Positions 1-64,000 of a stretch of 64,000 bases of DNA are shown piece by piece (position 1 is the first letter of the stretch; each line of letters starts with the position of its first letter). The notes under the pieces were generated by a model. The model saw only the letters and a program-made list of their open reading frames with translations, searched no databases and had not been told where the DNA came from. The position numbers and the translations under genes were made by a program. This stretch comes from Styela clava. Taxonomy: Eukaryota > Chordata > Ascidiacea > Stolidobranchia > Styelidae. The stretch is from contig NC_135252.1 in assembly GCF_964204865.1 (NCBI RefSeq), forward strand, positions 14,095,383 through 14,159,382. The letters run 5' to 3'.

Positions 1-3000
1 AAGAAAAAATCTTCAACTTCTGCAGGAACTACTGGAACTTCTTCATCCAAGTCAAAGAAAGATGAAGACAATACATTGGGCTCAAATTTGAAGGTTAGTA
101 ATAAAATGTGAAAGGATAAATATACACAAGTAACATTCATTTTACTATGATTGACTGGCAAGTTTGGTAACAAACAGTAAAGGAGGTTTCCCTCAAAGAT
201 GGATTTCTTTGTTATTTCCATAGCAATTACTAATCAGCCATAAGTTCACATTGACATATCAATTGCAATTTGTTCAGCTGCCCAGACAATTTTTTCACTC
301 AGACATATATCAAACAATACGTCGTTTTCATAGTTTTGTTATTTGTCAGTTTTCAGTTGTGTTTCCAAAATTAGTTGTAAACCAAATAATCTACCGTAAT
401 TGTTCTTATGCCTTCCGAGAAGCTTTAGTTTTGTCGCAACTCGCAAAGTTCAAATAATACCCCTGGAAATGCTGCATTAGGCTAGGATGAAAGTAGCTAG
501 CAGTACCAGTAAGCGGCATGTGGTTGAATATTTTTATAAAATTGATGGTTTTGAACAGGTCAACCAGTTTGTGAATGCCAACCCTCGAAAACTCTCTCAA
601 AATGAGGGACAAAAATTCTGCAAAATTATTTCTAGGGTCAAGGGTCTTGTAAACATCAGTCCTATTAAGCTGCCAACTAGGAAAATTCATATCTCAAATG
701 TCGATTTACATTTAATCTTCATTCTTTTCAGGATGTTCTTGGTGTAAATATTATATACAGTTTTTAGTACTAACTTATACCTCATAAATATGATATCAGA
801 GAAATAAATGTTCTATTTAAACTGTTAAGTATCTGTATAACATAATATGAAATTGAGAAAAAAATATGGCTCTAGTTACTGTACTTTGCTTAAATATTGA
901 AGCGTCTGTGATACTGAAGTTTAAGAAATTACCTAATAGTCTATCGCCTCAGGAGTTTTTAAGTATATTGGATTTTACTATCATAAGTAGCTTCACTTAA
1001 GTCTGTTGTCTATGGTTGGTATCAGATTTCATGTTGTAATTCTCTTGCCCTCATTTAATTCTAGTTAGTGTAAAGATTTCCCCATGAGCTGTCTGTAATA
1101 CTCTTGTTGACTTTTCAGTCTAGTTAGATTGTTTAGATATTCTCAATTGGGAGCCAAACTACTTATCCCTTCATAAAATCTTTTTATCCTCATTTAAATT
1201 CGAATGTGGTTACTCAAGTTGTATTTATGAATTAGGAGTTAATTTCATTATTGAACAAGTATGTTGTAAGATGTGTATTGCTTTTGTGAAATTGGAATAT
1301 TGATCACCCTTCGTCGGTTTGCAGGTTTGAATAAGTGGCGTTACGTCTTCCTCCACAATAAAGTTACTCACATATGAGAAAAATAACTGGTAAATATTCC
1401 TATACGCAACATGTACTGGTAACCAGACAAGAGGACTTGGTTTGCCATAGGATAAAGCCATCTTATGGCCTTTGTTTTTCCCCAGGAGAAATATAAAAAT
1501 CCTATTCTATCCCATATCAATAAGAAAAGAAATGCAGAAAAGAGAATTGACATTTTTTCATGCTTCCCATTCAGATGTTTGTGATCATGCTGATGTTAAT
1601 GATGCTCATGATGTTTGTTGTTCATTGTACATGGGTTACGGGAAATGCTTATTCATCACCCAGTGTTGTGTTGGCTTCCTATAATAATGATGGGTGAGTT
1701 TATTTGGCATTAAAGTATGCTTCCTAAGCTTTTTTATTTCATTGTTTTCAAATATATATAATCTGATTTGACACTGATTATGAATTTTTTTTTATTTTTC
1801 AGGACTTTTTGACTATATTATGTAATAAAGTCTAGAATTGTGAAAAGAAGTACAACCATTCTAAAAATTGTTGTTTTTACAATTCGAGATCCTTTTCTTG
1901 TAATTGCGTTGTTTTGTGTGCAAAATTTGCTACCTGTTCCGGTCTGGATTATAGTAAAATTCGGGATAAAACTTATTTATGATCTTTTTTCATAGGTCGA
2001 GAAACATTTTGGATGATTTTCGTGAAGCTTATTATTGGCTGCGTCAAAATACACATGAAAAGGCTAGAGTTATGTCATGGTGGGATTATGGATACCAGAT
2101 TGCAGGAATGGCGAATAGAACAACTCTTGTAGATAACAATACTTGGAACAACAGTCACATAGCATTGGTATGGATTAGTGTAAAAGTCTTTATGTGAACA
2201 TTGCAATTGAATGGCAATACACTTTTTGTGTAGCTATCCTTAAAATCAAACATGCTATCAAATGGTAGCACAATATGCTCAAATTTGTACATATTTCAAG
2301 TGTGTTGTCAAAATTTTCAGGTTGGCAAGGCTATGTCGTCAACAGAAGACAAAGCTATAGAAATTATGAGAGCGTTGGATGTCGATTATGTTCTTGTTAT
2401 TTTTGGTGGAGTTATTGGATATTCTGGCGATGATATCAATAAGTTCTTATGGATGGTGAGTTCTACCTGCAAACCAAATTATTTGAATAAAAATTCTGGT
2501 TCTCCTGTAGTGTGTACCAGGGTTAGGTCATAATTTTATTCCGATTTTCCTTATTTTAGTTCTATTACGAGTTCGGGACTGTCTGTGTTAAGGTGAATAT
2601 ACTCCCTGTCTATAGGTTTCAGTCCCTTTACACAACTTGATGTAAAGTAGGCGAACAAAATTAGTTACCTCCATATTGGTACACACACTTCTGGAGCACC
2701 AAAATTCGTTTTAACAACATAGGAAGATATTTCTGAAATGAAGTTTATTCATTTTTTACACGACATTATACGTTATTGCCCACCATATTTATTACACCCT
2801 GAGTGAGGTGGTGGGCATGGGATTTGAACACTAAAATTCAATCTGCGATGCCATTATTGTTCATATAATGCTTTAATAACCGCTAGACCATGCTCCAAAA
2901 TTTACGAATTTATGAGTTGGTTTTAAATTGCATTACCTGTAGTTGAGAAACATGTTTACATAAATTGTAATTTTACCTTGAAGGTTCGTATTGCTGAAGG

Positions 3001-5170
3001 TGAACATCCAAAAGATATCAAAGAGTCGAACTATTTCACCCCTCAGGGTGAATTCCGAGTTGATAAAGGTGGTTCGAAGACCCTTCTTAATTGTCTGATG
3101 TATAAAATGAGTTATTACAGGTATTGTGGAATTTTTTTTAAATTAGAAAGTTTTATCATGTTGGAACCAGGATATCAATTTGATTATTTCGATTGGTTTT
3201 GCACTGGTTTTAAATCGATCCCAACAATTTGGAATATCAATCCAAGTAGAGTGAAATCTTCCGCTCTTTGAGACTTGTAGCCACTAAAAGTACAGACCCA
3301 TATTGAGTCCTATTCTTAGTAATTATGCGACCTTTTTTGATGCATTTTTCGATTTGTAACTCGTTATTTCTCTTTCTCTGTGTATATGAACTTTGTTTTC
3401 ATTTCGATATTTGTTCAATCCTTAATGAATCTTTAGCTAATGGTAACATGTAAGCAACTCGCACCCTGGGGCCTGTTTGCAAGGTTTGAATAGACTATAA
3501 TCTGTTCATAAATGTGTAATAAAATAGTACTAAGTAAATAAACAATATTAGTTGAAATACACTAAATACAAGGTAATATTTTCTTCCTTAGTTGAAATGA
3601 ACCGACTGTAACATGACTTTTGCTGGATCACCTTAGTTGAATCGAGTCAAATCACTTAATCAATCCGTTTGTTTAAAAAATGTATTTTGAAGTCAAAATA
3701 TAAATATAAATGCTATTTTTTACACCTATTTTTACTTATTGCAAAAATACATTTTGTTTTTCTTGATTAATAAATGAAGCAATTATCTTCTCGTTTTCTA
3801 GGTTTGGTGATGTTCAGCTGGATTTTCGCAATCCCGCAGGATATGATAGAACAAGGAATGTTGAAATTGGAAACAAGAATATCAAACTTAAACACTTGGA
3901 AGAAGCATATACATCAGAACATTGGCTTGTTAGAATTTATAGGTAATTTTTCCAAATAAATGTTCTTGTGTATTCTCAATCTCCGTGAAACATCTTTATT
4001 ACTTATGATTAACGAATATGTACAAACAAGAAAAGACTGCAAGATTTTTACCATTTTTTGATATTTGGGTTTTTGAGTATAGACTTCATGAACTAAATTT
4101 GAATGTTTGTTTTATAATTAATATTCGAGTTATATTGGGGAAACGGAATATCATATCTGTGGTTGCTTAGATAGAGCCTTATTCAGAGTGAAGACATAAA
4201 GTGTGTCATAAAGATGAAACCTAAAATAAGAATTTTTTTCTGTTGATATTTTTGAATTTGTGACAATGAAATGGAGTAATAGAATTGCCAGAGGAGTGTT
4301 GGATATAACTGATTCATCATCATTTTCTTATTTGACATGAAGTGGAAATATGTATCATTTTGCCAGTTTGTTTTGTCGGAAGAAAATTGCTTTTCTTGAT
4401 GCTATGGGCCAAGATTTTTAAATTTGAAGCTGATAAAAAGATTTTACTTTCATTTTGTTTCAATTTTTTTTCTGAGTCGTGTGGCTTTTTACATTTTTCC
4501 ACCATGCGGCAATATGTCATACCAATTAGAACATCTTTCTGACAAAGGCAGTGCTTACTGCTCAGTTGCAGTCTTAACCAGTATCTATGTCAGTTACTAT
4601 TACAGTGAGACTTGATTTGCATAGGCTACTGATACTGCAGTTAGTAATTTGGGCATGTATATATGTGAGCAATTGCTCTTTTGTGCCTCTGTGGTATTGC
4701 CTGCTGACACTGTCAGTTTATGCAGTGATGTACGTTTTAAAGGGTAGATTGTTGAAAAATGTATTAACATCATTGTCTGTTTTTGTAGGGTCAAGAAACC
4801 AGCAAATCGTGAAAAGATGTCTCGTCCACTGACTCATAAACATTATAAAGCCAAGTACATTTCAAAGAAGGTATTTTAATATTTATTCATTTTGAATACA
4901 ATTTGACTCAAACAGCAATACTTCTAGTCTACGAACAGTTTACTTTAAAATACTTATGCTTTTCGGGCAGACTGTACTTTTGAACCATCCACTGTCTTCC
5001 TTGCTTAATATTATTGGATGAAAAATTTAGAAGGGATCTTTTGTTTTCAGACGAAATCTAAGAAACGTGGCTACATGAAGTCTAGGGATAACAAAAAAAT
5101 CGTCAAAGGAAAGAGGAATCGTGCAAAATCGATTAAGAAATCTACGAAGAAAAATAAAGCAGCATCTTAG
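1..5170 (+). CDS. STT3B: STT3B-type oligosaccharyltransferase catalytic subunit, 3' eight coding exons (5' part outside the window)
   Basis: Catalytic subunit of the ER oligosaccharyltransferase, which moves the lipid-linked glycan onto Asn in N-X-S/T sequons. Coding exons read by hand: 1-93, 1575-1693, 1996-2167, 2321-2455, 2984-3120, 3802-3942, 4789-4870 and 5051-5170 (stop TAG). All junctions are GT-AG and phases agree, giving 332 residues in the window. The second exon is a Met/Leu-rich final membrane span followed by [20 protein letters not shown]. The third holds the family hallmark WWDYG in [18 protein letters not shown], then DNNTWNNSH. Later exons hold [20 protein letters not shown] and [12 protein letters not shown]. 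The C-terminus is a Lys/Arg-rich tail with KKRGY, which fits STT3B rather than STT3A. Exon 1 here is a Ser/Lys-rich linker preceding the last span. Family assignment is near certain; the B versus A choice rests on the basic tail. Confidence 0.96.
1405..1506 (+). repeat. Dispersed repeat R1, copy 1 (STT3B intron)
   Basis: One of four diverged copies in the window sharing the order ACTGGTAAC, a GACAAGAGG-like block, GCCATATGATAAAGCC-like, then GATAAATATGTAAATCCTATC. This copy runs GTACTGGTAACCAGACAAG to AAATCCTATTCTATCC. The other copies are at about 7118-7210, 14453-14562 and 26229-26335. All four are in the same orientation. No coding potential and no clear terminal repeats; a SINE-like or MITE-like origin is open. 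Confidence 0.6.
2499..2600 (+). repeat. MITE fragment in an STT3B intron
   Basis: The stretch around TTTTAGTTCTATTACGAG matches the interior of the inverted-repeat element at 24163-24404 (TTTTAGTTCTATTATCAG, with the same GGTTAGG and TTCC-TTTTCC flanks). It lacks the paired termini, so it is read as a broken copy of that family. Confidence 0.5.
2765..2897 (-). repeat. tRNA-derived SINE (STT3B intron)
   Basis: Read on the minus strand this begins GGAGCATGGTCTAGCGGTTA, which contains an A-box (TGGTCTAGCGG). About 60 bases later comes a B-box, GTTCAAATCCC (2819-2829). This is an internal RNA polymerase III promoter as in tRNA genes. The tail CCACCACCTCACTCAGGGTG is shared with a second, more diverged copy at 18657-18775. 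The tRNA fold is broken, so this is a retroposon and not a tRNA gene. Confidence 0.65.
3300..3475. repeat. Dispersed repeat R2 (STT3B intron), with a relative at about 5600-5710
   Basis: ATTTGTTCAATCCTTAATGA and the following GCTAATGGTAAC...CTCGCACC resemble ATTTGTTCAATCTTTAATAG and the following bases near 5655-5710. Both are preceded by a TCTCTCTCTG-like run. Function and class are unknown; similarity was judged by eye only. Confidence 0.4.
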
Positions 5171-5186
5171 ATGATATTCCTTCCAA

Positions 5187-5192
5187 AATAAA
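5187..5192 (+). terminator. Poly(A) signal of the STT3B gene
   Basis: AATAAA lies 17 bases after the TAG stop at 5168-5170. It is the first canonical signal downstream, so a very short 3' UTR is likely. Confidence 0.6.
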
Positions 5193-6451
5193 GCTGCTAA
5201 TCATATTTGATGCTGATAAAGAAAGATTTCACTGACATGTGCAATCAACCGTATTTAGACACAACTTTGGAGTAGGCAATTTCTGACTATTTACTCCAAA
5301 GGGATTTATATCAAAATTTTAGTAAATTTGTCATGTGATTTTTTTATTATATATGGGGTAAAAATATTGTAGATGTTCAGGATTGCTTTAAGTTTAAACG
5401 GTGCTGTATGTAAGAAATGTAGTTAGTTGGAAACACTTTTCTGATCTGGAATTCTGTCGAACCAAGTTTTTTTTTTTATCTTCGAATGGGTTTGTAGATT
5501 TCTCCTCATATTTGAAAATATTTTACTTTACTAAAATAGTATAGGCTTCAAAGACTTGAAATGAAAAGTACTGGTTCCCAACTCATTTTTGATAAATCTC
5601 TCTCTGCTTATTTTGGATCTTTTTATTCCTCCCACGTATAAACTCCGTTTCCGTTATTTGTTCAATCTTTAATAGATCCTTGGGTATTGCTACGCACAAT
5701 TCACTCTGCACCAAACTCGTATTTCATTAATAACTCACTTGGAGGAAAAGAGTCTGATGTCAGAATTTAAAAAAATGACATAAAAAAAAAATTGAGGCAT
5801 TCACCAAAAAAAGAAACAAAATGGTGACGATTTGAAGTTTGTGTCTGAACAGATTCGCTTAAAATGACCAGCCCTAACCACGATAACATTGATTTTTTAA
5901 TATACATCTTTGCAATATATCCAGCCTTTTTTTACCCATTTCACCAAGAAGTTTTGATAAAACAGCTAGGTTTCTAAGAAATACAAAACAAATAGTTTCA
6001 AAGACTGATAGAATATTTTGAAACGTTTTTGAATGCTGCTTAAGAATGTTGTAGTCGCTCGTATAGTAATTATCGTCCTTTATTTTTTTTTATCTTATCC
6101 CATTCAAACACAGAATTATTACAGATACTTTGATTTTCCAACATGATAGTTCAAAACCAAGCATTCAATTTAAATTATCTTATCTGTTCAAAATACTGAA
6201 CAATTTGGCATTTACTCTGTTTGTTAAACAAAAATCACTGTGGTCTCCTAGTGGGTATTCTTTCAAAATGAGACTAAAATTTAGTGACAATAGTAACCTA
6301 TATCTAATTAGATTTTGAAATTTCTTCAAATCCATAGGTAAATAGAATTCATTAGGGTATATATATGTCTGTTAATTTACCATATCTTAGTTCCATAACG
6401 CGTACTTTAAAATCAACTTTTATTCCCAAAAATTGATTATTGATTGAAAAC

Positions 6452-6665
6452 CCAATCTTGAGTGATTTCTTGACAATCTGCCTCCTGGTCCCATCAAATG
6501 CTGTATTTTTCGTCATTGATATTAATTTTAAATAAATAATTGTGTGTCGTGTATGAATAAAATTCCAGTCTAAGCGATTTCTTGACAATGCGGCTCATAG
6601 TCCATAAAATATTGTATTTTTCGCCATTGATATGACCAAGAAATTAATTTTAAATAAATAATTAA
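6452..6665. repeat. Local tandem duplication of about 115 bp
   Basis: Two neighbouring blocks share GATTTCTTGACAAT, then TGTATTTTTCGTCATTGAT or TGTATTTTTCGCCATTGAT, then ATTTTAAATAAATAATT. The first lies at about 6460-6545 and the second at about 6577-6665. Diverged by point changes and small indels, so not recent. Confidence 0.6.
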
Positions 6666-7117
6666 TTGTGTAGTCACGTCCACGTTGATGTAAATGCAGT
6701 CTCTCTTATCTCAGGCCATAACCATGATGTTGTTTCTAAAAGAAGTTAGGTGACACATTTAACAACCTGTGGCTACTCATGGTTTCGTTATGAGATTCAT
6801 TGTTAATTGCAACATGCCTGTCCTTATTATTATAGATCCTATTGTACGCTTGCGGAATATGGTGTGCTATTTTGATATAGGGAAAAGCGGAAATAAATTT
6901 TCTTGAATAAATGTCAGTCAAATTTTGTTGTGAGCATGATAAGATGAGCATGATGCCTATGCGTCTTTAATTATGATTTGTTGGGCCTTGTTTGAGTCGA
7001 GATACAGAAATATGTGAAAACTGTCGTCTTGAGAGCCCTGTTAATGGAACCAGGGAAGAGTACCGCACTTTAACCACTGCAATTCTACTAGACTCTGCTG
7101 TGTGGCGCAACATGCTA

Positions 7118-7210
7118 ATCGTTATGACAAGAGGCTATAGTTTGTCATGATGATTAAGCTTTCCTATTAGTTTCCTCTCTCCCGTGATAAATATGTAAAT
7201 CCTATTTCTT
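7118..7210 (+). repeat. Dispersed repeat R1, copy 2
   Basis: Ends with the R1 signature GATAAATATGTAAATCCTAT after a diverged GACAAGAGG...GATTAAGC core. It is the most degraded of the four copies. Confidence 0.5.
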
Positions 7211-7469
7211 GCTACTTGACTGGAGTTTGCTATTGCGTTGGGTAGTCGTTCTCTGTAATAGTATACAGAAGGCATATTAAGATTATTTCGCCATGGTGAT
7301 GCCAATTACAGACCACAGAGGTTATTCGCCGTTTATCATCATCTTTTGGTATGGACTATCCTATAGTACTAAATTATTTACCAACACTTGAGGCTACATG
7401 TGCGTGGAACAGGGATGGCTAATCTTTTTTGAACAATTTTGTTTTGAAAAAGAAGACTGGCTCCTAGAT

Positions 7470-8147
7470 CAGCGGTTCCCAAACTATGGGTCGAGACCCA
7501 CGGGTGGGTTGCAAAAGGAATCTTAGTGGGTCGTGAAAAGATGTGGAAAGCTTTGATTAACTGTACTGGGTATTAGGATCGGTGCCGACTCGAATACGTA
7601 AATCTTCAAAAAAAAAATTAAATTCTAATCTCTGAAAGTTTCCTTTTTCCGATCTTCTCAGAGGAACAAAATTTGCTACACAAAGAATGGCCATGTGAAT
7701 TTTTTTTATCAAAAGAATTATTTTTATCAAAAATAAAATTACATTGTAGAAAATCACGAGATTTTCTAATGAACATTATATGAAAACCGAGATCCATTGT
7801 TTTTATCCCATACAAAAATCAAGTGACAAATATCATAATTGTGATATCACACAATCTTGAATAGTGGTGTGATCTTCACATTACCTCAGGTAATTGAACC
7901 TTTCCTCTCCCACACATTTTAAATTTATTTTATTGGTAGGGTTTAATTAACATCATTTTGAAAATTCGAATTAGGTATTTTTTTCAAGCCAGGTCTTATT
8001 TTCGAGGAAACACGGTAGTGTTGCGATGATTAGCCATTGCTAATTTGTTTCCTCCAATGTTTTATTAATTTATTAAAGTTAAATGGGTCGCCATAAGCTG
8101 TGGTAATGAATAGTGGGTCGCAACTCTAAAAAGTTTGGGAACCACTG
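7470..8147. mobile_element. Complete non-autonomous hAT-type DNA transposon
   Basis: The left end is CAGCGGTTCCCAAACT and the right end AGTTTGGGAACCACTG, a 16-bp terminal inverted repeat with one mismatch. The 8-bp direct repeat TCCTAGAT sits immediately outside both ends (7462-7469 and 8148-8155). An 8-bp target duplication and CAG-type ends are diagnostic of hAT elements. The 678-bp interior has no transposase and holds half of another element (see 7987-8020). The perfect target duplication means the insertion is fairly young. Confidence 0.93.
7987..8020 (-). repeat. End fragment of the 'CCGAAAATAAGACCT' MITE inside the hAT element
   Basis: AGGTCTTATTTTCGAGGAAA followed by CACGGTA is the reverse complement of the terminus seen at 16051-16376. 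The hAT element therefore carries, or received, one arm of the other family. Confidence 0.55.
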
Positions 8148-8155
8148 TCCTAGAT

Positions 8156-9570
8156 GTTTAATGAATGTCTGCATCAATGAGAAACTTGTTGCTGCATATT
8201 CTCTGGGAGTTTTAGAATCCTTTGTTGACGCACACAGTGCTTATATCATCAAGATGGGGCAATTTCTGATGCTGATTAGCATATGCTCCTAAATTACCAA
8301 AAACATGCTATGGCAAAACTATTCACAGATTTGATAGAGTTTAGAATGAAATTCCAGTCTGAGAATCTTATATTTTTTTATCTGCACATTTTTCAAACGC
8401 ATTACCGTCACTAACATCTGACTCCATTGTAGCATTCAATTCATTCTTTGATTAAAGCACCAAAATGTCAGTACGATTTTTGCGGATCGTGACTTCAAGG
8501 GTTATCAAAAAAACGTGGGTGACAAAGGGTCAGTGGTTCGAGGTCTCTGGCATGATAGGAAATGGTTTTAAACTCCGGTCAAGGTTTTACCTGCAACTCA
8601 AATGAATGGCTTTTTGTGCATGATTTATTGTATTCATAGTTGCAAATGAAACTAGAAAGAAGTTGAATTGGAAAATACAGAGTGGTTGAAGTGATTTACA
8701 ACGAAACTTTTTAGAAGCAGATTTGAAAAAGGTAAATTGGTCAGCGGTGCAACATTTTTCCAAGTGACACGTGCACACCAATTGCTTGTATTTAAGCCAT
8801 ACTACGATTGCTTTTGGCGAAAGAATGCTCATAACGGTTTTATATCCACATGGCAACGTAACTAGTCATGCTGAAATATTAATTAAAGTCAATGAGTGGT
8901 AGTGAAATGAATGACTCACGAAGTTTGTACATAAAGGTCATACAGAAAAGACTCGTAAACCCATTTACATAAATTTTGCAGACTTTCAGACCACAAGTTG
9001 GTTTGAGTTACGACTATGCATTACAATTCGCCTTGGAAGTTGTTTGAAAATATCAATATATGAATACATGTGGATTTATTCAGGCTTATTTGGGCATAGT
9101 TATGGGGTTGTAATGGTGTTGCAAGTTAACTGTATGTGTCGCTACCGTTGTAAATAAATCTTTGTGTATTTATATATTATTATTTCTATACAACTCCCAA
9201 GGCAACTGAAAATTTATACCTCAAACTGTCTTGTAGTCGGATAAGTCTGTAAACCAAGTGTATTCATTGAGTGGCCTAGGTGATTTCTATACTGAGAAAT
9301 TTGAAAGACAGAAAAAGTGTTTTATCATGCGCAAAAAATTAAAAAGATCAGCAAAGTAATAAATAAAATGTTCAGTGGTAACTAGATTCACGCTTGCTAA
9401 TAGTGACAAGCATAGTCCATTGGGGGATGCAGATAGCCAATGCTTCATGTCAGAAAATATGGGATTCATTCATGTTTCATATGATAACAACGCTACAGTC
9501 ATTTCACATTGCCTTGTTATTTGGTTGAGAGGATCTGTAGTGCATAGTAACTTTTGACGTTTTCTCATGC
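8156..9570. other. Intergenic DNA between the hAT element and the 3' end of the ZNF598-type gene
   Basis: No supported exon on either strand. The minus-strand 3' UTR of the ZNF598-type gene should occupy the high-coordinate end. I could not single out one convincing poly(A) signal. Confidence 0.4.
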
Positions 9571-12500
9571 TTATTTCTTGATACCCTGTAAAGAAGAAAC
9601 AAGGGATAAAACTAACCACAGTGATTTTTTTCTACAAATTTCAAGGTTTTGAAAATATATTTTTATAATATTGACAAAAAATTTCCTTTCAAATACTTAA
9701 TATTCATATTGAAGCAGGGAATGTTCCTTTGGTAAAAATCCAAAATCGCAACTGGTTACCAGTCCATGTCGGGTATAAGAATAGTAACCAGTTATTCATT
9801 TGAGATGCACAGACTCGATGATGAAGAAAACCATGGCCAACTGGTAGTCACATGCTTAGCATGATAAGTAAGCCAATTGCTGAATCGTCATTTCAGAGTA
9901 GAGAATATTGGATATAAATGTTTAAATTTAACTTACGTGATGTAATGGCTTGAATTCTTGATGTGATATAAATCTTTCGATACTTTGCTTACCAATCCAA
10001 ATGCCTTCAGTTCACTGGCCCACGAACTCTCCAATGGATAAAATCCATTCAATTTAATGTATTCAGCTTTGCTTTCTCCACCAGGGTTACAGAACCTAAA
10101 CATGACAACAAATAAGAGTTATGATTCACTTAAAATGAACCTTGTAAAATATGGCCCAAGAGAAGATATTTCAAACTGTATGGAAAAATAGAAGTTTCTC
10201 TTGGGGACACTTTTCTTGTAAACTTACCTATAAAAGTTTTCCTAGAATTAGGAAACTAGTGTACAAACACAAAATGAAATAGGTACACTAATCCTTTTTT
10301 TCTCTTATTTAGTAGTCCCATGTAAAATTCCCTCCTATATACTGGTAACCGTTTTTATTACAAGCACCAAAATTTCACACAAGTAAACCGATATTAACTA
10401 CAATGAATCTGAAACAACACAATTATTAAAAGTTCACAATTTCAAGTGTTTATTAAAAGGGTGTCTCAAAAATGTTATGTTGCACTTGTATGAATCTCAC
10501 TTGATAGGTTTACTTTATCGTTCTATTCAGAGTATTATAATCTATGCAAACCCAGAACATGGCATAAATCCCACTTCATTAGCTTACTTTTGATCATTTG
10601 TTCCCCAATATATATCAACCCTAACTCAGAATTGTTTAGACACCATACATTAAGCATGATTTGAGAAAGTGGTAAAGCTGTATCTATTTGAAACTGCACA
10701 TACTTACAATATATAAACAGAATTATCTTCTTTTCTAAATTCAAGAAACTGCAAATCAAGGGGAGTGATATATTGTCCTTTCTTTAACATTTCCATCAAC
10801 ATCTGCTGTTTTAAAATCTTGTATATTCCTTTGTTTTTAAGACAGACAGCTGGAAAAAAACATAGAATCAGATTGAAAATACACTAATATATGAATATTT
10901 GTCACTGGTCGACCAAATTATTTATAATAAATATATTCTATCTCTATAGGAGGAAGACATTCAATTAGCAGAGTCCTATATGAGTATATTTCCAACATAC
11001 TTAGTATGAAGGAAAATATGTAACTAGACTCTCGGTGTGTATAAACATAACAAGCATGCAAAGTATGAGATGTATGATTGACTAAACCAAGTTATCAACC
11101 CAACCATACCATGAAAAATAACACTAATAATCAGTGTTTTGAAGATTTTAGAGACTTGTACTCACCATTACTTATGATTCCTACTAACCTAATCCCATCA
11201 AAAGTTATTATCCTTTATGTAGACTGTGAAGTTTTTGCTAATATATGTATAAAATAAACTTTTAAAATCTCGAAACTTATACGAACCTAATGTTTGCATG
11301 AATATATTATGATATGGATGAAGTTCATCAATGTCATCATCAGATTCATCAGTGCTGTCGTCATCATTTAACTCATCTTCAGAGTCGTCATCATCTGCAC
11401 TACTGTACACCTCACTTGTTGTACGCTATTCAATAATTTATAAAAAGATTAATTATCAGCGTGAGTCACAACCATGTCAACCCATCCTCAAAGGTTACAT
11501 TTGGTCTATTGTTCGGTCACAATACCACATAATACATGGGAAAAGCTAAATATATAAATAATTTGGATGCACGAACTCAGATGGGGTATTCACAGGCAAT
11601 CAGAAATTCCACGAACCATCCCGCCCTGTAGCAAGGGTCCAGCAAATCTTCCGCACAAGATTATCCCCAGGATGATTAAACTTTGGTGTAATGTCGAGGT
11701 CTGGGCTGAATTTTGGTTTTATGATTGTGGTGAGTCAAAATTTCCGTCAGAAATTAAAAAAAAAGCATTAGGTTAACAAGACTCTAGAGTCATTTTTCAA
11801 ATGGTCAGTGTTTCCCAGCCTTGTTGAAAAAACAAGCGACCCAAGATATTTATCAGGTGACACAGTTTCGGGTCGTGACCTATAGGTTGCGAAACATTGT
11901 TCCAGGTAACTGTATTTCTTCACTGTAATAATGTTTATGAAAACCAAACTTACAGATTTCTGCAGAATCATCTCATCATCCGATGTTCCATTAGATACTG
12001 GAGTCAATGCTAAAATATGCACTAAATGTGTTAGCAGCTGGTTTTTGACATGGAAGTAAATTTTTTACAAAAGTAAATGCTATAAAATCCATAAAAGATA
12101 TTTAAAAATTCTAAACAAACCTTGTCCAAGTCTACTTTGATGCAACTGATTGATGGTAACAGGACTACTGTGATTAATATTTGGAAAATGTTTAAATACA
12201 TGATCTTTTATGTTCACTCCAGGTTTCAAAGGTGTGGAATGATCACCATCACTTGGAACTGTTGCACCTATATAAAATCATAAAACTCTAAAACAGTGTT
12301 CTTTAATAAAACATTTCATTGCAATGTTAGGTAATAAAATACCGTTTTTTATTTGCCGGAAATAAATGGATTTGTATTAAACTTAAAAATGATATTATCA
12401 CTTTACTTCTCTTAGAGATTAATGTGAATACCTATTTGTGAACTACCAAACTGTGACAATATTTATTGAGCATAATGATTACGATACTCGAATTGAGAAA

Positions 12501-15500
12501 CATTTACAGCATAAAAATTGACTGAAATCTTTTGTTTCCCCCATATTATACAACCAAGGCTGGGTTGTAAAATACTCCGACTCCATTTCCAACCCGAAAG
12601 AAAAAATGTTGATAATGAAAGCTTCGGCATATGCAAGCCTTCTTCATAGACCGGTAAATTATTTTTTTTTAAGTTTTAGTATCAAGTTTTACCTTATCTC
12701 ATCAACATTGAAAGTCTGCAATTCAGAGATATTCAGAATTTCGATTCTGAATTCGGGTTTGAAACTTTGCAAATTCGAATCCGACTCTGACTTCAGTGAA
12801 AATATGCTAGACACTCCTGTTAAGACTCCCGAATATATAGCTCTAGTACCAACTTATTAAGTTTTGCGAAAGGTATCATGACCAATAAATACACTATAGA
12901 TTCTTCAATCGTGCTGATTTCGCAATGATTTTTATTGAATCTATAACCGTATACTCAATCATACCATTGATTCTTTTATTATGGTTGACATCAACTGAAC
13001 TTGAATCGAATTGTTTTCTGGCAGATGGCATTGGAACTCGCAATTGTTCTTTTGTAATAGGCTGTATTGTTTTGATGTTACTGATGATGTCAGTTAGCTT
13101 GTGAACTTTTAGATTTTCTTTTGATGTGGTAGAATCTTGAGAAAGGCTCATTTCTGTAAAAACAAAAAGATCACATTCTGAAATACTACTTTTTAATATA
13201 AAATATGTTCCAAAATGGATCCTATTCAATAAGAAAATTTATATTGTATCATGTTATGATACATTCACGGAGATATGGCTGTAGTACAGAAAAGTTAAGA
13301 CAGGCATTATTCTTATTGTTAGTTATGGTTGCCAAAGTTATACAAGTCTGGGCTTGGTTTAAACATATGACATCAGTTTGAATTGAATCACATAAATTAT
13401 ATGCAATATTATAAATTCTTCCGAAAATCAGTAATTTAATAAATTTTTAAAATGAAAATAAATTTCTTGTGAGAGTAATAAATCTAATTTCAAGTCTTGT
13501 CAGGTTTTCTCTGACTATATCATGATATGATTTTCAATATGTTTGGTTTGGATTGTCTGTTGAAAAAAGTTTGTGCTGACAAAGAAATCTAAGCTTGGAA
13601 AATCAAAGAAATTAAAATAGAATTTGGCTATCTAACCTTGGAAAAATCATAAATTGCTGATACGCATGAACAAGAATCTTACAAATGGGGTGAAGGCTTC
13701 AAATATTGCATGATATAACGACAATGCAACAAATAAAATACCAAAACAATGTCCGTCATTATTTTTTACCAATTACAATCCATGATAAGCTAGTTTTAAT
13801 TCAAATATTATTTTAATTAAATCACCTCTTGAATTTAGTGATTCATCAGAATTTTTGCTAATTTCTGCCAAAGCTCCAAATTGTCCAGATGTTATCCCTT
13901 GATACATTGGTTCTGACAAAATATTATGTAAAAATTTGAGAAAACATCAAATACTACTCACACACATGTACACTTTTACAAGACAACCCTTAGCTTTATA
14001 ATAACAACCATTTACTAAAGGTGTCTGTCAGTAATTCTTCAATGAAAATAATATTATTGTTCCATCTGATTTATCCACTCAGATATTTTCCAAGTTATAA
14101 TATATTTCCTATAGAATCTTAATATGTTGATGTTGCAGATATTCGAATATTCATCATCTCACTCGAAGGATGGGGATATGCAATACCAAACCGAAAGGAT
14201 TATGGTCATTTCCAACATACCGTAATAGCTTCTAACAAAGTCAGTGACTGATTGTACCAAGCCTTTTTCATAGAAAAAACACCTCATAAAAAGATATAAG
14301 CAAATTTGAGCAATACCAAAATAAAAATACAACACAAACAGCGAATAGTACCAATCAAGGTTTGAAAGTTAAGATGAAAGTTCATGTGAGAGTCACTCAA
14401 CCTCACACATAGTTTAATATTAATTAAGTCCATGCTTCCGAAAACAAAAAATCCCATACGGGACATGGACTGGTAATCTGACGAGGGCCGTAGTTCGCCA
14501 TATGATAAAGCCGTCGTATAGACTTTCATTTTCCTCCCCGGGATAAATATGTAAATCCTATCCTCACCTTCGATATTTTTCACTTTTTGCTTTCGATTTA
14601 GTACATTTTTATTTGGAATTACTTTGAATTGGTCAGAGGACACGGGACTCATTGCTCCTCCAATATTGTTAACTGAAAACCTAGAATGAAAAAATTACCT
14701 ATTCTTATGAGCAAGCTATTTATGCTGAGAAAATATCTTTACGACATATAATATTGCACAAAGTATCATCACCCGATATACCAAGTGCTGAGGTGTACCC
14801 TTTGAAACCATAAAATTTATCATAATCAGTAATCAGTTTATTTTTTCGCATAGGCCTGCTGAAAATATACATTTCAAAGTGAAGGGAGATGCGATAAACT
14901 AGTACTAGTCATACTCACTTCCAAACATGGAGTGCTCTGTATTTAGCTTTTACACCAGCAAAACTGGGTCCACTTTTAAGGGTATAACAAACCTAAATGA
15001 AGAATTAAAAAAATTTGGATAAAAACAATGTTGAACTTGAGCCCATATAACACAACAAATATATTATGAAAAATAGTTTCAAGAAATTATTCTTAAAAAG
15101 AATGTGAGAGAAACATGAAACCATTTGAAAAATGCTGGACTTTCCAACTTCATAGATCATTTGATAATCAAAAAAAAGCCTATGAAACGTATCTGAATAC
15201 TTATTAGGATTTTCATGTTCAGTATTGGAAGAGAAAAAGTGATAATACAATCTAATAACATGACGAACTACGACCTCTCGTCCGGTTACGAGTCAATGGA
15301 GATTTACAATAGATTTACAATTATTTTATTCAGATATATGGACCTAATGGTTGAGGAAGCTGCAATCGACTAGCTGTTACATGAAGAAACACAATGTGGT
15401 GGAGTCCAGCAATCGCACATCATGCAGTGGTGTGCCAAACTTTTCCGCTGCCCGGGGCGAGAATATGATGCCCGGGGCGAGTTTCTGATAATGCTGCCCC

Positions 15501-18500
15501 TTATACCTTCAAAAATATTTGGGGAGTAAACAAATTATAGATGTTGTTAATTGTTATACGTGAAAATAAATAAATTGAAGGTCGAGTAAGGGGTGAAATG
15601 TTTGTAATATTTTTATTCAAACCATCGAACTAAGCAACAAACTCACACCTATAACGTGCTGCCCAGGGCGGCTGACCTTTCAGCTCCCCTCTAGGCAGGC
15701 CACTGACCACAGGATTTGGACCTGTTATCCCCTTGCAAGGTAAACAAAAGTGCAATGACAAACGTGTTCCTAACGCTTATCACAATTTTCCTGCATACCT
15801 TTTCACCTATGCTCAATACTTTTGTTAAGTCATTAGTAAGAGGTTCATTCATTCCAATCTGATATGCTTCAATATTGAAATACACATTTTCGGTAAATAA
15901 ATCATTGTATCTATCTTTCTGAATAAATCCAAAATCTGGCCTCAAATTTTTGTGAACGTATCCAATATCTATGGAAAATAAGAAAGAATTTTTTTTAAAC
16001 CCGAATAAAAAAAGATTTTCATATTATTAGAAGCCGTAAAAAACATACATACCGAGTTTCCCCGAAAATAAGACCTACCCTTTAAATAAGACCTAGTCAA
16101 TAACGCGGAATTTTTTTTTGACCTGGTCGATAGCAAGAAATCTCTCCCATATGTTTTAAATGATTAATCTAAAACGTGTGAGATAGGAAAACGTGTCATT
16201 TAAGTAAATGGATATCGAATTTCATATTTTGTATATTTGAAAATCTCGTAATTCTCTTCTTCGTAATTTTGTTTTTGATGAATAAAATATAAGAAATCCC
16301 CCGAAAATAAGCCCTAGTGTTATTTTTCGGAAGAATATTGGAATAAGACCCAGTCTTATTTTCAGGCAAACGCGGTAGCAATATCGAGTATAACAACAAA
16401 AAATTTGAATCATAGTTTATTGTCATTGCAATAAATTGTTAGCTCGCAAAAGCAGAGAATCGTGTATTTACATAATGAAAAGGAAATTGATCAACAATGA
16501 CTATTAGAGCATGAATGATTAACAATATTTTAGAATGAAGTATAGTATATTTATGACTATGGAACTGCATACTTAGTTTAAAATAAATAAATCTAAGAAA
16601 AATTTGGAAATACAGGAATGTTAAGATAAATACTTATTTAATCATTTGTCAATATTTTAAAGATTATCAGAACGTAAATAAAGACGAAAATAAAATTTTC
16701 CAAATAAGAACTACGATATAACAATTTTTTCTTCATAGCGCAAATGTAAAATATTGAAATTATTTAATTATAAATTGATGTTCAAATCAATTTGATTTGT
16801 TTTAGACAACCCTGCATATACCAATGCATACCATAACTAGATTTAGGTGATGGAGGTGGACTCGGAAACACCATCGCATTCGTTACAGTCTTAGCTGGTT
16901 GTTTGATAGGAGGATTCCTTTGAGTCACACTAGCCCAGCTGAAACAAGAATAAGATTTGTTACGAGTGCAATAAACTATATTTGCTAGATTGATGAAGAT
17001 AATGCTCTAGATCTAATTGTATAACATTGTGGGCATAGGAAGAAAAACTAATATAAAAAATTTTGAAATTGTTTTAGAATTGAGGACATTCCAACTCAGA
17101 CAAAATATTTTTCTGATTGGATTACAGTGGAGAAAAGTTTTGGTAAATAAGAGAGTTATATAAAATTGGTGAGATTTATAATAATAGCAATTACCAACAT
17201 AAACATTTTACAACTTCAGTTTTATAGTTATTATTTTCATTTATTCAATTTAGAGAACGCATCCAAAAACAAGATATGAGTTTTGACAGATACTGCATTT
17301 CATTCATATTCTAAAGCTAATTCTGAAAATCAGATGTCTGAAATTATTGGACACTGGGTGTAGCTATTGTTCTTGTTGTCGTTCTGAAAAGTTCTTTTCC
17401 TTCAGTACTTGAAGTTGGCAGTAGTTGCCAGAAGGCTATTTATGCTTCTGCTTTTATAAAAAGAAACACTGGTTCGATATTTTATCCTAATGTTTAAACA
17501 TATTACACCACTGCATGGCTTTCTAACTGCCATTCTTCGACTTCCTTGTTGTGAATAGCTTTGGTGGTGACAGCCAGAATTGAATCATAAGCATTTTAAT
17601 GATCAGATAACAGATATCTGTGTAGGTAGGTCACACTAATGTAGTACGGTTAGTCATATGACGACCGTTTCCATATATTTGAGCATTGCTGTCCTATTGG
17701 ACACGTAGTGGACATAACAATCGTTTCAAAATTTTGTTGTTATTGTTATTTTCATTATTATTTGTCTCCATCATTTTTAAAAAAATCGCTTTTCTCTTCG
17801 AATACTGGACCAATTGCTTTGAAATTTTCAGTGGTTGAAGATAAAATTTTTCCCCAGAAGGCTATTACTTTTATTCATTTTAAATATTTCTGTTAGCTCT
17901 ATGAGATTTGTTTTTGTTTGCTATGACGTCATTAAACGTTCTGCGGACATCGGACGCCATTTTGTGTCCTACTGTACTGCTTCACTTGGTGTGAGTATAT
18001 TTGTAGACTGTGATCTGGCGGTACGGTAAACCGTACCCTACTGCGAACAGACGTGTCCATATATTTGGGTGTAGCTCTCTTGTTTCTAATCTAATACAGA
18101 AGATTGGAATATAAGTATTTACCCTGATAAAGTAGATGTTGAAGATTGAGCAGGAAATTTAGATGCCAATGATGGAAATTCATTAAAAGATTCTTCTGGT
18201 ATTTGTTTCACACTGTCAAAAAAGAGTTTTTAAATAATAGGATTCAAGTTTATTCCAAATTTCAGACAACTTTGAAGTCGGAAATTATATTATTTATTTA
18301 TTCACTATGATTGCTTATTTTATGACATGCCTAACAAGTTTTACAACTGATGTAAAATAAATCTGAAATTAATTCTATTTTAAATTTTTATGTAATTTTA
18401 GGAATAATTTATTTTGAAAATTATCATTTTTAGCGATTAACTAAAAATGGCTTCAGTTAATTTGAAAAAGAAAATCAGACCTCCTGAAGTATGCGCACCA

Positions 18501-21500
18501 AGATGACGAACAACCTGAACTCAGGTTGTGTACCAGGTTAGGGTTCAGGTTATGCGACATTTTGGTGCGCAAACTTCAGGAGTACCAAAAAATCAATTGA
18601 GATCGCTCAGTAATTAAAGTGTTAGACTTGGCATCGAAGATTTAAAAACCTATACCCACCACCTCACCCAGGGTGTAATAATTAGGTAGGCGATGACGAA
18701 AAGTAAAAATTCGAACTCTAAAATTCTAATACATATCATTGGCTGCTCGTAAAGAGCCTCGTTTAGACCAAGCAATATTTAAAAAAACGAAATGTCATTT
18801 CACTTTTCTGTATTTTCATATTCAAACTCATTGAAGATACAGAGACAGAAAATGATAAAATTTAGAATATATTAGATGCATTCAAAAATATTACTTCTGG
18901 GTTTTCCCATCCCCATACTGAAAAAATCAAAAATCATACTTACACAGAAGCATCTGCTAAATTATCTTCATATTCTACATCATCATCATCAATTTTTTCT
19001 ACCTCAAGAGCTCTCCATTTGGACTTAATATTTGGATTAGTAACTGGCATTGCATAAGCACTAACCCTGTAAACAATTAATTTGAATAAAGGTAAAGAAT
19101 ACAGGTACTTCAATCTGAATCGCTACTGCTAATTTTGGTTGATCTTTCTGTAATTCACGACACAATTATGTAGGTAAATATGTATTAACCAAATACAAGG
19201 AGAAACAATGACAACTAAACATCTTATTCGACCTAGGGAAAAGCATAGATACCATGTTCGGGTGGCTGTAATCTTTGCAACAGATGGAAGGAGCATAAAT
19301 TCAAATCCTTGGGTAAAAAACGCTCTGCCGTTTATATAATATTTTACCATAAAAAAAACAATGATTGTCAAGACTAGAGGAATAAGTCAGTTTTCAGATG
19401 CCTCAGTTGCAAGTCTAGATGAAATATTGACTATGCATGATTACCTATCGAAATTTTTAAAATGCTTTCTTATATCATCATTAGGTTCGAGACCACAAGC
19501 TTCCAAATCGAAGAAAACATTTTCTTCAAATCTCGAAGGTTTGTCATCTCTTTCTATAAATGAGTATTCCTTCTCTATACGTCGAGCTATAAATCCTGAA
19601 ATGTGAATTGAGTAGAAAAGTTGAGTAGAAAAGCTTTTAATTTTACAATGCTGTGCTTCTGAGGTCTCACCTAATACTTTCAAGCTATATGAGCAACAAA
19701 GTAGACATACTGGTATGGGTGTACTGAAGTTAAAAAAAACAGATTTCAGCGAAACGAATCTAATTTTAATACCCAAAATGAGGTAATGGACACATGACAT
19801 GTTTATCACATAATAAGCCGCGGATCAAACTTGGAGAGTATTATTTGCCTGCTGAGATTATTTAACTTTCTCCAACTGTACATCATGACGCAATTTTCCA
19901 AAGCACAGTACAATAATTTCCCAAATAGATTATAACAAAAAGAAAAGTTTGTGAAGCACTGACCTAACTCATGTACAAATCAATATTCATCCATAACATT
20001 TCTTATCCATGAGAATTCATTGAAATAACAAACAAATGAAGTCTTGAAATTTAGCTGCGCTCATTATCAAAAGATTAAGACTCAAATAATGCTCACCAAA
20101 GATGAAAAACTTGATTGTAATTGCTTTTTCAAAATGAATTCTCAGGACTTTCAAAAATGATTTAACATTTTGTGATTTAACATTCTAGAAAGTTACCTGT
20201 AATATGTATTCCACCAGCAGGATCAGGTTCAACTTTTAATATCTTTTTTTGTTTATCTATAAAATTTACAAATTATTCATATTAATTCATTAAACATACA
20301 TATTAAGCTAAGTGCTGGAAGCATGATCATTATAGCTTTACAAATTAAGATATGATTAAAATAGAATTTATCATTGGTGGAAGAATGGTAAGGTGACGTA
20401 TGGAAATGGATTTTGACTGATTAATCAGTAAAAAGTTTTATATTGCTCTCGAGATATCTTTGAGTCATTTTTAGAAAATGATTGTTGAATTCACTCATGT
20501 AACAACTAACTGCTAATACATTTATAGAGTGCATTGAAAATGGTGTTATGGATAGTTACCACCAAAACAATGTTCAAATATATGAATTTAAAGGTCAAAG
20601 GCTTAAAATCGGTGATTTCTCATTCAACCACTGAATTTATTCACATGCCTACCAGCCAGGCCTCAGCTGACCACTAAGTTTGCTGAGAAGAGTGAAAGAA
20701 TAATCTGGCAGAATGCCAAATAGATGTGCAATATAAGACAAACCGGTAATTTTTGGTGTGATATTTTAGGCCCTATCAGACCAGAAGAAAATTTGAGAGT
20801 GAGACTAAATGGAAGTATAAGGCACCTAGTAATTTTCGTTGTAATCTTCTAGTACTTAAAGTTTTATATTATTTGGTCCATTACTTGTACAATTTATTCA
20901 CAACAACGAACACCTCAACAGGTACAACAACGATGAATATGTGCTTAGCTGGATATGCCTGTAATAAGAAAAGTAAAATGAACTTCACCCTTTTTTCTTT
21001 CATACATAAATGGAACACTAATTCTTTGCTCTGCTTTCTTTTCCAATTTACTTTTCTGTCCACTATGCTTCTGCAAATTATGACCCTGACAATATAAAGA
21101 AAACATAATAACATAGAAACGCTTTTAAACTACTGTAATAAACTAATTTAGCAAAATAGGAAATTACCTGTAAATCTATTTCATCTCTATAGACAGGAAT
21201 GCGATCTGATTCCATGCATTCAGGATGTTCACATGGAAAATGATTTTCACGCTGATGTTCAAAAAGTGAGTTCTTGTCTCTAAATAAAAATATTGAGCAT
21301 TAGCAGGAAAGTTGATGCCATCCTCGCTAGAAGCAGATCTCGCATATAAGCCAACCTCTTGAAAAAGGCTCTAAAACGGTAAATTTATACAAATTTGCAT
21401 ATGTGACATGTGTGTGACAACCAATCACAGACTGTTATCACTGTCGTAGCATACAGAGTGCTGCTTCGATCTTATCATGATTCGAGTTGAATCTGTTTAA

Positions 21501-24500
21501 ATTACCGGCAAGTTACATAGTATAATGTCATTTCGTTTGAGTGTGATCAAAGTTATGCGTGTATAAGCCTAGCATTTTATAGAAGCCTAAATAAAAGACA
21601 TAACATTGCGTAATCATGTGAAACTAGAGTATCATTGACTTCTGTACACAACACAAGGGGTTTCCTAACCGAGTATATTGTATCTACAGATGTGGAACTA
21701 TTCTTTCACCTGTATTATAATAATTTAAACAATGAAATACGCTAGACATAATGTCATGCCTGAACTATCATAAAATGTGAGAGTGTGTTCAGAAGCATAA
21801 AATTGAGCTGATAATAAATAGAGCATACAAAAAGCAGAACACAATTAAGTATGTGTGGAACAACACACCTTCAAAAGTAAATAATATCTAATATAATGAC
21901 AGGCAGCCTATACTGACATAAATGTATTACAGGAATGGTTGAATGATATATATTGCTATTCGAGGTTACTTTCACTTTAGGCATATTTACGTATAGAATG
22001 ACACTAAACATGGATAAACTCCTTTTAATAAATATTTGCATCATAGAAAATCAATTATGAAAGCTTTTGCTGTAACATCAAGACAAATCATTTTCACAAA
22101 TCTCTAAAAAATTGAATATGTATAATTTAAAATTATTTTTTAGTTAAGTGAACATGCACCACTTCTTAAAAGTCTTTTTATTTAAACTTTGTTTGTTTTT
22201 AACCTTACTTTTGTTTGCTTTCCTGGTTCTATAATCTGTTTTTATTTGTTTTATTTCTATCAAATATTTTATCACCTATGCTGATTACGGAGTCGAAATG
22301 AACTTATATTTATTTGTAGACAACTGAGAACACACTTTTAAGACCTTGCCTTAAAAAGTCCAGTATTATATTCAGGACATGCATTTTTATAATAGAAAAT
22401 CTATACAGTGTTGACTTACGCATAAAACTCATAATTCTTATGTTCTTCATTAACTTCATCACATATAATACAGGAACAATGATGAAGTCGAAGATGACGT
22501 AATAATTCATCATTATCCAAATAACGATAATCACAAAATCTAAAACGAAAGACATATAGTTTATAGATTTTACCATAGTTTTTTAGCTGTCCAGATACAT
22601 AACAGCTTCAGGAAGCATACTCACAAGTGACACCATTTACATCTATATAGTGTTGCATTGGAGGGAATTTAGCATATTTGACTCATAAATTTGTGGTGAA
22701 AAATTTTTTTGGCTCTGAGAGATCAAAAATACAACTCTGACTCCAATATAAACATGCCGACACTACAGCCTAATAATTACATTTTACTGGAATAAAAACA
22801 GGATATACATGCTTACCTACACAATGGATGGCCACCCCTTGCTGACCCAGTTTCATCACCATCTTCAATATGTTTCTTTAATTCCGACTTGGAATATGTT
22901 TTTCGCTCTTCAGTAAATATCTGAAAACGAATGTAAAAATCTGCTTTTTTCCTATAGTTTCTCAACGTCAAAACATTTTGTATAGCTCATTTCCTTGTTT
23001 GGTACCCAGATTCATTATGGTACTTAATGGGAGAGCTATAAAACGAATTTATCCAATATCTTAAAATAAATTATGCAAACAATTCTAGTAATTTCAAAAA
23101 ATCAGCTTCTTCCATTTTCAATGGCTGCTTTTGCAGAGCCTCGTACAGGGTGAAAGTCATATCAAAGAAATTATGTTTGAATAAAAATGCATTTTAGTAA
23201 GAAAAAACTTTTAAAATCAATATCACTCGCCGTTTCATTTGCTAATTAAAAAAAAACACTTTAACATACCTTACATTGTCTTACACATATTTCACAATAA
23301 TACAGTTGATGTTTATCACGAGCATGAGCTTCTAATCCAGGAAAATTATCGAAAATGGCATTCGGACATTTATTGCAGACATGTCGCAAAAGAGCACTGT
23401 AGATTATAACAGAATATAAATAGCATAGGAAAATATAATTCGGTTAATTTAGCAATGTTTCGTAGGCACTGAATAGTTTCAAAGAAAATGTGCTACTGCT
23501 GCATATTATGGTATATACAGACCTGACTGTTTGAAAAAAGACAAACAAGAATACCGGAAATTATAAACCAAATAAATTAACATTCAAGTATGCTTATTCC
23601 TATAATTATTGTCACATGTAAGATGTAACCTCTGTTATACAGTCTAAAGCAGGGATGGACAAACTACGGCCAAACAAAGCATTTTGCGTAGCACCCTGTT
23701 CTTGGGAGAAATTAGTGAAGATTTCTTAGAACTACATACAAAATTTAATTTTATTGCTTTGCTTCATCTTCAATTTAACAATACCATAGCGAGAGTCACA
23801 GTCAATTTTTCAATGCGAGTCTTTGCAAAAAAAAAAAGATTTTCAAATAATTCAAACCTCTTTTGTTCACAGACTTTGATGTTTTCAAATGCAATCCCAT
23901 ATTTTTTATCCTTGATATAATCGTCAACCTTATGCTCATTTAATGGAAGCAAATTCTTAGAAAATACAACCTAAAAAAATTTTTTTGAGAGAAACTTTGA
24001 TAGGACAGAAAAACATTGATCTAAATAGTCGAGAATTCTGTAACAATATATTATAGTATCAGATTCATTCAGAAATGGCCAAAACTTAATCATTTTCCCT
24101 AACATACACAATGAGTAAAATCTAAACAGATCATTTTAACAGAGAAATTTGAAGAAACAAAATTGGGTGCTCCCGAAGTATGCGAATCAAGATGGCGGAC
24201 ATCGGAACGTAACATGGATAACAAGTTAGGGTTAGGCGATAATTTTTTTCCAATTTTCCTCATTTTAGTTCTATTATCAGTTGGAAGACTAGCCAAGAGC
24301 CTCCCGTAGTATTTAAAGCTAAAATTATGGCCTAACCTTAACCTAGTACACATATTACATTCCGATGTCCGCCATCTTGGTTCGCATACTTCGGGAGCCC
24401 CCAAAATTGAATTTGAAATCAAATGATTTCTATAATGAAAAATTAAAATCAAAATTTTTCAAAATTTTTCGTTTCTATAAATTCCATGGTAATCAGAAAT

Positions 24501-27500
24501 GATAAAATTAGAGCTAAATTAAAATTGGAGTCAACTGTGTCGAAAACTATTGAGTGACTCAAATATCGCTGACTTCTATCTTTAGTCAGTTTCTATGACT
24601 TACCAGGTCCAATGTTTGTCTGCATACTGGGCAGTTCTTATCTTCACATAACACCCGTAATTTAGTACTGCATCTGTAAAAAGGAAAAGCTTTAGAAACT
24701 TGACAAATTGATCATTAAAATCTTTAAAATAACAGCATTTTGAGAAATAATAAAAAATGCTCTCTAAATAAGTGAATGTGGCAATATAAATAAAATGCAG
24801 GGCAACAATTCGAAGTTTGGCATGCTTCCATTGAAATCGAATCGTATTTTAAACTCTCCGAAGTCAAAGTAATTTCCAAAAGATGGAAGTCAGGATTTCA
24901 GACTTTGAATGGTGATAATCAAAGTCTCAAATTCAAAATTTTGTGAACGAACCGAAAAAAAAGCAGTCTCCATTCTTATAAGTCTATCAAAGATGCGTGT
25001 TCAAAATTTTATTTTTACTAGAGTTCGGTGCAGAAGCTTGAGTTAAAATTTCCATCAATCTTAATTTTTTGGACTCAGAGCAGGGAGTGGGAATCGATTG
25101 TGAATTTCCATGACTACACAACCCTGACAAAATGTTTTGACAAAAATTAAATTATAAGAACTGAGCTAACCTGTAACAAATAGGATGTCGACATTCACCA
25201 ATTGCAAATATTTCAATAGGATCGGAACAAACTGTACATGGATCATCCTCTGTAAAATAAAATTGCAATATTTTCATACGATAATTGATAGTTTGTAAGA
25301 AAATAATTCCCAATTTAGTATAATACAAGCAAATTGCGCACTTGAGCATTTATCATCTTCAAAATTTTTATCATCAAAGATAAATCGATTAATTTAAAAA
25401 AATTATTTTGAAATTGAAAAATATTAATTAGATAATTTTTTAGCAATGATTCACTAGAAACTGAGTATGAAATCCATCTTTAAAATATTTGTAGAGAAAT
25501 GAAAAAAATTGGTCCTCAAATTATCCGACAAAATAAAATTTAAATTACATCTTATCATTTGCAGAAGAATCGAAGAAATCTTATTCCACGAAATTTGTAA
25601 AAATATATTGATTACAGAATTAAGCAAAATCGAATCACAAAATATAAAACACTAATTTTAATTTGGTTTAACCTAAAATAAAAAATTAATCTGATTGATC
25701 TATTCAAAGACTTAAAATAATAATGGTAATATTATTGTATGAACAATCGCTTGAAAACAATATCTGAATCTAAGAATATTCTGAGAAGGAAAGCTTCAGA
25801 ATGTTTGAAGTGAGCGTTACTGTAATAATAATCAAAAGAAATTAAAAAATGTAATTTCACACACTTGCACTATCCAAATTAACTGATGATTTTTTTCCTT
25901 TGGAATTCATGACACCTTTTATGTTGTGCTCGTCACTAATTTTTTTAAAAACATCAGAATCTTCCTTTTTCTCATCTTCCTGGATGCTATAAATTTCCTC
26001 ATCACATAAAAGAAACAAATCTGGATATTTTGAAATCAATTTTTCCAGTCCAACTTTCTGAAAAAGTTATTTAAGTTAATTAAAATACTGTTTACTCAAA
26101 CAAATAAATTAAATCAACATATCGCACTGCATATACCAGTGTTGAGTAAAAGTTCTTCAACCCCACAGGGTGAGGTCAAGCCACAGTTTATTCAAGTCAA
26201 GTCAATCATCGACTCAAATTTCACACAGCGGTGTCCGACATGGACTGGTAACTGGAGAAGAGGATGTGGTTCCCCATATGATTAAGCCATCTCATCAGCT
26301 TATATCTCCTTGGGATAAATATGTAAATCCCATCCCACTAGGGTGGTGTAGCCAGTCTGCGGACAATTTCATTCAAACTGCTATAAAACATAAACCAATA
26401 TTTCTAACCCGTTAATTTTTTTACCGTAGGTGCATTGGCATTTATTCTACACGTTAAACCTCGAATTAACTTTCTACAACCAGGGGTTGAAGCTATACAA
26501 ACCAGCAAAGTACGACACTCTGAAGACGTATTTGCGACCGAACGACCAGTGTGCAACCACGGATTTCAAGCCTTGAACATCGTTTCTGCTGCGCCGAAAC
26601 TAGGGCATACGTAGCCATGCGTAAAAAAATAGGCTTCTAATTGCATTTCTGACCATCATATATTTTAAGAACACGATTATTTCGAACAAAACTCGTCAAA
26701 TTATAAACAAAGCACCGCATCATAGCAATCAAACAGACAAAAACACGGCGCAAACTGGTAGACAAAGCTATTATCGACGTATTGGAAATGCGCACCCCTC
26801 TATTCTTCCTCTTTTAAATGTAGAAACGCGAAACTTTAAAGATGGTTAAAAGAAACACAAGTTTCATCTCTTTATCTCTCATATTTGTATGGATTTTCAA
26901 GCTTTTTTAAAGGAACAATGGGTAGTTGGCGACATGGAAAAATTGTCCGTTTTTTTTTTTCGGTCGGGTTTTCGGTTGTAAGTTTTTTGTTTGTGGCTGC
27001 ATTTTAATGTAATTTCGCAGGACTACGAGGGATAAGTGGATAACACGTGAGAAATATCGTCGCGGTTCGTTAATTTTTTCATCATTAATTTAATCGATGA
27101 AGTTGATGGTCGCAAATAGGTCGTGGCCGCAAAGTGGGTAGGTATAAGTATAAGTTTATTTCGACTCCATAATCGGCAAAACAATAAGATAAATGATAAA
27201 AATAAATAAATAAAAACTGATTATGAAATCAGGAGAGCGAACAAAACCTTAGATAAGGTTTAAAACGTACAGAATGTATATAAGATGGAAGGTTTTGCCA
27301 AGAAGATGTGGTACGTGTTCACTCACCTAAAATAATTGAAATATTTCACACACGCTCACACGCACCCACACACACAACCATATAGAAGTTATTAAGTAAA
27401 GGGAACATGAAAAATTACATACTGGTAGTTAATAAAAAATAAATAAATAAAAATTACTTGCCACACCATATTTATAAATTTATGATGATTGCCACTGCCA

Positions 27501-27834
27501 AATTGATCAGTTTATTAAATGGGAGTGAACAGTAACGATAAACTTTTTTAAAAAAAATTATATAATTAAGCCACCCTATAGCATCAGCGATTAGTACGAG
27601 TCCAAGTTATTTTGATGAGTCTAGTCACTTCAATTCCACAATTTGCATCAAAAATATCTGAATACATATAACAGTATAAGCTACAATAAATCAGTAATTT
27701 TAAATATTTACCTTTACATATTTACGTTCTTTTTGACTTAATTCAGCTAAATGACCCTTGAAAGAATTCATGCAAAGATGTCCATTTTTGTTAAGCAGGA
27801 CTTTCTTGAAATAATCAATAATATTCTTTTCCAT
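9571..27834 (-). CDS. ZNF598: ZNF598-type RING/C2H2 E3 ubiquitin ligase with two cold-shock-like modules, 26 exons, 967 aa
   Basis: ZNF598/Hel2 ligases detect collided ribosomes and ubiquitinate 40S proteins. Exons (minus): 27834-27712, 26057-25865, 25249-25171, 24673-24604, 23970-23858, 23396-23270, 22920-22817, 22539-22420, 21279-21168, 21085-20989, 20256-20197, 19595-19445, 19066-18944, 18212-18123, 16938-16832, 15968-15799, 14992-14919, 14680-14568, 13912-13826, 13153-12965, 12267-12121, 12009-11954, 11425-11287, 10849-10708, 10095-9993, 9585-9571. All junctions are GT-AG, phases fit, and the total is 2904 nt. RING at residues 110-149 (CTVC, CRHPICYRC, CPVC); VVF follows as in the family. 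C2H2 fingers at ~200-360 include HPLCRFCDYRYLDNDELLRH. FNEFPSL at ~500 matches the family's FPSL motifs. Cold-shock-like modules at ~400-472 and ~559-637 (YSFIE/NVFFDLEA; FGFIQ/NVYFNIEA). Acidic run at 836-882. Residues 1-70 look winged-helix-like. Ligase identity is firm; the extra domains are inference. Confidence 0.93.
11800..11905. repeat. hAT-type MITE remnant (ZNF598-type intron)
   Basis: CAGTGTTTCCCAGCC at the left and GCGAAACATTGTTCC at the right recall the CAG-type ends of the 7470-8147 element, and GGGTCGTGACC sits inside. No intact target duplication is visible, so this is a decayed relative. Confidence 0.45.
14453..14562 (+). repeat. Dispersed repeat R1, copy 3 (ZNF598-type intron)
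   Basis: Contains GACATGGACTGGTAATC, GCCATATGATAAAGCC and GATAAATATGTAAATCCTAT in the standard R1 order. Its far edge almost touches the 3' end of the exon at 14680-14568 on the minus strand. Confidence 0.65.
15425..15705. mobile_element. hAT-like non-autonomous element, CAGTGG ends (ZNF598-type intron)
   Basis: The left end is CAGTGGTGTGCC and the right end, read inverted, is CAGTGGCCTGCCTAGAGGGG. GCCCGGGGCG and GCCCAGGGCG blocks lie at the two sides. The same right terminus recurs at about 63395-63460 (GCCCGGGGCGGCT ... CTCTAGACACGCCACTG). No matching target duplication could be seen. Confidence 0.6.
16051..16376. mobile_element. MITE with CCGAGTTTCCCCGAAAATAA ends (ZNF598-type intron)
   Basis: The left end is ACCGAGTTTCCCCGAAAATA followed by AGACCT. 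The right end, inverted, is ACCGCGTTTGCCTGAAAATA followed by AGACTGG. TA flanks the CCG ends on both sides, so a TA target duplication is possible. An internal CCCCCGAAAATAAGCCCTAG block suggests a nested or repeated terminus. No coding sequence. Confidence 0.65.
18481..18582. mobile_element. Short fold-back MITE (ZNF598-type intron)
   Basis: About 25-bp inverted termini: CTCCTGAAGTATGCGCACCA at the left and, inverted, CTCCTGAAGTTTGCGCACCA at the right. They surround a second small palindrome (CCTGAACTCAGG) and GGTTAGGGTTCAGG. Transcribed RNA would form a near-perfect hairpin. The termini are related to those at 24163-24404. Confidence 0.75.
18657..18775 (-). repeat. tRNA-derived SINE, diverged second copy (ZNF598-type intron)
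   Basis: On the minus strand it reads GCTTGGTCTAAACGAGGC (A-box region), then GAGTTCGAATTTT (B-box region), then the tail ACACCCTGGGTGAGGTGGTG. It matches the element at 2765-2897 in the same order. Confidence 0.55.
22195..22315 (+). repeat. 3' tail of a non-LTR-type retroposon (ZNF598-type intron)
   Basis: GATTACGGAGTCGAAATGAA followed by CTTATATTTAT is matched on the opposite strand at about 27160-27250 (GATTATGGAGTCGAAATAAA followed by CTTATACTTAT). Upstream TAATCTGTTTTTATTTGTTT is shared too. A conserved end followed by an A/T-rich tail suggests a LINE or SINE 3' end; the class is inferred. Confidence 0.45.
24163..24404. mobile_element. MITE with about 50-bp inverted repeats (ZNF598-type intron)
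   Basis: The left arm GCTCCCGAAGTATGCGAATC...AAGATGGCGGACATCGGAA is mirrored at the right by TTCCGATGTCCGCCATCTTG...GTTCGCATACTTCGGGAGC, with only a few mismatches over about 50 bp. AAAATT occurs just outside both ends and may be the target duplication. The interior carries GTTAGGGTTAGG and a TTTTAGTTCTATTA block also found at 2499-2600. No coding sequence. Confidence 0.85.
26229..26335 (+). repeat. Dispersed repeat R1, copy 4 (intron 1 of the ZNF598-type gene)
   Basis: GACATGGACTGGTAACTGG, CCCATATGATTAAGCC and GATAAATATGTAAATCCCAT in order. It is the least diverged of the four R1 copies. Confidence 0.65.
27160..27250 (-). repeat. 3' tail of the retroposon family seen at 22195-22315 (intron 1 of the ZNF598-type gene)
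   Basis: The minus strand carries TAATCAGTTTTTATTTATTT, then GATTATGGAGTCGAAATAAA and CTTATACTTATACC, collinear with the plus-strand copy. Confidence 0.45.
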
Positions 27835-28473
27835 GGTGGTCAACAGAATAACTGAGATAATTTGAGGCTACACTGTTTAACAATGATAAAAAAATTAATT
27901 AATTTCAATGATCTGACTAAATTTTAGGTAAATTACATTGTGTACATCAAAGAAAGCTTTTTTTGTCGATTGCAATTTGGCGGAACAGACATAGACTACA
28001 TAAAAAAACATCTCGCTATAAAGACAATTGCGCAGGGGAATCCCCAGTGGGAAAAATATCATTTCGACACGAAACCACAGTAGTTTGGTCAGATGGATGT
28101 TTGATAGATTTTTGTTAGAGCCGGTGTAGAAATTTATATGGTTCTATCAAATGTGAAATTGCAAAGTCTAGTCTCGAGTATTGGCATATCGTGCTAAGCA
28201 CCTGATATATCACCGCGCATATTCGCATGCTAGAATCTCGACGGATTGTTTACAAGAGTCTGTGGCATCTTTCTCCATCATCCCAGTCCAGTAATCGGAG
28301 ACAAATAACTATTGTTGTAGCGGCCATGATTGTAAACAGTGACCGCTCCTTTTGTTTTACCTAGTAACTAAACTGGCAACGGTAACTTTGGGTGTTGAAC
28401 CTTAACCATTTTGACATTGGCGCGATCTCTTTCGGCGTGAGCCACTTGGAGGTAGGACGTGTAAATTTGTATC
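27835..28473. promoter_or_regulatory. Upstream region of the ZNF598-type gene
   Basis: This is the gap between the ZNF598-type start codon and the next candidate gene, which is on the same strand. It must contain the 5' UTR and promoter, since the ATG at 27834 sits in exon 1 (context ACCACCATGG, close to Kozak). It is locally less AT-rich than its surroundings. I see no TATA box that decides a start site. Confidence 0.35.
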
Positions 28474-28788
28474 CTAACCAATCAAAGGGGATTTGGTATT
28501 ATTAATTAGGCTTAGTTTTGATTTACATCTAATAATTCTGTTTTTCTTGTTTCGTATAGTATAATTGGTCCCTCCTGTGTAATAGCACTGTATATTACCG
28601 GATTTCTGTTTGACAACTATTTCACCAACTTTTGACTCAACAATAAACATCTTTGGACAATCATTTCGAGACTTTGGAAGAAACTCAGTCAGAACTGCGT
28701 CATCAAAAATAAAGTGCCTGTACAATCTATTTGTTCCAATCGCTCTAACGAGCACGTCGTATGGTGGCTGAGCTGTTATAATCGTCAT
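28474..28788 (-). CDS. Hypothetical protein, 104-codon open frame, probably an exon
   Basis: The frame has mixed, non-repetitive amino-acid use, including TNRLYRHFIFDDAVLTEF, PKMFIVESKVGEIVVKQK and possible N-glycosylation sites NYT and NNT. It ends at a stop near 28474. A good acceptor, TTATAACAG, lies just inside its 5' end, so the true exon may begin at the following CTCAGCCACC. The neighbouring upstream frame (28855-29055, same strand) encodes a signal-anchor. Together they could be one type-II membrane protein, but I found no donor that joins them in phase. No family was recognised. It sits outside the tandem array and has no second copy in the window. Confidence 0.4.
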   Translation of the reverse strand: MTIITAQPPYDVLVRAIGTNRLYRHFIFDDAVLTEFLPKSRNDCPKMFIVESKVGEIVVKQKSGNIQCYYTGGTNYTIRNKKNRIIRCKSKLSLINNTKSPLIG

Positions 28789-28854
28789 GTATCATTTCAT
28801 ACCATATCCTTATTATTATCTCATGCTTTAAACCGTAAATATATACTACTAAGT

Positions 28855-29055
28855 TCAAACATCATTTAAAGGCAAGACCAATTTCGTAATTTCTGGACTG
28901 CGTCCTTTTTGTGTCATGGTGAAGTTCGTGAAAATTTCTGATTCTGAGTAAGATGTATCGTATTTAAAACGGGATAAATAAAAAAAAATACTGATTTGTA
29001 TGGCGATAAACGCTAATGATATTTTCCAATCCTGATTGACTGACCAATTTGACAT
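28855..29055 (-). CDS. Hypothetical signal-anchor protein fragment, possible first exon of the gene at 28474-28788
   Basis: 66 codons starting MSNWSVNQDWK. A hydrophobic span follows (ISLAFIAIQISIFFYLSRF, about residues 12-30), then a polar segment with an N-glycosylation site (NFT). A short N-terminus followed by one membrane span is the layout of type-II Golgi or secretory proteins; that is topology, not proof of function. A stop follows NDV. A splice donor GTTTGA at the NDV codons is possible but out of phase with the best acceptor of the next frame. Not recognised. Confidence 0.35.
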   Translation of the reverse strand: MSNWSVNQDWKISLAFIAIQISIFFYLSRFKYDTSYSESEIFTNFTMTQKGRSPEITKLVLPLNDV

Positions 29056-29156
29056 TACGTTTCTGATAAACAGAAGACTTTCAGAAATTCTTATTATAGA
29101 TAACGAGGATTTTTACAATCTAGTTTTCTTACATTGCTCAAAGATTTGGTATAAAT

Positions 29157-29574
29157 AGGGTTACCATATTTTTGTGACTTCAGAGTGGGAGCTTATAAAT
29201 ACAACGACCCCTTAGCTGTGATTTTGTAACTTTACATTTTCCGATTTTACTACATAGGCCTACATTTAAAGCTATCCCGGCTGTCTTCATTGACCATATT
29301 GTCATCGAGATTTAATGCGCATATTCTCTGTCCAAATATCAGGTTCAGTTCGAAAAATGGCAAGGAATTGTCGTTAACGATACCGGTACAAATAATTCGA
29401 ATTTAGACTAATTAGTATTGGTTTTACATGCGATGCGTTTTCTAACAATGTTAGCGAGAAACAACGAAACAAACGCATTTACCTACCCAAAGCGGGACTT
29501 TTGGCTGACATGGCGGGACAAGACGCTAAAAAGCAGGAATGTCTCGCCTAAATCGGGACGTATGGTAAGCCTAC
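29157..29574. mobile_element. hAT-like non-autonomous element at the left edge of the array
   Basis: The left end is AGGGTTACCATA. The right end, inverted, is GTAGGCTTACCATACGTCC. GTATAAAT occurs directly outside both (29149-29156 and 29575-29582), an apparent 8-bp target duplication. The interior carries GGCGGGACAAGACGC and GTCTCGCC blocks. The tandem array begins inside this element at 29264, so units 2 and 3 keep only its right part (from 38602 and 48182). Confidence 0.7.
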
Positions 29575-31625
29575 GTATAAATATAGTGCAATCAGGCAGC
29601 TAACTATCGCATTAGTAAAGTAGTCTTACTCTTCATTATGAAGCAAATTTTCTGTTTGGGAGGGGCGTGTCCTACGGTAAGTCCATACCAGTATTGCAGC
29701 TCAGCAATTCCATCGGATTCCATAAGTCTTTGTATTCAATGTAGAAAAATTTACATGCAAATGGTTAGAAGCAAAGGTTGCAAGGACAGGATATTGATAG
29801 GCCTATGTGTTCGACTGCAAATCGAAATTAACCGTGTTTCAATGTTTTATAAAAAAAATCATTATTTGTGTGTCATGCTGTAATTGCCTCATCGTTTTTG
29901 ATAAGACCCTGAGTTGGTATAGTTATATTTAAAAGCAGAATATCCAATCAAATGGACGTTTTGGATGCATGAGCATGCCTGATTGGTAGAAATGACGACT
30001 GTTGGATTTTAAAAAAAATCATCGTGTTACGAATATTGGAAAAACAATCGTGCTAATCGTAGGATTACCTAACATAACTTTATTTTGGATAAGCGTTTTA
30101 GTCTTTAGGTAATTTATAAAACAGGTTTCTGTTACAATTATAGCCATTTATTGGAGGAATCTCAAAATCAAACGATAACGAATTGGACAGTAATGTTTCT
30201 ATTTACGCAACTTTGTTTGAAATCTTTCATACATCCGCATATTTCGTATTAATCTGAAACGTACACTGTGATTGATGAGCTTTACTTCGAGGCTTTGGGT
30301 CAGATTGCCTCATTTTTCTATTCTGCAAGGTGTTGTTGTAGAATCTTCTTCCTTCACACTGCATTGTTCAAATACTTAGTATCGTTTTCTAGCCGCCATT
30401 ACATTGCACACGATCCACAGCACAATTAAACAATTTGAAGCAACTGGGTTTCTTCAATGGTACGAGCCACAGCAAATGCAATGTAACAATGTTGAATAAG
30501 AGATGAAAGCTAATATTTTGGCATCATCATGGGAGTTCTCTGAAGACTTGAATGGACTTGTTTAAAACACAGTTAGGCTAATCGACGCGATTTTAACAAT
30601 CGCATTGGATTTGAAATTTTTCCTATTGACACGATTAACGATTAGAAACCATTAATTACAGATATGAAGACTTCGCTGAATGAATGCGGCGCGGAGAAAT
30701 GGGCATTAACAGAGAACCGTTAAAAATAATAAGTATGAAGCAAGTAACGTTTTATACTCCTTTTTTAAAAAAAAATGTTTATTTGATTATGAGCAGATAC
30801 ATGCGACAAAACATAACAGTTCGAGCTCATTATTTATTTTTTACTGAACGCCGGAGTTTCCGATACCATTAAATGTTAATTTGAATTTTGGTATAGCGAA
30901 AGTTTACAATTTATCTATTATATAAACTATTTGGATTTTATGTTTAGCAATTTTGGTCATATGAACATGAGCGTTTCGCAAAACAGAAAGAACAGAAAAA
31001 TTTGAGGTGAAATATCGCGCCAAGTATAAAATTAAAAAATATAATCATGACAATACCCTTCCAGTGACTTCGCCTATCTTGGAGTAATGAATATTTGAAA
31101 TTGATCTCCTCGAATGCCTGTGTTAGCCTACTATTACTATGTACAAAATGCGCTTTTTATTCATCTTGTCATTCAGAAAAGGATGAGACTTTTTTTTATA
31201 TATATTTAAACGGATTTTAATTGTTATTGCAAATGCACATCCAAAAGTTTAATTCCGAGTTAATAATTTTGTTATCGCACTATGATGCTACATCTCTGTG
31301 ACCTTTCTATGATTTTGTTTACGCCCTAGTGATCAGTATTGTACTTGATCAAAGTATAGTATAATATGTATACATTTTAACACATGCCCTCTAAGTCTAA
31401 ACTATACAATAAATCTGATTTAAAGTGTCGAATAGGGGGAATTTTTTTTTATATTTATCAGCCGACTCATTTTTGTCTTTATTTTATAATTTCATATCGT
31501 AATAATCCATACTGACAGTTTGATCACAGCGTAAATAAAATGGTCAGGATCTGTATTTCTGCACTGTATTTCTATAAAAATTTGTACTATTGCCCTTTTT
31601 TAACATTGTTTTATTTAAATAAAAT

Positions 31626-31652
31626 CTCCCTCTCTCTCTCTCTCTCTCTCTA
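31626..31652 (+). repeat. (CT)n microsatellite directly upstream of a TATA promoter
   Basis: An uninterrupted CT run ends about 17 bases before the TATAAATA box at 31668. The equivalent runs at about 41024-41041 and 50604-50621 are shorter, so the repeat length differs between units while the promoter that follows is identical. Confidence 0.85.
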
Positions 31653-31700
31653 GTCCTACGGCGCATTTATAAATAGAGAGATCGGACTTTAGCTTGCGCC
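31653..31700 (+). promoter_or_regulatory. Conserved TATA core promoter, interior type
   Basis: GGCGCATTTATAAATAGA, with TATAAATA at 31668-31675, followed by TTTAGCTTGCGCC. The same core occurs at 41058 and 50638 (interior positions) and at 38302, 47882 and 57458 (unit ends). All six have the identical 18-base core although the flanks differ. In the interior copies the signal exon that should follow lies in inverted orientation, so what this promoter now drives is unclear. Confidence 0.5.
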
Positions 31701-32186
31701 ATAGAAAAAGATCTGGAGCCTCAGATAGATTATACGTTACTAACTGCACCAGTTAAACACAAAACTCAATTCCCTTGTCATGTAAATTGTAAACCATTAA
31801 TGGTTCTAGAATGAAATAAATCCTGTTAATTTTATAGTTCGGCCGTTGGCACAGTTGATCATCATACCGTAAATATATACTACTACGATGATACACGTTT
31901 GGCACGATTCAAATGAATATATTTCTCTGGTAAATTTAACGAAATGATTATATTTAGTCAATATATATATTTTAAACTTCGGCTGATGTCGCTAATTGTT
32001 AGGGGATTTGTTTAAAATTTAGAAAATGGATGAAATCGTGTGCTGTGCATTGAACTAGAACAACGAACATTAAATGAGGTCCGTACTTGGTATGAAAATC
32101 CTCATTTCACGCTATTCCAAAACTTCGTGTGCGTCAAGTTCATATCAAATATTTGAACTAAATTGCCTTCGAGACAAGTCCATGCT

Positions 32187-32372
32187 TAATGGCATCTTAC
32201 TTTGACACGTATAAGTCTTTTTCCAAGATTGTTATATCCTGAAATGTATGAGGTAGCCGACACATAACTTGCAAAAAAATCCGGACGATGTCACCACAAC
32301 TATAAGGAAACATAAAATCAAACCACGAGAAGCTAACAACAAACGTAATAATATGCTGAAATTCAAATACAT
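32187..32372 (-). pseudogene. Frameshifted signal-peptide-like exon (unit 1 copy of candidate D)
   Basis: Same sequence as the open frames at 41533-41718 and 51113-51298, starting ATG TAT TTG AAT and running through a hydrophobic LILC region. One extra base (TCCGGA instead of TCCGA, near 32280) shifts the frame in the middle. It is oriented against the upstream TATA promoter at 31668. Confidence 0.4.
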
Positions 32373-32399
32373 ATCTTACTTTTTAGCACTTTTTAAATA

Positions 32400-33840
32400 A
32401 AAATGTTATTACATTTTATTATTTAAGTTATACATTGACAATTCTCATTCTTCGACGAGAATACTTGAAAAAAAAATATACTTCATGACGACAAATACAA
32501 ATGTGATAAATTTTAGTTTTATGCTTCTCGTTTACGACGAGGCTTTCTACAATGCCAGTTTCTCGCTTTGGAAATTTTTTAAGCTTAGTATCAACTTTCA
32601 GGAATCATGCAATAAATGTTTTAGCTGTTTTAATCTGATAATCAATCTTCAGATGATAGTTGTACGGGCGTGGAAATTTATCAACATAGACAATTGGTTT
32701 TACTAATCGTGCAGTCGTCGCGAATGATTCAGAATTTCTACGATTTGAACAAAGTTTGTTTTATTTCAACTGAAATGTCTTGTTTAAAAAATTTTGCAAT
32801 GGTAGTGTAACATATTCGTAGGAACAATCTATGTTTGAAATTTTGTATCAATATAGATGTCTAATATTTTCTCGTGGGCATGAAAGTAAACATAGGAATA
32901 GGCTTAACACAATAATAAAGAAAGTGATCAAAAAAAGATTTATATTTTAATCGTGTTTTTTTTTCATAATTATATTTTTATCCGTAATTGCTGAATTTAA
33001 GACACCAAAAATAAATCTGCCTAAATTTTTAATTGATCATTTTACGTCAAACCTTGACGTCCTGAACGTCTATTGTTAACATTGCGTCTCATGCAGTAAG
33101 CTTTAGGAACAACAACTTGTTGATATTTCATGGTTTAATCGCGTTTTGTATATTTTGTTTACCACTCGCTTTATATATTGTTTATACGCACTCTGTATTT
33201 TTGTATTTAGATTGTCCGTGAAACGTGACGATTTGGTCACACCTGTCATTCATCTGATAGATTCATCTGTGACATATCAGATAAAGGGTTTATCCTCGCT
33301 GTAACGTTTATAATATACTCTCTTAAGTATCAGAGTTATTAGAGGCTGAGCCGTAGTACGAGAATTTATTACTTCAACCAAATCAGTCCGAAATGTTTTC
33401 ATTAAATAAACAAAGGATTATAGAAACGATTTAATTTTAATTACATTGAAAACGATATGATAATCAAACAGTTGTTTAGACAAAGATTCACAACTTTACT
33501 TCTTTCATTAATACTCTTCGAATATTAAAAATTCAAAACAGGGAGGGTTTTGTATTTTCTTTTTTAGAATGCCTGATTTTTATAAGATCGCTTTTCAGTG
33601 GCGTTATTTTTTTTATTGTATACCCTCTTGTAATTTTGGGAAACTGAAAACCGTCCAGGGCCACGCTCGGGGATTAATGATGGGCTATTACTAATCAACG
33701 AGAGTAGTGGACACTATATGATTGGATGTTGATTTGAATGCAACCATTCACATATATGCTTGAAAACACAGAACGCTAACCGTTTTAATATTTGGACACT
33801 CTATTCGAATGTCCAAAATAAAGACAGAACCTGAAAATTT
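32400..33840. other. Unit 1 interior between candidate D and gene A1
   Basis: No gene is firmly supported. A plus-strand promoter-like region lies at about 33235-33360: GGTCACACCTGTCATTCATC, then GTTTATAATATAC. Downstream is a short frame that in unit 2 (43055-43132) reads MPGFYKIAFQWRY followed by a hydrophobic run and a stop, preceded by the acceptor-like TTTCTTTTTTTAG. A paralogous stretch occurs at 59390-59640 in the right flank. It could be a further small secreted-peptide gene, but I could not build a complete model. Confidence 0.3.
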
Positions 33841-34442
33841 ATATTTGTATAAAAATATATATAGAAAAAATGAATAATATTTTGTCCACTCTAGACTGGT
33901 GGTGCTGTTTGTAACAAATTAAATTCATTACTGTCAGAGAATACTTTTTATATAAGGTCTCGTAACGACTAAACAAGAATAGAATCCGTCGGATTTTAAC
34001 ATGGTTTGCAAAGCATCAACACACATTACCGGCACTGATCCACACATGATGAGAGAACAGCACTGCTATGACCCTTAAATACCACACCATCGAACAAACA
34101 AAATTGTGAATTGAGGCATAGATACAGTTTATAACCATGTTGCAATATAAAATTATTTCACACAAGTATAGAAATATTGCATGGAAACGAAATGACAAAC
34201 GGAAATATTTGTAAATCTTAGATACAGTATACGCAATATATGCTAGCACGTATTAAAAAAATTGTCACAATTGTCAAAAAAGTTCTTGTGGTGTTTTTGG
34301 ATGTTAGAAAAAGTGTAGAATAACAATTTGTTATATATTAGATAAAATAACCGTCGTCATGCAATTAAATAACGTATCGTCCTATTTTCTATGCACCAAG
34401 AACGTTGTATATTTTCCCGAGAGTGAACACCGCTTTCAGTCA

Positions 34443-34858
34443 CTATTCAAAATCAAAGAACGGATCTTCATCTGTTAAATTAAAAATTTGTTTTTGTAAT
34501 TTATATATATTTCCAATGCAATGTAATGATGATTTGATTCAAATGCTTCGCTGATATAAGTTGAATAAATCGGGCAGCAAAGAACTTAATATTGCGGTCT
34601 TACCTAATATAATTGATCCTTTCCTTCGTACGTCCGTGGGCCACCACGATGGAGGCGCTGAGTCTATTCTGAAAGTGAATTATAAAATTGTACATAATAA
34701 TTTAAAATTTTCTTTACATTCCACTATCTTGAACTAACTTTCAATTTTACTAACCTTGAACTCCGGCCTTTTTCAGGCTCTGAGGCTGAGATTAGGACGA
34801 TACTAGATATCAAACAAAACAATAGAAAAATTGCTTTAACTAATCCCGCAATCATCAT
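34443..34858 (-). CDS. Secreted peptide precursor A1 (unit 1), 3 exons, 65 aa
   Basis: Exons 34858-34755, 34668-34604 and 34471-34443, all GT-AG and in phase (198 nt with stop TAG). Two ATGs stand in tandem; the first is used here. Residues 1-25 form a signal peptide (MMIAGLVKAIFLLFCLISS... ending LISA). Then come SEPEKGRSSR, IDSAPPSWWPTDV, the basic site RRKG, and SIILDEDPFFDFE. TATA box at 35039-35046 (minus), about 180 bases before the ATG. Compared with the B genes the basic site ends in Gly rather than Arg, and the residue before it is Val, not Gly. No family recognised; a secreted bioactive or antimicrobial-type precursor is an inference from the layout. Confidence 0.78.
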
Positions 34859-35038
34859 GAAAAAATTAGAATTTTTAAGATTCAAATGATTATTCTAAAT
34901 ACTTCTGTCGTGAGTGTTGGCGCCGAGAATATGATTCAATTTTATGTACGATTTGCTGTTTATAGAAAATCGCATCCCCGTCATATGGTTCGCCACCAGT
35001 CTCCGACGGAAAAAAAATCTAAATTTGCTGATGTTGTA

Positions 35039-35215
35039 TTTTTATAATGAACCGCATTGATAAGTTATATTTATATTGTGTTTGATTCAATGTCATTAAG
35101 CTGGGAGGATTTAAACCACACCTACTGTAGAAAATGCACAAGCTTCACAGAATTTTCAAGGTAACTTCTGATGGCACGAAGCGTCTAATAAGACCATTTG
35201 CATGGTTTAAATATA
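35039..35215 (-). promoter_or_regulatory. Promoter module of peptide gene A1
   Basis: On the minus strand: octamer ATGCAAAT (35196-35203), GACGCTTCGTGCCATCA, T-box-like TAGGTGTG (35117-35124), then TATAAAAATACAACATCAGC (TATA at 35039-35046). Block order and spacing are kept at all six peptide genes and at the orphan copy 61335-61525. Binding factors are inferred from motif resemblance only. Confidence 0.6.
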
Positions 35216-35239
35216 GAAATGTTTCAAACTGAAGAATTA

Positions 35240-35774
35240 AGTCCCATGTCACATTGCCGAATTGAAGTGCAGTAGAAACTGGTTTCATATTAAGAAACTG
35301 TTAACAATTCAGACGTTACTCATAATTCCAAATGTATTACCTAATAACTGTCTTGTTAGGTACACCACCAGAACGTGTACCCTCAAAAACTGGTACCTAA
35401 ACGCCGTTCCCGAATGGCTTTTCCAGTATGACTGTACCCAGCCTGCTGTCACTGTGCCAAGGTGATATTCCCTTTGGTCGTTGCTATGCTGTTTGCTGCC
35501 CATGGTTACCCCTCTCGTACTTGACGGTGCCCAGAGTCTCTTTTCTGTAACAAATTTGGTTTTTGGACTTGATATTTGATATATTAATTTATATATTGTT
35601 CGTCTTATTTCTATTAAACTTGTATCAAAGTTAGACTCCTATCACAGGTATCGCTGATCAATAACCAACTTTGGTTTTTCGCGTCACCTTTCACCATGAA
35701 ATGTCATTTTCAACTTTTTTTATGTTCACTGTGAGTGCATTTTCATTTTGGTGAAAAATAAACTACTGACTGAC
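35240..35774 (+). mobile_element. Retroposon 3' fragment between A1 and B1
   Basis: This block of about 535 bp is present upstream of every A gene (also 44820-45360 and 54403-54941) but absent from the paralogous place upstream of the B genes (around 37380) and of the orphan copy (around 61555). It ends in GAAAAATAAACTACTGACTG, a CTGA-repeat tail typical of LINE or SINE 3' ends. The empty-site comparison shows it entered one half of the A/B duplication before the 9.5-kb unit was amplified. Open frames within it are not supported as genes. Confidence 0.6.
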
Positions 35775-36558
35775 TATTTTCCTTTTTAAACTAAAAATAA
35801 ACATTTAACGTCATCAATTACACGATGATTAAGAGATAAATACGCCAAGGCAAATATTTAAAACAGAAAGATTCTATATTTGAGTACATGAGCATAAAAC
35901 AATCTAAACATAATTTACTTGAACTAAATCTATGTAAAACTAAATTGATGTTCAAATTTCCAGGATAAACACAGACTCAGAAAATTTACATTAGTACAAG
36001 GAAAATGAATAATATTTTGCCCACTCTAGGATGGTGGCGCTGTATGTGACAAATTAATTCATTGTTGTCAGAGTGTATTTATTATATAAAGACTCGCAAC
36101 GGACAAACGATAACAAAATCAGTCAAAATTTAACATGGATTGCAAAGCATCAATACACATTACCGACACTGATCTACGCATCATGCGAGAACAGCACTCT
36201 CATGAGCACAAATATCATACCCACAAAGAAAACAAATTGTGCGTCGAGATATAGGTTTAATTTATAAATGCAAAATTATTTCGCACAAATGTAGAAATAA
36301 TATACAAAAACGAAACGGCAAATATTTGTAGATCTTAAATACACTATATAAGCATTATGAGCTAACATTTTCAGTTCGTCAAAAAAGTTGTCACAACTGT
36401 CAGAAAGTTCTTGTGGGGTTTCTGGATGTTATAAATAGTGTAAATTTGTTTATATCAGATAAAATAATCGTTGTCATAAAATTAAATATCGTATTGTCAT
36501 ATTTTTCATGTAGCAAGAACGTTGTATATTTTCCGGGAGTGAACAGCGATTTCAGTCA

Positions 36559-36978
36559 CTATTCAAAATCGAAGAACGGATCTTCATCTGTAAAATTAAG
36601 GAAAGTTGTTTTTGCAATATATATATATAAATATAAGGCCATATAATGATTATTGGATTCAAATGCTTGACTGATTCAAGTTAAATAAAGCCGGCAGCAA
36701 TAAACCTAATATTACCTAATATAATTGATCTTTTTCTTCGTCCCCACGATGAGTTCGGTGGAGACGTTGAGTCCACTCTAAATGTGAATTATACATATTA
36801 AATACATATACGTTATTTTACATTATAATTTGAAAATTTTCTTTACATTGCGCTATCTTAAACTAAGTTTTAAGTTTACTAACCTTGACTCGCGGGGCCC
36901 ATAGGCTGAGATCAACACGATGGTAGATAGCAAGCAAAATAATAGAAATATTACTTTAACTAATCTCGCAATCATCAT
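36559..36978 (-). CDS. Secreted peptide precursor B1 (unit 1), 3 exons, 61 aa
   Basis: Exons 36978-36884, 36777-36716 and 36587-36559, GT-AG and in phase (186 nt). Signal peptide residues 1-25 (MMIARLVKVIFLLFCLLS... LISA). Then YGPRESR, VDSTSPPNSSW, the processing site GRRKR, and the acidic tail SIILDEDPFFDFE. GRRKR is a furin/PC-type cleavage site. Gly before the basic run is the usual donor for C-terminal amidation, so a peptide ending SSW-amide is predicted. Gene A1 lies about 1.7 kb away on the same strand and has the same intron positions and phases, so A and B are an old duplicate pair. TATA at 37182-37189. Confidence 0.8.
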
Positions 36979-37181
36979 GAAAAAATCAGATTTTTCCGGA
37001 TTCAAATGAATATTCCACTGAAACCTGAAACACTTTTGTCAAATCCTTTTTCCGTGAATGTTGACAACGAGAATATGATTCAATATTACGTACGATTTTT
37101 CGTTTTATAAAAAAATTCTCTCCGTCGGATGGTTCGGTACCAGTCTCCAAAAAAAAAAAAACTAAATTTGCTGATGCTGTA

Positions 37182-37360
37182 TTTATATAATAATCCACAA
37201 TAGATAAGATATATTTCAATTGTGTATTCATTCAATGTCATTAGGCAGGGAGAAATTGTATTCAAACCACACCTACTGTAGAAAATGCACAATTTTCACA
37301 GTCATTTCAAGGTAACGTGTGATGGCACGAAGCGTCCAATAAGAACATTTGCATGGTTTA
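37182..37360 (-). promoter_or_regulatory. Promoter module of peptide gene B1
   Basis: TATATAAATACAGCATCAGC on the minus strand (TATA at 37182-37189). It is preceded by the TAGGTGTG box, GACGCTTCGTGCCATCA and the ATGCAAAT octamer at A-gene spacing. Confidence 0.6.
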
Positions 37361-37399
37361 AATATAAAAATGTTTCAAAACTAAAAATTTATTGTTTTT

Positions 37400-38300
37400 T
37401 AAATTAAACATAAACATTTAACGTCACTAATTACAATATAATTAAGAGATGTAGACGTCAGAACAAATATTGAAAACAGGAAGATTTGAGTGCATGAGCT
37501 AAAACAATCAAAATATAAATGGGAAATTATATCAGGCACTCATTGTCTAACATAAATGTGAAAACAAACAAATCCGTCAACGCAAAACTAATAAAAAATT
37601 AGTCAGTATTTTTGTCACAGACTCTCATTACTTCGTTGTTTACATAACAATGATTTAAAGTAAACAACTTACTTATTATTGGACACGAAATGGACCTATG
37701 GATCGTTTTATTATTAGACTGTTGTTCTTGTTGATATTTTCCTTCTTGTTGTGATCGTATGAAAAAATTCCCGATATCATATAATGCTAATCTAAATTTT
37801 GGTATATATATATATATATAGTACAACCCATCTATTATATAAACTATTCAGGTTTTCTGTTTACCATTTTTGGTCGTACTTTGGACATTAATGTAAATGA
37901 ACATGAGGGTTTCGTAAAACTTATCATCATTCTGATTTAAATTGGCTGTAAACATGGGCACGAAAGTCAAATGACTATGATACAACGCAATGTAAACAAA
38001 TTTCAACTGAATTTTAATTGAATTGTCTCTATTTTCATATGAAGGTATGTCTAAGAATTAAAAAAGGCAAACTTTGGGGTGAAATAACTCACAGGAAATT
38101 GATAAAAAAATCAAGGTATCTGTACTCACTATAACTAATACAACTAATATATGCAAAATCATCTTTTTGTCCATCTTGTCATTTTAAAAAAGATGAGTCT
38201 TGATTCCGAGTTGATAATTTTGCTATCGCACCACAATGCTACATCTCTGTGACCTTTCTATAATGTAGACACATTGTTAAGCCCGAGTCCTACGGCGCAT
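37400..38300. other. Unit 1 stretch between B1 and the unit-end promoter
   Basis: No supported gene. It contains a TA run (GGTATATATATATATATA, about 37800) and sequence paralogous to 35780-35960 at its low end. It is nearly identical to unit 2 (about 46980-47880). Confidence 0.5.
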
Positions 38301-38301
38301 T

Positions 38302-38598
38302 TATAAATAGAAATATATATATAACTTTAGCTTGCGCCCTAGAAATAGATCTGAAGTCACAAATAGATTATAAGTTACTAACTATAGCAGTATAACTACC
38401 AGTTCAAAACACAACTCAATTTCCATGTCATATAAATCATTATGGGGTTTAGAATGAAATGAATCTAAAAATGAAAATGAATGCGATGTACTAACATTTT
38501 CAATTGAAAAGTGCTGGAAAGTATGATATAATTTGAAGTTCAGCATATTCTTACGGTGGTGTTAGCTTTTCGTGGTTTGATTTTATGTTTATTTATTG
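38302..38598 (+). pseudogene. Candidate D promoter with signal exon truncated at the unit 1/2 junction
   Basis: TATAAATA at 38302 is followed about 240 bases later by the hydrophobic coding stretch LAFRGLILCLFIV (from about 38559). It breaks off at ATTTATTG where unit 2 begins. The same truncation recurs at 48178. At the right end of unit 3 the stretch continues unbroken into the flank (57691-57846). Confidence 0.5.
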
Positions 38599-41532
38599 TT
38601 TATTTAAAGCTATCCCGGCTGTCTTCATTGACCATATTGTCATCGACATTTAATGCGCATATTCTCTTTCCAAATAACGGGTTCAGTTCAAAAAATGGAA
38701 AGGAATTGACGTTAACGATACCGGTACAAATAATTCGAATTTAGACTAAATAGTATTGGTTTTACATGCGATACGTTTTCTAACAATGTTAGCGAGAAAC
38801 AACGAAACAAACGCATTTACCTACCCAAAGCGGGACTTTTGGCTGACATGTCGGGACGGCGGGACAAGACGCTAAAAAGCAGGACTGTCTCGCCTAAAGC
38901 GGGACGTATGGTAAGCCTACGTATAAATACAGTGCAATCAGGCAGCTAACTATCGCATTAGTAAAGTAGTCTTACTCTTCATTATGAAGCAAATTTTCTG
39001 TTGGGAAGGGGCGTGTCCCACGGTAAGTCTATACCAGTATTGCAGCTCAGCAATTCCATCGGATCCCATAAGTCTTTGTATTCAATGTAGAAAAATTTAC
39101 ATGCAAATGGTAAGAAGCAAAGGTTGCAAAAACAGGATATTGATAGGCATATATGTTCGACTGCAAATCGAAATTAACCGTGTTTCAATGTTTTATAAAG
39201 AAATTATTAGTTGTGTGTCATGCTGTAATTGCCTCATCGTTTTTGATAAGACCCTGAGTTGGTATAGTTATATTTAAAAGCAGAATATCCAATCAAATGA
39301 ACGTTTTGGATGCATGAGCATGCCTGATTGGTAGAAATGGCGACTGTTAGATTTTAAAATAATCATCGTGTTACGAATATTGGAAAAAACAATCGTGCTA
39401 ATCGTAGGGTTAACTAACATAACTTTATTTTGGATAAAAGCGTTTTAGTCTTTAGGTAATTTATAAAACACGTTTCTGTTACAATTATGGCCATTTATTG
39501 GAGGAATCTCAAAATCAAACAATAAAGAATTGGACAGTAATGTTTCTATTTACGCAACTTTGTTTGAAATCTTTCATACATCCGCATATTTCGTATTAAT
39601 TTGAAACGTACACTGTGATTGATGAGCTTTACTTCGAGGCTTTGGGCCAGATTGCCTCATTTTTCTATTCTGCAAGGTGCTGTTGTAGAATCTTCTTCCT
39701 TCACACTGCATTGTTCAAATACTCAGTATCGTTTTCTAGTCGCCATTACATTGCACACGATCCACAGCACAATTAAACAATTTGAAGCAACTGGGTTTCT
39801 TCAATGGTACGAGCCACAGCAAATGCAATGTAACAATGTTGAATAAGAGATGAAAGCTATTATTTTGGCATCATCATGGGAGTTCTCTGAAGACTTGAAT
39901 GGACTTGTTTAAAACACAGTTAGGCTAATCGACACGATTTTAACAATCGCATCGGATTTGAAATTTTTCCTATTGACACGATTAACGATTAGAAACCATT
40001 AATTACAGATATGAAGACTTCGCTGAATGAATGGGGCGCGGAGAAATGGGCATTAACAGAGAACCGTTAAAAATAAGTATGAAGCAAGTAACGTTTATAC
40101 TCATTTTTCTCAAAAAAATGAATTTAATTATGAGCAGATACATGCGACAAAACATAACAGTCGAGCTCATTATTTATTTTTTACTGAACGCCGGAGTTTC
40201 CGATACCATTAAATGTTAATTTGCATTTTGGTATAGTGAAAGTTTACAATTTATCTATTATATAAACTATTTAGATTTTATGTTTAGCAATTTTGGTCAT
40301 ATGAACATGAGCGTTTCGCAAAACAGAAAGAACAGAAAAATTCGAGGTGAAATATCGCGCCAAGTATAAAATTAAAAAATATAATCATGACAATACCCTT
40401 CCAGTGACTTCGCCTATCTTAGAGTAATGAAAATTTGAAAATTGATCTCCTCGAATGCCTAGCAAGATAACTGTGTTGGCCTACTATTACTATGTACAAA
40501 ATGGGCTTTTTATTCATCTTGTCATTCAGAAAAGGATGAGACTTTTTTATATATTTCTAAACGGATTTTAATTGTTATTGCAAATGCACATCCAAAAGTT
40601 TAATTCCGAGTTAATAATTTTGTTATCGCACTATGATGCTACATCTCTGTGACCTTTCTATGATTTTGTTTACGCCCTAGTGATCAGTATTGTACTTGAT
40701 CAAAGTATGGTATAATATGTATACATTTTAACACATGCCCTCTGAACTATACAATAAATCTGATTTAAAGTGTCGAATAGGGGAAAATTTCTCTTTATAT
40801 TTATCAGCCGACTCATTTTTGTCTTTATTTTATAATTTCATATTGAAATAATCCATACTGACAGTTTGATCACAGAGTAAATAAAATGGTCAGGAGCCTC
40901 GGTGACCTGTAAAGGTCTTGCATACTGACCAACACGATTCAATGTTTAATTATTAACTGCACTGTATTTCTATAAAAATTGGTACTATTGCCCTTTTTTA
41001 ACATTGTTTTATGTAAATAAAATCTCTCTCTCTCTCTCTCTAGTCCTACGGCGCATTTATAAATAGAGAGATGGGACTTTAGCTCGCGCCACAGAAAAAG
41101 ATCTGGAGCCACAGATATACGTTACTAACTATACAACCAGTTAAAAACAAAACTCAATTCCCTTGTGATGTAAGCCATTAATGTTCTAGAATGAAACAAA
41201 TCCTGTTAATTTTGTAGTTCGGCCGTTAGCACAGTTGATCATCATACACGTTTGGCACGATGCAAATAAATAAATTTCTCTGATAAATTTAATGAAATGA
41301 TTATATTTAGTCAACAAATATATTTTAAAATTCGTCTGATGTCGCTAATTTTTTTAAAATTTCGAAAATGGATGAAATCGTGTGTTGTTCATTGAACTGG
41401 AACAACGAACGAACATTCAATGAGGTCCGTACTTGGTATTAAAATCCTCATTTCACGCTATTCCAAAACTTCGTGTGCGTCAAGTTCATATCAAATATTA
41501 TGAACTAAATTGCCTTCGAGACGAGTTCATGG

Positions 41533-41718
41533 TTATTTGCATTTTACTTTGACTCGTATAAGTCTTTTTCCCAGATTATTATATCCCAAAATGTATGCGG
41601 TAGCCGACACATAACTTGCAAAAAAATCGGACGATGTCACCACAACTATAAGGAAACATAAAATCAAACCACGAGAAGCTAACAACAAACGTAATAATAT
41701 GCTGAAATTCAAATACAT
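41533..41718 (-). CDS. Candidate D signal-peptide-like open frame (unit 2)
   Basis: 61 codons starting MYLNFSILLRLL, a hydrophobic run LILCFLIVVVTSS, then YILGYNNLGKRLIRVK. GYNNLGKR has the form of an amidation plus dibasic processing site. A GTAAAA donor follows LIRVK, so the frame may be exon 1 of a spliced precursor; no second exon was confirmed. The GYNNLGK.LIRVK core is conserved in the right-flank paralog. The segment is inverted relative to its neighbourhood when compared with the flank, so this copy may be disconnected from its promoter. Confidence 0.3.
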   Translation of the reverse strand: MYLNFSILLRLLLASRGLILCFLIVVVTSSDFFASYVSATAYILGYNNLGKRLIRVKVKCK

Positions 41719-44022
41719 AACTTACTTTTTAGCACTTTTCAAATAAAAATGTTAGTACATCGCATTCACTTTCATTTTAGGAGATTAACATGGTGATAAG
41801 ATAATTGTGGAAGCCGTTCGGATAAATGTCGCGATATAAATTTGATAAACAGGTCATATCTTTTTTACGTTGTCCAAAACACAACACCAGCTCTTCTCAT
41901 ATTTAAGTTATACATTGACAATTCTCATTCTTCGACAAGAATACTTGAAAAAATATACCTCATGACAACGAATAAAAATGTAATAACTTTTAGTTTTATG
42001 TTTCTCGTTTACGAAGAGGCTTTCTACAATGCCAGTTTTTCGCTTTGTAAATTTTTTAAGGTTGGTATCAACTTTCAGAAGTCATGCGATAAATGTTTCA
42101 GCTGTTTTAATCTGATAATCAATCTTCAGATGATAGTTGTACGGGCATGAAATAAAACAACACAGACAATTGGTTTTACTAATCGTGCAGTCGTCGCGAA
42201 TGATTCAGAATTTCTACGATTTGAACAAAGTTTGTTTTATTTCAACTGAAATGTCTTGTTTAAACACTTTTGCAATGGTAGTGTAACATATTCGTAAGAA
42301 CAATCTATTTTGACACCATGTTTGAAATTTTGTATTAATATAGATGTCTAATATTCTCTCGTGGGCATGAAAGTAAACATAGGAATAGGCTTAACACAAT
42401 AATAAAGAAAGTGATCGAAAAAAGATTCATATTTTTATCGTGTTTTTTTTTCATAATTATATTTTTATCAGTAATTGCTGAATTTAAGACACCAAAAATA
42501 AATCTGCCTAAATTTTTAATTGATCATTTTACGTCAAACCTTGACGTCCTGAACGTCTATTGTTAACATTGCGTCTCATGCAGTAAGCTTTAGGAACAAC
42601 AACTTGTTGATATTTCATGGTTTAATCGCGTTTTGTATAGTTTGTTTACCACTCGCTTTATATATTGTTTATACGCACTCTGTATTTTTGTATTTAGATT
42701 GTCCGTGAAACGTGACGATTTGGTCACACCTGCCATTCATCTGATAGATTCATCTGTGACATATCAGATAAAGGGTTGATCCTCGCTGTCACGTTTATAA
42801 TATACTCTCTTGAGGTATCAGAGTTATTAGAAGCTGAGCCGTAGTACGAGAATTTATTACTTCAACCAAATCAGTCCGAAATGTTTTCATTAAACAAACA
42901 AAGGATTGTAGAAACGAGTTAATTTTAATTACATCGAAAACGATATGATAATCAAACAGTTGTTTAGACAAAGATTCACAACTTTACTTCTTTCATTAAT
43001 ACTCTTCGAATATTAAAAATTCAAAACAGGGAGGGTTTTGTATTTTCTTTTTTTAGAATGCCTGGTTTCTATAAGATCGCTTTTCAGTGGCGTTATTTTT
43101 TTATTGCAATCTCTCTTGTAATTTTGGGAAACTGAAAACCGTCCAGGCCCACGCTCGGGGATTAATGATGGGCTATTACTAATCAACGAGAGTAGTGGAC
43201 ACTATATGATTGGATGTTGATTTGAATGCAACCATTCACATATATGCTTGAAAACACAGAACACTAACCGTTTTAATATTTAGACACTCTGTTGACTTTA
43301 TTTTTACTTTGAAAACAGCGCAATATTATACGATTTTTTAAGAATTTCGGTTGTTCACCGCTTCAAACGGAAATAAATTGATATTCGAATGTCTAAAATA
43401 AAGACAGAACCTGAAAATTTATATTTGTAAATAAATATATATAGAAAAAATGAATAATATTTTGTCCACTCTAGACTGGTGGTGCTGTTTGTAACAAATT
43501 AAATTCATTACTGTCAGAGAATACTTTTTATATAAGGTCTCGTAACGACTAAACAAGAATAGAATCCGTAGGATTTTAACATGGTTTGCAAAGCATCAAC
43601 ACACATTACCGGCACTGATCCACGCATAATGAGAGAACAGCACTGCTATGACCCTTAAATATCACACCATCGAACAAACAAAATTGTGAATTGAGGCATA
43701 GATACAGTTTATAAACATGTTGCAATATAAAATTATTTCACACAAGTATAGAAATATTGCATAGAAACGAAATGACAAACGGAAATATTCGTACCTCTTA
43801 GATACAGTATACGCAATATATGCTAGCACGTATCAAAAAAATTGTCACAATTGTCAAAAAAGTTCTTGTGGTGTTTTTGGATGTTAGAAAAAGTGTAGAA
43901 TAACAATTTGTTATATACCAGATAAAATAATCGTCGTCATGCAATTAAATAACGTATCGTCCTATTTTCCATGCACCAAGAACGTTGTATATTTTCCCGA
44001 GAGTGAACACCGCTTTCAGTCA

Positions 44023-44435
44023 CTATTCAAAATCAAAGAACGGATCTTCATCTGTCAAATTAAAAATTTGTTTTTGTAATTTATCTATATTTCCAATGCA
44101 ATGTAATGATGATTAGATTCAAATGCTTCGCTGATATAAGTTGAATAAAGCGGGCAGCAAATAACTTAATATCGCGGTCTTACCTATTATAATTGATCCT
44201 TTCCTTCGTCCGTCCGTGGGCCACCACGATGGAGGCGTTGAGTCTATTCTGAAAGTGAATTATAAAATTGTACATATTAATTTAAAATTTTCTTTACATT
44301 CCACTATCTTGAACTAACTTTTAATTTTACTAACCTTGAACTCCGGCCTATTTCAGGCTCTGAGGCTGAGATTAAGACGATACTAGATATCAAACAAAAC
44401 AATAGAAAAATTGCTTTAACTAATCCCGCAATCAT
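44023..44435 (-). CDS. Secreted peptide precursor A2 (unit 2), 3 exons, 64 aa
   Basis: Exons 44435-44335, 44248-44184 and 44051-44023, GT-AG and in phase. The first of the tandem ATGs has become ATA, so translation should start one codon later than in A1. After the signal peptide come SEPEIGRSSR, IDSTPPSWWPTDG, RRKG and SIIIDEDPFFDFE. Gly before the basic run (Val in A1) restores the GRRK order seen in B. TATA at 44619-44626. Confidence 0.78.
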
Positions 44436-44618
44436 TATGAAAAAATTAGAATTTCCAAGATTCAAATGATTATTCTGAATACCTCCGTCGTGAGTGTTGG
44501 CGCCGAGAATATGATTCAATTTTATGTACGATTTGATGTTTATAGAAAACCGCATCCCCGTCATATGGTTCGCCACCAGTCTCCGACGACAAAAAAAACT
44601 AAATTTGCTGATGTTGTA

Positions 44619-44790
44619 TTTTTATAATAAACCGCATTGATAAGTTATATTTAAATTGTGTTTAATTCAATGTCATTAAGCTGGGAGGATTTAAACCACA
44701 CCTACTGTAGAAAATGCACAACCTACACAGAAATTTCAAGGTAACTTCTGATGGCACGAAGCGTCTAATAAGAACATTTGCATGGTTTAA
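44619..44790 (-). promoter_or_regulatory. Promoter module of peptide gene A2
   Basis: TATAAAAATACAACATCAGC with the same upstream T-box-like and octamer sites as A1. TATA at 44619-44626. Confidence 0.6.
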
Positions 44791-44819
44791 ATATAGAAAT
44801 GTTTCAAACTGAAGAATTA

Positions 44820-45360
44820 AGTACCATGTCACAGTGCCGAATTGAAGTGCAGTAGAAACTGGTTTCATATTAAGAAACCGTTAACAATTCAGACGTCACT
44901 CATAATTCCAAATGTATTACCTAATAACTGTCTTGTTAGGTACACCACCAAAACGTGCACCCTCAAAAACTGGTACCTAAACGCCGTTCCCGAATGGCTT
45001 CTCCAGTATGATTGTACCCAGCCTGCTGTCACTGTGCCAAGGTGATATTCACTTTGGTCGTTGCTATGCTGTTTGCTGCCCATGGTTACCCCTCTCGTAT
45101 TTGACGGTGCCCAGAGTCTCTTTTCTGTAACAAATTTGGTTTTTGGACTTGATATTTGATATATTCATTTATATATTGTTCGTCTTATTTCTATTAAACT
45201 TGTATCAAAGTTAGACTCTTATCACAGGTGTTGCTGATCAATAACCAACTTTGGTTTTTTGCGCCACCTTCCACCATGAAATGTCATTTTCAACTTTTTT
45301 TAGGTTTATGTTCACTGTGAGTGCATTTTCATTTTGGTGAAAAATAAGCTACTGACTGAC
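44820..45360 (+). mobile_element. Retroposon 3' fragment between A2 and B2
   Basis: Unit 2 copy of the 35240-35774 insertion, with a small extra duplication near 45300 (TTTTTTTAGGTTTATG) that is also in unit 3. It ends with the CTGACTGAC tail. Confidence 0.6.
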
Positions 45361-46144
45361 TATTTTCCTTTTTGAACTAAAAATAAACATTTGACGTCAT
45401 CAATTACACGATAATTAAGAGATAAAGTCGCCAATGCAAATATTTAAAACAGAAAGATTCTATATTTGAGTACATGAGCATAAAACAATCTAAACATAAT
45501 TTACTTGAACTAAATCTATGTAAAACTAAATTGATGTTCAAATGTCCAGGATAAACACAGACTCAGAAAATTTACATTAGTACAAGGAAAATGAATAATA
45601 TTTTGCCCACTCTAGGATGGTGGCGCTGTATGTGACAAATTAATTCCTTGTTGTCAGAGTGTATTTATTATATAAAGACTCGCAAGGGACAAACGATAAC
45701 AAAATCAGTCAAAATTTAACATGGATTGCAAAGCATCAATACACATTACCGACACTGATCTACGCATCATGCGACAACAGCACTCTCATGAGCACAAATA
45801 TCATACCCACAAAGAAAACAAATTGTGCGTCGAGATATAGGTTTAATTTATAAATGCAAAATTATTTCGCACAAATGTAGAAATAATATACAAAAACGAA
45901 ACGGCAAATATTTGTAGATCTTAAATACACTATATAAGCATTATGAGCTAACATTTTCAGTTCGTCAAAAAAGTTGTCACAACTGTCAGAAAGTTCTTGT
46001 GGGGTTTCTGGATGTTATAAATAGTGTAAATTTGTTTATATCAGATAAAATAATCGTTGTCATAAAATTAAATATCGTATTGTCATATTTTTCATGTAGC
46101 AAGAACGATGTATATTTTCCGGGAGTGAACAGCGATTTCAGTCA

Positions 46145-46564
46145 CTATTCAAAATCGAAGAACGGATCTTCATCTGTAAAATTAAAGAAAGTTGTTTTTG
46201 CAATATATATATATAAATATAAGGCCACATAATGATTATTGGATTCAAATGCTTGACTGATTCAAGTTAAATAAAGCCGGCAGCAATAAACCTAATATTA
46301 CCTAATATAATTGATCTTTTTCTTCGTCCCCACGATGAGTTCGGTGGAGACGTTGAGTCCACTCTGAATGTGAATTATACATATTAAATACATATACGTT
46401 ATTTTACATGATAATTTGAAAATTTTCTTTACATTCCGCTATCTTAAACTAAGTTTTAAGTTTACTAACCTTGACTCGCGGGGCCCATAGGCTGAGATCA
46501 ATACGATGGTAGATAGCAAACAAAATAATAGAAATATTACTTTAACTAATCTCGCAATCATCAT
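46145..46564 (-). CDS. Secreted peptide precursor B2 (unit 2), 3 exons, 61 aa
   Basis: Exons 46564-46470, 46363-46302 and 46173-46145, GT-AG and in phase. The protein reads as B1 throughout: YGPRESR, VDSTSPPNSSW, GRRKR, SIILDEDPFFDFE. Near identity with B1, in introns as well, fits a recent shared origin through unequal exchange. TATA at 46762-46769. Confidence 0.8.
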
Positions 46565-46761
46565 GAAAAAATCAGATTTTTCCGGATTCAAATGAATATT
46601 CCACTGAAACACTTTTGTCAAATCCTTTTTCCGTGAATGTTGACAACGAGAATATGATTCAATATTACGTACGATTTTTCGTTTTATAAAAAAATTCTCT
46701 CCGTCGGATGGTTCGGTACCAGTCTCCAAAAAAAAAAAAAACTAAATTTGCTGATGCTGTA

Positions 46762-46940
46762 TTTATATAATAATCCACAATAGATAAGATATATTTCAAT
46801 TGTGTATTCATTCAATGTCATTAGGCAGGGAGAAATTGTATTCAAACCACACCTACTGTAGAAAATGCACAATTTTCACAGTCATTTCAAGGTAACGTGT
46901 GATGGCACGAAGCGTCCAATAAGAACATTTGCATGGTTTA
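46762..46940 (-). promoter_or_regulatory. Promoter module of peptide gene B2
   Basis: TATATAAATACAGCATCAGC plus the conserved upstream block, virtually identical to B1. Confidence 0.6.
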
Positions 46941-49900
46941 AATATAAAAATGTTTCAAAACTAAAAATTTATTGTTTTTTAAATTAAACATAAACATTTA
47001 ACGTCACTAATTACAATATAATTAAGAGATGTAGACGTCAGAACAAATATTGAAAACAGGAAGATTTGAGTGCATGAGCTAAAACAATCAAAATATAAAT
47101 GGGAAATTATATCAGGCACTCATTGTCTAACATAAATGTGAAAACAAACAAATCCGTCAACGCAAAACTAATAAAAAATTAGTCAGTATTTTTGTTACAG
47201 ACTCTCATTACTTCGTTGTTTACATAACAATGATTTAAAGTAAACAACTTACTTATTATTGGACACGAAATGGACCTATGAATCGTTTTATTATTAGACT
47301 GTTGTTCTTGTTGATATTTTCCTTCTTGTTGTGATCGTATGAAAAAATTCCCGATATCATATAATGCTAATCTAAATTTTGGTATATATATATATATATA
47401 GTACAACCCATCTATTATATAAACTATTCAGGTTTTCTGTTTACCATTTTTGGTCGTACTTTGGACATTAATGTAAATGAACATGAGGGTTTCGTAAAAC
47501 TTATCATCATTCTGATTTAAATTGGCTGTAAACATGGGCACGAAAGTCAAATGACTATGATACAACGCAATGTAAACAAATTTCAGCTGAATTTTAATTG
47601 AATTGTCTCTATTTTCATATGAAGGTATGTCTAAGAATTAAAAAAGGCAAACTTTGGGGTGAAATAACTCACAGGAAATTGATAAAAAAATCAAGGTATC
47701 TGTACTCACTATAACTAATACAACTAATATATGCAAAATCATCTTTTTGTCCATCTTGTCATTTTAAAAAAGATGAGTCTTGATTCCGAGTTGATAATTT
47801 TGCTATCGCACCACAATGCTACATCTCTGTGACCTTTCTATAATGTAGACACATTGTTAAGCCCGAGTCCTACGGCGCATTTATAAATAGAAATATATAT
47901 ATAACTTTAGCTTGCGCCCTAGAAATAGATCTGAAGTCACAAATAGATTATAAGTTACTAACTATAGCAGTATAACTACCAGTTCAAAACACAACTCAAT
48001 TTCCTTGTCATATAAATCATTAGGGGGTTTAGAATGAAATGAATCTAAAAATGAAAATGAATGCGATGTACTGACATTTTCAATTGAAAAGTGCTGGAAA
48101 GTATGATATAATTTGAAGTTCAGCATATTCTTACGGTGGTGTTAGCTTTTCGTGGTTTGATTTTATGTTTATTTATTGTTTATTTAAAGCTATCCCGGCT
48201 GTCTTCATTGACCATATTGTCATCGACATTTAATGCGCATATTCTCTTTCCAAATATCGGGTTCAGTTCGAAAAATGGAAAGGAATTGACGTTAACGATA
48301 CCGGTACAAATAATTCGAATTTAGACTAAATAGTATTGGTTTTACATGCGATACGTTTTCTAACAATGTTAGCAAGAAACAACGAAACAAACGCATTTAC
48401 CTACCCAAAGCGAGACTTTTGGCTGACATGTCGGGACGGCGGGACAAGACGCTAAAAAGCAGGACTGTCTCGCCTAAAGCGGGACGTATGGTAAGCCTAC
48501 GTATAAATACAGTGCAATCAGGCAGCTAACTATCGCATTAGTAAAGTAGTCTTACTCTTCATTATGAAGCAAATTTTCTGTTGGGAAGGGGCGTGTCCCA
48601 CGGTAAGTCTATACCAGTATTGCAGCTCAGCAGTTCTATCGGATTCCATAAGTGTTTGTATTCAATGTAGAAAAATTTACATGCAAATGGTAAGAAGCAA
48701 AGGTTGCAAAAACAGGATATTGATAGGCATATATGTTCGACTGCAAATCGAAATTAACCGTGTTTCAATGTTTTATAAAGAAATTATTAGTTGTGTGTCA
48801 TGCTGTAATTGCCTCATCGTTTTTGATAAGACCCTGAGTTGGTATAGTTATATTTAAAAGCAGAATATCCAATCAAATGGACGTTTTGGATGCATGAGCA
48901 TGCCTGATTGGTAGAAATGGCGACTGTTAGATTTTAAAATATTCATCGTGTTACGAATATTGGAAAAAACAATCGTGCTAATCGTAGGGTTAACTAACAT
49001 AACTTTATTTTGGATAAAAGCGTTTTAGTCTTTAGGTAATTTATAAAACAGGTTTCTGTTACAATTATGGCCATTTATTGGAGGAATCTCAAAATCAAAC
49101 AATAAAGAATTGGACAGTAATGTTTCTATTTACGCAACTTTGTTTGAAATCTTTCATACATCCGCATATTTCGTATTAATTTGAAACGTACACTGTGATT
49201 GATGAGCTTTACTTCGAGGCTTTGGGCCAGATTGCCTCATTTTTCTATTCTGCAAGGTGCTGTTGTAGAATCTTCTTCCTTCACACTGCATTGTTCAAAT
49301 ACTCAGTATCGTTTTCTAGCCGCCATTACATTGCACACGATCCACAGCACAATTAAACAATTTGAAGCAACTGGGTTTCTTCAATGGTACGAGCCACAGC
49401 AAATGCAATGTAACAATGTTGAATAAGAGATGAAAGCTATTATTTTGGCATCATCATGGGAGTTCTCTGAAGACTTGAATGGACTTGTTTAAAACACAGT
49501 TAGGCTAATCGACACGATTTTAACAATCGCATCGGATTTGAAATTTTTCCTATTGACACGATTAACGATTAGAAACCATTAATTACAGATATGAAGACTT
49601 CGCTGAATGAATGGGGCGCGGAGAAATGGGCATTAACAGAGAACCGTTAAAAATAAGTATGAAGCAAGTAACGTTTATACTCATTTTTCTCAAAAAAATG
49701 AATTTGATTATGAGCAGATACATGCGACAAAACATAACAGTCGAGCTCATTATTTATTTTTTACTGAACGCCGGAGTTTCCGATACCATTAAATGTTAAT
49801 TTGCATTTTGGTATAGTGAAAGTTTACAATTTATCTATTATATAAACTATTTAGATTTTATGTTTAGCAATTTTGGTCATATGAACATGAGCGTTTCGCA

Positions 49901-51112
49901 AAACAGAAAGAACAGAAAAATTCGAGGTGAAATATCGCGCCAAGTATAAAATTAAAAAATATAATCATGACAATACCCTTCCAGTGACTTCGCCTATCTT
50001 AGAGTAATGAAAATTTGAAAATTGATCTCCTCGAATGCCTAGCAAGATAACTGTGTTGGCCTACTATTATTATGTACAAAATGGGCTTTTTATTCATCTT
50101 GTCATTCAGAAAAGGATGAGACTTTTTTATATATTTCTAAACGGATTTTAATTGTTATTGCAAATGCACATCCAAAAGTTTAATTCCGAGTTAATAATTT
50201 TGTTATCGCACTATGATGCTACATCTCTGTGACCTTTCTATGATTTTGTTTACGCCCTAGTGATCAGTATTGTACTTGATCAAAGTATGGTATAATATGT
50301 ATACATTTTAACACATGCCCTCTGAACTATACAATAAATCTGATTTAAAGTGTCGAATAGGGGAAAATTTCTCTTTATATTTATCAGCCGACTCATTTTT
50401 GTCTTTATTTTATAATTTCATATTGAAATAATCCATACTGACAGTTTGATCACAGAGTAAATAAAATGGTCAGGAGCCTCGGTGACCTGTAAAGGTCTTG
50501 CATACTGACCAACACGATTCAATGTTTAATTATTAACTGCACTGTATTTCTATAAAAATTGGTACTATTGCCCTTTTTTAACATTGTTTTATGTAAATAA
50601 AATCTCTCTCTCTCTCTCTCTAGTCCTACGGCGCATTTATAAATAGAGAGATGGGACTTTAGCTCGCGCCACAGAAAAAGATCTGGAGCCACAGATATAC
50701 GTTACTAACTATACAACCAGTTAAAAACAAAACTCAATTCCCTTGTGATGTAAGCCATTAATGTTCTAGAATGAAACAAATCCTGTTAATTTTGTAGTTC
50801 GGCCGTTAGCACAGTTGATCATCATACACGTTTGGCACGATGCAAATAAATAAATTTCTCTGATAAATTTAATGAAATGATTATATTTAGTCAACAAATA
50901 TATTTTAAAATTCGTCTGATGTCGCTAATTTCTTTAAAATTTCGAAAATGGATGAAATCGTGTGTTGTTCATTGAACTGGAACAACGAACGAACATTCAA
51001 TGAGGTCCGTACTTGGTATTAAAATCCTCATTTCACGCTATTCCAAAACTTCGTGTGCGTCAAGTTCATATCAAATATTATGAACTAAATTACCTTCGAG
51101 ACGAGTTCATGG

Positions 51113-51298
51113 TTATTTGCATTTTACTTTGACTCGTATAAGTCTTTTTCCCAGATTATTATATCCTAAAATGTATGCGGTAGCCGACACATAACTTGCA
51201 AAAAAATCGGACGATGTCACCAAAACTATAAGGAAACATAAAATCAAACCACGAGAAGCTAACAACAAACGTAATAATATGCTGAAATTCAAATACAT
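51113..51298 (-). CDS. Candidate D signal-peptide-like open frame (unit 3)
   Basis: Same 61-codon frame as 41533-41718 with one residue changed (VLVTSS for VVVTSS). The same caveats apply: orientation opposes the nearby TATA promoter at 50638 and no second exon is confirmed. Confidence 0.3.
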   Translation of the reverse strand: MYLNFSILLRLLLASRGLILCFLIVLVTSSDFFASYVSATAYILGYNNLGKRLIRVKVKCK

Positions 51299-53607
51299 AA
51301 CTTACTTTTTAGCACTTTTCAAATAAAAATGTTAGTACATCGCATTCACTTTCATTTTAGGAGATTAACATGGTGATAAGATAATTGTGGAAGCCGTTCG
51401 GATAAATGTCGCGATATAAATTTTATAAACAGGTCATATCTTTTTTACGTTGTCCAAAACACAACACCAGCTCTTCTCATATTTAAGTTATACATTGACA
51501 ATTCTCATTCTTCGACAAGAATACTTGAAAAAATATACCTCATGACAACGAATAAAAATGTAATAACTTTTAGTTTTATGTTTCTCGTTTACGAAGAGGC
51601 TTTCTACAATGCCAGTTTTTCGCTTTGTAAATTTTTTAAGGTTAGTATCAACTTTCAGAAGTCATGCGATAAATGTTTCAGCTGTTTTAATCTGATAATC
51701 AATCTTCAGATGATAGTTGTACGGGCGTGAAATAAAACAACACAGACAATTGGTTTTACTAATCGTGCAGTCGTCGCGAATGATTCAGAATTTCTACGAT
51801 TTGAACAAAGTTTGTTTTATTTCAACTGAAATGTCTTGTTTAAACACTTTTGCAATGGTAGTGTAACATATTCGTAGGAACAATCTATTTTGACACCATG
51901 TTTGAAATTTTGTATTAATATAGATGTCTAATATTTTCTCGTGGGCATGAAAGTAAACATAGGAATAGGCTTAACACAATAATAAAGAAAGTGATCGAAA
52001 AAAGATTCATATTTTTATCGTGTTTTTTTTTCATAATTATATTTTTATCAGTAATTGCTGAATTTAAGACACCAAAAATAAATCTGCCTAAATTTTTAAT
52101 TGATCATTTTACGTCAAACCTTGACGTCCTGAACGTCTATTGTTAACATTGCGTCTCATGCAGTAAGCTTTAGGAACAACAACTTGTTGATATTTCATGG
52201 TTTAATCGCGTTTTGTATAGTTTGTTTACCACTCGCTTTATATGTTGTTTATACGCACTCTGTATTTTTGTATTTAGATTGTCCGTGAAACGTGACGATT
52301 TGGTCACACCTGCCATTCATCTGATAGATTCATCTGTGACATATCAGATAAAGGGTTGATCCTCGCTGTCACGTTTATAATATACTCTCTTGAGGTATCA
52401 GAGTTATTAGAAGCTGAGCCGTAGTACGAGAATTTATTACTTCAACCAAATCAGTCCGAAATGTTTTCATTAAACAAAAAAAGGATTGTAGAAACGAGTT
52501 AATTTTAATTACATCGAAAACGATATGATAATCAAACAGTTGTTTAGACAAAGATTCACAACTTTACTTCTTTCATTAATACTCTTCGAATATTAAAAAT
52601 TCAAAACAGGGAAGGTTTTTTATTTTCTTTTTTAGAATGCCTGATTTATATAAGAAAGCTTTTCAGTGGCGTTATTTTTTTATTGCAATCTCTCTTGTAA
52701 TTTTGGGAAACTGAAAACCGTCCAGGCCCACGCTCGGGGATTAATGATGGACTAATAATAATTACTAATCAGCGAGAGTAGTGGACACTATATGATTGGA
52801 TGTTGATTTGAATGCAACCATTCACATATATGATTGAAAACACAGAACACTAACCGTTTTAATATTTAGACACTCTGTTGACTTTATTTTTACTATGAAA
52901 ACAGCGCAATATTATACGAATTTTTAAGAATTTTGGTTGTTCACCGCTTCAAACGGAAATAAATTGATATTCGAATGTCTAAAATAAAGACAGAACCTGA
53001 AAATTTATATTTGTATATAAATATATATAGAAAAAATGAATGATATTTTGTCCACTCTAGACTGGTGGTGCTGTTTGTAACAAATTAAATTCATTACTGT
53101 CAAAGAATACTTTTTATATAAGGTCTCGTAACGACTAAACAATAATAGAATCCGTCGGATTTTAACATGGTTTGCAAAGCATTAACACACATTACCGACA
53201 CTGATCCACACATGACGAGAGAACAGCACTGCTATGATCCTTAAATGCCACACCCTCGAACAAACAAAATTGTGAATTGAAGCATAGATACAGTTTATAA
53301 ACATGTCCAATATAACATTATTAAACACATGTATAAAAATATTGCATGGAAACGAAATGACAAACGGAAATATTTGTACATCTTAAATACAGTATACGCA
53401 ATATATGCTAGCACGTATCAAAAAAATTGTCACAATTGTCAAAAAAGTTCTTGTGGTGTTTTTGGATGTTAGAAAAAGTGTAGAATAACAATTTGTTATA
53501 TATTAGATAAAATAACCGTCGTCATGCAATTAAATAACGTATCGTCCTATTTTCTATGCACCAAGAACGTTGTATATTTTCCCGGGAGTGAACACCGCTT
53601 TCAGTCA

Positions 53608-54022
53608 CTATTCAAAATCAAAGAACGGATCTTCATCTGTTAAATTAAAATTTTTTTTTGTAATCTTTCTATATTTCCAATGCAATGTAATGATGATTTG
53701 ATTCAAATGCTTCGCTGATATAAGTTGAATAAAGCGGGCAGCAAATAACTTAAGATCGCGGTCTTACCTATTATAATTGATCCTTTCCTTCGTCCGTCCG
53801 TGGGCCACCACGATGGAGGCGTTGAGTCTATTCTGAAAGTGAATTATAAAATTGTACATAAAAATTTAAAATTTTCTTTACATTCCACTATCTTGAACTA
53901 ACTTTTAATTTTACTAACCTTGAACTCCGGCCTATTTCAGGCTCTGAGGCTGAGATTAAGACGATACTAGATATCAAACAAAACAATAGAAAAATTGCTT
54001 TAACTAATCCCGCAATCATCAT
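53608..54022 (-). CDS. Secreted peptide precursor A3 (unit 3), 3 exons, 65 aa
   Basis: Exons 54022-53919, 53832-53768 and 53636-53608, GT-AG and in phase. Both tandem ATGs are present. After the signal peptide: SEPEIGRSSR, IDSTPPSWWPTDG, RRKG, SIIIDEDPFFDFE, the same processed region as A2. TATA at 54203-54210. Confidence 0.78.
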
Positions 54023-54202
54023 GAAAAAATTAGACTTTTTAAGATTCAAATGATTATTCTAAATACTTCTGTCGTGAGTGTTGGCGCCGAGAATATGATT
54101 CAATTTTATGTACGATTTGCTGTTTATAGAAAACCGCATCCCCGTCATATGGTTCGCCACCAGTCTCCGACGGAAAAAAAATCTAAATTTGCTGATGTTG
54201 TA

Positions 54203-54372
54203 TTTTTATAATGCACTGCATTGATAAGTTATAATTAAATTGTGTTTGATTCAATGTCATTAAGCTGGGAGGATTTAAACCACACCTACTGTAGAAAATG
54301 CACAAGCTTCACAGAAATTTCAAGGTAACTTCTGATGGCACGAAGCGCCTAATAAGAACATTTGCATGGTTT
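54203..54372 (-). promoter_or_regulatory. Promoter module of peptide gene A3
   Basis: TATAAAAATACAACATCAGC and the conserved upstream block. The octamer ATGCAAAT is intact. Confidence 0.6.
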
Positions 54373-54402
54373 AAATATAGACATGTTTCAAACTGAAGAA
54401 TT

Positions 54403-54941
54403 GGGTCCCATGTCACAGTGCCGAATTGAAGTGCAGTAGAAACTGGTTTCATATTAAGAAACTGTTAACAATTCAGACGTTACTCACAATTCCAAATGTT
54501 CTACCTAATACCTGTCTTGTTAAGTACACCACCAGAACGTGCACCCTCAAAAACTGGTACCTAAACGCCGTTCCCGAATGGCTTTTTCAGTATGACTGTA
54601 CCCAGCCTGCTGTCACTGTGCCAAGGTGATATTCACTTTGGTCGTTGCTATGCTGTTTGCTGCCCATGGTTACCCCTCTCGTACTTGACGGTGCCCAGAG
54701 TTTCTTTTCTGTAACAAATGTGTTTTTTGGACTTGATATTTGATATATTAATTTATTTGTTCGTCTTATTTCTATTAAACTTGTATCAAAGTTAAACTCT
54801 TATCACAGGTGTCGCTGATCAATAACCAACTTTGGTTTTTTGCGTCACCTTTCACCATGAAATGTCATTTTCAACTTTTTTTAAGTTTATGTTCACTGTG
54901 AATGCATTTTCATTTTGGTAAAAAATAAGCTACTGACTGAC
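54403..54941 (+). mobile_element. Retroposon 3' fragment between A3 and B3
   Basis: Unit 3 copy of the insertion seen at 35240-35774, with the same CTGACTGAC end. Confidence 0.6.
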
Positions 54942-55725
54942 TATTTTCCTTTTTGAACTAAAAATAAACATTTGACGTCATCAATTACACGATAATTAAG
55001 AGATAAATACGCCAATGCAAATATTTAAAACAGAAAGATTCTATATTTGAGTACATGAGCATAAAACAATCTAAACATAATTTACTTGAACTAAATCTAT
55101 GTAAAACTAAATTGATGTTCAAATGTCCAGAATAAACACAGACTCAGAAAATTTACATTAGTACAAGGAAAATGAATAATATTTTGCCCACTCTAGGATG
55201 GTGGCGCTGTATGTGACAAATTAATTCATTGTTGTCAGAGTGTATTTATTATTGAAAGACTGGCAACGGACAAACGATATTAAAATCAGTCAAAATTTAA
55301 CATGGATTGCAAAGCATCAATACACATTACCGACACTGATCTACGCATCATGCGAGAACAGCACTCTCATGAGCACAAATATCATACCCACAAAGAAAAC
55401 AAATTGTGCGTCGAGATATAGGTTTAATTTATAAATGCAAAATTATTTCGCACAAATGTAGAAATAATATACAAAAACGAAACGGCAAATATTTGTAGAT
55501 CTTAAATACACTATATAAGCATTATGAGCTAACATTTTCAGTTCGTCAAAAAAGTTGTCACAACTGTCAAAAAGTTCTTGTGGGGTTTCTGGATGTTATA
55601 AATAGTGTAAATTTGTTTATATCAGATAAAATAATCGTTGTCATAAAATTAAATAACGTATCGTCATATTTTTCATGTAGCAAGAACGTTGTATATTTTC
55701 CGGGAGTGAACAGCGATTTCAGTCA

Positions 55726-56142
55726 CTATTCAAAATCAAAGAACGGATCTTCATCTGTAAAATTGAGGAAAGTTGTTTTTGCAATAAATATATATATATA
55801 AGGCCATATAATGATGACTGGATTCAAATGCTTGACTGATTCAAGTTAAATAAAGCCGGCAGCAATAAACCTAATATTACCTAATATAATTGATCTTTTT
55901 CTTCGTCCCCACGATGAGTTCGGTGGAGACGTTGAGTCCACTCTGAATGTGAATTATACATATTACATACATATACGGTATTTTACATGATAATTAGTAA
56001 ATTTTTTTACATTCCACTATCTTAAACTTAGTTTTAAGTTTACTAACCTTGAATCGTATGGTATTTGGGCTGAGATTAACACGATGGTAGATAGCAAACA
56101 AAATAATAGAAATATTGCTTTAATTAATCTCGCAATCATCAT
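55726..56142 (-). CDS. Secreted peptide precursor B3 (unit 3), 3 exons, 61 aa
   Basis: Exons 56142-56048, 55942-55881 and 55754-55726, GT-AG and in phase. Signal peptide MMIARLIKAIFLLFCLLS... LISA, then QIPYDSR where B1 and B2 have YGPRESR. From there VDSTSPPNSSW, GRRKR and SIILDEDPFFDFE are unchanged. The segment just after the signal peptide is therefore the variable part, while the GRRKR region and acidic tail are fixed. TATA at 56341-56348. Confidence 0.8.
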
Positions 56143-56340
56143 GAAAAAATCAGATTTTTCCGGATTCAAATCAATATTCCACTGAAACACTTTTGTCAAA
56201 TACTTTCTCCGTGAATGTGGACAACGAGAATATGATTCAATATTACGTACGATTTTTCGTTTTATAAAAAAATTCTTTCCGTCGGATGGTTCGGTACCAG
56301 TCTCCAACGAAAAAAAAAAACTAAATTTGCTGATGCTGTA

Positions 56341-56520
56341 TTTATATAATAATCCACAATAGATAAGATATATTTCAATTGTGTATTCATTCAATGTCAT
56401 TAGGCTGGGAGAAACTGTATTCAAACCACACCTGCTGTAGAAAATGCACAATTTTCACAGTCACTTCAAGGTAACTTGTGATGGCACGAAGCGTCCAATA
56501 AGAACATTTGTATGGTTTAA
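56341..56520 (-). promoter_or_regulatory. Promoter module of peptide gene B3
   Basis: TATATAAATACAGCATCAGC is kept. The octamer is changed by one base (ATACAAAT) and the T-box-like block reads CAGGTGTG. Confidence 0.55.
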
Positions 56521-57439
56521 ATACAGAAATGTTTCAAAGCTAAAAAATTATTGTTTTTTAAATTAAACATAAACACTTAACGTCAATATTTACAAAATAA
56601 TTAAGAGATGTAGACGTCAGAACAAATATTGAAAACAGGAAGATTTGAGTGCATGAGCTAAAACAATCAAAATATAAATGGGAAATTATATCAGGCACTC
56701 ATTGTCTAACATAGATGTGAAAACAAACAAATCCGTCAACGCAAAACTAATAAAAAACTAGTCAGTATTTTTGATACAGACTCTCATTACTTCGTTGTTT
56801 ACATAACAATGATTTAAAGTAAACAACTTACTTATTATTGGACACGAAATGGACCTATGGATCGTTTTATTATTAGACTGTTGTTTTTGTTGATATTTTC
56901 CTTCTTGTTGTCATCGTATGAAAAAATTCCCGATAGCATAATATGTCAATCTGAATTTTGGTATATATATATAGTACAACCCATCTAATATATAAACTAT
57001 TCAGGTTTTCTGTTTACCAATTTTGCTCATACTTTGGACATTAATGTAAATGAACATGAGGGTTTCGTAAAACCTAACATCATTCTGAATTAAATTGGCT
57101 GTAAACATGGGCACGAAAGTCAAATGACTATGATTACAACGCAATGTAAACAAATTTCAGCTGAATGTTAATTGAATTGTATCGATTTCCATATGAAGGT
57201 ATGTATAAGAATTAAAAAAGGCAAACTTTGGGGTGAAATTACTCACAGGAAATTGATAAAAAATCAAGGTATCTGTACTCACTATAACGAATACAACTAA
57301 TATATGCAAAATCATCTTTTTGTCCATCTTGTCATTTTAAAAAAGATGAGTCTTCATTCCGAGTTGATAATTTTGCTATCGCACCACAATGCTACATCTT
57401 TGTGACCTTTCTATAATGTAGACACATTGTGTTTACGCC

Positions 57440-57490
57440 CGAGTCCTACGGCGCATTTATAAATAGAAATATATATATAACTTTAGTTTG
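57440..57490 (+). promoter_or_regulatory. TATA core promoter of candidate D at the right edge of the array
   Basis: GGCGCATTTATAAATAGA with TATAAATA at 57458-57465. It is about 225 bases upstream of the candidate D exon, in the same orientation. This is the only one of the six copies still joined to a complete signal exon. Confidence 0.5.
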
Positions 57491-57690
57491 CGCCCTAGAA
57501 ATAGATCTGAAGTCACAAATAGATTATAGGTTACTTACTATAGCACCATTTTGAAACACAACTCAATTCCCTTGTCATATAAATCATGAGGGATTTTAGA
57601 ATGAAATGAATCTAAAAATGAAAATGAATGCGATGTACTAACATTTTCAATGGAAAAGTGCTGGAAAGTATGATATAATTTGAATTTCAG

Positions 57691-57846
57691 CATATTCTTA
57701 CGGTTGTGTTAGCTTTTCGTGATTTGATTTTATGTTTATTTATTGTAGTATCGGTGACATCGTCCGACCTTTTTGCAAGTTCTGTATCGGATACCTCATC
57801 TATTTCAGGATATAATAATCTGGGAAAAATGCTTATACGTGTCAAA
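57691..57846 (+). CDS. Candidate D exon, right-flank paralog (52 codons, unproven)
   Basis: Bounded by an acceptor-like TTGAATTTCAG and a donor GTAAGA. It is open for exactly 52 codons, with a hydrophobic run LILCLFIVVSVTSSD followed by SGYNNLGKMLIRVK. No in-frame ATG lies inside, so an upstream exon would be needed; none is confirmed. Compared with the unit copies, GKR has become GKM, which would remove the dibasic site. A secreted precursor is suggested by the hydrophobic segment only. Confidence 0.25.
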
Positions 57847-59706
57847 GTAAGATGCAAATAAGCATGAACTCGCCTTGAAGGCATTTTAGTCTATAATATC
57901 TGATATGAACTTGACGCACACGAAGTGTTGAAATAGAGTAAAGTGCGGATTTCCATACCAAGCGTAACACTCAACAACTAGCGACATCAGCCGAATTTCA
58001 AAATATAAATATTGACTAAATAACTTTAATCATTTTCGTTAAATTTACCAGCGAAATTCATTCTTTTAAATCGTGCCAAACGTGTATGGTGATCAACTGT
58101 ACTAACGGCCAAACTATATATTTAACAGCAGATTAACACTATGATAAGATAATTGTGGAAGCAATTCGATCAACCTCGACTATAGCGATAAATGACGTGA
58201 TATAAATTTGATAAACAGGGCATCTCTTTCACGTTGTCCAAAACTCAAACCAGCTTTTCCCATATTTTGAGTAAGTCATTGACAATTCTCCCTCTTCGAC
58301 GAGAATACTTGAAAAAAAATACTCATTGACGACGAAAAAAAAATGTAATAACTTTTAACTTTAGTTTTATGCTTCTCGTTTACGATGAGGTTTTCTGCGA
58401 TGCCAGTTTCTTGCTTTGTACATTTTTTAAAGATTAGTATCAACTTTTGGTAGTTCATACGATAAATATTTCATAGTTCTAATCTGAAAATAAATCTTCA
58501 GATGATAGTCATACGAAATTGGCAAACAAACGTCACAAGACAATTGGTTTTACTGAACTTGCAGTCGTAGCGAATAATTCAGAATTTCTACGATTCGAAC
58601 AAAATTTGTTTTATTTCAATCGAAAAGTTTTTCGACTTTTAATAATGAGTGCTTGCAATGATGATGTGACATATTGAATGGAACAATCTTGCCCTTATTG
58701 AAAAAATTAAATCTTGGGCGGATCGGTTGCCAGTAGTTCGTAAAGAAAATATCGTTATTGAAATTACGTAATAGATATATGTGTATATTTGAATTGTATT
58801 TTGATTTAAAATGAGATATGTACCACCAGACCTTCGGGTGAACTCACAATTCAGCTGATAACTTGTCTCCAATAAAGTCATTTAATTTGCATCTCCGTGC
58901 CTGACACGGAATTAACAATGAGGGTTCAACTTGAGGGCAGTGATTGCGACATCGGTATACAAACATAGATTGGAATCTGGTCACAAGACTGTCAGCAGCC
59001 ACACGAATAATTAGACTACAGTGACATAATGTGTAAATAGTTTTATTAATATGGATGTCTAATATTTTCTCGTGGGCGTGAAAGTAAACATAGGCATATT
59101 TAGGATTAACACAATAATAAAGAAAAGCAATAAAAAAATGCGATTTTAATTTCAATCGTAGTTTCCTTTTTAATTATATTTTTAGCAGTAATCGCGAAAT
59201 ATAGGACACGAAAAAAAAATCTGAATAATTTTTTAAATAATTCGTTAAGGTTTGACGTCTATTATTAACATAGCATCTCTTGTAGTAAGCTTCGGGAACA
59301 ACAACTTGTTGATATTTCATGGTTTAATCGCGTTTTGTATATTTTGTTTACCACTCGCTTTATATTATGTTTATACGCGTTTTTTGTGTTTGTAATTCGA
59401 TTTACCGTGAAACGTGACAACTTGGTCACACCTGCCATTCATCTGTGACATATCAGATAAAAGATTTGTCGTCGCTGTCACGTTTATAATATACTCCCTA
59501 TAGGTATCAGAGTTATTAGAAGCTGAGCCTTAGTACGATAATTTATTATTTCAACTAAATCATCCCGAAATGTTATTTTTTTATTGTAATCTATCTTGCA
59601 ATTTTGGGAAACTGAAAACCTCAGGCCTACGCTCAGGCCTACGCTTGAGAATTAATGATGGGCTATTACTAATCAAGGAGAGTACTGGACACTTTATGAA
59701 TGGATG
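57746..59706. repeat. Right-flank paralog of the unit interior (equivalent to about 31850-33730)
   Basis: Collinear blocks match the unit interior: TTCGACGAGAATACTTGAAA (58294 versus 32452), ACAACAACTTGTTGATATTT (about 59298 versus 33110) and GTTTATAATATACTC (about 59483 versus 33307). The first part, to about 58110, matches the interior only in inverted orientation. Divergence is much greater than among the three units, so this is an older duplicate. No intact gene was identified beyond the candidate D exon. Confidence 0.7.
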
Positions 59707-61200
59707 TAAAACATCTTATTTGAATTCAACCTTGTACAGCACCGTTTCCCAACCTTTTTTGGTAACGCATAACTTTGATCACACTCAAACGAAATGACAT
59801 TTTATAAATCAATCAATACCGCAAACCTAAACTGAACGATATTATCATTGACGACGCCAGGCATAAAATAAAACCCGCGGTAGATAATATTTAAGAGCTA
59901 TTTCATACGCTGTAAATTGCAAGAAAAGCCAAAATTCCCGGTTATGCTCGGTCGCACTATCGCAACTGAAGATGAGAACAATTAATTACGACACAACTTG
60001 CTTTTAGATTTATTGCCGAGGTCGCCAGGATATCTCGACTATAACAATATAGGATAATAATTGTGAAATATTTTCAATCAAAAACATCCTCGACGAGTTA
60101 TAAGTACTTCAAGTCAGCGCTGATTTAAATTGTTTCATGTTGGCAGTAATTAACTATCCCGCTACAATAGACTGTCTTTGATTACGATAAAATATAATAA
60201 TTGCAAGATGCTTCCAATAAAAATGGACGGCGGCGCTATAGGATATGTGTGCGATATTCGATATTACTATAAAATAAACACTAAAAACTATATTCAAAGG
60301 TAGCGATATTTGAATAATAAATTCGAATTGGACATGACTGTATGGCGTGTTACGATTGTTGGGGTCGGCTTATATGCGTTTTTTCATCAAAACCGTTTAA
60401 TTAAGACTGATTTTAGTGGATCGGCTTATATGCGTGGCTTTACGGTAGGTATCTATCGAAAGGTTTTATAGTCTCATCGCGGGCGTTATTGCAAGAGATA
60501 TATAAATATGGATTCCATTTTATTGTAGTCAGACTCGAAATGAAAATTTCCGCCGCTGTAAAGTCGTGTGGCCTATAGTGGAGAATTGCTCGTTCTGACA
60601 AACTCAAAAAATATTATGCCATCAGTGGCGACGATTCACTGAGGAATATTATAGAAAGAAATTTGCAGCCTAAATTTCCAAATTAATTGCATTCCGATTA
60701 TTATCCTTCGTATTGGCTTTGATTGTCCTTATCGCTATCGTAAAATCAAATATATGAACAATAGCTTTATGGCCGATTCCGGGTTCCCTGTCTTTTTTTT
60801 TTTGTATTTTTCTATCGTGCTTATGTTATTTTTGGTTCAAAATAAAACCTCTGAAATTTTGTTACTGCGTATCCATCGAGATCTAATAGAATTCAGGAAA
60901 TGATAATATTTATTCAAATTAATTTTGAATGTTACTTTATTGGTGATTCAAATTTTACCAAACGGCCCACAAAAATGTTGTTGCAAATCAAGCGACATTG
61001 GCGCACAATATGATCATTTAAAAAAAATTGGAACAAAGGGGATTTAGCGAGGCCATTAAATCGATCACATTTTATGTGAATAAACTTTTTTTTTGTTATG
61101 TTTCATCTAAATTCTAACGTAAATCGTAACTTAGCTATTCATCAAGTTCGGTAAAAACGTTTGCGCCCGAAATAATTTTTTAAATGTGAAAGTAGCCCGC
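59707..61200. other. Flank without a supported gene
   Basis: I see no supported exon. A hAT-like end (CACCGTTTCCCAACC, about 59742) and a pair of GGCTTATATGCG motifs (about 60366 and 60422) point to decayed DNA transposons. The latter motif also occurs inverted near 21338 (GCATATAAGCC). Confidence 0.4.
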
Positions 61201-61204
61201 GACA

Positions 61205-61950
61205 CTAAAAAGATTGGTGTCGAGAATATGATTCAATATTATGTACGATTTGCTTTTTATAGAAAATTTACATCCCCGTCGTATGGTTCCACCCCAGTCT
61301 CCAACGGAATAAATCTAAATTTGCTGATGTTGTGTTTCTATAATAAACCGCAATTGGTAAGTTATATTTAAATTGTGTTTGAATTTTTTACAGCGTCATT
61401 AAGCTGGGAGAAGTTGGATTTAAACCACACCTACTGCAGAAAATGCACAAGCTCCACAGACATTTTGAGGTAACTTCTGATGACACAAAGCGTCGTACAA
61501 TAAGAACATTTGCAAAGTTTAAATACAGAAATGTTTCAAGAATAAAGAATTATTTAATTTCTAAACTAAATATAAACATTTAACGTTATCAATTACACGA
61601 TAATTAAGAGATAAGACGTCAGAACAAATATTCAAAACAGAAAGATTCCACATTTGAGTACATGAGCGGAAACAGTCTAAAGATAGCTGAAAAATTTTAT
61701 ATTGTTCTATTAATATCGGCTACACAAACTTTTTCCCAAAAGTTAATTGAAACAACATTGTTTATTCACCCTTTAAACTGACTGTACTCATATATAGAAA
61801 CAGTGTATTATGAAATCAGTTGATATGACATTAAATTCGCACTCAAACACTCATTATCTAACATGGATATTAAAAAAAACAAATTTGCCAACGCTAAACA
61901 AATAAAGAATTAGTCAGTATTTTTGTTACCGACCCCCATACCGACGACAA
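61205..61950 (-). repeat. Orphan upstream region of a peptide gene, coding exons missing
   Basis: Matches the upstream parts of A and B. It starts with the 5' leader (GTCGAGAATATGATTCAATA), then a weakened TATA (TATAGAAA, 61335-61342), then AACCACACCTACTG and the block to 61525, then the distal part shared with 37385-37620. It lacks the retroposon insertion of the A genes. Where exon 1 should lie (below 61200) the similarity stops, so this is a promoter without its gene. Confidence 0.65.
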
Positions 61951-62084
61951 AAATAAGTCGGGGGATAAACAGATTATAGATATCGTTATACATGAAATTG
62001 AATGTCAAGTTATATAGAAACGTTTGTTTTATTGAATAAATGGTCAAACTAATCTCACATGTGTAAGATAAAAATCATTTATTA

Positions 62085-62500
62085 AAAAAAGCAACTTATT
62101 TCTATGTCCAATCGCTACTTTGCTGGCAACAAATGTCGGAACGACAGCCTCTTTCAGTTCGCTCGTCAAGAATTTCTTTTCGATGCTAATCATAGATAAA
62201 TTTGACAGTCGCTAATTTGATATCGATCATCTCAAATACATTTTTATCTGTTTCAACTTTAAAAAAGATCGTTCGCAACTAGCAACTGAGTAGCCGATTG
62301 TGAGTACTAAACAATACGCAATGCACAAAGTTAGAAAACATGCCAAGCTCAACCAACAAAGCAAGAAAATCTTTAGCATTTCTTGAAAAAGCACTGTTCC
62401 CACTTCGGGAAGGGGCGACGTAACAGTAGACGTTTGTTTTAGCAGTCGCACAGACAGATTTTCTGGCGTGGTTTGAAATATTACCTCGTTTTCGCATGCT
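62085..62500 (-). pseudogene. hAT transposase remnant (C-terminal dimerisation region)
   Basis: One frame reads SVASCERSFLKLKQIKMYLR, the hallmark of the hAT C-terminal (hATC) domain. The preceding part (LALLVELGMFSNFVHCVLFS) continues in another frame. The following part (LSNLSMISIEKKF, LTSELKEAVV) resumes after a further break. Order and content match the end of a ZMYM/ZNF862-like hAT transposase, broken by at least two frameshifts. It is not functional. It may represent an autonomous relative of the small hAT elements in the window, but the termini cannot be linked. Confidence 0.85.
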
Positions 62501-62689
62501 ATTTGTTAAGTTTTGGATGTGTTTTGGAAATTTCAGAACGAATCAAATAACTCCATGATTAGGTGACACCATATTTGCACCCGGGACATTTTCCCCTGCA
62601 TACTTTTAAATATAACATTAGGATGTCCCTATTTTTGCAAAAATGGAAATGGTATCTCTTTTAATTCAAAGACTGGTATCAATGGGTGT

Positions 62690-63010
62690 AAATGTTTCCC
62701 GGTGCGAAATTCCATGAGTTCAAGTGTCCATAGTTGCGAATATCCGTGGGCGCAAATGTTCATGAGTGCAAATTTACGCGGGTTCAATTGTACGTTGGCG
62801 CAAATGTACGCGAGTGCAGTGGTACGTGGGTGCAAACGTACGCGGGTGCAAATGTCCGCGGGTGCAAATGTACTAGGAGCAAATGTCCACGGGTGCGAAA
62901 GTACATAGGTGAAAATGTCAGTGAGTTCAATTGTACGTGGGTGCAATTGTCCGTGATGGAAAAGTAAGCAGATACAATTGTTCTGAGTGCAAATGTACGT
63001 GCGTGCGAAT
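62690..63010. repeat. Minisatellite with a 16-bp unit
   Basis: Degenerate repeats of about CGCGGGTGCAAATGTA, best preserved at 62800-62890, with neighbours differing by point changes and one short unit (ACTAGGAGCAAATGTC). Because 16 is not a multiple of 3, open frames on both strands arise from the repeat itself and are not genes. GC content is clearly above the surroundings. Confidence 0.9.
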
Positions 63011-63660
63011 ATACTGTCTTCTTATATATATGGTTTAATTGCGGTAATCAAAAATCAGTCAAAAATAGCTGTGATAGACGAGGCTAAACTTTCCTACCGG
63101 TACTTTTAAATAACAGGGTTGAATATTTTAAATTGAAATGATTGTTTGAAACATATAAACCAGTTCAAGGCGCTAACTCGCGAAACCACTCTTAAAATGA
63201 GCACCAAAAAATGTTGTAAAATATGATAGGAAGAAATTTTCTGGGGTCATGGTCGGGGAAACATCCATTGTGGACTCACCACAGACACCACAGTTAGTCA
63301 CACAAGATTGAACGCATAATGTCAGCTGTTAATTAAATAGAAAACACATATAGAAACACATGTGTAATAACGCCAACTCTACAGCTTGGTTCTGCTGCCC
63401 TCTACAACGTGCTGCCCGGGGCGGCTGCCTCTTTCGCCCCCCTCTAGACACGCCACTGATACAAAATAATTGAAAACCTCTAAACTTATATTGTCTCTTT
63501 ACAGAGTTTTATTGTTTGATTTGCCATTTGATATGAAGTTTTAAGTCTATAATTCTGCGCTAACGACACTATTGGGTTTTATAAAATCTGTGGACCAATG
63601 AATGTCCAAAAAAATCAGCGAACAATGAGTTTACAGTCAGTATGCATTTAAGTTATAACA
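63010..63660. other. Flank with transposon remnants
   Basis: No gene seen. The stretch 63395-63468 carries the GCCCGGGGCGGCT ... CACGCCACTG terminus of the element family at 15425-15705. The CTCACCACAGACACCACAGT stretch (about 63275) looks repeat-derived, but has no second copy here. Confidence 0.45.
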
Positions 63661-63679
63661 TTGTTATATCGTGTGTTCG

Positions 63680-64000
63680 AAAAACGGAAACTCTATTGAT
63701 ATACCAGATAAAGAGTATTTTTCCCACTTTAGGGTGGTTGCGTTGTATACTATAGATTGAGTTAATTATTGTCAAAGTATATTTCATATATATATATACA
63801 ATAACAAAATCGGTCAAAATTTAACATGGCCTGCAAAGCATCAGTACACCCAACCGGCACTAATTCACACATGATGCGAGAGCATCAGGCAATGAGCTTA
63901 AACATAATACCCACAAAGAAACAAATTGTGCATCGACATATTTAATTAATAAATATAATGCAATGAAAAATTATTTGACACATGTGTAGAAATATTACAT
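63680..64000 (-). repeat. 3' flank of another peptide-gene copy, cut by the window edge
   Basis: Matches the sequence that follows the stop codon of A and B. CCACTTTAGGGTGGTTGCG corresponds to CCACTCTAGGATGGTGGCGC (36020). CAAAGCATCAGTACACCCAA corresponds to the CAAAGCATCAACACACATTA of A1. In A1 and B1 the stop codon lies 442 and 424 bases beyond the shared ATGG landmark (34001 and 36135). The landmark here is at 63824, so a further gene should end near 64250-64270. Confidence 0.6.

What the first reader, a model, noticed from the sequence alone, without database searches (positions are those of the whole stretch)
29264..57745. Undescribed cluster of six small secreted-peptide genes on a threefold 9.5-kb tandem repeat
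Seen: six minus-strand three-exon genes (A1, B1, A2, B2, A3, B3) with identical intron positions and phases (2 then 1), intact GT-AG sites, no stops, a TATA box each, and products of 61-65 residues. All have a signal peptide, a Pro/Trp-containing middle, a basic site and the tail DEDPFFDFE. The longest piece fits in one 104-bp exon, so ordinary gene callers would miss them. Known: signal peptide plus basic cleavage site is the plan of secreted peptide precursors (neuropeptides, antimicrobial peptides, pheromones). Inference: a recently amplified, possibly novel peptide system. I do not recognise the family.
Basis: partly seen in the sequence, partly recalled or inferred. Interest (0 to 1): 0.88.

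Follow-up and report, generated by a model that had tools for sequence, protein, structure and literature searches.

The report
Tandem secreted-peptide genes in an ascidian
Seven tiny three-exon genes in a sea squirt, repeated side by side, look like real precursors of a secreted peptide that varies in the middle but keeps the same start and end; the design is familiar, but the family has no significant match in the databases searched and its function is untested.

Summary
Six minus-strand genes (A1, B1, A2, B2, A3, B3) lie on three 9.3-9.6 kb tandem units with the intron phases, splice sites and TATA boxes reported. A seventh, more diverged gene (C) lies 0.6 kb beyond the window. Comparing types A, B and C shows coding genes: synonymous changes exceed nonsynonymous ones (B1 v C 22/41.5 v 18/138.5 sites, Fisher p 5e-7), and all 8 aligned coding indels are multiples of three. 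Two whole-genome searches find only this cluster. The host is a tunicate, Styela clava or very close. No significant relative turned up in about 5.8 billion proteins, a set that holds at least one S. clava protein. Signal and tail are conserved; the middle changes much faster. Best reading: a lineage-restricted secreted-peptide family whose variable, usually amidated middle is released from an acidic tail. Expression, processing and function are untested. Interesting, but a new family of a known kind.

The parts
29264..38601 (.). tandem unit 1 (9338 bp)
38602..48181 (.). tandem unit 2 (9580 bp); left part matches unit 3, right part matches unit 1 (hybrid, as unequal crossing over would leave)
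48182..57746 (.). tandem unit 3 (9565 bp)
34755..34858 (-). gene A1 exon 1 (signal peptide)
34604..34668 (-). gene A1 exon 2 (middle peptide, VRRKG)
34443..34471 (-). gene A1 exon 3 (tail DEDPFFDFE, stop)
34959..34964 (-). A1 TATA box
36884..36978 (-). gene B1 exon 1
36716..36777 (-). gene B1 exon 2 (GRRKR)
36559..36587 (-). gene B1 exon 3
37104..37109 (-). B1 TATA box
44335..44435 (-). gene A2 exon 1 (first ATG of the others is ATA here; starts at second Met)
44184..44248 (-). gene A2 exon 2 (GRRKG)
44023..44051 (-). gene A2 exon 3
44539..44544 (-). A2 TATA box
46470..46564 (-). gene B2 exon 1
46302..46363 (-). gene B2 exon 2 (GRRKR)
46145..46173 (-). gene B2 exon 3
46683..46688 (-). B2 TATA box
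53919..54022 (-). gene A3 exon 1
53768..53832 (-). gene A3 exon 2 (GRRKG)
53608..53636 (-). gene A3 exon 3
54123..54128 (-). A3 TATA box
56048..56142 (-). gene B3 exon 1
55881..55942 (-). gene B3 exon 2 (GRRKR)
55726..55754 (-). gene B3 exon 3
56261..56266 (-). B3 TATA box
61214..61552 (-). orphan A-type promoter region (84% to the upstream region of A1) whose gene body is missing: relic of a further copy
63708..64000 (-). 3' flank of gene C; its exons lie beyond the window (L001: exon 1 1125-1019, exon 2 937-864, exon 3 727-699, minus strand)

Best explanation
A lineage-restricted family of secreted-peptide precursors in an ascidian (Styela clava or very close). SHOWN from sequence: seven spliced coding genes with a conserved hydrophobic leader, a fast-changing 18-27 residue Pro/Trp-containing middle, a basic site (GRRKR in 4, GRRKG in 2, VRRKG in 1) and an almost invariant acidic tail SII[L/I]DEDPFFDFE. 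INFERRED: the leader directs the product into the secretory pathway, and furin or a prohormone convertase cuts at RRKR (or after RR in the A type). Carboxypeptidase then trims the basic residues and the exposed Gly is amidated (general knowledge of such precursors). This would free a variable peptide (B: ...PPNSSW-amide; C: ...FWWPTN-amide; A2/A3: ...WWPTD-amide), the effector, from the acidic tail, which acts as a pro-piece. The conserved-ends, variable-middle pattern and the recent tandem amplification fit a peptide facing a changing target (host defence, surface or reproductive signalling) better than a conserved neuropeptide. Unequal crossing over most likely enlarged the array (inferred from the hybrid unit 2).
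For: Coding: B1 v C dS 0.92, dN 0.14, introns 0.43; Fisher p 5e-7, 1e-4 (B3 v C), 0.002 (A1 v B1), 0.009 (A2 v C), tests not independent; CDS indels 9,3 / 6,9,3 / 15,12,3 (8 of 8 multiples of three) against 1 of 11 intron indels. Pattern by part, five between-type pairs: nonsynonymous fraction pN 0.07-0.16 (signal; pS 0.23-0.58), 0.25-0.38 (middle; pS 0.24-0.67), 0.00-0.06 (tail with basic site; pS 0.09-0.28). Leader: hydropathy maximum 2.6-3.0, basic residues before it and Ala at the likely cut (read from the sequence). Amidation Gly 6 of 7, basic site 7 of 7. Amplification: unit 2 matches unit 3 over its left 4 kb and unit 1 over its right 2.5 kb. Most Ciona antimicrobial precursor candidates share the order signal, mature region, anionic end (PMC7387483, passages), and furin is reported in ascidian morula-cell granules (PMC9966394, passages).
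Against: No transcript or peptide evidence. No SignalP-type predictor could be run. The middle is not cationic (net charge 0 to -2), unlike known ascidian antimicrobial peptides. In the three pairs with gene C the middle still changes 1.5 to 2.2 times less at nonsynonymous than at synonymous sites (A2-C, B1-C, B3-C), so it is fast but not shown to be under positive selection. Two lesions sit inside the family: A1 lost the amidation Gly and A2 lost the first ATG. Within types changes are few and often nonsynonymous (A1 v A2: 5 v 1), so some copies may be drifting. The most conserved part is the tail, which could itself be the active peptide.
Confidence: 0.5

Rival explanations
1. The tail is the hormone: cleavage at RRKR frees a 13-residue peptide SIILDEDPFFDFE, conserved because a receptor reads it, and the variable middle is a spacer.
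For: The tail is the most conserved part, pN 0.00-0.06 between types; DEDPFFDFE is identical in 7 of 7.
Against: The Gly before RR in 6 of 7 suggests that the part before it is used (amidated). The A type lost the full RRKR site. An acidic end is the pro-piece in 17 of 22 Ciona antimicrobial candidates (PMC7387483, passages).
Confidence: 0.2
2. Host-defence (antimicrobial) peptide family, alike in design to styelins, clavanins and Ci-MAM/Ci-PAP.
For: Same order signal - mature - anionic end as most Ciona candidates (PMC7387483); styelins and clavanins come from Styela clava haemocytes (PMC2866484, passages); conserved signal and tail with a fast middle; tandem copies.
Against: Middle not cationic and Pro-containing, so no cationic amphipathic helix is expected; the Ciona candidates lack a basic processing motif and styelins and clavanins are said to be cut before D or DD, while this family has a basic site.
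Confidence: 0.2
3. Uncleaved small membrane protein with the acidic tail outside the cell or in the lumen.
For: The leader is long (24-25) and very hydrophobic.
Against: Ala at the likely cut (LISA), basic residues on the N side, GRRKR in 4 of 7.
Confidence: 0.07
4. Non-coding repeats or dead gene copies.
For: A1 and A2 lesions; no database protein; no expression evidence held.
Against: Synonymous excess, in-frame indels, intact frames in all seven, splice sites and TATA boxes present.
Confidence: 0.03

Closest known systems
Ascidian linear antimicrobial precursors (Ci-MAM, Ci-PAP, styelins, clavanins)
   Same: Short precursor; conserved signal; acidic C-terminal part after the mature region (Ciona candidates, PMC7387483 passages); same animal group, and styelins and clavanins come from Styela clava (PMC2866484 passages)
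   Different: Here the middle is neutral to acidic and Pro/Trp-containing, and a classical basic site is present; sequence similarity to their precursors was not tested directly
Amidated neuropeptide precursors in general (single-copy peptide, Gly-basic site)
   Same: Signal, one peptide, Gly donor, basic site
   Different: The would-be peptide changes quickly between paralogues; no known C-terminal family signature recognised
Pyrokinin/neuromedin U (PRX-amide) type; P0001, a database protein with WFGPRL-GRRKRSIILDED
   Same: Ungapped GRRKRSIILDED and a Pro three residues before the amide Gly shared with gene C (by eye)
   Different: E = 6.1, not significant; PRX-amide absent in 7 of 7; probably convergence
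CiEMa, a Ciona haemocyte peptide (PMC10888236)
   Same: Ascidian, reported as Ciona-specific, amidated, Pro-containing secreted peptide
   Different: Sequence NERKGAEPQFPPEM-amide is unrelated by eye, and it is cleaved at non-basic sites (passages)

Membership tests
secreted peptide precursor | N-terminal signal peptide | tested here: inconclusive
   hydropathy in all seven and Ala at the likely cut by eye; no trained predictor available
secreted peptide precursor | basic cleavage site after the peptide | tested here: met
   RRKR in 4 of 7, RRKG in 3 of 7
amidated neuropeptide/hormone | Gly directly before the basic site | tested here: met
   6 of 7; Val in A1
amidated neuropeptide/hormone | conserved bioactive C-terminus of the peptide | tested here: not met
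   NSSW, WPTD, WPTN between types; middle pN 0.25-0.38
pyrokinin/neuromedin U (PRX-amide) | PRX-amide C-terminus (recalled) | tested here: not met
   0 of 7 products
Wamide superfamily (GLWamide/MIP) | repetitive precursor with several Wamide peptides | tested here: not met
   one site per precursor; Trp before the Gly only in the B type; [quoted passage not shown]
ascidian cationic antimicrobial peptides | cationic mature region | tested here: not met
   net charge 0 to -2 (its slice dropped the first Asp of gene C, which makes C -1)
ascidian cationic antimicrobial peptides | anionic C-terminal part | tested here: met
   tail net -5 in 7 of 7
ascidian cationic antimicrobial peptides | antimicrobial activity, haemocyte expression | not testable with these tools
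   needs bench work or RNA-seq
any Pfam / NCBIfam / PDB family | profile or sequence match | tested here: not met
   Pfam, 3 products, no match over cut-off; NCBIfam, 0 of 5 members; PDB none with C alone, profile best E 0.64, to a glycophorin leader

The most novel reading that the evidence does not exclude
An undescribed peptide-signalling or recognition family in the sister group of vertebrates: a constant acidic tail plus a type-specific amidated Trp/Pro peptide, in an array whose copy number is probably still changing between individuals through unequal crossing over, so that animals of one species differ in their peptide set.
Probability: 0.15. Interest if true: 0.65.

Novelty: new member of a known kind. 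Interest (0 to 1): 0.42.

Why it matters
Tiny multi-exon peptide genes easily escape annotation. Here one such family shows selection for coding in a chordate, while a protein collection that holds at least one annotated protein of the same or nearest species has no significant match. If expressed, it gives a ready set of peptides to synthesise and test in an animal long used for immune-peptide work, and a clear case of conserved-ends, variable-middle evolution caught during tandem growth.

Tried and rejected
Homology: B1 product, then a five-sequence profile, against about 5.8 billion proteins. The one hit has E = 6.1 (P0001, read), and I reject it as convergence. Viral contigs: 42 pattern stretches, none confirmed. 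Pfam, NCBIfam and PDB gave nothing over cut-off; the weak Pfam hits (MPS2, YDR124W-like) are below their cut-offs. Rfam and tRNA scans of the window: none.

A first genome-wide pattern gave 0 matches. It was a bad guess (it runs over the exon 2/3 junction with the wrong codons), so it says nothing. The better tail pattern did not complete, so only the DNA search and the protein search speak to copies elsewhere.

A possible signal-like exon (MDKKMILHILVVLVI followed by GTGAGT) about 1.2 kb upstream of each B gene (38174, 47754, 57327) was looked at. A related stretch at 31129-31191 carries a stop soon after its ATG (31164); two more (40482-40544, 50062-50124) were not read. I did not find, and did not systematically search for, a partner exon, so I claim no gene.

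Mitochondrial code test of the host (family PF00115): none of its requests was answered. The host was placed by the cellulose synthase - GH6 gene and by P0002 instead.

Literature: searches showed no paper on this family in their listings. Text search cannot look up a sequence, so this is weak evidence of novelty.
Full report
Setting. The window is G000:C3:14095383-14159382 of a 376.6 Mb genome in 379 contigs. The host is a tunicate. A cellulose-synthase exon, recognised by eye from its TED and QRSRW motifs, starts 2.7 kb before a GH6 exon (PF01341, 35.4 bits, cut-off 27) on a 23.8 Mb contig; that combination is known in animals only from tunicates (recalled). TTAGGG telomere arrays stand at 6 of the 9 chromosome-sized contig starts that could be read (a tenth reads N), and at 0 of 10 pieces from smaller contigs; this alone does not separate phyla. 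A methyltransferase-like gene 49 kb beyond the window is 98.2% identical over 284 residues to Styela clava LOC120342810 (taxonomy). So the species is Styela clava or a very near relative. Left of the array lie an STT3 exon on the + strand and ZNF598-type exons on the - strand (STT3 core and ZNF598 RING over their cut-offs, the two zinc-finger exons below).

The genes. A type: 104/65/29 bp exons; B type: 95/62/29; phases 2 and 1; introns 86-132 bp. Products: A1 MMIAGLVKAIFLLFCLISSIVLISASEPEKGRSSRIDSAPPSWWPTDVRRKGSIILDEDPFFDFE; A3 (and A2 from its second Met) ...SEPEIGRSSRIDSTPPSWWPTDGRRKGSIIIDEDPFFDFE; B1 and B2 MMIARLVKVIFLLFCLLSTIVLISAYGPRESRVDSTSPPNSSWGRRKRSIILDEDPFFDFE; B3 ...QIPYDSRVDSTSPPNSSWGRRKRSIILDEDPFFDFE. 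Fetching the flank showed a seventh gene, C: MMNARLTKAIVLFYLLSTIVLISADDSPSSFARNSRVDLTPPPPLFWWPTNGRRKRSIILDEDPFFDFE, with the same phases and GT-AG introns of 81 and 136 bp. TATA boxes lie 106-132 bp before the ATG in the six (TATATA at 124 in C), and each gene has an AATAAA 475-825 bp after the stop. A genome-wide DNA search with gene C found seven places, the seven genes. A protein search at E up to 10 found five exon matches, all in these genes. That search is loose at its first step and did not recover every known exon, so distant relatives could be missed.

Are they coding? Between types, synonymous sites change more than nonsynonymous ones, and nonsynonymous divergence is below intron divergence. 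B1 v C: dS 0.92, dN 0.14, introns 0.43. A1 v B1: 0.41, 0.12, 0.23. A2 v C: 0.49, 0.20, 0.25. The contrast is weakest for A2 v B3 (0.22, 0.15). Fisher tests give 5e-7 (B1-C), 1e-4 (B3-C), 0.002 (A1-B1) and 0.009 (A2-C), the four pairs tested, and they are not independent. The coding indels in three pairwise alignments (8 in all, about four events) are all multiples of three; of 11 intron indels one is. Under neutral substitutions alone, all three lineages kept start, frame and stop in 0.18% of 20,000 simulations (branch lengths set by me from the intron distances). Results against: within the A type 5 nonsynonymous v 1 synonymous change (A1-A2), B1-B3 9.3 v 4.7 (B1-B2 0 v 2), a lost first ATG in A2 and a lost amidation Gly in A1.

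Anatomy of change. One search split the product. In five between-type pairs the nonsynonymous fraction is 0.07-0.16 in the signal, 0.25-0.38 in the middle and 0.00-0.06 in the tail with its basic site; the synonymous fractions are 0.23-0.58, 0.24-0.67 and 0.09-0.28. So the middle is fast, near the synonymous rate in the A-B pairs and about half to two thirds of it in the pairs with C; positive selection is not shown. Exon 2 is less alike between A and B (0.74) than the introns (0.81-0.88 in a multiple alignment; 0.79-0.82 pairwise for A1-B1). The middle is neutral to acidic; the tail after the basic site has net charge -5. This is the usual donor for C-terminal amidation (general knowledge).

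How the array grew. Units 1, 2 and 3 are 96.2-97.6% alike. Diagnostic sites show that unit 2 matches unit 3 on its left about 4 kb (38.6-42.6 kb) and unit 1 on its right about 2.5 kb (from 45.6 kb), with a mixed stretch between. That is what unequal crossing over between two older units would leave, with a third haplotype or conversion in the mixed stretch. Between unit 3 and gene C lies a decayed stretch with an A-type promoter and no gene body (61214-61552). An assembly error cannot be excluded from sequence alone.

What it is and how it works. I commit to a secreted precursor cut at the basic site, freeing a variable, usually amidated peptide from an acidic tail. The anatomy and the selection pattern are shown; secretion, cutting, amidation and target are inferred. 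The order of parts equals that of most Ciona antimicrobial precursor candidates, which have a signal, a cationic region and, in 17 of 22, an anionic end, but no basic processing motif (PMC7387483, passages). The middle here fails the cationic test. A conserved neuropeptide would be expected to keep the C-terminus of its peptide; this family does not. The active-tail reading remains the main rival.

Comparison with the known. No significant database relative: about 5.8 billion proteins, B1 alone and a five-sequence profile. The same database returned the S. clava methyltransferase-like protein at E 2.9e-176, so the species is represented at least in part, and an annotated protein of this family of about 34-121 residues, if held, should have been found (inference). 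The only profile hit, P0001 (E = 6.1), carries WFGPRL-GRRKRSIILDED, a pyrokinin-like end (recalled); I treat it as convergence because the PRX-amide is missing in all seven products. CiEMa (PMC10888236, passages), the Ciona peptide review (PMC8936170, part 1 of 4 of the text) and the Wamide review (PMC7270403, passages) offer no match in what I saw of them. Paper searches list nothing on this family.

Verdict. A real gene family of a familiar kind, apparently not annotated, well supported as coding, with function open. Interest 0.42.

Noticed in passing
window 38174, 47754, 57327 (minus strand): Short signal-like reading MDKKMILHILVVLVI (VF in place of VL in the third copy) followed by GTGAGT about 1.2 kb upstream of each B gene; a related stretch at 31129-31191 is broken by a stop. 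No partner exon found (not searched systematically).
   Followed up: partly
L002-L009, e.g. extended window coordinates 77699-78427, 89775-90656, 128646-129287: Repeated family of large exons (YEEWEYENISKHVCSTKVPLWNGIFCAVDPKY...), looks like an acetyltransferase-type enzyme expansion right of the array (by eye).
   Followed up: no
extended window coordinates 108820-111753 and 116469-119804 (minus): Long reverse-transcriptase ORFs of LINE type (by eye).
   Followed up: no
window 62745-63014: 16-bp tandem repeat array, about 17 copies.
   Followed up: no
window 19444-19824 and 15694-16023 (minus): Two exons sharing an [F/Y]F[D/N][L/I]EA-like stretch (EENVFFDLEACGL, TENVYFNIEAYQI); possibly paralogous gene pieces left of the array; no Pfam family over cut-off.
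   Followed up: partly
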